Of a stretch of 64,000 nucleotides of DNA, positions 1-64,000 are shown piece after piece. A model generated the notes under the pieces. The model had not been told where the DNA came from, ran no database searches, and was given only the letters and a program-made list of their open reading frames with translations. Within the stretch, counting starts at the first letter, position 1. Each line of letters opens with the position of its first letter. The position numbers were made by a program, and so were the translations under genes. The DNA is from Trebouxia sp. TZW2008 (taxonomy: Eukaryota; Chlorophyta; Trebouxiophyceae; Trebouxiales; Trebouxiaceae): assembly GCA_002118135.1 (NCBI GenBank), contig BDIU01000203.1, positions 109,052 through 173,051 on the forward strand, read 5' to 3'.

Positions 1-3000
1 GTGTCAGCAGGTGCTACAACTGGCATCGCTCAAGGGGTGTACAAGAGCCTGAGTGGCATATCAGCAGTAGAGAAGCGTCTCAAGGATGCTTTGGAAGGGG
101 TATGTGTCTGCTCGAGAGATGCTCTCGCTGCTACCATCTCAGACACATTATGCTTATTTCATGCATTGCCATAGGCAAAGTGCAGTCGCTGCAGCCTGCT
201 AGATGGCCCCAACAATATATGCCGTTCAGAAAGACAGTGGCAACTTGTCTTCACTTTGTGTGCAGAACAATGTCACTACTGGCGCTCTCAGAGCCATAGT
301 GGCAATGGTGGAGTATCAGCAGGCAACACTTGACCTGGTTAAGGCTGCAGCAGAGGTCGGTGACACTGCTTCAAAGCATCCCATGCTCATTGCTGCAGCT
401 ACTCAACTGCTACTCAACAAAGGCAGTGTGACGTTGAGCTACACATCAACTGCTTTGTTGCTGACTGGGACTTGCAGCAGCATGCGTAGCCAACAACATG
501 CACAAGGTCAGATGACATGCAAGCCTTTGCATGCAAGTTGACGACTGCTGCTTGAGTCTACAGGCTGATGGTGCCGTCAACAAGAATGAATTGACCCTAC
601 AGCGCGCCAAAGTCAACAGCCTGAAGGGTAAGGTTGAGCGCTTGGTGGAAGCACTGGCACAGGAGCAAAGCTGCTCAGGCAAGGCTGGTGCCAACAAGCC
701 ACAGCATGATGCTGTGAGCAAGCAGGTAAACTCAGTCTTTCAGTTCTTGATTTGTCCGTCGTATGTGTGGGCAAGTGGCTGATAGGTTCAGCAATGCTGA
801 TGCTTTCATGTGCATGAACAGCATCAGACATCGGAGCAATGCAGGAACTGACAGCTTTTCTTGACAGCAATGCTCACTGCCAAATCTGCAGGTTTCCTGC
901 TGGGTGCGTGGTGTCAGACCTCATTGGGCGCCATCATCTTAGCAATGCTCCTCACTACCAGCTTGTGCATCACATTGGTGTCTATGCGAGCGCAAAGCGG
1001 CGCACCACAAAGGACCAGGCGCAGACTACATTGACACATTGTTCATTCAGGCCAAAACTGCTGTATATGCTGCAGGGGCATGTTGTAGAAGGGCAAGGCA
1101 TGGGCTCAACTGACGTTGCCCACTCACTGTGCTTTCGACCAAATTGCTGTTCATGTTGCAGGTGGGCAACATGTATGAGGCCAAGACATGCACTACACTG
1201 ACCGTGCTCTGTCCACATCATGTGCTTCAGCTCAAAATTCCTGTTATGTAGCAGATGAGCAAAATGTACAAGAGCAAGGCATCATCTACATTTACCGTGC
1301 TTTGTCCACTCACTGAGCTTGAGAGCAACACTGCTGTTTATGTTGCAGGTGGGCAGATTGTGCGAGGGCAAAGTTGGGCTACACTGATCTTTTGCCCACT
1401 CAGTATGCTCCTGCTGTGCACATTGCAGGTTGGCAAAAGTACTGAGGCAAGGCACGGGCTATGCTAACCTTCTGCCCACTCACTGTGCTTCAGAGCAACA
1501 CTGCTGTATATGTAGCAGTCGGCAACATGCATGAGGGCATGCTGACCTCAGAATCATTCTGCTTAGTCAGTGGACCACAGGCAATTAGTCAATTTGCTTC
1601 AGGCCAACACTGTAGTTATGTTGCAGGTGGCCAATTTGTATGAGGGCATGCTAGCCTCAGCTGGCGCACTGCCAGCCATTGAGGGTGCCAGGGCGGCACA
1701 GGAGTGTCAGCTGCAACAGGCAGTTGAGGCCCAGGCAGCCCTGCTACAAGCCCAGGTGTCTGCGACCCAGAACGCTGACAAGTGAGGCAGTCTCCTTGCG
1801 AAGTTTCCAAATTTGTCTGTTTCCTTTGTCTTATTTTGGCTGCACACAGCATAAATGTAAAATGTGTACTGCCTGGATATGCTTTGTGCCCACAAGTCTC
1901 TCTCCTGTGCTTTGAGCTGACAGATTCAATGGTGTGTCTGCAATGCCTCATTCGTGTGAGAGGCATGTTGAGAGCAAGTCAAAACTGAATCTCGCCAGCA
2001 ATTGCAACAGCAAGGTTGCGACTATCCTAAAACTGGTATGTATGTCCTCATTGAGGCCCACATGCTTGCTGAACTGACACCTTCCCTTTGGAAATCGTTG
2101 TGCTGTTATGCAAAAATCTAATTTTCTGCGCCAAAGCAGGCTCTGCTGACGTGTGTTCAGCACGTAACCTGTGTAGCTGTGATATGCTCTGCGTCATGGT
2201 GCTGTTGCATCTGCAGGGCTGACAGGAAAGCCCAATGGATCAGGGATGCCGCACAAAAGCTGGCTGCCAGCTCCCGGGCAAGGTGTGAGAGGCTGCAGAA
2301 GGACAAGCAGCAGCTAACCAAGGATCTGTACAGAAGCAATGGGATTCAAGTAGCCCATCTGTGCCAGCTGAAGGCAGTCAGTGCTGCCAAGGTCGCGTTG
2401 GCTGCAGACAAAGAGGATTTGCGCAATCTGCTAGAAGGGTACATTGTCAACAAGCGTTTTCATATGCAAGTGCAGCATATGCTGTTGATCATACACCTGT
2501 TTGTTTCATGTCGATGCCAAAGTGTGTTGTCACATGTTGTGCAAGAGTTTGTGGCATTGCATGAATGTCTACCAGCGTTGTTCAAATTTAATGCTCACGA
2601 TTGAGATGCTTGCACTACAGCTTGATTCAAAACAATGGCATCTTCATGTCAGGTGTCTGGCAACATTTGACGCATGTGCATGTCACCTCTCATACAATGA
2701 AACAATTGTGTAGAGCCTTCTTTGTCTTTCAGGCCCATCACTGGTGAATAGGCTGAGAAGGCCATACATCATTACTGTGGGTGGAATCACCAAGTCAGCT
2801 CGACATGAGTGCATTTTTCGACTCATCATACAATAAAACATTCCAGCTTGTGAAGCTTTCCACTGACGCCTTGCAGGGCAGGTAGTGATTTCAAGGCAGA
2901 GAAAGTTGAGCGGGAGGCTGCTGAGGAGACTGCTGGTGCCCGCCAGGCTGAGGTGACAAGCCTGGAGCAGCAGCTGGCCACCAGCCAGGCTGACCTGAAG

Positions 3001-6000
3001 GCAGAGCAGGGCCTCAAGGCCGCTCTGCAGGCTGATGCGCACAAGCTGCAGGCAAGCCCCTTCAATGCCCTGCAAAATTGACCAGTGGCTGTGGCTTGAG
3101 TTATGTGCTGCACAACTGCTGCAGGCTGTTGTTCACTGGCTTATGAACAACAGCCTGCAGCACAATTAACAAAATGGTGTGCTGTGATTGCTGCCTTTGG
3201 GCACCATGCGTTTGCAACATGCCAGCTGTGAACATTTCTGTCCTTGACCTGCATGTCTGCACAATATCTACAGCCTGGGCTGTGTGTGTTGCACAGCATT
3301 GTCATGTTCCTTGGATTGATAGACCACAGCGCATTGGTGTTGTGGCAAAGGTCGAGTGAGCAGCCGATTTTCGCAACTACAACATGCGCATCTGCAGCAC
3401 GAGGGTGTGTAGCAGCTCATGACGTGTGTTGGTTCTGTGTAGGCGCAGCTGAAAGAGTCTCAGCAGCTGGCAGCTGACCTTCAGGCCAGCAGAAAGAAGG
3501 TTGAGGAGCAGAGGAACCAGAAGATTGCTGCCCTCAAGACCAAGGCCGCTGAAGTCAACACCCTGCAGCAGTCCCTCAAGAGGTATGCCTGGCAAGGATG
3601 GGCTGGTTGCTCACACAGTTCAGCTGTGCTTGCCTGCCATGCATTGTGTCTCAAGACAGGTCTTGGCTCAACGCCATGCCTGCAAATCCCCTGGTGTCAT
3701 GTGAGGCTTACTCTCAACTGCCCACCTCCAGGAATGCATGCTTGAAGGTACACAGCTGTGCCAGTTGTGCGCATTTGCATGGAAAGCAGACTCCTCACAT
3801 GCGGCGTTTTGATGTGTGTCGTTTAGATGTTTTAGCTGAGCAGAGGATGCTTTTTGGCACTTACACAGCTTTGAAGACTCCTCAAGTTCTGATGCAAATG
3901 CCCTTTGTGTTGTCTAAGTCTTGGACCTTTGCGCAGCAGCTGGTCACATTTGGACTCGCATCAGCTTCTCTGCAAGTGTTGAACCGCTAATACCTTCAAT
4001 TTTGACAGCATGAAAATAACTCAAAGTCAAAGTCAAAGATTGCATGTGACCGCATTTTTAAGGTGGTTGTTGCTTCGAGGCTGCCCCTGGCAAAAAAGGC
4101 TCTTGTTCTGGTGCATAGCACTTGCTATAGCACTATGTTCTTTTGTTGCCTAGCTGCATCACCGGGGCTGCTTATTTACAGGGCTGAAGCAGAGCTGAGT
4201 AGGGAGAGAGCCTCCCAAGTAAAGGCTGACCAGACCGCTGCTGACACCCAGAAGGAGGTGTCCCTGCTGACTACACGCTTGGCAGACGTCCATGAGCAGC
4301 TTGACGCCAAGCAGCTCAAGCTGGAGCATGCAGAGCGCCAGGTGTCTCAGGCGAGCAGTGCTTCAAGCGCAGCAAGTCCAGAACAAGCTTGTCACTACCT
4401 TGAATCTACCCATTGTTGTTTTCTTTGCATGCATACTGGAAGCCAGCAAACTTCAGTACATACAGCCGACAGCTGGGTATGCGTGCTGTGCACAACATGC
4501 AACCATGGGCCGCTTTTCATGCGTTGGCATCATGACAGCTGTTTCGTGTTTGTCTGCATGCAGTCAACAGGCAGGAAAGTGGATGAGGAGAACGTTGACA
4601 CATGGCACTAGCAGACTGTTTGCTTTGTGAGCACACAATCTGCTGCGCAGACTAAACGAGTGCAATGTCCATATGCAGGCTGAGAAGAAGGGGAAGGACG
4701 AGGCGGCAGCTCGCACTGCAGCTCTGACAGACAAGGAGCAAATCCTGGGTGCTCTACAAGCCAAGTTTGACAAGATGTCACAAGACAATGAGCTGTAAGA
4801 GCCGGTCCCAGTGCCCTCAGGATTTGTTGTCAGTGTTGTGAGCGCATCAGTCAATGCTGTATGTGGTGTAGTGCACGTCGATGTCACGCACAAATGATAT
4901 GCAGTCACAGCTGAGACCATACTTCATATCTGCTTGCAAGTGCCTGCTGAATTTGTGTGCAATTAGACTGCTTTGAGACTTTCCTGGTTGCTTCCAAAAG
5001 CAGCTGATCTGTGATCATTTTCATCCAGCAATGCATTTCCAACAGGCACTCTTGTGCAGGAGGGAGGCTCAGCTCAAGAAGGTGGCCAACCCCCAGAGGA
5101 GCTCTGAGGGATTGGGCACTGCTGTCAACACTGCTGTGACTGGCCCCACCGCCTACGTAATGCCCATTTATTGCCTTGCTTGAGACATTGCGCACTGATG
5201 CCCTCTCACTGAAGTTGCCGATCCCAGCTGCCAAACACATAATTGGAATCATAGCTGCTTGCCCACAGTGCCTTTGGCTGTCTGCGTCGCTTGCAGCATG
5301 CTTGTCATGCCCTACATGCTGATCAGCACACCACATATATCTGCTACAACGCCCACAAATGCTGAAAATTTGCACAGCCATAGTACAGCTGTCTCACCGG
5401 CCAAGGGCGCCTTACACCAAGCAAATGTCCCACCGTCTGTCAACTGCTGAAACTCATGTGTTCCCATGCAGATGCAGTGCATTTAGCATTCAATGTTTCA
5501 TAGGGTCTGCTGTGTCAGCAATCATCGTTTTGACATGTTGCATGCTGGTCAGCTGACCACTGTAACGACGATAACAACACTCATACAGTACAATCTTCTG
5601 ATATCAGCTCATGATACATACCATTCATCCACCAATTTGCCCCTTTTGCTGCAGTCTGCTGCTACTGAACAGCGTCATCAGTGTGTGCAGGCTCCCTTGG
5701 CCCTTGAGGCAGGACGTAACAATGGCAAGGAGTGCAGTATGGAGTCTATTGATCAAGATCAGGTTGAAGAAGATGAGGAAGATGATGTTGAGGAGGAGGT
5801 AGCCACAAGCAGTGGGAGGGATCATGTGGGGGCTGCACCCCAGGGCCCCAGGGGTGGCTCCCCTGCAGGTGGGTGTCTCAAGTCATGCAGCAGAATCAAG
5901 CCACACGAAGTGTCATCACCATGGCCTTGAAATGCTTTCATGAAGTATGCGCAGTAACTCCAAGTGTGATTGGCTTGATGCGTGCGCAGACGTTTGCAGA

Positions 6001-9000
6001 GCTGATGCATATGCTGCGCTTTTGCTGAAGTTGACTTGTCAGGGGTTCTGTAGGATTGAGCACCAAGATGCATGTTGACTAACGTCATCAGTGTAAATGG
6101 GTGTGGCACTACTGCTGGGCATATGCATGAAGCCCAGTACTTGCTTAAAGGTGGAGCAAGTGAAAGCTCAGTGCGCTTATAGACATGCTTATAGACAAGG
6201 TACAAAATCCTGCCATCAAGAATTTCACAATCTTGCGTGACTTGCACAAACTTGACCCAGTCCAATATTTGTACTTTGCAGGACGTTCACAGGTCCCAGA
6301 ACACTTCCAGGCAGTGCCCAGGATTGCTGGCTTTGCGGAGCAGCTGTATATGGACACAGAGCGCATCCTGGGGAGTGGCAACACCGGTGATGTCTTTGCC
6401 GGCGGCAACTTGCACCAGCTGCTGCAAGGTCGTCCTCAATGGGCTGTCAAGGTATGTGCCGTTTGTACAGCTAACCTCCAAAATTTGCAAGTAGCCTTTT
6501 GCCCTGCTGGTGAAAAGTGAAAAGTGGGCAGTCAAGGTATGTACCATTTGTGTAGCTAGCCTCCAAGCTTTGTCAGTGGCATTTGGCAGGAGCAACTGCA
6601 AGGTCCACCTCAGTGGGCAGTCAAGGTAAGTGCCATTTGCATTGCTAGCCTCCAAATGTCGCAAGTGGGATTTGGCAGGAGCTCTTGCAAGGTCGGTCTC
6701 AGTGGGATGTCAAGGTACGCTTCATATGCAATGCATACCCGCATACTCTGCAAAACTTCATCTAAGTTCACTTTGCAAACTTCAGCTTCTGTAGCTTGGC
6801 TTGACCTTGACCAGCTTGCCTAAATGGGCAGTCAAGGTATGTGCCATTTGCATAGCTACCCTTCAAGCTTGGTAGCAGTCCCTTTACACCAAGCTTGACG
6901 TCCTGCAGCTGTCTGTCACCACTGCCCATGAGCTTGCATATCGTTTCGTCTCTGAGTTCTGACAAACTCTGAGTATTGCAATGATGCTGGTTGAAGCTTC
7001 CAAATATGCATGCAGCTCACATTCAACCCTCTGAACAGCTGTAGGACATGGGCTACGATCTACACTTTGGGCTTGGCATTCAGAACATTTTGGTGCGCTT
7101 TTGTATGTGTCTTGAACAGCGTCTCCTCACAAACAGCTCATGCAGCTCTCACACCTGCTCAAGCGTGCATCCAAATGGCTACCACTTCATGAACCTCTAT
7201 GTCTTCACAATCTTTGCATTAAGTTCTTCTTATTCAACTGCACTTACAGAGACCATATCATGCAGCAGTCACTCGAGACTTCGCTCAAGAAACCCATCAC
7301 TGTGCAGTCACGCACTGCATGTGAAGTGAACCAGTCTTTGTGTTGCAGGTGGTCACCCCCCCAGTGAATGAGGCAGATCGCATCGACAGGTATGATGTCG
7401 ACAAGGAGCTGGCAAGTCTGAGTCTGGTGGTTGGCCAGTCAAGACTGCTGCAGTGTCGTGGGTACAGCACAGGGTACGAGTTTCAGGAGGGACAAAGAAT
7501 GCTCAAGGGTTATATGGTGACAGAGTAAGCCCTTGCTGCAGTGTGCATGCTGATTTCTACTGTGCATAGTCCTAATGGTCTTGAAGGGCTACATGATGAC
7601 AGAGCAAGCTCCCTTTGTGTTGTACATGCCAATTGTCCCTGGTCACAGTGATGTTACAGATGTCACAGATCAATGCATTGGCATTGTTGCAGTGCAGGTG
7701 CTGATTGCTGCTAATGTTGAAAGCAATGCAGTCATCACAGAGTAGGCCACTGCTGCTGTGTACATAGGTGCTTCCAGTTACAGCTGTGTTGCAGTGACTG
7801 CAGAATCAGGCCTTGCTGCATTTTGCATGCTCTTGATTGGCTTCTCAGCTGTACTCAACATACCTGCAGCAGCATTATGTTACTGGCGAATCCACAAGAT
7901 TCACTTCCTTGACGTGCTCAGTCTTTATGAATGGCAATAGGCCTGTTGTCTGGACCTGCTGACACGCTGCATGGCTCAGCAGTTTCGCCTGTGGTGCAGC
8001 TATGCCTGCTCTGATCTGCTGCATGGCTGCAATACGAATGTCTGGCTGTAGTACTCATGCTTTGCTGCATTACTCAAGCGTGGCAGTGTTGTTGATGCAG
8101 CTTTCTGGGTCCATCTTTGACCAGGGCAGTACTGGACCTGGACAGGGGTGTGGTTAAAGTCAGCTCCAGGCGGCAGCGCATGTTGTGGGTGGCCTCGATG
8201 TTTCTGGTGGGCACCGCCTTCTCGCTGTTGCTTGATCTCTGTAGTGTGCATTTTGCAATCATGGACAGGGCCCTCTTGCTACTGATGTATTTGTGCAAGT
8301 GCCTGATCACACTTTCATGATGGCAATCATCAAGCTTAAGGCCTTTTCATCAGGTCTGTCTGATGGGTTGATCAGCCACTTGCCTGCCACACATTCTTTT
8401 GCATTCTTCTGCTGTCATGTAAAAGTCTGCGCTATGCATAACATAAGCAGCAGCAAATGATACAGCATTGTTGCCTTGCAGGCTGTCAGGGATTTGCACA
8501 AGCTGAGGCTTGTGCATCATGATGTCAAGCCAGACAACTTCTGTCTCCATTCAGATGCACATGGGGAGGTCAGCATGAGCCTGATAGATATGGGACTGTT
8601 GGAAGATGTGGGGGGTAAGTTTTGGTCCATCTCATTTGCATTGCCAAACAGGAGCTGTGATCTGACAGTGCCTTCAGCCGGAAGTCAAGAGCTTGCAAGT
8701 TGCATGCAATGACTTCCAATCCGCAATCTGCTTTGCTGATTCTGTGAGTGTGCTGTCATGAGTCAAGGCGCACCAAGCACTGTCTACAGGGCTGCCAGCA
8801 TCAACATCAAATTATGACAACTCAGCACGCGACTATGGTGCTTCATATTTAGGGTTTTAGGGTTTAGGTTGTCCTGCAAGCATGCCTTGATCGATCATTG
8901 CTTGCATTGCATGCGCCCACAGAAGCCAACCTACAACCTGAGGCAGCTTGCCGGAATCAGTCTTGCCACATTGTAGGCATGACACCCTTGGGAAAATCGC

Positions 9001-9885
9001 TTCACACTGATGATGTTTTCTGCCATACAGGGCATGAACACGACGCCTACACCCACACACTTGGGAGCAAATTCTACCATGCTCCAGAGTTGCTGGACTT
9101 CAAGGCCCCAGATGAGCTGAGGCAAGGCCCCAGGAATGCCAAGCAGCGGGTTCGAGACCTGCAGGCCTGCGATGTGTGGGCAGCGGCGCTTACTGCCTTC
9201 TTTGTACTGACAGCCCAAGACCTGATCCGCATCCCTTGCGACAACAGGACTATTGACGAGCAGATGTGTGAGGCACAGCAGCTGCTGGTAAGGCTCTCCG
9301 ACTTGTGCTGTTGTTGTAGCCTGTCATGCCGCTTAAATACCCATGCACTAGTAGGCCCTTGTGACATGGCATATCTGTACCCTCCCAGCCTGCGTTTTGT
9401 CCCATGCAGTCACACTTATGCGTGCTACAATGCATGCTTTGCATTCTGCAGCCTGTCAAGTGAGTGAGTTGTTGGGTCTTGGTTGTAGCAGCAGAGCATA
9501 CGTGTAGCAGCAGAGCATATGCAAACACAAAATATGACTTGCACTTTTGCAGCATTCAGCTTCAATTTGTATTTCGACGGCTTCCTTTCACTTGAACCCT
9601 GAATGGTCCTACGCCTCTTGAGCAGCATCTGAACTGCGCTGTGCTGACTGCTGAGCTGCTGCTGATTGTTTGTGTGTTTGCTTGCAGCTGAGGGCTTTGC
9701 AAGCTCCACAAATCCATTCTCACAAAGCAGTTGCCACCATCAGCACCTGGGGTCCACAAGCACTGGATTTCTTCTTCAAGACCTTGCGCAGTTCTGCAAG
9801 GGGACGCATTACCGCTGCAGAAGCACTTAAGCATGAGTTCCTGGCCAGTGCATTTGAACAGCTGGAACCAAAAGAGAGTCAGTAG
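1..9885 (+). CDS. Coiled-coil protein with C-terminal Ser/Thr protein kinase domain (5' end outside window)
   Basis: Exons read: 1-99, 266-~427, 564-725, 1627-1781, 2217-2438, 2886-3051, 3443-3582, 4182-4341, 4679-4794, 5060-5156, 5655-5868, 6282-6451, 7349-7524, 8482-8614, 9031-9287, 9688-9885 (TAG stop). Codon phases agree across most junctions. The first eleven exons encode a Glu/Gln/Lys/Ala-rich coiled coil ending in an acidic stretch (EEDEEDDVEEE). The last five encode a kinase: glycine loop GSGNTGDVF, ATP-lysine WAVK, catalytic loop HHDVKPDN, DMG in place of DFG, activation segment GSKFYHAPEL, and DVWAAALT. His replaces Arg in HRD, so it looks like a non-RD kinase. The exon for the alpha-C to alpha-E region between 7525 and 8481 is not certain; about 8126-8246 is a candidate and is open in phase. 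The intron at 3052 starts with GC. Substrate is unknown. That coiled coil and kinase are one gene is inferred from the phase match at 5868/6282. Confidence 0.8.
1020..1660 (+). repeat. Tandem copies of a splice-acceptor/exon start (before exon 1627)
   Basis: The intron before exon 1627-1781 holds about six decayed copies, 80-125 bp apart, of the end of the intron plus the first bases of the exon. Shared words are CACTCACTGTGCTT, GCAACACTGCTGT, TTGCAGGTGG and AACATGTATGAGG, seen near 1070, 1160, 1255, 1350, 1430 and 1530. Most keep an AG acceptor. Confidence 0.8.
3118..3161. repeat. Perfect 18-bp inverted repeat in an intron
   Basis: Arms at 3118-3135 and 3144-3161 (GCTGCAGGCTGTTGTTCA and its exact complement) flank an 8-nt loop. 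It lies just after the GC-type donor at 3052. It could form a strong hairpin in the pre-mRNA. Confidence 0.85.
6400..6845 (+). repeat. Tandem copies of a splice donor/exon end (after exon 6451)
   Basis: The end of the kinase exon that carries the ATP-binding lysine (CAGTGGGCAGTCAAGGTAAG-like) recurs at about 6525-6565, 6585-6640, 6675-6720 and 6820-6860. Each copy keeps a GT donor after the AAG lysine codon, and the following intron words (GTGCCATTTG, TAGCCTCCAA) are copied too. Confidence 0.8.
7490..7760 (+). repeat. Copies of a splice donor/exon end (after exon 7524)
   Basis: The exon end encoding LKGYMVTE and its donor recur decayed at about 7570-7610 and 7715-7750, with the trailing intron word CTTGCTGCAGTGTGCATG also repeated. 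The donor GT is changed in both copies. Confidence 0.6.
8848..8868 (+). repeat. Short interstitial telomere-like repeat
   Basis: Three consecutive units, TTTAGGG, TTTTAGGG and TTTAGG, lie in a kinase-gene intron. TTTAGGG is the telomere unit of plants and many green algae; TTTTAGGG is the Chlamydomonas form. The tract is short, so it may be chance or a scar of end joining. Confidence 0.6.
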
Positions 9886-10060
9886 ACTGCAACATTTGTC
9901 TGGTGGTTGGTAGGGTTAAGTGTTGATGTGCGGCACCCTGTCCGTCTAGTTACTGGTCAACCCTCCCCTTGTTTCGTGAGACTCCACAACATGGTAATCT
10001 TGATTGCTGTTCATACAAAGTAGCAAAGACTTTCTGTGCTTGATGCAGCATATATATATA

Positions 10061-10950
10061 TATTTACAACACTGACCACTGACCATTTGCAGTTACTAAG
10101 GTTTTGCAGAGATACGCCATGGTTATGTCATGGGGTTTGTCTTACTAAGCAGTGAGAGCATGACTAAAAGCGTGCAGCTCCCCAGGCTAGGTTTTAACTA
10201 TTTGAAAGCGGGGGGAATCTATCCAAGTCAAACCCCTACACACACTGCTTTCCATTGCTTATTTACCTAATTTTAATCAGATTATAATTGGTAGTACTTA
10301 GTGTAGTAGAAGTACCGCCCAGCTCCTTGGCTCCCCAGCTCCCCAAGAAAAGCTAAGAGAATCCTGAATAACTCAGAGTTCTGAGTTTCAGAAGGGAGTT
10401 CGTGATGAGCTGGGGAGCTTAGTAAAACCCTGTAGAATCGGGGTCGCACACACACACACGCCGCCGCTTGCGGCGCTGCCCTTGTACACAACCGTTACTC
10501 TGACGTAATACAGTAGAATTCAAACTTTTGAGTGTTTGCACGCAGAGCTCGTGACAGCTGTACGTAGTGGCTACAGAGGTTGTATACAGAGCGCGCGAAC
10601 CTCAGGCGCTGACGCTGCAGTGTTGTGGCGCTGATCCTACAGAGGCTGCACGCAGTTTCTGCAGAAGTTGGGCCAGAAAACCTGCTGAAATCCCTAGGAT
10701 TCTGATAGGATTCTAGATGACATAACCTTGATCTTTTCTGCACGCAGACATGTGGAGTTCTGATTTCTTTCAGATTTTGTCTGTTTTCTCTGTAGCTACA
10801 GTAAGGATTGCTGATGTGCAACTCATTATCGCAGTCCTCACCAACATCTTCTCGTTAGCCACTATTTCAATTTGTGTTTTCTCTGTGTTGTGTAATGAGT
10901 ACAGCTTACGAGAACCTGAAAAGCATCTGGAACTGACGATAAGGCAATTA
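10061..10950 (+). repeat. Left terminal inverted repeat
   Basis: Pairs with 13301-14214 in reverse. Landmarks shared by both arms are CTCCCCAGCTCCCCAAGAAAA, an (AC)n run near 10447, TGACGTAATACA, GGGCCAGAAAACCTGCTG and the start of a small membrane-protein ORF. In this arm the ORF start reads ATT instead of ATG (near 10809), so this copy is probably not translated from that position. Confidence 0.85.
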
Positions 10951-11335
10951 CTCCGCCGCGGATTTCAAATCGGCAGCTTCAGCCCAAGTCTTCAGAGCTT
11001 GAGATCTAGTGAAGATCCGGCTGACTGCCTTGCCACAACCGTGAAGCATCCTCTAAAGTTGGCTTCCACTTGACGCATCTGCATGTCGGTCTGGTGCTGC
11101 CGTTCCATCTGATGCTGCTTGCAGTGCTGCGCGTCGAGGCCTGCCGTTGTGACTAACACCAGAGCACGGCGTTTACAGAACCCTTGACTCCTAGTTGATC
11201 AGAAGCCCTAGGGTTTGCGGAAATTGGCCTTGTGTGAAGCGCGGATGTGCAAGACTACCTTTGGTTAGCGGCGTGCTGGTGTTTAGCTTCACACACGCTG
11301 ACGACACTGGTGAGACTTAAGGTGTTTTTCGGGCG

Positions 11336-11782
11336 ATGTATGTCGCTTGTCGTGACCAACACGACCCCAGACCTCTTAGCGTTATACTTGACACGCTGCA
11401 GACCAAGCTGTTACCACAAGGCATGTTTGCGGCAGAGAGGTGTCCGACTTGTGGTGCGCCTTTACCTGGCGTGCGTCATGCCGATGCCAAAGGCAGCGCT
11501 TATGCAAGCAGACAGAAGGTGTCTGCTCGAGGGGAACCTGCTGTACACGCAAGCGGTCTTGAGACAGCCAGGCAAGCTCCTGTAGTATATATCTTCACCG
11601 AAGAGCTTCTGGACAAGTATCCGCCGTTGGCACACATGGGAATCGATGAGGAAGACTTTCCTGAGCTGAGAATGGAGCTGTTGGGACAAAAGATGGGCGG
11701 ACGCTTGCCCAGCCAAGAGCAGCTAAAGAATTATGAATGTGTTGAGCAGTACATGATGTACAACACGTATGTTGGGTGGTAG
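11336..11782 (+). CDS. Hypothetical protein inside the inverted-repeat element (148 aa)
   Basis: ATG at 11336 with an open frame to TAG at 11780-11782. There is one CPTCG knuckle near residue 35 and an acidic, leucine-rich C-terminal part (EELLDKYPPL, IDEEDFPELRMELL). No partner CxxC is visible, so a zinc site is not proven. It ends about 90 bp before the internal third copy of the terminal repeat. I do not recognise the family. It may be a cargo gene or a remnant of the element's own genes. Confidence 0.45.
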   Translation: MYVACRDQHDPRPLSVILDTLQTKLLPQGMFAAERCPTCGAPLPGVRHADAKGSAYASRQKVSARGEPAVHASGLETARQAPVVYIFTEELLDKYPPLAHMGIDEEDFPELRMELLGQKMGGRLPSQEQLKNYECVEQYMMYNTYVGW

Positions 11783-11871
11783 AGGCATCAACATCTGATC
11801 AACGGTGTGGGCCGGAATTTGAACTGTGTCTGCAAACTTCACAGCGCAACCTGTCTTTTAGCCTTTCTAAG

Positions 11872-12288
11872 CAAGCGGCGCTAAAACAGGGGATGTGCGC
11901 ATGTGCGATCCTGTTTTTGCGCGATTTTATCAAGCTTCCCAGCTCAGCAGGTTATCATCAACTCCTTTTTGACACTAAAAACTCTGAGTTATTCAGGATT
12001 CTATAGACTTTTCTTGGGGAGCTGGGAAGCTGGGCGTTACTCTCTCTACACTACTACATTAAGTACTATAACTATAATCAGATTAGAAATAAGGAATAAG
12101 CAGTGGGAAGCAGTGTGTGTAGGGTAGCTTACACAGATAGATGACTACCTGTTTTTAACTCTTAAACCTAGCATTTGAATCTATAGTGTTTTGCTCATGC
12201 TCTCTTTGCTTAGTCATGCACGACCCATGACATAAACATGACACAGCTCTGCAATGCTTAGTAAACCCCCCATGGTCAATGGTCAATG
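11872..12288 (+). repeat. Third, internal copy of the outer part of the terminal repeat
   Basis: Same orientation as the right arm and matching its outer ~400 bp (13808-14207). Shared words include GCGGCGCTAAAACAGGG, CTCTGAGTTATTCA, TTTTCTTGGGGAGCTGGG, TAATCAGATTA and GGGAAGCAGTGTG. It diverges more than the two outer arms do from each other. This suggests an older end, with 10061-12288 possibly being one element that was extended or joined by a second. Confidence 0.8.
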
Positions 12289-13210
12289 TTCTAGGCTTGC
12301 TCCCATCCTCTTTGCTTGCGCAGTGGGCGACGGACTCGATGGTCCTATAATCAAGGTCTGAAAGGTTATTGCCCAGGTTTCCATGGCGAACCGTAGAGGT
12401 ACGATCCCGTTCATAGAGCTCTTTCTCCTTTAAGATAAAAGTGGGATGCAAGTGATCAGGTCTTGAGCGAATCTGAGCTGTATTCTGGACGCTGTGAACT
12501 CTTGGTTGATAGGACGGTCCTTGTTGCCACCTATTTCTGCTGAGGTGAGATGATGAAAGAGCTCTGCTATGCTTTGTAGGGAGTCTAGCTGGCCGTCCCA
12601 CCAATCGCTCATCTGCCTGAAGGGGGAACCCAATGGCGGCTTAGATGCTCCGAAGGTGGTTGTGTAGTGCCAGGATTGCCGTCTACTTCATACTCTATCA
12701 GCCGCAGATATTTTTTGATCATTGCACGCTGATCTGAATCTTTCTTCATGCGATACAGGTTTCTGTGTATCACGCTGAAGGAATCTATGGTGGTGTCTGT
12801 ATGAATGACTGCGCTCATGACTCACTTGGACTAGGCGGCGGTGTAGAGGCGGGTAGCTCTGCAGATGTTGCGTGACTAGCTGCCCGGGGTGCTAGGATGT
12901 GAGTCTAAGGATGACGTTGAGGTGAAGGTGCGCTTGGCGGGCCTCTTCGAAGGTGATTTTGGTGTCAGTAGTGGTTGCTATGTCTGCTAGGTTGGCGACT
13001 ATTATCTCTAGCTCTTTGTTGCAGAATCTGTAGGAGGGGAGGAACTCTCTGGCCATGGCTGGCTCGGGCATGCTAGAATAGAGAACTCTATTGTGTGCAA
13101 CAAGCTCCTTAGCAGCGCTTTCTCTCTAGGGCCGAACGTAGTATTCGACGTCGCTTTTAGAATACCCTCTAGGGTTGCCTTGATCTCTATAGGGTTCATT
13201 GGTTCACTAG
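12150..13210 (-). pseudogene. Chain of short, frame-broken ORFs in the element
   Basis: Read on the minus strand there are short overlapping ORFs: one starting MNPIEIKATL (13199-13008), one MPEPAMAREF (about 13075-12900) in another frame, one MSAVIHTDTT (12818-12609), and two overlapping frames at 12633-12155. Hydrophilic, protein-like stretches pass from one frame to the next (for example from the 12818 ORF to the 12633 ORF), as expected of one or two genes broken by small indels. No domain was recognised. Confidence 0.45.
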
Positions 13211-13268
13211 TTTGGTACCGGTGATCAGATCAGTAAGCTGGCTCTCCAAATTGATCAACTCTTCCTCG

Positions 13269-13445
13269 TCAAACTTCTTCTTGGTTTCCTTGATTTCCTT
13301 TAATTACCTTATCATCAGTTCCAGATGCTTTTTCAGGTTCTCGTAAGCTATACTCATTATACAACACAGAGAAAACACAAATTAAAATAGTTGCTAACGA
13401 GAACATGATGGTGAGGACTGCGATAATGAGTTGCACATCAGCCAT
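13269..13445 (-). CDS. Small single-pass membrane protein in the right terminal repeat (58 aa)
   Basis: ATG at 13445 and TGA at 13269. Residues 4-27 are a strongly hydrophobic segment (QLIIAVLTIMFSLATILICV), followed by a charged tail with EYSLREPEK. The mirrored copy in the left arm keeps the hydrophobic frame but has ATT for the start codon. The frame downstream overlaps the next short ORF, with an ATGA-type junction near 13199. Function unknown; the hydrophobic segment may have kept its frame by constraint or simply because the arms are recent copies. Confidence 0.45.
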   Translation of the reverse strand: MADVQLIIAVLTIMFSLATILICVFSVLYNEYSLREPEKASGTDDKVIKGNQGNQEEV

Positions 13446-14214
13446 CCTTACTTTACAAAGTAGCTAATTAGCTACAAAAAAATAAGACAAAATTTAAAAG
13501 AAATCAGAACTCCACATGTCTGCGTGCAGAAAAGATCAAGGTTATGTCATCTTGCTAGAATCCTATCAGAATCCTAGGGATTTCAGCAGGTTTTCTGGCC
13601 CAACTTCTGCAGAAACTGCGTGCAGCCTCTGTAGGATCAACGCCACAACACTGTAGCGTCAACGCCTGAAGTTTGCGCGCTCTGCATACAACCTCTGTAG
13701 CCACAGCGTGCAGCTGTCACGAGCTCTGCGTGCAAACACTCGAAAGTTGAATTCGACTGACAGTGTATTACGTCAGAGTAACAGGGTTGTGTACAAGGCG
13801 CAGCCGCTTGCGGCGCTAAAACAGGGCCTGTGTGTGTGTGTGTGTGCGTCCCCGATTCTACAGGATTTTATTGAGCTCCCCAGCTCAGCAGCTCATCACG
13901 AACTCCCTGCTGAAACGCAGAACTCTGAGTTATTCAAGATTCTCTTAGTTTTTCTTGGGGAGCTGGGGAGCCGGGCGTCACTTCTACTACACCAACTATA
14001 ATCTGATTAAAATTAAGTAAATAAGCAATGGGAAGCAGTGTGCGCAGGGTTTTGACCTGGATAGATCCCCCCTTGCTTTAAAATAGTTAAAATCTAGCCT
14101 GGGGAGCTGCAGGCTTTTAGTCATGCTCTCACTGCAAACCCCATGACAAAACCATGACATGACCCTGCAAAACCTTAGTAATAGCAAATGGTCAGTGGTT
14201 AGTGTTGTGAATAT
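13301..14214 (-). repeat. Right terminal inverted repeat
   Basis: Reverse copy of 10061-10950. It includes a (GT)n run near 13829-13846 matching the (AC)n run of the left arm, and the outer block also present at 11872-12288. Its inner end lies at TAATTACCTTATC (13301), matching AAGGCAATTA at 10941-10950 in reverse. Confidence 0.85.
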
Positions 14215-15060
14215 TAAATATTCCACAGGGTTTAGGCATGGCCAAGTGTGACACTACTAGTATGCCAACAAAACTTCATGCATGACACCTTTAGGTTGAG
14301 ATGTGTGGTGCCTTAATGTTTTGACCTGATCCGGTTGCTGTTTGTGCTTCGTCACTGGGTGAGCTGAGCTTGTTTGCAATTTTAGTGGCCTTTTTCCAGT
14401 TTGAGTGTTGTTCCATGTTAACACCAATGCTGTGTGTTGCTAGTTCTCACAATTGGTTTTTGTATAGCTCACAGTGAGCATTTGTAATCATGCGTAAGTC
14501 TTGCTGCATGGAACGCTGACGCGTTGCGCAGTCGTAATCTGTCCAGTCACCATCACTGATTACGATGAACGGAGACAAATAAAGCGAATATGGCAAGCAC
14601 CGGCAGCAAGCAACAATGGCCCTGCAGAAATGTATAGAGGTCAATGCTTCAAGCTGGCAGCAGCAGTTGCTTTGGTAGTCATTGAATGACTGTTTTGCCC
14701 ATAACCTTTTAACAAGTTTGCATGCCCAAGACACAAAAATTTGTTTGCAATTTGGACTGTTACACGTGCATTGGTTCCGGAGCTCTTGACATCAGGTATG
14801 TCATAGTTTCATCATCCCGGCAGATGGCACTCTATCTGACGACGCGATTAGGAGTGATGCTGTTCTGGCAATCTTAGCGAGCCAGCTATGTTGTCGAGGG
14901 ATGCCGCGATCTCTAGCTGCAACATTCGGTCGCATCGCGCTTCGTTCACGTGATCAACTTGGTCGACTGGCAAGGCTTAAGGCTGCGCCAGCCTCACGCG
15001 GGAGAGGTGCATCTCAGACACTCTGCTATTGGCGCAAGAGTGTGACTCTCGCACGAAACG
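14215..15060. other. Intergenic region upstream of the transporter gene
   Basis: No convincing gene. Short open frames on both strands (14447-14734) lack exon-like codon use or splice sites. The last 150 bp, rich in CpG (CGATTAGG, CGCATCGCGC), probably hold the transporter promoter. No TATA box is evident. Confidence 0.5.
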
Positions 15061-18000
15061 ATGGCGGATTTCGGTAAGCTAAGTCGTCAGCACGTCCACA
15101 TGCTATAGCGCCGACATGTGGCGCCTCATACGAGTGTGCGTTCCGCAGTGTCTGAGCACATGGGTCAAGGGAAAGCAATGCCCCACCAGGGAGTTGTGCA
15201 AAACACTGCACGCAATGCAGACAAATCAGCTGCAGACCAATCTGATTTGGAAGCAGCAACAGCAAGTCAGCACTCGAAGCAGAAAGCTGACTTAAAATCA
15301 GGCACAGACTTCAGAAACGTGGATGTCAAGAAGTTGACAAGGGCTCAAAGGGGCGAGCTTGTTGATCAAGTGCTGAACGTAAGGCTCTGTCCGTCACTTC
15401 TCAAAACCCAGCAAGTTCCTTGCCATGTTGGTCATTTTCACTTTGTCCATGTGCCTTAATCAGCAATTTTTTCAGCTCGGCATTGCCAGCTTGGCGTGCT
15501 GTTCAAGCATCGCCTTGGCAAGACAGACAAAAATATATTTGGCACTTCTGCATATGGCGTATTGCTTGGATTTTTGTGTACACGCATCTGGGCCTGCTTG
15601 TTGTCTGATCACCAGGCGCATGTTGCACTTTGCATACTCTGTGAATACCTCACATTCGTGCATCGTCATTTTGTGAACAGCACCTGACACAGAAAGCAAT
15701 GCATTGCTGTGGTTGCTGCAGAGCAGGGATGCCGACACAGAGCCCTTCCTCACTGCAATGAAGAATCGCATGGACAGGTATTACAGCCTTAGATGCTTGC
15801 AGCAATGGCCTCATGAATGTGCGCACTTGCAATGTTTTCTGCTGTGGTCAAATTTATGCATTGCCTGTATGCATTCAGCTTGACTCAGTATGTACGTCGC
15901 AGCTTGAGTCAGCTAGCCTGAATGTCATGTGACAGCATGCAATCAGGTTAACAAAAATCAGCCATCGTGTTGCCAGTTGCAGCATTCACGCAACATTCCT
16001 GTAAGTTGGACAATGTGTCTCTAGGTAGTCTGAGGTCAAAGCATGCAGAGTGTAGCTTGTTCATGAATCAAACCCAGCTGGTGCTCCAGACAGCGCATTT
16101 GCATGCATGCAAGCTCATGCGTGTAAGATCATGCATGCAAGCTCATACGTGGAAGCTCATGCAGGCTTATTCATGCACAAAGTTGATGCATGCAAGCTTA
16201 TGCATGCAAAAGTTCGTCATGTTCATTGTCCTGCTGCAGAGTTGGCATTGAGCTGGCGAGTGTACAAGTACGGATGGAGAATCTGAAGGTGGAGGCAGAC
16301 ATTGCAGTGGGCGCAAGAGGCAACCCAACTGTCACAAACACAGTGCTCAACATGGCAGAGGTACAACACAGGTCTCCTCAAAGCATGCATGACATGAAGC
16401 GCACACAGCATATATTGAGCAGCTATCACCTGGAGGATCAGTACCACTTTGCGTGAAATGCACTTTGTACCTGATTGACTTGGTTCACACCGTTGCTATC
16501 ACATCTCAATAAAACCTATAGGGTAGAGCCTTTTGCTAACCTCTTTTGGTCACACTTTTCAATCACACTTTTTGGTTTCACAATTTGGTGACACCTGTCG
16601 GGTGGTGCAGGCCTTTCTGTGCGAGACTTACCTGATGAAGAGCACCACACGATTCTTCACCTTTAGCTGCAGTTGGCCTAAAGGTTTTGGCCCGTATGAT
16701 TCAAGCACAAACAATGCCTGAGTACTTATTTGCACACCTGGCTTTCAAGAACTTTCTGCGTTGCAGGGTTTTCTGCGCAAGACTCGCCTGATGAAGAGCG
16801 CCACACAGCGCTTCACCATCCTGGACAACATGAGCAGCATCCTGTACCCAGGCAGGCTCACACTGCTGCTGGGCCCTCCAGGAGCCGGAAAGACCACTCT
16901 GCTGAACGCCCTATCTGGCCGCCTGCACAACAGCAGCCATGTCGATGTAAGCACATCTTTGCCAGACTAGGTTGTCCATACATCAACACGCAGGGAGAAA
17001 GCATGACACTGCTGCTGGCCCATCAGGAGCTGGAAAGACCACTCTTCTGAATGCCCTCTCTGGCCGCCTGCACAATAGCAGCCATGTTGACTAGAGGCTG
17101 CAGCCATCATAGCATGCATCATGCTTTGTTGTTTTGCACTGCATTGTCTTGAAAAGAGCAGTCGACACTGGTGCTGTGCCCCCCAGGGGTTGAAAAGACC
17201 AATCTGCTGGATGCCCTATCTGGCCGCCTGCACAACAGCAGCCACGTTGATGTAAGCACATGTTGCCAGACTGGAGCGTGCATTGTTTGAGGAGTTGGCA
17301 CATAAATATGCAGAAAGGCAGCATGACATTGCTCTTAGCATTGGGCCCCCAGAAACTGGAGCCACCACCCTGCTGAACGCCCTCTCTGGCCGCCTGCACA
17401 ACAGCAGCCATGTTGATGTAAGGTTGCAGCCATTTCTGCCAAGTCAGGCTAGTATTCATTTGCTGGACTTCTGGCTGCTGTTGATAGCTCAGTACTGTGT
17501 CTTTGAGCTTAGCTGCTTTGACTTTTACCACTAGGGCGCTGCTGAACGCGCTCTCTGGCAGCTCATACAACAGCAGCGTTGTTAACATCAGGCTGCAGCC
17601 CTGATCCGTCATAGAAATCAGTGTAGTATGCAAACACTGAACCTGGCTTCTGCTGGTTGCTTTGTTTGCACTGCACTGTGTATCGCACTCTGTTCGAATA
17701 CACTATGCCTTATTTTGTCGCCTGCACAACAGCAGCACAACAGTCTTCAGCTATCACATTTTGGCTGAGCTGAGAGGTCTGTTGCGACAGTGTATCAGTG
17801 TTTGTCTTTTTACAGATCACCGGCAACATCACCTACAACGGCAAGGGCTTTGACCAGTTCCGTGCAGCGCACACAGCAGCTTATGTGGACCAGAATGACC
17901 TACATCAGCCAGAGTTGAGCGTACGGGAGACCTTTGACTTTGCCGCCAGATGTCAGGGCGTGGGGCACAAGGCAGATGAGCTAACAGCCCTACTGCAGCG

Positions 18001-21000
18001 CGAAGAAGAGCAGGGCATAAAGCCGGATCCTGCCTTGGATGCTTTCATGAGGGCTGAAGTGCGCGCTGGCAAGCGAGAGAGCATTGTGACTGATCTTGTC
18101 ATTAAGATGCTAGGCTTGGATGTAAGCACTGAGCAACATTCACGATTCACTTTTTGGCCATGTACAGGATGCAATCTGCAAACATAGCTAAGTCAGAGAC
18201 TCTCTGTCAAACTTGTCTGAAAAGTGTGACACAATGCTGACGGCTAGGATGGTTGTCAATTTGCACTGCCTGATGCATTGTGCATACAGGTTGTCACATG
18301 TCAGTTACAGATCAGCCCCGCTGTAACTGACATGTGACACTCACATGTCATGCACCAATGCCACATGCCTGCGTGAGTAGGAGCGTCTGGAATGAATGCT
18401 GCTGTTGTAATCATTGGTACTACACTGGCTGCTGTGTGAGCTCGATTGTGGTCTTCCCTGCATGTTCATCAGGCATGGCAAGTGTATCCTGTCATGAATC
18501 ATCAAATGCCAAGCTTACACACAGCAGTGACATAAGTGCTTAGTCATCTTTGTCCGTGCTGATGTGTCTGGCACACTTGATGGCTGCAACAATAGCAATC
18601 ATCACCCTCACTATGCCTTTGCCTCGATGAGTCAATCATGGCCTCAAAGGGTGAAGTCATCTGATCGTGCAGGTGTGCTCAGAGACGCTGATTGGGAATG
18701 AGATGATCAGGGGGGTCAGTGGGGGGCAGCGGAAAAGGGTCACAACAGGCAAATGACATAGCACTTTGCTTTTGGCAATGTCGACACTCATACAAAGTTC
18801 CATAGACAACCAGTGTGAGCATGAGCTGCACTGGCTACATCACGGTGCATTGATGCCAGCTACCTCATGCTGCACTGCTCTGGTCTGCATTGCTCATGTT
18901 TGCCATTCTGCCCGCACACAAGGGTTCAAGCAAGCCCAGCAAGCACTGTTTGGGGTCCATTTAGGCACTGTCAAGTTTGTGGATTATCACACGGCTATGC
19001 AGCACGCACATCAGCTGTTGATTTTGGCATGACTTTGAGTCGTGCTCAACACGAGCTGGAGCTGCACTCCATGTGGACATGCAGGGGCGCCGTTTACTGA
19101 ATGCACTTGATCTCAACATGCACCTGAGTTAATAGTTGGCCTAGCCAAATAAGGTTCTGAGATGAGATCAGCATAGGCCTGACTTTAGCACATTGCATAC
19201 CTAGTCGCCTTGACGCGACTCGACGGCAACGTGAGCATGCAGGCGAGCTGATGGTGGGTCCAGCCAAGACAATGTTTCTGGATGAGATCAGCACAGGGCT
19301 AGATAGCAGCACGACATTCCAGATCATCAAGGGGCTGCGCCACTTTGCCCGCATCCGCCAAGCCACCCTGCTCATTGCCCTGCTGCAACCCACGCCGGAA
19401 ACCTATCACCTTTTTGATGACGTCATACTCCTGTCTGAAGGTGTGTAACTTCTTGTTATCGTTACTGCATGGTGCAGCACATGCCAGCAAACTGTCGCCT
19501 CTTTGGCAAATATAGTGGAGATGCCGCCCTGGTTTGGAGGGGTCATGAGCTGAAAGGCAGTGTTGAGTATTCTGCCCTACTCATTGCTCGATGCAGCCAA
19601 CGTTGGAAACTTACCACTCTTTTTATGATGTCATGCTTTTGTCAGAGGGTGAGACACAATCTTGCACACTGCTAAGCTGCCTTCAACCTGCACTGTGGTC
19701 TGTATGCTGCGTCAGTTAGAGATGCCCCATGTACACAGTTTCGCCAAATGTTTTGACAGGAAACTTGGTTTTCCATGGTCCAAGGGAAGATGTGGTCCCA
19801 TACTTCCAGAGCCTAGGGTTCTACGTCCCAGAAAGGAAGGCTGTGTCTGATTTCTTGCAAGAAGTCACGTCCAAGAAAGACCAACAGGTGAGCTCTGAAG
19901 TCTACATTTGCAACGCACGCTTTTTACACAATCACCTGTCTCTGCCTGAGATGTCGGCTGAATATACATTTTGTGCTGTGTGTGGTGTGTGTTACAGGTC
20001 TTACACAATTAATGATGGTGCAATTGATGTGCTGTCCTTGTGCCTGATCTCTGCAGCTCACGCCTCTTCTCCAAGACTCAAAATACTCATCTCAAATCAT
20101 GCATGATCTTGCCTGAGTGAAAAGAGCCATCTGCAGTGACTCGACCTAGAGACATCATGCAACAGCATGCAGCTGTCTCCCTGCCTTCCGTAAGACCAGC
20201 GCTGTGGCAAGGATGTCAACAAAGTTTCTAGAGTGATGCTCTTTATCTATGAAACTTTGGCCTTGCAGCAAGATGTAAAAGACCTTATAAGGGCACATGC
20301 ATTTTGCTGAAAGACTCAATTTTCACAGGTAAGGAACATCACTGTAGACAGTTTATTGAAACCTCTGCCACAACGAGCAAGCCTTTCAAAACCTGACAAA
20401 CTGCTGCAAAAGAGCTAGCAAGGCAGATGCATGTGGAGCTGCAAACCTTGCAGAAAATGCAGCTGACCGAATTTGGCATCGCGCAAGCACACTTTGCGGC
20501 CACAAGCATCATTGTTGCAAGGCAGCAACCTGGCAAAGCTAAGGGTACATAGACCACACACCAGTCCTCAGCAGTCGTGGATTGCTCAGGACAAAATAAG
20601 ATATCATAGACCCAACTGGAAAACCTTTTGATGTGATGCAGCAGTACTACAAAGGCAAGAGCAATCAGGAATATATGCTGGTGGCTGCCATTGCTAAAGC
20701 TTTTCAGCAGACCCACATTGCCCAAGAATTGTGCCCAAAACTTGTGCCGTGATGTTTTGCCTTCAAGATATTGGCGCTGTACGGCCAGGATACAGGGGCA
20801 AGGGTACTTGGGAGTAAACGCCAGTGGCAGTGAGCTAGACCCTTCTAGCAGACCCATGTTGCCCATTATGTTGTATGACATTGGCTGATGCAAAGACAGC
20901 TGTTGGTGTGTTGCAACCTTAGTGGAAATACACGAGCAGTTGGGAAAACATACCAGTGGCTGCCTTTGCAAGGGCGTTGTGGCAGACCCATGTTGCTCAT

Positions 21001-24000
21001 TGCATCGTATCACGTTGGTTTGTTCATAGAGAGCTATTAATGTGATGCAGCAATACTACAAAGGCAAGGCCAGTTGGGAATATATGCCAGTGGCTGCCTT
21101 TGCCAGAGCCTTCCAGCAGACCCAAATTGCCCAGAGGATGCGGGGCGCTTTGGCACAGCCCTACCAGGCTCCCAATGCAAAGTGTGATGAGGCCCTCATA
21201 CAGCACAAATATGCACTGAATGGTCAGTCTCTGATGCTGTCATTTTCATGATGTAGTCAAGCATGCAGTGTTATACACATCTGAACAATGTTTAGTAAGG
21301 AAAAACCGAGAAATACAAAACCATGAAAACCTTGTTTGTTCCTGGTCAAAATAAGATTCCATCAAAGTTTTGTGAAGATATAGAGTTTTTACTTACCTAG
21401 ACTTACCAAAGGCTTGTCGCTTCAATGCTAGTCATAGCAAAACACAGGAATTATCAACACTCAAGTGCGTCTCAACAAATCTTTTGAACAATCATCAATC
21501 ATGCGCTGCTCAGGCCTGGCTATGCAGCAAGACTCGCGTGCCTTCATCAACAGAAAGTTTTTCACAACCTTCTTGTCATGGCGCAGAAGCCCTGACTGAG
21601 TGCATTCCTTTCCATGCTCTGTCAATGTCTTGCAATACAAGCTGGTGAGATCTCTTTGAGTTTAGCAGAATTCAGCTGGAAGCGCTTGAGGTCCATGAGT
21701 TCACACTGGCCAAGCGCGCCATGGTTCTGTACAAGGTCAAGTCCTGCCAGATCTTTGTGCTGGGCTGGATGTTCTGTGTGGACAGTTTGCTTGATGCTGG
21801 CGAGCAATCATTGCTAGACAGTGTGATTTACTCTGCAGGTTTTCAGCGGTAGGAAGCGCTTATGACCCATGAGTTCACACTCATCAAGCGCACCATGATT
21901 TTGTACAAGGCCAACTTCTTTGGGGCTGGGTTATCTCGTTGGACACTTTGCTTGATCGCTGTCATTCCTTCACAGTACGATCCTCCTTGGCTTTGCAGGA
22001 TTTCAGCGGTGGAAAGCGCTGATGACGCGGGAGTTCACGCTGATCAAGCGCACCATGATTCTGTACAAGGCCAAGTCCTTTCAAATCTTTGTGCTGGGCC
22101 TGTGCGCTGCAACACTCTTCCTACGCACACACATACACCCCATCAGCCCAAACGATGGGCAGGAGATTGCTGGATTCACCTTCTTTGGGTTGCTGGTCAT
22201 CATGGTCAATGGCATTGCTGAGATGGCTATGGCGGTAAGATGCAATCATTGTTACTGATTGCGCCTTGGGTATGATCATGCATTGTCTTGATGTCGACGT
22301 CACATTCTCTGCATGCCTTTTGGTTGGGTTGCAAGATGATAGTAATTGGTTGCATCCATTGTGCCAACATTGAAGCATGTTGGCATCAACACCAGTCTTA
22401 GGATCCAAACACCAGTGCAAATCATCATCGTCATTTCCCTCACTTTGCTTCACAGTTAGGAGCAAGTTTACAAGGTGCCTGTTGCACTGGGAGGGTGCAC
22501 AGACTACAGTTTTCCCACCTTACTTTGCGTATTGTCATCTTTATCTATGGACTTTGCTGTCACCAATACAGCAGCGCTGGCATGCTTGTGCTTGCCTTTT
22601 CAAAATGTCATCTTTCCTTCCTCATCATCCTTCTTCGAGATGACATGCGTCATCCTGTTGTTTGATGGCAAGAAAGCATGATTCTGTGACTCATCTCTAC
22701 ATGTGCATGAGCAATCTCATTGATGTTGGGATTGTGTTGGTTGCATTATCGTGATACCTGCTGACATCTGCTTTTGCCGGCTGCAGGTTGAAAGGCTGCC
22801 AGTCTTCTGGAAGCAGCGGCAGATGATGTTCTTTGACGCTTTCTCTTTTGCTTTCCCTGCGGCGCTGCAGCGCATCCCTTACTCCTTGTTTGTGTCCCTT
22901 ATCTGGACAGTGGTCACATATTTTCCAGTTGGCTTGGCTGGTCAGGCTAGCAGGTATGGGCAAGTGAATTGCTGGGCGGGGCTGGGCTGTGCTGTGCTGT
23001 GCTGTGCTGTGCTGTGCTGTGCTGTGCTGTGCTGTGCTGTGCTGTGCTGTGCTGTAATGTGATGTTATATCCTTCATCTGTCTTTGCAACGCATTTGGCT
23101 GACAGAGCCTTACTATTTCAGTTGATGATTTGCATTGTGCTGTGCTTTCTAGAGCTTGGCAGCTGTTAAAAGCTCTGCTTTTGCAGTTCAGCTCATTTGC
23201 CAGACATGTCATCCTGATTTTCAGCTTATGTCTAAGTTATGAATCCATGTAGGCCACCTATGTCTTTCATGGTGCTGATGATCTCGTGTTTTCCATCTTT
23301 CCATAACCTTGTCAGTAGCTTGGAAGGGTACAGGAGGCACGAGCTGTGACGCTGCGTATTGATCTACTAAGGGCAATACATCTGCTGGCTTTGCAGGTTC
23401 TTCATGTACTGGGCAATCATCTTTGTCACTCATCAAGTTGGGGTGTCTCTATTCCGATGCACTGCAGTTGTGACGCGCAACATCGTTCTGGCCAATGGTG
23501 TGGGCATGCTCATGCTGCTATGCACAATCCTGCTGGACGGCTTTGTCATCATCAAGCAATACATCCACCCTTGGGTTGTCTGGTATGGTTACAAATTCCA
23601 CTCACTCATGTTTCACCAACGTGCCAATGCAAGTACATGTCACTCACTCATGTTTCACCAACGTGCCAATGCAAGTACACGCACATCTTTCTGCTCTTCA
23701 ACACAGTTCCTCACAATCTGCAGAGGGGATGTCTATGCTGTAAGTGGTGTGCATTTGTCCTTGTTTTCATTGAGAGGTCATTTTCTTCTGTAAAAATCAG
23801 ATCTGTGGGATCGATGTTTGTCAACAAAATAGCTCGCGGTCGTTCGATTTTGTTTAGGACTTGGACATCCAATGTGAAATTGCGTTGCAGCACTTAAGAC
23901 TTTGACTGCATTTACAGAACGTAGCTTGCTATGCAGGATCTATTGGATGAACCCGCTGCAGTACGCTCAAAAAGCTATGGTGGTGAATGAATTCACAGCA

Positions 24001-27000
24001 GGTACGCCGGAATTGTGCCATCACTGATGCTATGCTTTGTACTGGACCTCAGTGCATGCCCATGCAGTCAACTGCTTTTGCAAAGTCTGGCAATTCAGTT
24101 TTTGTGTGTTGACATGACCACACACTGATGGGTACAAAATTGCAGGATGTATGTTGCTGACACAGCTGTACATTTGACACTGCAGATCATTGGCAGAACA
24201 AACCCTACCCATATGCCCCATACTTGGGTCGTACCCTAGGTGACGGTGTGCTGCTGAGCATGGACATGTCAACAGAGTACTGGTGGTGTTGGGTTGGGCT
24301 AGCTGTCAACCTGGCCTACATCTTCTTCCTGAATGGCCTGATCATGCTATTTCTGGCGTTCTTGCCAGCATATGGTTTCAATGCAACAGTGGCAAAAACA
24401 GCTGAAGAATTGGATGACAGACGGGCAGCCCTGTACGGTGACGAGGGAATGGACGCTGACGATGTGGTGGTTGAGATGCCAAATGGCTTTGAGAATGGCA
24501 ATGTTGAGCACAGCGATGGAGCTGTCTCTGAAAAGATACAGGTAGATGAACAGCAGTTGATTGTTGGATGCAGGAGTCTAGTGCTTGCATGGTCTCATAC
24601 TCCCCTCTTCATCTCCTGATGGTTTTGATGGTTACTGGGGCGAGTGTTGCAATCCTGATGTCCTTTGCGAACAACAGAGTTGTTCACCTGGAGTTGGAGA
24701 TGCATGGACACCTATGCAATGAATATGATGCATTCATGCCATTGCCGCGTAATATTGCCACCTGCCTGCGTAGCTTTAAGCAAACCTGACCACAGAAAGA
24801 GTCGGATGGTTGTTATTTACAATTACACAGATCTGCATGAGACTGCTGCCGCCGTGACAGGCATAGTTCTGCTTTTCAGAGTCATCGCACACGTGCTGAA
24901 GACAGGTTAGAGTCAGGTCAGATGCCACGCATGCACTCTCTGACAGATGGCCTAACTACTGCCAGCTCAAAGTCACTGGGCTCCCATGTGGCCCCTGTCA
25001 AGCAGTCTTCTTCACGAAGAAGAAGCCTTGAGTCCAGAAGAAGCAGCCTGGACAGGCGTGGCTCCAGGTACAGCATTTTTCACTTTGACGTCATCATTGC
25101 AGCTTGCTGGCCTTTGGCTTCCCAAAAACCAAGTCACTCCTCGCTGTTGTCTACACCCAACACACAAATTCAATTGCTGCTGTGGATCAGTAGCATTGTG
25201 ACTTTGACTGCCTTTCGGTTCGCGCTGACCGCTGACCCCTTGAGGGGAGCCGGTTGTTGCACAGTTCATGCAAAATACCACAGATTTGTATGGCCTCTGA
25301 TGATACTGAGTTTGTATACAGAGCTATGCGACAAGTACGTGTTGTGATGCAGGAAAAATCTGGAAGGGGAGGGAATGGTACTGCCATTTGAGCCCATGAC
25401 CATGACATTCAAGGACCTGCACTACTGGGTGCAAATCCCCAAAGACAGCGCCAAAGACAGAGCTCACGTCCATATGGAAGGAAGCACCCCCTGGTTAGAG
25501 CTGCTGTTAGGCATCAGTGGCGCCTTCAGACCGAAGGTGCTAACCTGCCTCATGGGGGTTACTGGTGCCGGCAAAACCACCCTCATGGACGTCCTAGCTG
25601 ACAGGAAAACTGGTGAGCACTGTCACACACAAATTTGCTGTAAATGTTGACTTTGCTTGTGGGGTTGACAGCGCCAAGACAGAGCTCTCATCTATACGGA
25701 AGGCCACACTCCTTACTTAGAGCTGCTGTTAGGCATCAGTGATGCCGTCAGACCAAAGGTGCTAAACCCGCCTCACGGGGGTTGCGGGGTCCGGCAAAAC
25801 TCCCCTCATGGACGCTCTGGCTGACAGGAAGACTGGTGAGTGCTGCCACAAGCAACACCATGTGCTTGCTATGATTGTTGAAAATGTCAAGACTATCTGG
25901 ACAGTGGCTGTACCATTGCTCACGTTTGGTGTGAGCATGCAGAGGAGCAGCAGGGTTAAGCTAATCGCTTCTTCTGTCTGTCTTCATGCTGGCTTTTCAC
26001 AGCTGCAGGGGTTCCTGTAGAACTTGTCAGGGATTTGTATAGCACACAAGAGGAGGCAACAACAAGCTGTGCTTTGCTTCAAGGTGCATTACAGAAGGCA
26101 TATCGCGCATGATCAGCCGCCCCAGGACCAGCAAGCAGATGTCTCATTCACGGTGATTGGTCATGGCTGCAGGGGGTCGTATAGAGGGTGATGTGCGCAT
26201 AAATGGTCACTCAAAGGATCAGCACAGCTTTGCCCGGGTGTCAGGCTATGTGGAGCAGTTTGACACCCACTCAGCAGCAGCGACTGTGCATGAAGCGCTG
26301 ATGTTCAGCGGCATCCTCAGAAATGAAAAGGAGACAGACAGAGACACCACAGAAGCCTTTGTTGAGCAGGTGCTGCTTGGGCTTAATGGAATTTGTGACT
26401 TGAATCGAGTTGATGTGCACTGCGCTGTGCTGTGCTGTGTTGCGCTGTGCTGCCTGTTGGCAAGCAAGGACACCGCAGAAGCTTTCTTTGGGCAGGTGCT
26501 GTTTGGCATCTCTGCTGTGCTGTGCTGTGCTGTGCTGTGCTGTGCTGTGCTGTGCTGTGCTGTGCTGTGCTGCGTCCAGACAAAGTTTAAGCAGCTCATT
26601 GTGATCAGCCCATCCACCTGGCGACCTGCCGTTCTGTGTGTGTCTCGCTGTTGGTTTGTTTGGTGCTAATGCGTTGCTTGCTGCATATGTAATGCTTGGT
26701 GCACATATGTTCTTTGATGCATATATCTGGTGTACAGCTTTGTTCAGGCTTCATCACCAGCTTTTGAAACTCGGTCACCAGCTGTTTGCCACAATGCAGG
26801 TGATGGATCTGGTGGAGCTGCGCAGTTTAGCTCAGGCAGTGGTAGGGCGGCCGGGAGTGGACGGTCTGTCGGTTGAACAGCGCAAGCGTCTCACTATTGC
26901 TGTTGAGCTGGTGGCCAATCCTTCCATCGTCTTCATGGATGAGCCAACCTCAGGTGAGAACCCTGTAACCCCTTTTCTCTGCTGTTGAGCTGAAGGCTGA

Positions 27001-30000
27001 GCCTTGTTTTGTTGTCATGGAGGAGCCGGCTTGAGATGCATAACCTGTAAACTTCTCTCTGCACATTGCTGTTGAAGTAGTTGCCAATCTTTCCATTGTC
27101 TTCTTGGGTGAGCCGACTTCAGGTCAGTGACCTGTACCTAATTATCAAGTGGTGCTGTTGAGCTGGTGGCCGACTCTCCATTGTGTTCCTGCATGAGCCC
27201 ACCTCAGATTAGGTAACACCGTCCACCAGCCCAGCATCATGACCCGGAATGTGCTAAAAGCTCACAGCCTGACCTCCTTTGCTGGTCACAGTGACATTGC
27301 CTCTGTCAACAGCGTTTCATTTGCAGGCTGGATACTCCCCTATAACCTTACCAAAGCTTTCACGGAGTCTTTTCCCGGATGCAAGAGCAGCAGCCATTAT
27401 CATGAGGACATTGCTCAACATTGTCAACACAGGCAGGACCGTTGTGTCTAACCATTCAGGACTTTATAGTCGCAACTCACTGGTGTACATGCTGATTGCG
27501 TTCCAGGACTTGATGCCAGAGCAGCAGCAATTGTGATGCGCACAGTGCGTAATATTGTCAACACAGGCAGGACCATTGTGTGCACCATCCACCAACCCAG
27601 TATTGACATCTTTGAGGCGTTTGATGAGCTGCTACTGCTGAAGAGAGGCGGAGAGATGATCTTCAATGGCCAGCTGGGTGACAAGTCAAAGCACCTGATC
27701 AAATACTTCTCGGTAAGCATTCTACACCATTTGGTGTCATAACTGGAGCCTCTGTGCATAGAGGCAGCCAAAGCTGTTGGATAGCATGAGCGAAAAGTTG
27801 AGGTCTATGCCCACTCTGAATAAGGGTTTTTTAGCCCGTGATCGGTGCCCTGAAAGCAGCAATCAGCAGAAGGTTGACATAGACGGGGTCAGACCCTTGT
27901 TCATGCCTCTTGGCACGTGCCTGCCTCTCACTCACATGCCCCACTTCCCCACGCATGCTCTATTCCCTTTCCTTCTACGACATGATGTGAGTTCGCCAAG
28001 AATAGTCTGTCTGTCATCTGCTTCTCATGTGAGCCATCAGGCATGTTCCTGCTGTTGCGTTTTTCAGTTTTGCAGGGTTCAGTTTTGTAGGGAGACAGTG
28101 ACAAAAGCTACATCTGTTGCTCGGGTAACTGCAGGCTGTGGAGGGTGTTCCAACAATTCAGGATGAATTGAACCCTGCAGCATGGATGCTGGAGATCACA
28201 ACACCCGGCATGGAGCATCGGCTGGGTGTGGACTTTGCACAAGTCTACAAAGAGTCAGACCTTGCCAGGTAGGATGATGTTGACCCCAGTATGAACTGTA
28301 TGGCTGTGCTGGCCTGTGTAAGAGTATTTGATGGAGACTGTAACATTTTGGCTTTGAGCACCAGCTGAGCGTGGATACTGCACAAGTGTACAAAGAGTCT
28401 GACTTTGCCGGGTAAGATGACGTTGACCCCACTATGAACTGTATGGCTGTGCTGGCCTGTGTAAGAGTATTTGATGGAGACTGTAACATTTTGACTTTGA
28501 ACAGAAGTTGAGTGTAGATTTTGCACAAGTGTACAAATAGTCTGACTTTGCCAGGTAAGATGATGTCGACCCCACTATGAACTGTATGGCTGTGATAGTC
28601 TGTGATCGTGTTGTTGACGGAGACTGTAATCGGTTGAATCCAACCCATTACAGTCTTGAACACCAGCTGGGTGTGGACACTGCACAATTCTACAAGGAGT
28701 CTGACCTTGCCAGGTGACTCTTTCAGCCGCACTGATAAAGCATCCGTGACAGTTTGTGACTATGCAACGAGTTCAGGCTTTGACTGTGACTGTGAATGTG
28801 CAAAGAGTCTGACATTGCCAGGTGAAGTTTCTTTCAGCCTGTGATGACCAGCTTGTCTGTGACAGGTTATGACTGTGTCAGCGGCTGAGATTGTGCTTGT
28901 ATCGTGCCATGTTTCTGGCAGAGAGCCACAACACTCAGCTGCACAAACTGCCTATCTCAGTAATGCATGCTAACACAATCTTGCACGGTGACATGCTCAC
29001 GACTCTCATCTCACTATGTGGCCTTCATTTCCGTTGACTGGCTGTAGTCAGGGATGATTGCCTTGAGAGATGTGCGTTTGCCTTGTGTGAGCATGCCTTC
29101 TGAGACAACGGCTTTTGCGAGTGTGAATGCAATTTGCCCTATGTGAGCAAGTCTTCTGTGCATTTGCTATGTTTGAAACTCTAATCTTGTTCGCAGGCAG
29201 TATGATCGCTTGCTTGATGACTTCAGCAGCCCAAAGGAGGGCACGCAGGCCCTCCAGTTTGTTACCAAATACCCTAAGCCATTTGGGACCCAATTCAGGA
29301 CAGTGTTTGACAAGTACTGGGCGGCTTACTGGCGAATGCCTGAGTACAATGGCTTCAGATTTTTTTACGCTGTCAGCGTAGGGTTCCTGTTTGGCGCCAT
29401 CTTCTGGCGGCTAGGGTGAGTCACAACGTTCATGGTAGTTACTCAAGCACATACCTAAAGTACAGCTTCAGGCCTATTGGTTTGCTGCGGGTGCTTGACT
29501 CTCGGTGCAACACTGTAGATCAGACCCCACATTGTCAGCGCTCTCTATCACATTGTCACAATGTCTGGCAGTGACACAGGCATCAATGGCAATGACAACT
29601 CTGCATGCCTGCTTTGCATGTCTGTGTAATGCCTACATTGCTCCGACTCAGCTGCTCGTGCTGCAGCATGCACTTTTCGACTGATCAGCCAGCCGGCTTG
29701 TATGTTGCACTGCGGATAAGTCTATTCACAAGTAATGCTGCTGATGTTAGTTTTCCATGTTGTTCATGATCAGGAACACAGCACAGCTGCTGACGCTGTC
29801 TTGTCTTTGTGCAGGGACAAAGTCACAACACAGGCTGGCCTGCTAAATGTGTTGGGAGCCCTGTATGCCACTGTGCTCTTCTTCGCTGTCATTAATGCGC
29901 TGATAGTGCAGCCGGTGCTGTCAGCAGAGAGGGCTGTTTCATATCGTGAGAGGGCTGCGGGCATGTATTCCTTCTGGCCCTGGACTCTTGCCCTGGTCAG

Positions 30001-33000
30001 CCTCCCCTCCTTCTTCTTGTTGTTGGCATGTATTTGCCCCACTGTCCCAATTGTTATCATGTGTGTCGTTCTGTTGGCAGCCAGGGCTGTGTTGCATCGT
30101 GAGACCACTGCAGGCATGTACTCCTTCTGGCCCTGGACCCTTGCTTTGGTCAGCCTCCCCCCCTTCTTGTTGTTGGACTTTGTCTTGCTGTTGTTGTTGT
30201 TGTTGTTTCTGTGGTTTGCCTTCAGCACTTGTTGGCACGTACTCCTTCTGGCCCTGGACCCTTGCCCTGGTCAGCCTTCTCCTGTCGTGCACCTTACAGT
30301 GTTTCGTTCATTGCTTCAATTGTAAGTTATCCAAATATCAAAGTCGCAGGAGCACTGTCTATTATTGCCCATGCTTCCGCCCTGGCAGCACATGCCCTTC
30401 GGTCTTGCTGCTGCCATTATGACTGGCTTATGACTTGAGGAAGACACCATCTGGATTGTTTTGCAGCAGTGCGTATACATCCTGTACCTTACTGTGCAGA
30501 GTTTATGTCAGTGCGGCTGATCATGCCTGATGTATGACATGCTTTGCCCTTCTCTGCAGGGATGTGTACAGATTGCATACACATTGGGCACAGTTTTTGT
30601 GTGTGCAGCTGTTTTGCTGTGCCACATGCGTGACACCACCTTTCTTTGACTGCAGGGGTGTGTAGAGATCCTGTACATCACTGTGCAGAGTATCATGTTT
30701 GTGCTGGTTGTCTATTGGATGTGCTGGTTCCAAGTTGATGCAGGTATGCCATGCAGCAGCTTGGTAACATATCTGTGTCGGGAGCGTGAGACATGAAAAT
30801 TGCGTTGAAAAATTTAGGTGAAATACTAAAAAGTGAGACCTCCATTTTCACATCCTGATTGCTCTGTCGGTGCTCCAGTCTTGCGTGTCCTCTTGACGCT
30901 CCTCCTGTCAAGCTCAAGACAACATTGGCTGTGATATGGCACGTATGACAAGAGCAGCTTTTTATAAGCGTACTGACTTTGCCATATGCATTGCAGCATG
31001 TTTGCCATTCAATTGCTTGAGCTTGTTTTCTCTTGCAACGTGTGCGTGATACAGCGTCAGCTTACAGGGCAAAAGATCTATGAGCAAGACAAGTTGTGAT
31101 GCAATCACAAACATTGCTACAACAGACTCCAGCCTGATGTTGTGCTGTGTGAGAGTTGTATTTTTGTGATCCAATCGCTGAGCTGCTTCTTTGCATGCAG
31201 GCAAATTCTTCTGGTTTCTGCTGTACACCTTTGTAACTCTAGTGTACTTCACATTCTTTGGTAAGTCAAGCTTGCTCTTGTCAGTTCAGGGCCTTATCTG
31301 CATTCTTTTGCTTACCTGGCAAAAGTCTGAAACTTGTACACAGTGGTCAAAGCAGCAAGGTCCACTACTGTGCAAGCACCATCTTCTGCATGGTGATCAG
31401 TGTCACCTGCATGCGTGTCACATGAAAGGCATGTAGCTCCTTTTTCATGATCATTGTCATGTGGCATGTACTCAATGGTGTTGAAGCAGCCACAAGCTTG
31501 CCATGTACTGATGTGAGAGTGGAAACAGTGATACTTTATATCAGTGCATCTGTACTGGTTCAGCATGTGCACAGACTAGGTTGCTCAGAAGCAGTTGCTT
31601 GGTGACTAAGAGTACCTAGCAAGGCCTTTGAGCCCATCTAGCATGAGCTGCCATGTCTGTATGTATGTGTGAATGTGCAGAAAGCTGTTGCTATGCTGTA
31701 GAAGCAGCTGAAAAAGGATGCTGTGTGTTGACCGCTGCAGGCATGATTGCTGTTGCATTGACCCCCAACCTCAAGATTGCAGCAGTCTGTACCTCTTACA
31801 TGGTGTCCCTCTTCCATCTGTTTGCTGGCTTTGTCATCACGCAACCCAACATGCCTGGCTGGTGGTGAGTCTTCTTCTCTTCTTACAAGACTGCTGTGCA
31901 TGCTTGATTGCAGTCTATGTCCTCGGCTGTAGGTTCCCCTGCATCTTGCCTTGAGACGGGTTTGGTTAGCTTTTTGCGCTTGACAGCACATATGCTGCTG
32001 CTAAACTCTCATCAGATTTCCCTGCTGGATTCTCACCAAATGCCTTCCGGCCTCAGGCAACAGAACGTCCATGCACATCGGCTAATGTTCCAGATCACAA
32101 TTCAGCACGCTAAGCAATGCCAAAGTCAATGCGTATGAGTCAAGAACATGTGCCCTTCTGGCTGCAATGGGACCAGAAACACTGAATCAGTTCAGTGGGC
32201 ATGACTTGAAATGAGGAATGTGCCTCTCTGACTTCTGCAGGGTGTGGATTCCATACCTGAATCCCATCTTCTGGACAGTGTACGGCCTGATTGAGAGTCA
32301 GGTGGACAACCTAGACACCCTGGTCATGCTCACCACACGACAGCAGGTTCCCGCCTATCAGGCAGTGGAGATGCTGTTTGGCTACCAGTAAGTGGCATCA
32401 ATTTTGTTTTTATAATTGTAGATGTTGTATTTATGAGCATCATTCATAATAGTTGTAGACCTGGTCGTGCTTACCACATGGCAGCAAGTGCCAGCCTATC
32501 AGGCAGTGGAGATGCTGTTTGGTCACCAGTAAGTGGCACCAATAGTGTTGTTAATTTGATTGTTGTGTTGATCATTAGGGTGACTCTGCTGATGCTCACT
32601 ACTTTGCAGCAGGTTCCTGCCCATCAGGGCGTGCAGATTTTCTGGCTGCAAGTAAGTGGCACTAGTAGTAATGCTGAGGCGTGATGGTAGTGATCATAAA
32701 ACATGACAACCTGGATGCCCTGGTCATGCCTACCACACGACAGCAGGTTCCCGCCTTTCAGGCTGTGGAGATGCTGTTTGGCTACCAGTAAGTGGTACCG
32801 ACTGCATGTTGTTGTGATTGTTGCGTTGATCATATGGCAAGCCTGGTCATGCTCACCACACGACAGCAGGTTCCCGCCTATCAGGCAGTCGAGATGCTGT
32901 TTGGCTACCAGTAAGTGGCACCAACATTGTTTTGATGACTGTGATTGTTGTTGTTGTTATTAGTAATCATCAACCTGGTCAAGCTCACCACACAGCAGCA

Positions 33001-33499
33001 AGTGCCAGCCGACCAGGCAGTTGAGATGCTGTTTGGCTACCAGTAAGTTCCTTTCGAACTGCTGTGGCACAGGTCGCAGACAGTGTCACAACTTGTCCCT
33101 TTGCTTGCTATTTGGAGTTCCTGTTACGCTTCTGCTTGGCAGCAGCAGCAGCAGCACCCGCGTTATGAAATGTAGTTTGAGCCTTGCTTCTACGCTTGTC
33201 ATCCAGCAGGCTGATAGCTGTGTACCTGCTGTGCCACTTCCAGAAGAAACTGCTTCACTCTTGAGACATGTGACATGTGAGTGAGGGCTGTGCTTGCAAT
33301 GTCGTGCACTGCATGGTTTTTTGACATCAGTGACATGCTGTGTCAAGATGTCGCAGTGACAGTAGGGAGTTGACAATCTATGTGGTGGTGCAGTCGCGGC
33401 ATGCTGGGCTGGATTGTGCTTATTCTGTTGGTGTGGGTTGCTATCTGCTGGTTATCCACGTACATGGCACTCAATAAGCTGAACTTCCTGAAGAGATGA
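15061..33499 (+). CDS. Full-size PDR/ABCG-family ABC transporter
   Basis: Exports or imports small lipophilic compounds across a membrane using ATP; substrate unknown. About 27 exons: 15061-15073 and 15149-15378 (least certain), 15722-15777, 16240-16360, 16767-16946, 17816-18121, 18673-18748, 19243-19440, 19760-19887, 21051-21222, 21999-22234, 22787-22953, 23397-23582, 23937-24001, 24186-24541, 24922-25067, 25353-25612, 26173-26369, 26800-26953, 27507-27712, 28135-28268, 29197-29415, 29815-29995, 30656-30743, 31201-31260, 31741-31864, 32241-32387, 33394-33499. All phases agree, giving ~1,503 aa, the usual PDR length. NBD1: Walker [10 protein letters not shown] (~176), signature VSGGQRKR, Walker B TMFLDE. 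Then a membrane half, a linker rich in Ser/Arg, and NBD2: GVTGAGKTT (~947), [18 protein letters not shown]. The second membrane half ends at TGA 33497. The intron at 18749 starts with GC. Many introns hold exon-end repeats. Confidence 0.95.
16098..16212. repeat. Degenerate minisatellite of ATGCATGCAAGCTC-like units
   Basis: About eight imperfect units of 11-15 bp built from TGCATGCAAGCT/ATGCAGGCT occur just before exon 16240. Alternating purine-pyrimidine ATGCATGC blocks make it locally palindromic. Confidence 0.7.
16970..17595 (+). repeat. Tandem copies of the NBD1 Walker A exon end (after exon 16946)
   Basis: Four decayed copies of the 3' part of exon 16767-16946 lie at 17005-17092, 17170-17255, 17330-17418 and 17535-17590, with a trace at 17720. 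The first keeps [18 protein letters not shown], the second has [11 protein letters not shown], the third [11 protein letters not shown] and the fourth [13 protein letters not shown]. The second and third keep a GTAAG donor. Confidence 0.9.
18292..18339. repeat. Perfect 19-bp inverted repeat in an intron
   Basis: Arms TGTCACATGTCAGTTACAG (18292-18310) and its exact complement (18321-18339) flank a 10-nt loop. Part of the arm (CACATGTCA) recurs at about 18342. Likely hairpin; function unknown. Confidence 0.85.
19125..19205 (+). repeat. Decayed copy of an exon start (before exon 19243)
   Basis: Words such as GATGAGATCAGCATAGGCCTG repeat the Walker B region of the following exon (GATGAGATCAGCACAGGGCT) in decayed form, with TTGGCCTAGCCAAATAAGG matching GTGGGTCCAGCCAAGACAATG. 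Confidence 0.7.
19575..19655 (+). repeat. Decayed copy of an exon end (after exon 19440)
   Basis: The sequence from CCCTACTCATTGCTCGATG to GTCAGAGGGTGAG repeats the end of exon 19243-19440 ([16 protein letters not shown]...LSEG) and its donor region. Confidence 0.75.
20600..21050 (+). repeat. Three decayed copies of an acceptor/exon start (before exon 21051)
   Basis: Copies at about 20625-20725, 20775-20875 and 20910-21005 match the exon that encodes [21 protein letters not shown]. The first is still open over [12 protein letters not shown] and keeps the acceptor word GATGTGATGCAG. The others have stops and indels. Confidence 0.85.
21640..21965 (+). repeat. Two decayed copies of an exon start (before exon 21999)
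   Basis: Copies at 21655-21790 and 21835-21965 match the exon starting [19 protein letters not shown]. Both keep words such as CATGAGTTCACACT and AAGCGCACCATGATT. The second keeps a CTCTGCAG acceptor but has a TAG in its first codons. Confidence 0.85.
22986..23055 (+). repeat. (GCTGT)14 pentanucleotide microsatellite
   Basis: Fourteen perfect GCTGT units start about 30 bp after the donor of exon 22787-22953. The same unit recurs at 26513-26572 in another intron of this gene. Confidence 0.95.
23599..23684 (+). repeat. Two direct 42-bp repeats in an intron
   Basis: Units at 23599-23640 and 23641-23682 both begin CACTCACTCATGTTTCACCA and are nearly identical, so the duplication is recent. They start 16 bp after the donor at 23583. 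Confidence 0.9.
25664..25845 (+). repeat. Copy of the NBD2 Walker A exon end with its donor (after exon 25612)
   Basis: A 175-bp copy of the end of exon 25353-25612, including the donor. It still reads YLELLLGIS and then, after a one-base shift, [17 protein letters not shown] before GTGAGT. The frame breaks mean it cannot replace the true exon as it stands. Confidence 0.9.
26421..26575 (+). repeat. GCTGT pentanucleotide tracts flanking an exon-end copy
   Basis: A short interrupted GCTGT tract (26421-26455), then a decayed copy of the end of exon 26173-26369 (GACACCGCAGAAGC...GGGCAGGTGCTG, 26468-26500), then about 12 perfect units (26513-26572). Confidence 0.9.
26970..27215 (+). repeat. Three copies of the NBD2 Walker B exon end (after exon 26953)
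   Basis: Copies near 26985-27032, 27065-27130 and 27155-27215 match the exon end encoding [18 protein letters not shown] and the donor (GAGCCGACTTCAGGTCAG, GAGCCCACCTCAGATTAG). All are decayed. Confidence 0.85.
27370..27470 (+). repeat. Copy of an exon start (before exon 27507)
   Basis: GATGCAAGAGCAGCAGCCAT...ATTGTCAACACAGGCAGGACC repeats the first ~80 bp of the D-loop exon 27507-27712 ([21 protein letters not shown]). It diverges after GTTGTGTCTAACCA. Confidence 0.85.
28360..28840 (+). repeat. Four tandem copies of an exon end and donor (after exon 28268)
   Basis: The exon end encoding [15 protein letters not shown], its donor and about 90 bp of intron recur at 28363-28480, 28500-28620, 28660-28740 and 28795-28840. 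The intron part (CTATGAACTGTATGGCTGTG, TTTGATGGAGACTGTAAC) is nearly identical between copies, so the repeat unit is about 125 bp and straddles the splice site. Several copies keep CCAGGTAAG or CCAGGTGA. Confidence 0.92.
30075..30292 (+). repeat. Two copies of an exon end (after exon 29995)
   Basis: Copies at 30078-30165 and 30228-30285 match [14 protein letters not shown] and its donor (CCTTGCCCTGGTCAGCCT). A GTTGTTGTT run follows the first copy. Confidence 0.88.
30460..30612 (+). repeat. Two copies of an exon start (before exon 30656)
   Basis: CAGTGCGTATACATCCTGTA (30466) and CAGGGATGTGTACAGATTGC (30557) repeat the acceptor and start of exon 30656-30743 ([10 protein letters not shown]). 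Confidence 0.78.
32455..33050 (+). repeat. Five tandem copies of an exon end and donor (after exon 32387)
   Basis: Copies at 32460-32537, 32586-32660, 32704-32796, 32842-32921 and 32976-33049 match the end of exon 32241-32387 ([19 protein letters not shown]), each followed by a GTAAGT donor. The fourth copy is identical in its amino-acid reading from LVMLTT to GYQ. The unit is about 130 bp including intron sequence (GTAAGTGGCACC). Six equivalent donors therefore precede the last exon at 33394. Confidence 0.93.
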
Positions 33500-34317
33500 G
33501 TTGCAGCTTGTCAAGCATCTGCATCAGCAAGCAGTCATTACTTAACGGACATCTAGAGAGTGCGTCTCCAGAGACAAAAAGTCGATGACCGATTCATGCT
33601 GAAGGCATATGTCCAGCGTCAAATCAGCCGGCAGGCCTGTTTATTGACTGTCTCATGTCGCAAATTCTGCCTATTCAGTTCCATGTAGCGCTGATTGCAT
33701 TTCATTGATTTGAAACATTTTAGTATTTCGTTGACATAGACAGACGGTCTGAGGTGTTTCATTGCCTTAGGTCATTGACAGCGTTTTGCTCTTCTTGCCT
33801 ATCAGAAATCTGTGTCGCTATGCGCCTTTGGTCCACCAGGCAGCTATATCAGGAAGTGGAGAGTTTGTGCTCAGCTGTTAGCTTCACACAAGCTCAGAGC
33901 TGCAATGCAGAGAAAAACATTGTCTAAAGCCTACAGATTTCCCTGCTCGGCTGAAAATCAAAAGTGAACGCATGATCACAAACAACCTTTATCGTACTAC
34001 AGGACTGCTGACTTATCAGCGCAAAGCAGCAATTATGAATTTCGCTTGACTCGACCAGCCCTTGTACACACCAAAATCAAACTCAATAAATTTGCAGGCA
34101 ATAGCGATGGATCGTATGCTCAGAAGCAACAGCCATTGCTACTCCACACAACCGCCAGGCAGCGAGATTCCATCGCTGCATGATCAGCATTCAGTTGCGC
34201 CAATGCCTGCAAGCCTGAGGGGTCAGAATATAGTTTCTTTTGACAGTGAGAGAGTGGTGCATGCACGATTCTGACATGTACTGCTGACAATAACAGCCCT
34301 GCGATGATGCTGCACAG
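33500..34317. other. Intergenic region between convergent genes
   Basis: Holds the 3' flanks of the transporter and of the SelD fusion. No further exon, RNA gene or clear polyadenylation word was seen. The open frame at 34062-34274 shows no homology or splice context that I can support. Confidence 0.6.
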
Positions 34318-37300
34318 CTACTCCTCAATGCTGTGCCCATTTGCATGAGTATCCGCAAGAGGGATGACTCTAATGTTGCCATTCCCCTGAGTGACTTGAC
34401 CAATGATAGCAGCTTCATGGTAGCCTGCCTTGTGCAGGCTTTGTGTACATGCCTCTGCTTTGTCATGTGGCAGGGAGGCCAACAGCCCACCCCCTGCAGC
34501 AGCGCACAAGCTCATGTATCATATCAAGCATGGAACACCTATGCAACTACAGTCGCATTGGCCTTGAAGTTGACTCTACTGGCTTGCATGCAACAGGCAT
34601 TGCCTACATCTTGGGCATGTCATACCTAGTAATATGATGCTGCTTGCTGACAGCAATTCTCAGCATGCTGCAAAACCCAAGAGCGTCAAAGCGCCTGACG
34701 ACTGTGCTGCACAGGCTCAAACGTGACAATCAAAAAATGTTCACAGCAGCTTTGCCGTCAATGCTACTTGCAAAGGCTTGGCTGCATGATATGCCTCCCC
34801 TGAACAGGCAATCCGCACAGATACGCAAGCAGAATGGGGTCAGATACTAACTTCTGCCTGAGACATTGAGTACTTAGCAGATCAGCATGCAGCCTGAGCT
34901 AATTGGTAGAGGTAGTGAAGATCAACATGAACTAGCAGAAGAAAAGCAGACACTCGTTTGCTTCATAGCAGCGAGCAAATAATGACCTGTCTGAGGATCT
35001 ACTAGGAGTGGCCAAGAGCTGTGCTGAATGGCCTCTTCAGCGTTTGAAACAGCTGCAGAAGCATTGGCGTTTTGGCTGTGTATGCTGCTGAGCACGCCTG
35101 CTGCCACACACTCAGCTGCCCCAGCAAGCATAGGAACAGCGGAAACATCCACTTCTGCAGAAACCTGCATGGTAGCAACAATCAGTGTCGCATGTGTGAC
35201 AAAATGAGCAATGTCCTGATTGCATGGCAGGACGCCAGATGCTGTTTTGTCTTTGCACACGACATGAAAGCGCTGAAATGCCCCACGCTGCTCTACCAAG
35301 GATTACAGACAAGTGCTCTCAGGCGAAAAAGAAATACATCTAAGCTAGTCAAGCTCATTTGTGAGGGTCAACTCAATAAGGCAAGATTTTGGATGTGAAA
35401 ATGCGATGACTCACTGAAGCTTTCAGTGTGTGTAAACCAGAAGACCCACTTGTGAGGGTCGAGTCATCTCCACAAGGTGGCCCAAAAGGCCAAAGCCCGT
35501 GACATCGGTGCAGGCTGTGGCTCCATGCTGCTGCAGCAGGCTGGCAGCTGCTGCACTGCTCTGCTGCATGCTGTTAAGCGCACCTGCCACAAAACACTCG
35601 CATACTGAAATGTGCATGCATAGTTCAATCAGCCTGGCCGCTCAGTGAGACTTGCTCAACTGCCCAGGGTTGCTACATCAGGCTGCCACATGCTCAGCTT
35701 TCCAGGTGAGGCATAATGCAAAAAGAAGCAAGAGGAAGAGGTGGCAGACAAAGAATCAGCAGAAGAAGATGGAGAGTGTACCTGAAATCCAGCAGCCCTT
35801 AGCCTTGCGCCTCATTGCAGCTGCCATGATGGTACCTGTGCCTAGGGGCTTTGTCAGGATAATGGCCTGCCCTGCCTGCATCCCGCCCTTGCTCATCAAA
35901 GTGCCCTCTTTGGCGGTGCCAGTCACACTGAACCCTGCATGGACAGCGCTCTTGCATGAGTCACAGCTCACATCAGCAAAATGTTTGGGGGCAGACAAGC
36001 AAAGCAGTCAGCAGGGAGCTTAGGGGCGATGAGGGTCTTCAGGTCAAGTGCCTGCCCCGCCTGCATTCTTGTCCTGCGCATCAAACTGCCCTCCTTGGCA
36101 GTTCCAGTTGACCAAACCCTGCATTGCAACGATCTTGCATGAATCTCAGCTCGCGCCATGAGGGTTTTGGGGGGCAGAAAGGCAAAGCAGTCAGCAGGGA
36201 GGGGTTTGAGGGGCAACAAGGGTGTTGAGGTCAAGAGCCTGCCCTGCCTACGTTCCGCCCTTAATCATCACGGTACCCTCCTTGGCATTGCCAGTCACAC
36301 TGAAACCTGCATGCAGCGTTAAATGGTGAGTCGCAGCTTGCGTCAGGGGTGAAGGAGGGTGATTGCAGCCGTAAGGGGGGGAGGTAGGGGGCTCAAGGGG
36401 GGGGTTCAGGTCAAGGGCCTGCGCTGTCTGCAGCCCGCCCTTGCTCATCAAAGCGCCCTCCTTTGCAATTCAAGTCACGCTGACCCCTGCATGCCATGCC
36501 GAACATGATCGACAGCTCACGCACGATGGGACTTTTCAGATTTGCAACATTAGCTTGTTGGCTTGTACCCTTGCTGAATGAAGTGGCCTCATTGGCTGTG
36601 CCAGTCACACTAAACCCTGCATGCTACGCGAGGCATGACATGCAGCTGATGCCAGCGGGGGGAGAGGGGGCAGGGGTGTGGGGTCCAGGGGTCAGTCACC
36701 AGGGGGAAGCTTGTCACCTCTCTTGTAACGTGCAAACATTAGTACAGATAAGCATGCTGGAGTCATGCAACATTAACAAGCAACAAAGGTCAGGACGACC
36801 AAGTCACCTCAGAACTCAGAACTCTCCTTGACCTTGACAGCTGTGGCTGCCCTCAAATGTACAATCCGGCCTCATGTATGTCAGCTCAGAGTACACAGCA
36901 GCGCTGATCCAGCGTCCATGTATGTTGTCACAGACTTCTTCACAACTCAACACTGACTCACGTCTAGTGAGTACACAACAGCACTGATCTACGGACAATT
37001 CTTGGTATGGCGGTCACAGGTGTACTGGGCTCAGGATTATGAACAGATCCTTTACGTACATGGACTATCAAACGTTTGAAGCTATACTTGCAGCTTTGAC
37101 CCAAGCTATACTTGTAGCTTGAAGTTGGGCAATCAAACCTGGAGTGTCAGGGTGCAATGCAGCAGCAATATTTCCGGCCCATGTCTCAAATACTGCCATC
37201 CTGTCAATGTGTCAAATTTGTTTTATGGACTCCCAGCTGAGGAGTCGGACACTAGGCTGCTCAAGGTCATGTTGTTTGGTCAGGTCAAAGGTTTGAACCC

Positions 37301-40300
37301 TCCAGGTCAGTCTAGGAAGATCTGGAATGACATTGCTTTGTCTGACTTGCAAAAGTTCAAAGTCAGACGGCTCTACAAAGACGCTCAGAACAAGCCTGCC
37401 TGGCGAGACAGGACTTGGGCCACACACACCTAGCACACGTGCTGAAATGTGTCATTGTGGCTTTTTTCATTGTTAATGCAGCGGAATGCAGGACTGACCT
37501 AAGGAGGCTTCTTGTCCTTCACAGGTATGACCGCCAACCAAAGCACAGCCCGCCTCTTCAAGCACTGGCAAGGCCCCTGCCAGCATCTGGAACAACTCTT
37601 CTTCCATCTTGTCGTCCAGGCCAAAGGGCACTACGGCCAGGGCTAGGGCTGTTTGAGCTTCAGCCCCCATTGCATGACAATCCTGCAAGAAGGAGGGAGT
37701 GATGAGTCAGCACCTGGAACAACTGTTCTTCTTCTTCTTTGCTGTCCAGGCCAAAGGGCACTACAGCCAGGGCTAGGGCTGTTTGAGCCTGAGCACCCCT
37801 GGCATGACAGTCCTGTAAGAGGCAGAAGAAGAGTGTATTTGGTCAGGATTCATCTGGAACAACTCTTCTTCTATCTTGCTTTCCAAGCTAAAGGGCACTG
37901 CGGTTAGGGCTAGAGCTGGTTGAGCCTGAGCTCCCATTGCATGGCAGTCCTGTAGAAAGACAGCAGAGTGTAATCAATCAGCATCTGAAACATATCTTCT
38001 TCTATTTGTGCCAATCAACACTACAGCCAAAGCTAGGGCAATTTCAGCCCCAACTGCATGGCAAAGCCGAGAGAAGAAGAAGAAAAAAGAACAGTCAGCA
38101 AAAGAACAGTCACCATCTTGAACAATTCCTCTTCTTCTCTGCTGTTCAGACCAAAGAGCATCATGACCAGGGGTAAGGCTGTTTGAGCGTGAGCCGCTAT
38201 TGCATGACAGTCCTGTCAGAGGAAGGAGACGAAAGTGATTAGTTAGGATCAGTCTGAAAGCTCTTCTACTTCTTTGGGGATTGGGTCATAGTGCACAACA
38301 GCCAGGGCTAGGGCTGTTTGAGCCTCAAACAATCAGCAGTCAAATTGCATGGCAGTCCTGCTAAGGGACGAAGAAGGGATGAATTGACAGCCAGACAATA
38401 TGTTTGCTTGCCAATGTGTGGGTTTCTGTGATTGTCATCTTGAAACACAAAACAGTACTCTGAATGCGCAAAGCGCTCTTGCAACAACCATGCAGCAGCA
38501 GTGGCACCAGAGTTGAGATCCATTGCTGCAATGAGCATAATCTTGAAGGTGTCTCAAGAATTCTTGACACGAAACCAAGAAGAGGAAGCAACCTACCCCA
38601 AGAGCATGATTGGCAGCAATGGCACCAAACACATATGGATCATCCACAAATGATCTGAAGAAATCCACAGTTTGCACCATCACATGGCCTGCGAGGGGCG
38701 GCCTGATGACAGCTGCATCATCAGGGGCATCTAAACCCACCAAGATGTCGCTGTTGCCTGAAGCTTTCTTGGCTGTAGGCAACCTTTGCAAGACCCTGCT
38801 CAAGATGCTGGCTCCCACCTGCCAGCACAGTTCAACACAAGCATTCAAATTCACTATGCATGGAGACCATGCACAGTTCTCAAGCCTGTAAAGAAAAGGT
38901 TGACTCTGATGATGACAGCTGCACCATCAGGGGGATCTCAACCCACCAAGATCTTGCTGTTACCTGAAGCTTCCTTGGCTGTAGGCAGCCGCTGTAAGAC
39001 TCTGCTCAAGATGCTGGCTCCAACCTGCGCGCCAAGCAGCAAAGCATTGGTTTATAGACAGAGTGACTGTGACAGGGTGTTGGCCACAGGGCAGCATGTT
39101 CAGGCACCTCTGCTGTCACTTTGTAGGGAGTGCACAAATGCAGACTCATGTTCCTGCAGATCTCAGGGGCAGATGTCCTCACCCTTTGGTGCTGCTTGCT
39201 ATCACCGCTCCCATGCTGCCGCTTTCATTGTTGATTGACACTAGTGACATTCAGCTGACAACATCAGAGGGAGGCTGGTACAGAATTGTCAAATGTGTGT
39301 CACACAATGTCACAGTTCAGTATGCATCCAGATAGATTTAGAGCATATGCTCTGTGAAGTTGTGCAAAAACTGCACAGCTTTTGCATCAATGACGCCCAA
39401 TCCTCCAGGTTTGAAGACATATTGAATGTCCACAGCTGGGAGCGCAAACAAAGCTAATGAGTTGAGAACGCCAAGCAGCACAGACCTTGCCTCCGCAGCC
39501 GCCACACCTCATTTTGGCAGCTGACAAAGCCGCCAGCGCCTCAGGACCTGCTGCAGCAGCCACACCTTGCTCTTCTGCCTCAGTGCTGGGCTTGGCTGAT
39601 GCAGCCATCTTGTCAGCCATTGCATCCAGGCCTGTGCTGTACATGCTCATGAATTTGCGGTCTATGTAGTCCTTCACCGGCCACAGCCATGCACCCTGTC
39701 AAAACAATAATACTGCTTGTAGAGAAGTCACTGATGCTGCAGCTTCAGATGCAACTTTTGCTGTTTGCAGTCACGTAGTCCTCCATGGGCCACAGCCATG
39801 CGCCATGCATGAACAATGTTATTTTGTGTCAAGACGTCACTGCTGCCTGTTCTGTACATGCTCATGAAGTTACAGTCCATGTAAACATTCACTGGCCACA
39901 GCCATGCACCCTGTAGCAACAATGATGCCTGTTGTAAAGATTTTATTGCTGCTTTTGGTGTAGGTAGTCTTCCACATGCCACAGCCATGCACCTTGTACA
40001 AACAATGATATTTTGTGTAAAGGCGTCACTGGTGACATGCTTGTGAATTTGCGGTCAATGTAGGCTTTCACTAGCCACAGCCATGCACCCTGTACACTCA
40101 TGACTCATCACCATCACAGGCATCATGTACACCATGAGGCGCACGAGACTGACTGCTGACATTAGAACGAGATTTTGTAACAGTGGCTGCAAACATGTCT
40201 TGCTTCGCTCATTACATGACGTATGGGGCTGCATGACTCAGCAGCAGCCTTCAGCAAAGAAGGGCATACCCCGCTGCACTCCCGCTCACTTATACTCAAC

Positions 40301-43300
40301 AATCAGTGTAGACATGTGAACCTCATGACGAATGTTGCAGTCACAGTATGATTACAATCACAGCAGTTGTGACAACACTTGTATGAGCTTGCAGCTGCGA
40401 GAAACATTGAATGGACACGAGCAGACATAGAGACATATTGTTTTGATGCAGCAGTCAATCATTACAATGGCACAGAGACTGACCTCAAGGCAGAGCCAGC
40501 CTTTTGTGGCAACAGCGTATTTGGATCCACTGGTGATCAGACTCAGCCATGACGTCTGTGGCTTGAAGGCTTGCAGCTCCTGCCCTTGCAAGAATCTGCC
40601 GCAAAACATTAGCACTGTCATGATTATTGCAATTACAGTATAAATTTTGCAGTTTTGGGCAGCCATGCTTCGTCACAGCTACAAAACAATGAATGTTGTG
40701 GAAAATACCAGCACATTTGAGTTGTTTTTGCTCTGGTATTGAACTTGCTGATGGCACCACGCAATGGCACGACTCTTTTTTCATCAGTCTGTATCAAGGA
40801 TGAGGATGAGCATAAACAGTGGAGGTTGCCACTCATTGTCAACCAATGACAATGTCTCAAAACATCTGTCGACAAAACACAGATGTCTGCGCAAGTGTGC
40901 ACAACCTTCTGATATCTTCAGTGAGTGGGGGGCCTTGACGCACAGCAAAGACCCCAGCTTTTGGTCTTGGACAAACAATAGAGGGGGCCACATCACAACG
41001 AATGAATATAGCAACTGCAACAAGGGCTGCACTGGTGACAAAACATAAATGTCTGTGCATGTGTGCATTACCTTCTGATGTTATCAGTGAGGGGTGGCCC
41101 CTGGCGCACGGCAAAGACCCCAGTTTTGGGTCGGGGATGAACAGTAGAGGTGGCCACATCTCCACAGGCAAAGATGTTGGGCGGACCATCTGCTGCTTGC
41201 AGGAACTCATTGATGCTCAGAAACCCTAAGTCATCTGCATGACACATATATGTGTGTCCGCGGCAAGCGTTGCGTCAGCATTGTGTAGGGCTCCTTGCAC
41301 TACATACAACATGTTGGGCGCACCACAAACTATTCAAAAGTCACGGATGCTCAACTAAGGGCCATCAGCTGGTGGCAGGAAGGCTTTGATGCTCAGGGGT
41401 CCCAAGTCATCTGCACAGCATACATGTGTGTCTCACGGCGCAGACATTGTCAGCAACAATGCAAGATACATGAGCTGCAAGAGAACAAGATTGCTTTGGG
41501 CAATATTGTAAGGAGAGCCTGGGAGGGGGAGAAAACGGGGTGGCCGGAGAGGAGAGGGGCCTTACCTGCTTGCAGACCGGTGTGGGATGGCCAGGGGGGT
41601 GCACTGGCTAGGGTGCACCACAGGCAGTCTTCAAACTTATGATACGGCACTTTGTGGTCCAGGTCAGCAGATGTACAGTATGATGGGTGTCTAAGTGTCA
41701 CGTGACTCAGATAAAAGTACGTGACTGCTTCTCTTTAGTGCTGGACTACAGGGAGACAGTAACCTGTTTGTAGGCCGGTTTGGGAGATCCAAGGTGATGC
41801 GCTGGCTTGTGTGCACCACAGGCACTCATCAAAGCTCTGCTGACTGCCTCCAGCCTTAAGGGAGTCAGATGAGCATCGCAAACATCAAGTAAGGCTGCTT
41901 AGACGGGCGCTGGATTGCAGAGAGGCAGCAGGGGATGCATTTACCTGTTTGCAGGTCACTTTGGGAGAGCCAGGGTGGTGCGCTAGCCTGTGTGCACCAC
42001 ACGCACTCATCAAACTTCTACCAACAACAACACCTGTCCCATTCAACAGAAGAACAATCCAAACGGCATCTCAAAGATCAAGTGAGACTGCTTACAGGAA
42101 AAAGTTCACCTGTTTGTAAGCCAGTCTGGGAAAGCCATGGGGGTGCGCTGGCTTGTGTGCACCACAGGCACTCATCAAAGCTCTGCTCACTGCCATCAGC
42201 CAAAAGCAGGCGGCCCGGCTGCACCTCCTTGACTCCCACCCCCTCCCGCACCTCTACCCCCTCTTCCTGTACACACACCGCCCTCAGCCAAAGTGACACT
42301 GGTCAGCAGCATCAGCAGCAGCAGAACTCAGCAGGTCTGAGGAACTGGCATGGGTGGCTGCTACAGGCTGTCCATTTGGCTCAAGCAGCTCGCAACATTG
42401 GTATCGTGCTTGCAGCACAGCATGGTCCACAAAGCGCTCCTCTGGCAGCAGCTTCAGGTTTAACAGCAGCAGCGGCGGCAGCAACAGCAGCAGCAGCGGC
42501 GGCAGCAATGGCAGCAGCAGCGACGGCAGCAGCAGCAACAGCAGCAGCAGCAGCAGCAGCAGACCTTGGCCAGTCTAAGGAACTTGCGGCGGGCAGCAGG
42601 TGTGTGCCCTTGCAGCAAGGGGCCTTGGCTGAGCAGGCTCACGCTGCACTTGGCAGTATCTGCCTTGCCACTTGCCTGCCTTTCCACCTTGAGGCGGTGA
42701 TTGAGAGCCATGCTGATCTCGACCCCTCCTGCTCCCCCGCCCACCACGCACACCTGCATTAATGAGCCTGCGCAACTCATTGATGGTCATGGATGAAAAG
42801 AACCGATGGTCAAGGGACATGTGTTCTGATTCATTGAACTTGTGCAAGTTGATGGACATGTAGCATGATCACCACAACACACAACAAGGTTGGAGCAGTT
42901 CATTCTGCTGTGACTGAAGCATACAATGTCATGTGGCAATGGCGCTGGTACAAAAAGATGAGTAAGGGACAATGGCTTGTGGCAATCTGCCTGTGGCAAG
43001 GAGCTTCTCAAGCATCAAGCAAACAAATCAATGCTGTACCTACCTGTAAAGGCTTCTCACTGATGCAGGCATGCGCATATAACTTGTTGAATCTGTCCAC
43101 AAACCTGCACACAGCAATGCAGCTCAAGCCGCGCCACGACACCACTGATTCCAACAACAGAAACAGTTCAGCATGACTTGTCAAACTCAGCTGGCTTGTG
43201 ACGCATGCTTATCAGGACGACGTACTGAATGTACTTACTTGCGCACTTAATGCAATGGCAGAGTCCATTATGCATCAATGTAAGCCAGGTGACGACGCAA

Positions 43301-45170
43301 ACAATCTGTGAAAAATTTGCAAGTTTGGGAGCTAAGAAGCAGTGCCAGACAACTGCTTTCATGTGCACAACATTGTCACATTGCGTGAGCAGACTGCAAT
43401 GTCATATTACATCAAGTGACGCATGCAATGGGGACCCACCCTGAGATAGGCTTGACAGGAGTTGCGATGGTGCTGGAGCCAGGTACTATTTTGCTGGGAG
43501 TGATGCCGATGTCCACAGACAAGACATCAAAAGCCATGGGCGGCCGGGCGCGCAAATTCACCAGCATGGCCTGTATATGAACAAACAAGAAGTCACTGCA
43601 GATGGCAGAGCGCTAACAAAGCTATACTATATGCTTGCTGATGGGACCCTATGACCCTGCTAGAGGCATAGAGCCTGTAGCATCAGTGCATTTGGCAGCA
43701 AGCAAATAAACCCCAAATCTGTTTGTGACACACAGATTGCACACCTGCACACTAGTGCCCGCGAATGCAGCATCTGCAGACAACATGACAGTGAAATGCC
43801 GCATGCTGAACAGTGGCAGATTGTATTTTCGAAATCATGGGCAGGGCTTACTTGGCCATGTGTTGATCACATAACATTGAATATCATGCATTCTGGCACA
43901 AACGCTAGGTCTGTGCAGCCTACGATCTGTCTCAGCAGGCCAGCGTCTTTGGACCGACATGATAACAATGCGTGACTGTTGTACTGTTAAAGATCAGACA
44001 TGCAGCAAACAGCATGGTCTTACCTAATTGTGCATGCCAGAGGTTTCAGCAGTTCAACTGTTGAAAGTCATACATGCGGTAAGCAAGCATGGCCTTACCT
44101 GCTTGTCTATACAATGGACGACTTATGTGTGCTGCTGGCCTCAGTCAGTTGAATCGTCGAACTGACTGCAGCAGCAGCTGGGCTCACCTGCTTGTCTATG
44201 CCGATTGCTTCAGCATGTATTAAGCGGGCTGAGGCAAATGTGCACAGCTGTGCCAGGTCCACATGGCATTCATCAAATGTGTAGAAACCTGCCACCAAGC
44301 CAGGCAGCATCCCACTGCAATGACAGAAGTGAACTTGCTGACATTGTCTTATGCTGATCCTCATTCACAGGCTCTGAAAAGATTTTGTAAGCAAAGAAGG
44401 TATAAATTTGCAGAATCCATGGACCATTTGTATTGCTGATCAGTGTCCTTGCGGATTTTGTCTTGTTGGCGCTCAACAACCTTGCTTACTGTATCTCACT
44501 GGTGGTCTATGAGTGTAGCACAGCGCATCAGTTTGTCCCACAAGCTACGTATTTATGTAGAGACAACTCAGCAATGAGACTAGCAAGATCTGATGGCTCA
44601 ATCCAACAATTCAAAAATGTTGTCGTTGTGGCCCATTTGCATACACAGCAAAAGTCCTGTTGAGTGTCATACCTGTATGGTGTGTGTATATCCTTCGTAA
44701 TGAGTGTGAGCCTTACTCCTGGCATTGGACTCATGCCAAATCTGCGCAATACCTCCACATGACTATGCCCGCCTCCAAGCAGAACAACATCCTGCATGTA
44801 AACTAAGTGACCTGTACCCATAGCTGCTTGCAGTGAGCCAAGCACTGTTCAAGCAAGCTACCTTCAAGATCGGGCCCTGACTTGGTCCTTCCATAGCGCT
44901 TACTTCTGAAGCTGCTTGCGCAGCAACTTGAGGAGAGATCCGACGCCTCACACCGACTTTTGGATGAGCCGCATGCGGCGTCAAAATCTGCTGACGCCTG
45001 CTGTACGCTGCTGATGCAACGCCGTTGATCAGTCTCTGCTTGGTTGCTTGCTTTGCCGAGCAGTACCCGAGTGCCCGCACTGTGCTAGCTGAGAGCTGAT
45101 GCGACCTGTTTTGACTGCTGATATGACTAGAGCGTGTGGCCACGTTGCTGCTGCCGGGGCTGACAAGCAT
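34318..45170 (-). CDS. selD: NADH-dehydrogenase-like flavoprotein fused to selenophosphate synthetase (SelD)
   Basis: The SelD part makes selenophosphate from selenide and ATP, the selenium donor for selenocysteine and selenouridine. Sixteen exons (minus order): 45170-44862, 44791-44673, 44314-44188, 43570-43440, 43104-~43043, 42753-42565, 42266-42110, 41225-41072, 40595-40484, 39695-39486, 38818-38597, 37682-37499, 35934-35782, 35583-35450, 35164-34987, 34493-34318 (TAG). About 871 aa. Residues 1-103 are Ser/Arg/Ala-rich, like an organelle transit peptide. FAD/NAD(P)-binding motifs: [16 protein letters not shown] (~107) and [12 protein letters not shown], plus FACGDVA. SelD starts near residue 515: MRCGGCGGK carries the catalytic Cys-x-x-Lys pair (Cys, not Sec), then [44 protein letters not shown] and PQTGGGLLA. 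This fusion order is known from other algae and bacteria. Many introns hold exon-end repeats. ATG at 45170 is the first in frame. Confidence 0.95.
36030..36630 (-). repeat. Four copies of an acceptor/exon start (before SelD exon 35934)
   Basis: On the minus strand the acceptor and the ~75 bp encoding [21 protein letters not shown] recur at about 36110-36035, 36320-36235, 36500-36410 and 36625-36550. Each keeps a GCAGG-like acceptor. The third still reads CAAAGGAGGGCGCTTTGATG, close to the true exon. Confidence 0.9.
37700..38370 (-). repeat. Five copies of an acceptor/exon start (before SelD exon 37682)
   Basis: The first ~100 bp of exon 37682-37499 ([21 protein letters not shown]...) with its acceptor recur at about 37815-37715, 37955-37850, 38065-37985, 38215-38110 and 38360-38255. 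Units are about 130-150 bp. Words such as GACTGTCATGC and CAAACAGCCCTAGCCCTGG stay recognisable. Confidence 0.9.
38905..39030 (-). repeat. Copy of the start of SelD exon 38818 with an in-frame stop
   Basis: A 120-bp copy with its own acceptor reads [23 protein letters not shown] like the true exon, then has TGA where the true exon has a Leu codon, so it would truncate the protein if spliced in. Confidence 0.9.
39755..40100 (-). repeat. Four copies of an acceptor/exon start (before exon 39695)
   Basis: GGTGCATGGCTGTGGCC with its acceptor (exon 39695-39486, [19 protein letters not shown]) recurs at about 39815-39765, 39915-39845, 40000-39955 and 40095-40035. The second still reads [14 protein letters not shown]. 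Confidence 0.88.
40880..41010 (-). repeat. Copy of an exon end and donor (after exon 41072)
   Basis: Repeats the end of exon 41225-41072 ([29 protein letters not shown]) in decayed form, with GGCCACATCACAACG and GCAAAGACCCCAGCTTTTGG on the plus strand and a donor near 40905. Confidence 0.85.
41300..41425 (-). repeat. Copy of an acceptor/exon start (before exon 41225)
   Basis: The acceptor and first ~45 bp of exon 41225-41072, plus about 50 bp of the preceding intron (CCAAGTCATCTGCACAGCAT, TGTGTGTCTCACGGCGC), are repeated. The same exon thus has copies on both sides. Confidence 0.8.
41565..42020 (-). repeat. Three copies of an exon end and donor (after exon 42110)
   Basis: The ~75-bp end of exon 42266-42110 ([23 protein letters not shown]) and its donor recur at 42012-41943, 41840-41765 and 41640-41570. 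All three stay open in the same frame: [63 protein letters not shown]. The first and third keep a GTAA donor. Confidence 0.92.
42463..42562 (-). repeat. CTG/CTGCCG trinucleotide tract next to a splice donor
   Basis: An impure (GCA)n/(GCAGCG)n tract (read CTG/CCG on the coding strand) begins 3 bp inside the intron after exon 42753-42565. It gives artificial Ala/Ser/Leu/Cys-run open frames in all readings. Confidence 0.92.
44015..44112 (-). repeat. Two copies of an exon end and donor (after exon 44188)
   Basis: GGCATAGACAAGCAG/GTGAGC at the true donor is repeated as TTGTATAGACAAGCAG/GTAAGG (44110-44095) and GGCATGCACAATTAG/GTAAGA (44040-44020). An intervening word (CAGTTGAATCGTCGAACTG) is also duplicated in part. 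Confidence 0.75.
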
Positions 45171-45282
45171 CCACGTCTGGATCCGCGCTGTAATGCAGCA
45201 GTGACGCACAAGAGGATCTGCGGAAGCACAACTAGCTTGTCACGCTGACGTCACGCGTCGTGGCGAACGTGTGTATGCACGA
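45171..45282. promoter_or_regulatory. Putative bidirectional promoter (SelD fusion / small gene)
   Basis: Only 112 bp separate the start codons of two divergent genes. The stretch has several CpG-containing words (TGACGTCACGCGTCG contains a palindromic TGACGTCA, a bZIP/CRE-like site, at about 45246). No TATA box is seen. 5' UTRs must be short or overlap. Confidence 0.45.
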
Positions 45283-45786
45283 ATGTGCGAGCGCGTTGCA
45301 GAACGCGAAACATATGGTGCAGTTGACTTCATGGTTTCGGAGCGCACAGTTGAAAAGCAGCAGGAGGAGCATGGCGACTGCCAAGCTTACAGAAACGTCC
45401 GACCAGCCTTGTCAACGGCGTCAGGCGCAAATGACCCTGCACTTACAAATAAGGTAGGTCACCGACAGTTCCGTTTGGTACCCCATTCGCACGGAACTTA
45501 AGATCACGCTTCTATGCACTGCGGTGTCCGTGGAGCATGTTTGAGTCATATCCGTGCCACAACGATTCAGCTATTGGTGGATGTTATGTTTACCATGTGC
45601 TTGCTCTCCTAAGTACCGTGCTAAGATGCGACTTACATCTTGGTGCTTCAAACAGCCGAGCACAGCCCTTGCAATCTGTCCTTCAGCTGCAGCACCAACA
45701 GCATCGCATGGTTATATGATGATGATGTGGTTGTTGCTATGCAGGCTGAATTTGAGATTTCTGCGCCACATTGGGTAACAGACCAG
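45283..45786 (+). CDS. Unknown small protein, 5' exons only
   Basis: Two exons with good splice sites and matching phase: 45283-45453 (ATG, starts MCERVAERET) and 45745-45786 (AEFEISAPHWVTDQ). The donors are AAG/GTAGGT and CAG/GTATTT and the acceptor is TATGCAG. A second Met (45331) is possible. I do not recognise the family. The 3' end is unclear: a phase-matching exon may start near 46058 and stop after about 14 codons, but other joins are possible. Confidence 0.4.
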
Positions 45787-46705
45787 GTATTTCTGATGTG
45801 TGCAAGCTGCACTTGCATAGCAGCACGCCAAAACAAATAGCTGCGTGTAAAGTGCACTCAGGCCAATGACAATGCAGCTCACAATGAAAGTGTTGCATGT
45901 TGATGTCAATTGCTGCAGTAAAGTGTGTACTGCGATGTAATGTGAGTACTGCAAGTTTGCTGCTCGATAATGATGCAGCTGCTCAACCACTTGCCAGCAT
46001 CTCAATATGTTTGAGTGATGCAATGCCTTGCTCTTGCACCTTGTGCGCCCGCTCCAGGTGTGTTTAGTAAGCTTGCTCTGTTGTCCATACTTTCATGCAT
46101 GATAGTCAGTAGCATGTTGCAGCATGAACCAAGGCACTTTGCGCTGAAGGCAAACAGCCAGGCTCTAGAGTTGTGCACTTTGCCAAGCTTCTTCAGTAAA
46201 CTGAAGCTGATCTCAGTCATATCAAGACAGAGTCACCCTGCCTCAAAGACAATGCGCTAGGTTTTGCACATCACTGGCGCTGCATGTGAATTGATGTGGA
46301 ACCGGTAGTCACAGGAGGCGCTGATGCATGCAACATTGAGCAGTCGCACTCTGGGATGCACAACATGATACAGCCTCTTGATGTCAAGCTTCGTCTCATC
46401 TACCTCTGTATGACAATATCGCTTTATAACAACATCTGTGCCTGAAATGGGTTGCCCTGTCTTCTCATTGCTCACAGGGTAACATTCCAGGCTGTAGTCG
46501 CACAAAAAATGAAATGATGAAATTGGGCCAGTAAAACCAATTCCTCTAGGTGCAGCAAAACACGTGAGGTCTCATATGTTCTAGTGTACACTCAGCAATG
46601 TGCTGACAGAAAGACAACTGAACAGAACACCTGCACCTCAAGCTGCAGAACAAACACAGAAAAGGCAAGACTGAAAACGGCAAGACATCCAATATTGTGC
46701 AACTA
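45787..46705. other. Region between the small gene's exons and the HA gene's stop
   Basis: Probably holds the last exon(s) and 3' UTR of the small plus-strand gene and the 3' UTR of the HA gene. The plus frame at 46015-46260 and the minus frame at 46505-46257 are open, but neither has supporting splice sites or a sound start. Confidence 0.4.
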
Positions 46706-49700
46706 TCAGCTCCTCAATGAGGGCACAGCAGTCCTGTCTGGTTCAACACCCAGAGTCAGCAGCTGTGAAGCATGTGCTGATGGCAACTGCCCTTGTGCAA
46801 GGAGCTTGGCTTGCGCAGACAGCCACAGATACAGACTGTCATCGTTGAGAGATTTGGCAGGAACCTGCAGCATCAGAAGCCAATAAGAACTAAATCCAAG
46901 TTAGCTGATGTCACGGAACAAGAAAGTGTTCACGATAGACACCCAGCTACATTTAGCTCCTTGCTTGACCAGCAGCTGCCAAATTTGCTTTACCTCGACG
47001 TGTCCATGCCGCCGTCTGAAGGCAACAAGCTCTGACAGCCTTGCATCCCACAGCATATCTGCATTGGTCCACACTGGTTGCCACGCAAATCCAAGCTGCT
47101 GCAGCCTCTGTACCCTTTTTGGTTGCAAAAGGCCTGCAGGGGATACTTGATCAACAGATGGACCACCTGCTGTCTTATAGTTTGCATCTATGAACTTAAC
47201 AGCCAATGTTACCCAGCACTACTCAGAACCATAGCAGGGACAGCTGGTATGTTACAGACCAAAACCCGGGCAGCCAGCGTACGATGTCAACATTATTTGA
47301 AACCAGCGAGAGGAGACTTGCTTGTGTGCACAGCCAGGCTGCTTGTGAGCCAAACAACTTGGCGTAGTGATGCATCTATGTAAAGCTTACCCAGCGCATA
47401 TAAGCCTTGCTGATGCACCAGCCAGTTGTTGACATCATCGTCCAGTGCAGTGACTTGCTGCCCAGCTGTTGCCACATGGTCCCTGTAATGTTCCCAGTGA
47501 TCTTGCCAGGTACTGTCACTCATACGCATCACTTTGCCACTGAGCGACCATGTGAGTCCTGCATCCCAGGCCTCACAATTCTCAAGTGAGCACTTTACCA
47601 GCACCTTGCAAAGCTGGGACAAGTAACAGTGCCTCCAATGCAGCACAATCAATCAACACAACTTGTTTGTGCAGAGATTTGTAAGAGAGGAGCATGGTGC
47701 TATGTAATGAAATCAGAAATATGGCTGAGTGCTTACCGAGGTTGGTAATGTACTGCATTTGTATGGAGGTCAGCTGCTTCTCGTCCCACAGTGCCCGTTG
47801 AGTGAGAACCCAACGCCTTATTGCACATCTTCTTCCAGCTGGCCTGCCAGGAGGTTGACTGGCGTACAGAGCAGTGTCATTCTTGGACTGTGAAATAGCT
47901 GCAGCTGACTGTAAAACAGCGGCTGTGCGTGGGCTAGCAGCAGTTGCATGGGATGACAGTGTCTGAAAACGTAACTGAGGCTGCTGTATTGCAATGGTAG
48001 ACTGCACTAGTGTTGCGCCATGACTTGCATGTGCTGTAGTGTACATTGAGGATGCAAGCTGTCTTGGAGCATAGCTAGACTTGCTGACGTGGTGGTGTTG
48101 ACTAGGTGCAGGCTGAGCTGCCTTCTGCTTGACATGCTTCTGTGCTGTTGTTGCTGCACCTGAAATCTGCTGATCTCTCTTGGATTTCTGCACAAATGAG
48201 AGCAAGATCATTAGCATGAACTGAACAGTCACCTTCACACCATATCAGATTGCTTTGACACTGCAGGCATATGTGTGAAGCATTATTTTGATGTCAGAAC
48301 TGCACTTGCTGCCAAGGACTCTGTCCTTGAAGTGAATGAATGTCCTTGTTCAGAAGTACCTCAGCTCAGCAGTCAGATTGCTACATGCATGACTGAAGTG
48401 TCCTCAAATGACAATGGACAATGCTTCATTTACACAGTGTCCAAAATCAAGACACTACTGTACTCTCACAGTAGCATAGCCAGTGCAGCACAGAGCTCTT
48501 TTGAAGTCGTGCTCAACACAAAATGACAATTCCAGTGAAAAGCTTGCCTGCTCTGGGAAGATCTGTGAGCCAGTGAGGTAAAGGGCGGTCTCATGGGCCA
48601 TTTGCTTCCAGTGCATAGGCGACTCTGTGTCCATCTGAAAGCCAGCCAGCTGCAGCATGAAATACTGCTCCCGTGGCAGGCGATGCTGTCGCCACAGCCA
48701 GCGCTGCTTGGCCAGCCAGTAGCTCTGCCCTGCTTCTAGCTTAGCATTTGACAGAGCATCTCGCCGCTTGCTAGTTTGCTGCAGGCGAGCAAAAGGCTTG
48801 ACACATCAATTTGCATGCTACCTTGCTGTAGACAAGCAGAAGGCATGACAGATGTCTCTGCATGCTAGTTTGCTGCAGGCAAGCAGAAGGCTTGACACCC
48901 TTCTCTGCAGCAACGCACGCTGTGACTGCCCCAAGCAAGACTGTAGCTGTTTGTTTACATCCTGTGACTGCAACTGTTTTAACTAGCTTCGCCACACATA
49001 GACCACTGTAGCCAAGCCATTTGACTGCGTGAGAAACTATAATCAGTTGGGGTAAGCATCAGCAACTTGAGCACTCGATTTGACTCAGCCATGACGCCAC
49101 AAGCAGCAGGATCAAGCAATCACAGCAACAATGATCACATGTTCTCACCCGCTGCAGAGCATTGGCTCCCTTCTGAACAGGCTGCTTCTGACCGCCATTT
49201 GGAGCCACCCTGGAGCCCTGTGGGGAGTACCTGGAGGGGTAGGGGGGCGGGAAGCCTCTACTCTGTCTTGACGCTTTCAAGAGAGGGCCACGAGATCCAG
49301 CATTCACAGCAGAAGCTGTGAAGCTTTGAGCAGATACTTGCTGAGCTGATGGTGAGGCATGAGATGGACCGTCTGAGCTGTTTAGCTGATCAATCTTGTC
49401 TACATCCTGAGCAAGGGACTTGCGCGTTGATGATGATTGTGTGGGCTGACGGACGCCAGCTGTTTCTTTGCTCCTGGCTGCATTGATCTTGCAGTTACGC
49501 TCCACAATGTACAGCAGCTTGCCCAGCTGCTTCATCCAACGCCGCTGCTGCATTGTGTGTTGTTTCTGCACAAAGCAAAAAGCGTGAATACTTGCACAGT
49601 CATCTGACATGCGCTTCAAGCAAAGCACCCTTTTACTCCAGAAGCAAGTGAAGCAGAAGACATCAGTCAATAAAGACATACGAGCTGTATCAGTGTAAAA

Positions 49701-52700
49701 GGACAGCTGCCAGGCAGAGACTTGACCAGCAGCAGCATTTTTAAGCATCTCAAGCGTCTCAGCAGATAACTGAGTCTGCTGCTATGTGCACTGCTCCTTG
49801 ATAGACTGCCAAGGTCCAGGCATGCCATATATGAGGCCAACACACAAAGAGCGTTAGCTTGCCTGAACAGGATCCCATGTAAACCCAATGGCATCCAGGC
49901 GCTTGATAGCGTTGAGGTCAAGCAAGTTGCGGCGGCGGAACTCCCTCTGCAGCGAAACCCACATGGCCAGCTGGCGAGCCTGCAGACCCCCCTGCTCGCC
50001 CCATTCCAGCCCCAGCCAATCAAACTTCTCTTGCCCCTGCAGCAACGCATTATCAACTAAGCTGTCTGAAAACTTGTGGGGCGCCCATATACAAGTTCTA
50101 CATGAGCATCAGGAGAAGTTTGGCATGCATGTGTGCAGAGGCTTCAGCCATGCAATGGCTGTTTGCTGCCTGCTGCGCTCATGAACAATCCTGAGGCATC
50201 TTGCCAAAATCAAAATCACGCCAGTGCATCCCACACTCAAGCAGTTTTGTCACAGCAGTGACCTTGCAAGAGAGAAGCAGGGCCGCCATGTCACAATTTG
50301 CAGCTGTCTACGATAAGCATGCAAAAAGATGCTCAATGTCTGCCTGAGAAGGGCATATGAGTAATGCCAAGCTACTCAAGCTGTCTGTTGTACGGGTAGC
50401 TAACAAGACCGGGTAAGACTGTAGCAGAATCGCATGCAACTGGACCACATCAAGTGATTGCAACTAGCAGAGGCATGATGCATTTGCAGTAGGCACACCC
50501 TGCGCCCAGTACCATGCAAGCTGGGCAGCAAGGTGCAGACAGCTCACATTGCACAAAAGCCATTCCAGCAGCTGGTCAAATCTGTTCTCCCACTCCTGTG
50601 TGATGCGTGCAACTTCACCAAACTCAAAGCCCAGAGCGTACAGGATCTGTAGGCGCTCGTCTGACAGGGTGCCCTCTAAACGAGCTACCCTCTGCCGTTG
50701 CACCCACAGGTCCAGGTCAGGATGTTCAGAATGATCCTGTACCAAGGAACAGAAAGTTGAGATTGCAATTTATTGATTGCGATCCTCTGATGCTGCAAGT
50801 CAAGATGGTTTTGCATCACGAACCAAAGATAAAAATGAAACTTGAGTTTGCTCAATGTGCTGGCAAGAGTGCCAGGTGTGCATGGACCAAGTCTTGTCTC
50901 GCCAGCCCAGCTTGTTCGCTGATGCGCTTCGCAAAATGAAAGTCACATGCATTAAGAGCCTGCAGGTGTGCTACGCAGTACAAAGAGTGCAATTGGCATG
51001 CGAGGATGCAAGTGTGGATGGGCATGCTTATGGCTGTCTGCATAAGCATGGGAAGCGACCTGTGGCGTGCATGACTGTTGCCTGCGAGGCAACTCCTGCG
51101 ATGCATGAAAACAGGACAAGCAGAATGGCATGGTCTACAACAGCAGGAAAAGCTACCACTGTGATGGTGCCTAGGCCGTGATTGAATGCTGGTGTTTTTT
51201 ACACAATAAACATGCTGGAAATAATAAATTGCTCTTGTATGTACCAAGCTGGGCCCCTGGAGCCTGCCTGCCATACGCGGCAAAGGAATGAATGAAACGA
51301 CTGAACGCATGCTGCATAGTGCAGCACTTGACAGGACCTGACCAACAACCAGAAGAATGGGCAAGCACCGCTGCTGATCAGCACACTGAACAGAGTGTGA
51401 GCAAACAATGCAAGAAACTCGCAGTGTCCACTGGCCCTGAGCTGAACGCATACCTCAGGAACAGTGCAATGTCCATGGCGATGCATGAAAGCTGCAAGCT
51501 GCACTACTCGCCGATCCCAGCGATCATTTGCGCTGGGTTTGCACAGCATGATCTGAGGTACTCTCAGAAAGATCTGGCCAACACCTTTGCCTCCTGCAGG
51601 ACCAGTGTGAAATTGATTCGCAGGTGCAATTTGTGCTGAGCATGCAGACCAATCTAGACTTGCACATACACGCAGGAAGTGCATGCAACCACGGACACAT
51701 CAGACAGCAATGAATATGCATCCACTTGCAAATAATAAGCATCTGCAGATCTTGCAGATGACACATGATGTCATGCTTGTTGATGTAGAGCGCCCAGGCT
51801 GCTGAGTGTGCACACAGCTTGCCTGGTTCTATGCCGCATTCCTCCACCAGGTACTCAGCACAGCTTATCAGGTTGCGCTCCACACGGGATCGCCTGCGCC
51901 TGTCAACCAGCTCCCTGCCTGCAGCTGTGACGCGCCAAGCAACCGCAGCCTTGATCACTCCATCCACTTTTGACTTCTCAATGCCACACTCATTGAGCAG
52001 GTACTGCTCAGCACTGCCCTCCTGCCGAAGCATGACAGGCTCAGGACAGGAAGGGCCCAGAGCTGCCATGCATACATTGCGGGCTTGTCTGCCAGCTACA
52101 GGAGGGGAGTGCCTGAGCAGGCATGGTGTGTGCAGTCTGTTTGCCTGTGACAGGCAGCACAACCACTCAGGTTGAGAAAGGCCTGAGACACTCCCCTCCA
52201 AAAGCTGAGATGCAGGATGCTGCATTCGCACTGACGTGGAACTGAGCCAGTGGATTTGAGCTTGATAGTGGACAGTGAGGGCAATGCTGCCTGTTGAGGT
52301 CACAGCTATGCAGTATGATAGCATAGAATGTGCAAGCTGGACAGTGTATTACCGTCCAAGGTGGAGGACGCGAGCTTCTGTTCCGGTCTCGTTTCCTGAT
52401 TGGACGACGTTCGATCACCAGATGCGGGAAAATTTCCTCGCCCCAGCCTTCGCCTCGTCTCTCAAGTCTGAAGATCAGCTCAGTTGAGGCTGTCTGCTCT
52501 TCCGCTGCTGGGAGCTCAGCCTGGTGAACAGCTTCGCTGGTGGAGACTTCAGTGCTCCGACTGCTGAGCTGACGGTCAAGTAGCTGCTCATACAGCTCCT
52601 GCTTGGCTTGTCTGTCTGCTGCAGCTAACGCCTTTTCCTGCGCATCCTGGACGCCTGAGCGGGCGTCCCTGTTACTTTGCTGCCAGAAATACGCTGCTGG

Positions 52701-52850
52701 ACGTCTAAGCTGTCTTCGTGGGCGCTTTGCTGAGGACCGCTGGACTTGTGGCTTGTTGCGCTCGAGTGGAAGCAACTGCACGTGGCTATAGTATTTGACA
52801 CTTGAGCCTGAAATGGACGAAGGGCGCGCGGCTATGAGCGAACTCTGCAT
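46706..52850 (-). CDS. mTERF-like and helicase-associated (HA) repeat protein
   Basis: Eleven exons (minus order): 52850-52353, 52021-51823, 51593-51454, 50736-50548, 50036-49863, 49565-49149, 48778-48548, 48187-47737, 47558-47391, 47133-46994, 46864-46706 (TGA). All phases agree; about 921 aa. Residues 1-60 are Ser/Arg-rich and basic, like an organelle transit peptide. About 170-250 holds two mTERF-like helical units (YLLNECGIE, YLVEECGIE, GVGQIFLRVPQIML). Then several HA domains, a three-helix fold with W-x(n)-L-x-x-F-x-x-RHGH, W-(V/L)-x-x-QR and L-x-x-LGF-x-W: LAAFMHRHGHCTVPE, LWVQRQRVARLEG, LYALGFEFG, RLDAIGFTW, WLAKQRWLWRQHRL, WLVHQQGLYALG, LVAFRRRHGHVEV and LYLWLSAQAKLLAQG. There is no helicase core. 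A role in organelle DNA or RNA binding is inferred. Three introns (51822, 49862, 48547) begin with GC. Confidence 0.9.
48771..48905 (-). repeat. Copies of an acceptor/exon start (before HA exon 48778)
   Basis: CTAGTTTGCTGCAGGCGAGC...GGCTTGACAC at 48771-48803 recurs at about 48866-48897, and more weakly at 48822-48850. This is the only exon-end array seen in the HA gene. Confidence 0.75.
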
Positions 52851-53161
52851 GAAACGCTGAGCAGCACTGTGGACACTGACATCAACAACGCACGTTCATG
52901 GGCACATGCTACGCTTGCGCGTTGCCGGAATCGGCTCCAGCAATCGATAAGACATGGACAAGCTGCACGAAGAAGAGTTGCTGATTCTTGCAGATCTGTT
53001 CTTCCCCTTCAGTTAAGTCATCGACCTTAACTTCGAATTGCGTTGTGCTGTGCACTGTCTGCGCGCGGCTGTGATGGTACACATCGCGGATGTCTTTGCA
53101 GGGCCGTAAATGTGTAGCAAACGTACTGTAGTTAGCTCAAGTCCCACCCGCTGTACTCAGA
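52851..53161. promoter_or_regulatory. Putative bidirectional promoter (HA protein / golgin)
   Basis: 311 bp lie between the divergent ATGs at 52850 and 53162. It is CpG-richer than flanking introns (GTCTGCGCGCGGCTG, TGCGCGTTGCCGGAATCGG) and contains no ORF. No TATA box is apparent. Confidence 0.45.
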
Positions 53162-56100
53162 ATGTGGAATCGGCTGAACGGAGTGGCAGGCAACATCAGA
53201 ACAAATGTGTCACAGCTGGCCAAAGACGTCTTGGAGGGTGACAATGGGTCCCCACGAAGGGTGAGATCCTGTCAAGCTCAGCCATGATCCCATGAATGTC
53301 GACATGACAAGTAACGAACCAAACACTTAGCTACGTTGTTGAGCAAGCTGAAACCTGCCTGCTTGGCAGGGACTAGAAAATGAAGCAGCCAATCAGCAGC
53401 TTCAGCAAGGTTCTCTTGGGACCCAACTGTATTCCGGTCTGCAGCAGCGTCCGTATTATCAGGATGGCGCACAGCACAAGGCTCAGCCTACACAGCAACA
53501 GGCACCCCTGCAACAAATCCCTTTCCTGCCTCAGCCATTAGCACCAAAGCATCCAGCTGCAAAGCCAAAATTGTTTGTCCCAGGGCAGCAGGTGCACAGC
53601 ACACATCCAGCAACTGGAGCTGCCAGTCAGCATCAAGCTACAGCTCAAGCTCAAGGCAATGCTGCAGCACAGCAACAGCCAGCCGTATCCTCCAGACTAT
53701 CCGCTCTGAAGGCACGTCTTGATTCAGAGAAGGTCAAAGGAGCCGACGGGAAAGGCACTGCTCCACGGTCAGTCCTGTCACCATGTGCTGCTATCTAGTA
53801 CTATGAGCAAGGGGACGGCAGGCGCAATTACTGTGCATGGCCCCAGGCTGGTTGCTTTGCAGTATGTAACCTCAAGGCTGACTGCTTTGCAGTACATGAT
53901 GTCAAGCTTGATTGCTCTGCATGTGCAGTAGCAGCACACAAGGTAGCACTCGCTCAGTATTTCACGGACAAACATGTGTGCTTCATACCTGCACTTCCGA
54001 TGCAAATGTCACCACTTGGTGTTGTCAACAGGCCAAATCCAGCGGCTTCAGCTGTGCCAATGAGACCAGTCACCCGGTCTGGCAGGCCCCAAATCCCATT
54101 CATGAGCAGTGGTGGCAGACAAAACATAGTCAATGCACAGCAGAGCCAGCCATCACCACGGCTTGTCAACTCAGTTCCTGCATCCCCTGTTCAGCAGAGT
54201 CAGCTGAAGCCCACAGCCTCTCCTCAGCCGCACGGACAGCGGCCTCAGGCAGCCAGAGTAGAGCATCACATGCATGATGTTGGCTTTGAAGATGTTGATC
54301 TGGACAGCCCAGATGCAGCAGCACGATTGGGACACAATACATCACTGGACAGCAGCAATACTATGCCCATTCCTTTCATGTTGCCGTCTGCACATACCAC
54401 CTCATCACTGCCTTCAGCAGAAGCCGCAGAGCAAAGCGCCACTTCTTTCACTGAAGTGGATCATGCTGGTCCTGTCAGCCTGAGGGGTCATGCTGATCAT
54501 GCCGATCACAGCACAGCCCTCCTCAACAGTGAACAATTCCCACATTTGGCGCACTTAGATGCACAGGATATGCTTGGTCCAGCAGCAAACACACCTGTGC
54601 TTTCAGAGCACAATCAGCAAGCTGCAAACACCATGATGGGACCCTTCAGTATGTACAGTGGGCCATCAAGCATCAACAGCTCAGCACCAGCATCACCTGC
54701 AAGCAGCTCAGCCCCTATGCGTCGGCCCTCCTTCTTGCCCAGGGGCATGTCATCTCATCTGCAAAAAGCTTTGCGAGGCGCTGCTGCAGCTGCCTCAAAA
54801 GCTTCAGCTGCAATTGCTCCTCCACCCAACAGCACCAACAGTGCTGCAGATGCCTGGCAAGCTGGTGCAGATGCTGCCCTTGCTTCATTGCCTGATCAAG
54901 AAGCAGCTTCAGCACAACCGCTACCTTTTGGGCAGACAGGACCAGCTTCTACTTCTTCAACAGGCGCACAGGAGCATGGTAAAAGCAACAAGCCATGGTG
55001 GCATCAGCAGCTGCGCAATCTGCAGCACAACCTGCAGTCAGACGCTGCTTCTGAGTCAGATGCTGGCACCTCTGCAGAAGCTAATGACCATGCTGTGTCC
55101 AGTCAGCAACCCTCTGGTGCAACAGCTGATGGCGTCAGTGGCAGCCTCTCTGTAGGCAATGGTCAGGATGCCAACAGGCATGCAGACTGGCTCCAGCATG
55201 TACAAGGGACTGATGGTGATCTAGAGGAACCACAGACGCTGGAAACAGCTCTGTTCTCTGCAGTTGATGTTGGAGTCAACAGCTCTGCCCAGAATGCCCT
55301 TCAGCCTAGTGAGGCTGATGGTCTGGTCACTGACGCAGACGCTGACAGCCCTGAAGTGCTACAGGTACTGCATTTGTCATTGTCACGGGCCTGCAAGGCT
55401 AGATGCTCCTCCCACTGTCATTGTCATGATATGCACTGCACTCTTGAGCTGGAGACAAGCTGCGACTTGTTGTTGCATGTCCACAGAGCAGACTTTAGTA
55501 CACAGCTGTCATATAGATCAAGTTGCTGGCCTCTGTGCATGTCTGCTCTATGTCATGACCCATGGATTTAGCATGATAGGTTGAAGTTGACAGGTTGAGC
55601 AATATGGTGCGAGTGCTATGCAGGAAATTTCAGAAGACTCTGAGTCATTTCATGGGCAGGACAGCGACACTATTCAGCAGCCTGCTGAGATGGCTCAGCC
55701 TGGGCTTGCTGCTTTATTCATGGCGCCTGACTCTGCCTCAGACTCCAATGAGCAAGTTTCTGTTGCTGAGGCTGATGACCTGGACCAGACTCACTCAGTT
55801 TCTCAGCATCAGGAGGCCAATTCAATCAATGTTGCAGCAGAGGTGCCAACATCAAGCACAGACAGTGTGCCATCCAGCCACCTACAGCATGAAAACATGA
55901 GTCAGACTGCAGATGCACACTTGAGTTCACATGATCTGTCCAGACAGGTTGCATTGCTCCAGCAGCAGCTGGAGGAAAGTCAACAGAGGTGTCGCTACCT
56001 TGAGGCCCTGGTTGCTGCCCATGACTCAGAGCAGACTGATGTGCGACAAAAGCATGAGCAGCAAGCAAGGGCTATCGTCCAGCAGCATCAGCAACAACTC

Positions 56101-59100
56101 AAGCTGCATCAGCAGCAAGCATCTCAGCAGCAAAGTCAGCTTGAGACTGCCAAGCATGGCACAGGCAAGTTGCAACAGCAACTGCAAGCGTCTAAACAGG
56201 ATACCCAGGCCTTGCAGCAACAGCTGATACAGCAGCAGGACCGGTTGAATCAGAGCAATGCTAACGCTGCAAGCCTGCAAAGTGATCTGAGCGCTATGCA
56301 GCAGCAACTTGAGTCTGCTCAGAGTGCCCATGCTGCTCATCAAGACACAGCAGCAGCGCATTTGCAGCAGCAGCTCAAGAGTTGGCAGGAAGAGATGCAT
56401 AGTACTCAGCAGGAGCTCCAAGCTGCTCAAGCTGAGCTGAGCTCTGTGAGGTCTGAGCTAACCGTTAGCCAACAGCATCTTGAAGCTGCACAGCAGCAGA
56501 GTGAGTCAGATCGGCAGACTTCTGCTCAAAGGGAAGCTGTTTGGCAGGAGGAGTTGCAGCAGCATCAGGCAGCTGCAAAAAACCTGCATGAGGTCTGTCT
56601 TTGCTGTCAACACTGCTTTGCATGTTTGTGACAGTGTTGTAAGCAAGCCAACATTGCTACAAGAGAATCAATGGTGTTCCTGCTTTGCTATTAGTGTGAC
56701 ATGCTTTACTGACAGACTGTGGCATCAAGTGTGTTGCAGTACATTGGCAGCAAAAGAGAACTCTGCAATCAAGGCAAGCAATCAGAAAATTGGTTTGTTG
56801 GTTTCTGGTTTACAGTGAGGCGCCTCAAATTGCTTTGTGTGGCAAGACTGCAACTATAAGTTGAATTAGTATCAAAGGGTACTGCTGAAATTCCAATGCT
56901 CTGCAGGACATAGACGAGCTGAGTACAGCGCATGGTCAGCTGCTGGAGCAGCATCAGCAACTCTTGCAGCAGCAGAAGCCAGAACCTGAAGCCAATAGGT
57001 CAGCTGATGAGGTGACAGAGCTGAGTCAGCAGCTGCAGCGCGCCCACCAAGACCTGGCCAGTCAGCGTGCCAAGACTATGGCTCTGCAGCAGGTGCAGTT
57101 CTGACTGTGGCAACTTCATGTTATACTTTGCTGCATTCTTTTCTGTGATATTTTATTACTGTTCCTATTCTGCAGCTTGATTTTCAACACCCTCTGCTTT
57201 CATCCTCCAGGGCTTTTATCAGGCTGCAGATGGCATGTCAGATGTTCCTGCACCCCTCACCTTATTCCACCCAGCATATACATTTAGGCGTGCATCAATT
57301 TGATTTTGAGAGTACGCCTCAGCAGTACCTCTACACCTCACAGGATGGGCTGCCAGTGCCATGATTGCTTACTTATGCAAAGGTGTAGCAGCTGCAGACA
57401 CGGCTACAGAAAGCATCAGGAGTTCCTCTTTGCAGTTCCAGAGTGTGGTCTGCAGGCTTTGGATGATCAGGGTGAGGAGATAGAGGCTGCTCAGGCATCA
57501 GCAGTTGCATCTGCAGCAGCCAGTGAAGACCTGCACACCAGCTTAGAAAGCCAGCTCAGATCCTCTGAGGCAGATGTGGGCCGCCTGCAAAGCGAAGTCA
57601 CCCGCCTCAAAGCTGCATTCGCATCAGCTGCTGCAAAAGACACTGCACAGCTGGACACACAAGCCAGGCAAGCAAGTGAGCTTCAGGCATCACAGTCAGA
57701 AGTCAAGCAACTGCAGGCAGAGATGCAGCAGCTCAGGGCTAAGGTGGCAGCTTCAGCAGAAGCTGTTCTGACAGGTGCTGAGTCACCTGCTAGCAGAGAC
57801 GGCAGCCAGACAGCTTCCGTGTCTGGCAGATCTGCAACTGCTGCAATGCTGGCTGACGGCAACCACACCGGTCAGAACCTCAGTGCCTATGCATCGGCTG
57901 GTAGACGTCGCATCGGGATGACATGCACCGACTCCCTTCAACTGCTGCATTCATTGCTACACAAGCTTAAGAAGTCTACTTGATGAGCTGCACTTTTGTG
58001 TTTTGACTACGTGTTGGCAGTCTGATAGTCTTGGGCTGCAGCAGCTTGTTGATCAGCAGGCAGCCATCAAGCTTGTGGTGAATACAATGTTGTTGTTCAG
58101 GTCGTCAGAAGCCCGTGCTGAATGGCTCTGAGGCCCCTGGCGTTGTACCTGCTGACGGCAACCTGCAAGACCTGGGAGGCAGTGATGCACTGCAACAGCA
58201 GCTGACTGCTGCTGAGCAGGAAAGGGACAAGGCCAAGAAGCAGCTAAACAGGCAAGGCATCTGCAGAATTTTGTCCAGCTCTGGCCAGAACGTCCCTTCT
58301 TGTGCTTGAGCTAAACACAGCTTGTGCAGAGGCAGATCCAGGCAAAGATCATTCTTTCAGAAGACACCTTAAAGTATGATGGCATGCATGCATCATGGCA
58401 TGCCTTCTCTAGCTTGTAACAACGTGTCTAGTGCAGGCAGATGCCGTTTACAAGCCTCACTCTGGTTTTAAGGGTCCGCCAACGCATTGTGTGCCTCAAG
58501 TTTGCAAAGGCAGAGCTGTCAGTTGAAATGTTTCACAATTGTCATCAGACAGACCCATTTATTGTTATCATGAGTTTCATGTATTTACATCATTCAAAGC
58601 CAGCTGATGCATCAATCAACGAGAAGTTGTCATGCCAGGCGCTGTTGCAGTGCTTTGAATCTGTAATGCAGTAACACATTGACATCATATTTTGAGGATC
58701 ATTTGTGATTTGCAGGCTGAAGCAGCAGCTGATAAGTGAGCAGGAAGAAGAGGAGGAAAAGCTGACGTGGCGCGTGGAAGCTGAAGTGAAGCTGGCCAAG
58801 GAAGAGTGGCAAGCTTCAGAAGCCCATCGTGGTGTTGGCAGTCAAGGTGGGTTCCAACAGTCTTAAGGCAACATCAGCTCATGATGTTGCACCTGCATGC
58901 GCACCAGATGCAACTGCATCTGAGCTGGAAACGCCAGCCTGCAAGCACTGACAGGGCGATTTGACCACAAGCATAGTGCTTGCCTCTCTGCTGGGCATCC
59001 TTCAAAGACTGTGCCAGCATGCTCACACGCAAATGCATATTGGTGGTAGTACCTGTACAAAAAGCTGCTGCATTGCTGGGACTAAAATAAACGTTTGTGA

Positions 59101-60939
59101 CACTCCAGGTGAAGTGGCTGATCTAAGAGCAGAGCTTGAGGGCGCCAATGCTCAGATACAGCAGATGCATGCCGACCTGCAGGCCTGGGAGGAAGCTGTC
59201 TCAGGTCGTGACACTGAGCTCAGAAATCTCCAGGTTGGCTGTTGTCATATCTATGCAAGCTTTGTCACCCCCTGTCCTTTGGCATTCCTCAAGCACCTGC
59301 GCTGGTTGTATGCAACATACTTCCACTTGGTCTGATCTAACGTCATTGTGTACATGTGACATTGCATCTGGAAGCTTTACATCTGCCAATTCCTGCGTGC
59401 CTGTCAGGACTTAGTTATGTGTACAAGTGTCGTCTGCCATGATGTGGCACGACTTGGATGCTTTACTGCTGTCTGCCATAGCATCATTGGTGTGTTCAAA
59501 AGGTCAATGTTTGGACTTTATTTGGATTGATAGAGTCTATCTGTCCCAACAGTAAGTGCTGTGTTGGAAGATGTTGATGTTGCTGACTTCCTCAAAGTAC
59601 TGCAGCTCACCTGCAGTAGCGTACTGGTGCAGGCTGCTCTGGGTGAGCTGACATACGAAAGTGAGGCAGCAGACCGGCTACGAGGGGAGTTGCGCTCTGC
59701 CCAGCGGGAGGTAGCTCACCTACAGCAGCAGCTGCAGCAATCAGCAAGCCAGGTGCAGGCAGCTCAGCAGGCCCAGCAGACGGCTGAAAAAAATGCTGCA
59801 AGTGCTAGTCACAGCTCTCATGAGCAGCAGCAAGTTGAGCAGCAGCTGCAGGTGAGGTGCCTAGAAGCTGGGCACAGCAGATTAGTCGCTGCTGTGCTGT
59901 GTCTGAGTCAACTGGGTTGACATGGCAAAGCTGACTCGTCACCAGTCAACATGTGGTGTATGTATGCTGTGCGACAAGCAATACCAGTAGCACATGTTGT
60001 TGGAGCTCAGATCAAAGAAAGCTCTGTGTATACAAAAGTTGTTGGACTATTGCTTGAAGAAGCAACAATGGTTCCAGACTGCCCAACTTTGTTCGCAAAT
60101 GCTACCAAGTCATTTGAAAGTCTTCTCTAGCTGTACTGCATGTACAATGCATCCACACAGTAGTTGACCACCACACTTGACATAGGGGCATTTGTTAAAG
60201 CCAGCATGCACAGGCAATCAAAAAATGCAGCATACCTATTCAGGAAGAGGCAGCTATGCTGCGCAGAGCGCTGAATGAGAGCATGCGTCGAGTGGCTAGC
60301 CTGAGTGATGAGGGCAATGCTCAGGTGGATCGCCGCATTGTTGTCAAGCTGCTGGTCACCTTCTTTGAAAGGGGCTACAGCCAAGAAGTGCTGTCGCTCA
60401 TGGCGCGCATCCTGGCCTTTTCAGGTGCGGCTGCTGCTGCCTCTTGACTTGTGATTTGCAAGTTTTCCAGCTTGATCAAGGGATTCTGGCTGTTCTCGAA
60501 GAGCGCAGTCATCAAGTTTGCCTATGTTGACCGCATACAAATGCACATGCTGACTTTGTCTGCCCAAATGCTGACCTCTGTGATATCAGTGGCCATGAAG
60601 GATAAAGGCTCACGCCTGTCAGCATATGCAGATGAAGATAAGGAGAGGGTCGGTCTGACAAGAGCTCGTAGAGGGGTATTTGGGCGAGTTGCAGGGGCCC
60701 TATCACTCAGCAGCCCTAGCCCCAAACAAGCTGCAGACGATTCATTGGCTGATCAGTGGCTAGACTTCCTGATACAACAAGCAGATGCAGCTGATGCCGC
60801 CGAAACTGCTGCTGCTTTGCCAACAGATAAAGCTGTGACTTCCCCACATCAAAGCAGCAGACCGGCACTGGGTACTCAATTGCAGCTCCACTCACCCAGT
60901 CAGCGTACACACAACTGGAGTTCTTTGCAGACTTCTTGA
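53162..60939 (+). CDS. Golgin with C-terminal GRAB domain (plant GC3/GC4, GMAP-210-like)
   Basis: A Golgi-tethering coiled-coil protein. Twelve exons: 53162-53260, 53370-53767, 54032-55364, 55624-56592, 56907-57092, 57456-57900, 58101-58251, 58716-58846, 59109-59233, 59633-59851, 60244-60424, 60632-60939 (TGA). All phases agree; 1,514 aa. The N-terminus MWNRLNGVAGNIRTNVSQLA resembles plant GC3/GC4 (MW...L...L...A). Residues ~35-600 are low-complexity, Ser/Gln/Ala/Pro-rich. From ~630 to 1350 there are long Gln/Glu/Leu-rich coiled coils. The GRAB (ARF-binding) domain lies at ~1370-1430: DRRIVVKLLVTFFERGYSQE, LMARILAFSDEDKERVG. The disordered N-terminal half is unusually long. The intron at 58252 starts with GC (CAG/GCAAGG). 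Head-to-head with the HA gene. No exon-end repeat arrays were seen in its introns. Confidence 0.93.
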
Positions 60940-61860
60940 TGACATGCGAAGCTTGCTGTTTGTGTAACCTTGCTGATGAAAATACAGTTAACATACAAGT
61001 CAACTCATGCTTCTCAGCTCGGACAAAACACACAACTCACAAATGTGTACCCAGCGTTGTCTGATTTTCTGTTCTGGTTCAGTGCTAGCATTGTTGTCAG
61101 CGTAAGATAGTATTATTGATCCACAGTCATCTTGACTGTGTGCCATTGAGCAAATGCAACACAGCAAGCTGTAGGCTTGTGCAGGAACGAACATGCATTT
61201 GCATTTAAAGTCATGATAACTTGTACAGCTAGCAGGTTGTACGTGTGAGCGTCACACTGTGACAGCGGTTGCAACTGTGAGAACTGATATCAGTCATCGA
61301 TGCGTGTCTTTGCATGGCGAGTCTTGAAGTATGTCATATACTGTGCACATTTCGTCTCAAAGCAGCGGTATCTCAGCAACGGCCTGATCATATGTTCAAA
61401 CCAAGGACGCCCCAGCAAGTGCATGGGCGTGCTTGTCTTCATAAAGAATCGCCTATGCCTGTCAAAACAAATGTCAGTAAGACACTGTCAACAATCAATG
61501 AAGAGCTTGCAAACAAAGAAGAATCAAATAAAATCCTAAACGCTCTGAAAATGACAACTGTTCAGAAAAGCGAGCTCACAAGCACCTGCTGATGAATCAT
61601 GCAACCAATTAACAGTCTGTCCAAACATGCTTCTGGCATCTACGCACATCATGCAACCTCACATGCCCATCATGGCAACAGGCCATAAGCTTACAACGCG
61701 ACAACACCTAGTGTCTACCCTACTCACAGAATACTGCTGTGATGCAGCATACGTTTGTCTATAGATTCAGCTGTGGCCAACCTCTGCATTCCTGCAGCAA
61801 TTCCAAGCCATTCAAAGGCAGTGGCTTCTATCTGTGTGAAGCAACTGCTCGGCACAGCGG
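60940..61860. other. Intergenic region between convergent golgin and RING genes
   Basis: Contains the 3' UTRs of both genes. The frame at 61314-61592 is open but shows no homology, splice signals or coding bias that I can support. Confidence 0.55.
60963..60967 (+). terminator. TGTAA, possible chlorophyte polyadenylation signal of the golgin gene
   Basis: TGTAA is the usual poly(A) signal word in chlorophyte green algae. This copy lies 23 bp after the golgin stop codon, which would give a very short 3' UTR, so it may be chance. Confidence 0.3.
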
Positions 61861-63204
61861 CTAATGAGGTATGGTGTTCTCCAGAACAATAGCTCTTGGT
61901 GCATTCAGACTCTGCTCTTCACACGAGGGATTGCGGGTGAATGTCTGGGCAGAGGTAGCATGATGCTGCGGCACAAGTGCTGCTGTACATGCTGCGTCCA
62001 GGTCTTTAGAAGGATCTAACTGCCCTGGAGCCTCATCTGTTGCTATGACTGTGCCTGATTCAATATCTCCAGAAGCTGGCAAGATGACAGCCACTGCAGG
62101 GGGCTGCTTGACTTTGAGCATCTCCTCTGTAAGCTCCAGCCGACACCTATCAAGACAAATGCAGATGTCCTTCAGTGCATAGCGACAGCACCTAGCCCTG
62201 CAGATGCTGCAGACAAATGCAGATCTTATTGCATGGAACGCTGACGCGTCGATACTGGTAATCCGCCTACTCACAACTACCAAGATTGCATGCTCAGCGT
62301 GTTGCTATACAGGTAAAAGGCAGTGCACATTATGTCTTACCCACGATCGCAGCAGTGCATGTTTGCTGTGCACACATAGAGCAGTGCAGCCAGTAGCACT
62401 GAAAGGTTGCCCTGTCAGATGAACAGGAAAACCTGCAAGCAGCTGTGGAAGAAACTCACGTCGGACACGTCGCCTTTCTCTTGAGCCAGACTCGTATACA
62501 TCTCTTGTGGAACATATGCCCACACGGCAAAGAAGCAGCCTTCTCTTGACACAAATCTTCTTGACAAATTGTGCAATCCAGGTCATCTGAGCTATGCTCA
62601 TCCTTGTTTTTGATGGTGAAGGAGGATAGGTTGTTCAGCACGTGCTGAGGGAGACCCTTGGGCTGGTTGGGGACCAGGGCTTGTTGCCTCGCTTCATGCC
62701 GCTGCCGTCTTGCCTCTGCAAAGCACTGCCCTTTCAGACATTGTCAGTACGGATACGGCCTAGTTCGCATCTCGTTTTTGCCCTGGCCTGCTTGCTTGCA
62801 ACCCAGATAGGGGCAACTGACTTGCTGTGACGCACCTTCAATAAACCTGTCGCCCCTATGCATGTCAAATCCATAGCCCCAGCCAAACTGAACTCGGACG
62901 TGTGTGCCTGTATGATCTGTGTGTTGCACACAGCACCCTCCCCATTGCAACAGGAAGGTGCAGACGCTAACCACCTGCTCACAAGGCACAACTTGAGACA
63001 ATTGCAGATATGCACGTCAATGCAGCTTTGCATGAGATCACAAGCGCATAAAGCAGTACGAGCTGTCAGTATCGCATAGACGAACCGCTGCTGAGTTGCC
63101 ACTGCACGGACACGCCTGCCGATAGAGCCAGCTCACAACATGTAACTTACCACGGCGGTTGCGAAGATGACCAGCACAATCCACCACATTGTGCCGAGAT
63201 ACAT
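61861..63204 (-). CDS. Single-pass membrane RING-H2 protein (likely E3 ubiquitin ligase)
   Basis: Likely transfers ubiquitin to membrane or nearby proteins. Exons (minus order): 63204-63151, a middle exon ending at 62836 (start uncertain, near 62900), 62714-62460, 62146-61861 (TAG). The first exon encodes MYLGTMWWIVLVIFATAV, a membrane anchor. The middle exon reads WGYGFDMHRGDRFIE, joining in phase to a basic Arg/Gln helix (EARRQRHEARQQAL). The RING is complete across the intron at 62460: CTICQEDL, LPCGHMFHKRCIRVWL, and TCPT/CR with the final Cys from the next exon (C3H2C3 order). The ~90-aa tail is Ala/Ser/Pro-rich with no domain. The target is unknown. Divergent from the short ORF at 63432. 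Confidence 0.85.
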
Positions 63205-63431
63205 CTGTGTCTGTGTTTGACTGCAACGTCAGTAAAACTTTGGCAGAACGAGCGTCGCGCTTGGATCCCTGCGGGCAGCTGCGAATCCCACGCCAACCGT
63301 CGCGCTTTTTATGCGAACTTCGACACAAGCGTGGAGCTTAGCTGCTGCACGACTGCCAGATCAGCCAACTTCAGGGGCGCGCTCGCCCTCAAACCGCTAG
63401 AAAGCGATCACAAGCGTGAGCGTGAAGCTTG
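63205..63431. promoter_or_regulatory. Upstream region of the RING gene, possibly bidirectional
   Basis: 227 bp between the RING-gene ATG and the next plus-strand ATG, CpG-rich (GAGCGTCGCGCTTGG, CAACCGTCGCGC) like the other divergent promoters here. The plus-strand gene is itself uncertain. Confidence 0.35.
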
Positions 63432-63686
63432 ATGGCCGGGGTAAAAGGGGCACATGCATTGAGCTATGACTCATCGCCAAAGCTGCCCTTGTTAGAATTT
63501 TTGTTTCGACAGACGCGTCAGTTGCAGGTCACTGCAGCCAGATTGGGAGGACTTTGCAATGCCAGGCAAACTTACAGCACAGCTTCACCATGTTTGCCAC
63601 TAGCTACGTGGTTTACAGCTGACATTGCAGGCCTCAAGCCAAGCGGTCCAATCTTGCCTGGTTTCGCTGATGGGTTTCTTGTTTAG
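63432..63686 (+). CDS. Hypothetical short ORF (84 aa) or 5' exon
   Basis: ATG at 63432, open to TAG at 63686. It starts MAGVKGAHAL and ends GFADGFLV. No domain was recognised. A donor-like CAG/GTCACT near 63527 would allow splicing. Support is its position opposite the RING promoter and a continuous frame; it may be spurious. Confidence 0.3.
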   Translation: MAGVKGAHALSYDSSPKLPLLEFLFRQTRQLQVTAARLGGLCNARQTYSTASPCLPLATWFTADIAGLKPSGPILPGFADGFLV

Positions 63687-63754
63687 TAACGGTCAGTCTC
63701 GGGCTGCGTGCCATGCAACATCAAAATTGAATGCGCATACTGCTGCACTATCTG

Positions 63755-63997
63755 TTATGCATTGAATGCAGCAGGTACAGCTGCAAAGTGCACCATCTTG
63801 CGAAGCCTGATGACGGCAATCGCTGTCTGAGTCTTTCCAAAGTCGGCTTGATGTTGAGATTGGCAAGCCAGGAGTGGCGCAGCGGCTGTTGGGCTGTTGC
63901 GCCGCGATGAGGTTGTCTTAGTGGCGCAGTCGGCGTGTAGTCGTGATCGTAGCGGCTGGGACGCGACGTCTGTCGCGGAAACAGTACCCAAAACCAT
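63755..63997 (-). CDS. Hypothetical ORF at the window edge, possible first exon with transit peptide
   Basis: ATG at 63997 with an open frame of 80 codons. It is rich in Ala, Ser, Thr and Arg with few acidic residues, like an algal organelle-targeting peptide (for example TKTTSSRRNSPTAAAPLLA). Its promoter would lie outside the window and no downstream exon was recognised. It may not be a gene. Confidence 0.25.
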   Translation of the reverse strand: MVLGTVSATDVASQPLRSRLHADCATKTTSSRRNSPTAAAPLLACQSQHQADFGKTQTAIAVIRLRKMVHFAAVPAAFNA

Positions 63998-64000
63998 GCA

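Follow-up and report, generated by a model that had tools for sequence, protein, structure and literature searches.

Copies of exon edges in the introns of the green alga Trebouxia and local duplication as their probable source

Why do so many introns of this locus contain imperfect copies of the edge of a neighbouring exon, and is the underlying duplication centred on splice junctions? The question is raised by a stretch of 64,000 nucleotides (hereafter, the window) from Trebouxia sp. TZW2008, a green alga of a genus known as a partner in lichens. An earlier, sequence-only reading of the window had described arrays of tandem exon-edge copies in about two dozen introns of a kinase gene, an ABCG gene and a SelD-fusion gene, and had attributed them to recurrent duplication centred on the exon-intron boundary, which would lengthen introns and multiply splice sites.

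The source genome measures 68.5 Mb in 527 contigs. Two genes of the window could be delineated by homology, with proteins of Trebouxia strains being the top-scoring ones in both cases:

15148-33496, plus strand: PDR-type ABCG transporter gene, hosting many exon-edge arrays; mapped exon by exon by tblastn of the Trebouxia sp. C0004 protein P0001
34318-44818, minus strand: SelD (selenide, water dikinase) gene with an N-terminal oxidoreductase domain; mapped by tblastn of P0121-P0124

P0001 is 75% identical over the whole query, and P0121 is 83% identical over 97% of the query; the SelD homologues are listed with Pfam domains PF07992, PF00586 and PF02769. Further introns were predicted with a self-trained gene finder in a 300.8-kb sample, which comprised the window, nine 20-kb samples (R1-R9) from contigs picked by number and pieces of ten chaperonin-bearing contigs. 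This yielded 69 genes with 545 introns, 532 of them with both exons, including 454 of at least 90 bp. The splice signals of the predicted introns are sensible (TGCAG/G and CAG/GTRWGY, the slash marking the splice site). The gene finder mistook decayed copies for exons, for instance, at 17162-17251 and 17322-17417 in the ABCG gene. A homologue search with one gene of sample R7 gave no match at E <= 1e-60. Positions 42600-64000 of the window contain several predicted genes, among them a long gene at 53.2-60.8 kb with much coiled-coil-like sequence, as well as short peptides at 46994-47133, 50548-50736 and 51454-51593 (two predicted minus-strand genes) that resemble helicase-associated repeats.

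When the window was compared with itself, 50 direct-repeat matches had offsets no larger than 600 bp and four lay further apart; one 20-bp block shuffle of the window produced none. All 50 near matches are located between 1.0 and 42.6 kb, and the part at 42.6-64 kb is nearly devoid of local repeats of this kind (0/50 near matches; two short tandem arrays). The six arrays named in the sequence-only reading are all present. Four of these (32455-33050, 41565-42020, 36030-36630 and 37700-38370) are backed by homology to Trebouxia proteins; a fifth (28360-28840) lies between exons consecutive in P0001, with its copies visible in the DNA alignment only, and the sixth (1020-1660) was checked with our own gene model only. 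The estimate of about two dozen affected introns agrees with the 22 of 113 window introns in which the gene model places copies. Both donor-side and acceptor-side arrays occur, as was claimed, in the ABCG and SelD genes, where the exons are fixed by the related Trebouxia proteins. The copies are not always tandem in the strict sense: in many cases, they are spaced rather than head-to-tail. Overall, the observation of exon-edge copies inside introns is real.

The following arrays were mapped in the ABCG gene:

16767-17420, plus strand: donor side; the end of exon 16767-16946 (P0001 143-208) is copied at 17017-17091, 17165-17257 and 17334-17420
20639-21224, plus strand: acceptor side; 20639-20728 (P0001 439-468) copies the start of exon 21051-21224 (439-497)
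21679-22240, plus strand: acceptor side; copies 21679-21765 (P0001 502-530) and 21802-21921 (485-524), then exon 21999-22234 (497-577)
25353-25855, plus strand: donor side; the end of exon 25353-25612 is copied around 25675-25803 (self-comparison and tblastn)
27378-27712, plus strand: acceptor side; 27378-27449 (P0001 1102-1125) copies the start of exon 27507-27712 (1100-1168)
28135-28920, plus strand: donor side; exon end ...VYKESDLA at 28268 and further GT-carrying copies (alignment of copies)
29815-30282, plus strand: donor side; exon ending near 29990, its end peptide copied up to 30282 (self-comparison matches)
32241-33059, plus strand: donor side; exon 32241-32388 and five more copies of its end with /gtaagt, next exon 33395-33496 (alignment and tblastn)

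The three copies of the first array correspond to P0001 residues 179-203, 175-205 and 176-204, and the next exon runs from 17810. The end of exon 25353-25612 and its copy are 82% identical over 189 bp at an offset of 223. Exons 28129-28269 and 29177-29416, which flank the array at 28360-28840, are consecutive in P0001, and the alignment of P0003 stops at 29995 and restarts at 30656, on either side of the array at 29815-30282. In the last array, P0001 residue 1486 ends at about 32388 and residue 1487 starts at 33395, with the five exon-end copies in the intron between them; tblastn lists two of the five (P0001 1458-1486), and the others come from the DNA alignment. In the aligned copies at 32319-33059 and 28187-28919, the exon end is followed by GT. 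Introns of the ABCG gene also contain two TGCTG pentanucleotide arrays (22970-23055 and 26513-26572), the second of which is preceded by a decayed exon-like stretch.

Six introns of the SelD gene carry copies, two on the donor side and four on the acceptor side, as judged by homology to P0121-P0124:

41546-42269, minus strand: donor side; the end of exon 42102-42269 (P0121 305-360) is copied at 41946-42014, 41765-41848 and 41546-41635
40875-41247, minus strand: donor side; the end of exon 41072-41247 is copied at 40875-41009 (P0121 378-422)
39456-40101, minus strand: acceptor side; 40036-40101 and 39845-39922 (P0121 446-467 and 446-471) copy the start of exon 39456-39698 (449-530)
38597-39048, minus strand: acceptor side; copy 38911-39033 (P0121 518-558) before exon 38597-38821 (520-594)
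37491-38385, minus strand: acceptor side; 37672-37818, 37851-37955 and 38111-38212 copy the start of exon 37491-37688 (P0121 and self-comparison)
35771-36668, minus strand: acceptor side; 36040-36108, 36227-36307 and 36404-36487 copy the start of exon 35771-35935 (P0121 and self-comparison)

Two copies of the end of exon 42102-42269 correspond to P0121 residues 330-357 and 335-364, and the copy at 41946-42014 was detected with P0123 (247-268) and P0124 (250-272). Exon 41072-41247 is followed in the gene by exon 40484-40597 (P0121 412-449). The copy at 38911-39033 is 85% identical to exon 38597-38821 over 142 bp at an offset of 206. For the array at 37491-38385, the copies match P0121 residues 593-640, 593-627 and 595-628 (exon, 593-658), and for that at 35771-36668, residues 660-682, 656-682 and 656-683 (exon, 656-710). 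A CAG-rich 24-bp tandem repeat is present at 42464-42562, between two exons of the SelD fusion. Two plus-strand arrays, one of them in the kinase gene, are defined by the gene model only:

6282-6873, plus strand: kinase gene, donor side; exon end ...QLLQGRPQWAVK and decayed copies
1026-1781, plus strand: acceptor side; decayed copies of ttgcag/GTGGGCAA before exon 1627-1781

Such copies recur across the sampled genome. In the 300.8-kb sample, 42 of 397 exon ends match the following intron and 53 of 403 exon starts match the preceding one, as opposed to ~0.3% of swapped exons used as a control. The far ends of the exons match in 7/288 and 9/291 cases, and exon middles in 8/186 and 11/196. Blocks crossing the junction reach a score of at least 20 on 105 of 741 sides, the top score of 295 swapped donor-type tests being 20. 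The gene model assigns a copy to 51 of the 312 introns in R1-R9, to 22 of the 113 window introns and to 14 of the 107 introns in the chaperonin pieces. Furthermore, a Pfam scan of the whole genome uncovered an HSP70 gene (contig C150) in which HMM positions 131-205, 131-168 and 132-167 lie side by side. From the sample, the phenomenon presumably extends to the genome at large. As had been proposed, duplication has occurred repeatedly, extends across exon-intron boundaries on the donor as well as the acceptor side and increases the number of splice-site sequences. The proposed lengthening of introns is supported as well: the median length is 447 bp for introns with a copy (n=87) and 310.5 bp for those without (n=322), but longer introns also offer more room for finding copies. 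Local repeats make up 6.9% of predicted intron bases in the chaperonin loci (L019-L048) versus 14.0% in R1-R9, and in sample R4 (L007-L008) local repeats account for 30% of the bases versus 6-18% in the other eight.

The density of the copies was assessed by a BLAST search in which every predicted exon was compared with the gene that contains it. Non-self targets of at least 80% identity, which include some internal protein repeats, correspond to 9.0% of exonic bases for R1-R9, 12.5% for the window and 2.5% for the chaperonin pieces, and to 5.0%, 8.3% and 0.75%, respectively, when restricted to targets outside predicted exons; the control search of exons against other genes gave 0.000%. In PMC9013439, an exonerate search with annotated exons gave ~2% for human, 0.08% for fly and 0.06% for worm, and almost 15% for human UTR exons. 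Because the methods differ (BLAST with predicted exons here, exonerate with annotated exons there), only the order of magnitude is comparable. The Trebouxia copies are unusually dense, and introns are growing through local duplication on an unusual scale.

The copies lie on the same strand as their source and close to it, as expected of local duplication: of the 226 direct runs of exact 16-mer repeats within 3 kb, 224 fall within 1 kb, with 15 inverted runs, and there are no direct runs at 3-6 kb and three at 6-9 kb. An assembly error, caused by unresolved haplotypes or misjoined reads, is hardly credible, given that most copies differ by 10-40% and that the pattern repeats on many contigs, in the chaperonin genes and in HSP70. 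The numerous affected introns might bring to mind introners (mobile elements that make introns) or some other repeat family inserted beside exons. However, no more than three of the 89 units have a match elsewhere in the 300.8-kb sample (one is a microsatellite and one a 21-bp match), and the arrays copy their own exon, which leaves this scenario next to no probability. Nor do the copies appear to be fragments of mRNA or cDNA reinserted into introns. Although 22 of 43 pairs have less than 15 bp of alignable intron sequence, as such fragments might, genomic blocks cross the boundary in 20/36 donor and 20/36 acceptor matches, whereas queries made of spliced exons extend over the exon-exon junction in only 3/40, so that this origin is exceedingly improbable. 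The copies arose at the DNA level.

The arrangement of the copies is not always that of simple head-to-tail tandems. In 34 of the 89 clusters, the homologous stretch is shorter than 0.75 of the spacing, although multi-copy arrays do run through. Among pairs with at least 76% identity, this is the case for 21 of 32, compared to 5-25% in head-to-tail simulations, and simple tandem duplication leaves this share unexplained. The spacer matches a flank in only 4 of the 21 spaced pairs. These pairs favour either copying of a nearby segment together with a spacer or heavy later turnover. Because many copies are spaced, repair synthesis with template switching is suggested as a source, besides slippage or unequal exchange. 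We also considered a preferred unit length near that of one nucleosome and dropped it, because the offsets are broad and detection favours longer units.

If the copies were working alternative or mutually exclusive exon ends, maintained by selection, they should retain the marks of coding sequence. In 57 edge-copy pairs, the first, second and third codon positions show 184, 161 and 280 mismatches, respectively, out of ~1033 each (0.178, 0.156 and 0.271). In the 43 pairs with at least eight codons, there are 172 synonymous and 272 non-synonymous changes (0.387 synonymous) and nine stops in 732 codons, compared to ~0.39 synonymous and ~12 stops expected, by our own arithmetic, for a free copy diverging from a constrained exon. 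Similarly, 28 of 39 copies retain GT or AG, against a neutral expectation of 0.69, with no signal of selection on these sites, and selection for keeping or losing decoy splice sites was rejected on the same counts. Furthermore, each of four ABCG motifs tested is single, where found, in P0001-P0004. A few pairs, by contrast, differ mostly by synonymous changes (for instance, 6:0 at window position 38772), and the spread among pairs exceeds that of one ratio (p = 0.002), which may reflect a few used exons or a gene model that took the wrong copy for the functional one. Taken together, the pooled copies decay as unconstrained DNA and look like inert leftovers, and it is very unlikely that, as a class, they are functional exon ends.

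Is the duplication, then, centred on splice junctions? By the gene model, 25 of the 89 clusters are of clean junction types, compared to 11.9 expected by random shift, and 34 are coding in both copies with a junction (25.7 expected); six are intron-only (15.4 expected), five intergenic (10.4) and none on the improper side of the junction (4.8), whereas the other 19 come close to their expected number (20.3). When even duplication followed by neutral decay was simulated with the same detection, the outcome was 45% junction, 12% whole-exon, 30% intron-only and 13% intergenic clusters, so that intron-only and intergenic arrays are fewer than simulated; ascertainment as the sole cause of the intron-only shortage was rejected, as the simulation fell short of the observed shortage. 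However, the gene model misfiles arrays, because it calls some decayed copies exons. As an example, the 'whole exon' array at local positions 5203-5608 of contig C431 is really intron-only, being flanked by HMM-supported exons that are consecutive in the HMM. For this reason, we relied on probe tests within introns and on homology-checked genes, in which 40-bp probes were always searched away from the junction into the intron.

At the strict threshold, the match rate of intron probes is flat, at 0.022-0.044 over 0-200 bp from the junction; at the loose threshold, it declines from ~0.09 to 0.06 over the same distance, but simulated even duplication declines too. The duplication rate is thus nearly even over the first 200 bp of introns. 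Exon-edge probes (-60 to -20, the last straddling the junction) match at 0.067-0.088 (strict) and 0.107-0.148 (loose). In the homology-checked set of 67 introns (33 chaperonin, 22 ABCG and 12 SelD, the latter 34 coming from a window picked for showing arrays), the ratio of exon-edge to intron matches is 2.60 at the strict threshold (95% interval 1.71-4.13) and 1.59 at the loose one (1.11-2.23), compared to 1.21-1.39 and 1.09-1.34, respectively, under simulated even duplication. For the chaperonin genes taken by themselves, the ratio is ~1.1 (loose) and 1.75 (strict; 7/80 versus 14/278, small numbers), and chaperonin exon probes more than 80 bp from the edge have no match (0/83). Across all sequences, probes deep in predicted exons match as often as those in introns (101/905 and 1111/8929), which is unlike a purge and which we tentatively put down to decayed copies called exons together with repetitive proteins. 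Probes in predicted intergenic DNA match in 58/904, 71/1212 and 93/773 cases by distance from genes. The alignments, inspected by eye, end at positions scattered over the intron side, and a sharp stop of the copies at the junction was accordingly rejected.

A genuine preference of duplication for exon-intron junctions, for instance, through repair of breaks linked to co-transcriptional splicing, would fit the strict exon-edge excess and the few intron-only arrays. However, the strict rate is flat along introns, the loose interval contains the simulated 1.34, the chaperonin genes alone show little excess, in small numbers, and local repeats occur in predicted intergenic DNA as well; we therefore regard such a preference as unlikely. 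The junction-centred process of the sequence-only reading is not supported: duplications devoid of any exon edge exist, and GT and AG are kept at the neutral rate. A junction-centred mechanism is not required and is only weakly indicated, and even duplication, purging and slow decay account for most of the pattern. Nevertheless, exon edges in the homology-checked genes still exceed the even model by a factor of up to about two. Loss of intron copies through deletion was considered as a conceivable cause of this remainder, but is not claimed here. Speculatively, and with low probability, the lineage might possess, besides the even background, a form of repair or replication with a preference for copying the exon-intron boundaries of transcribed genes into the intron next to them; introns would then grow outward from their splice sites.

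The explanation that we favour, with a probability of roughly two in three, is intense and roughly even short local duplication, the junction-spanning products of which are tolerated and stay visible. Short segments, mostly with ~60-250 bp from original to copy, would be duplicated locally, in the same orientation, at a high rate and genome-wide. Duplications inside exons would be removed by selection, whereas one spanning a single exon edge would be tolerated, since the original edge (the first donor or the last acceptor) is still available for splicing and is presumably the edge that the spliceosome uses in vivo; the surplus copy would turn into intron. The copy would then decay unconstrained while the true exon edge stays conserved, and therefore a pair involving an exon edge should remain recognisable for longer than an intron-only pair; this longer recognisability would make the arrays look splice-junction-centred.

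Intron growth and the source of spare splice sites are usually inferred from rare events, but about one intron in six in R1-R9 (51/312, by the gene model) still reveals its source. Given that proteins of several Trebouxia strains are in the databases and that the introns show their source, the rate, size and fate of junction-spanning duplications should be measurable between strains. The results also carry a warning for annotators of such algal genomes: because the gene finder took such copies for exons, repeated peptides in predicted proteins of these algae may be false. Among the matches listed in the literature, the titles and beginnings of abstracts contain no description of exon-edge copies in Trebouxia introns, and neither do the available passages of the Coccomyxa, Asterochloris and lichen-alga genome papers.

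Short local 'doublets', which lie on the same strand, close together and often with a spacer, were reportedly described by Thomas et al. in 2004 in mammal, plant and worm genomes; unlike the doublets, the Trebouxia copies are prominent in introns and reach exon edges. Gao and Lynch are said to have described internal (intragenic) gene duplication in 2009. As in that process, gene parts including exon-intron boundaries are duplicated in place and splice sites are multiplied, but in Trebouxia it is mostly exon edges that persist, at high density, as non-coding relics within introns, and we do not claim new introns. The work of Gao and Lynch is cited in PMC4974935 and PMC3443670. Tandem exon duplications and mutually exclusive exons, as presented in PMC9013439 and PMC6071210, similarly place exon-like copies in nearby introns of one gene; in Trebouxia, what is copied is mostly an exon edge and not a whole exon, and the pooled copies are free of coding constraint. 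Finally, in the potato RdRp gene, as described in PMC4974935, a duplicated boundary likewise provides splice sites, with most signals taken from the existing intron/exon structure; in that case a new intron arises, whereas the Trebouxia copies lie within introns whose flanking exons directly follow one another in homologous proteins.
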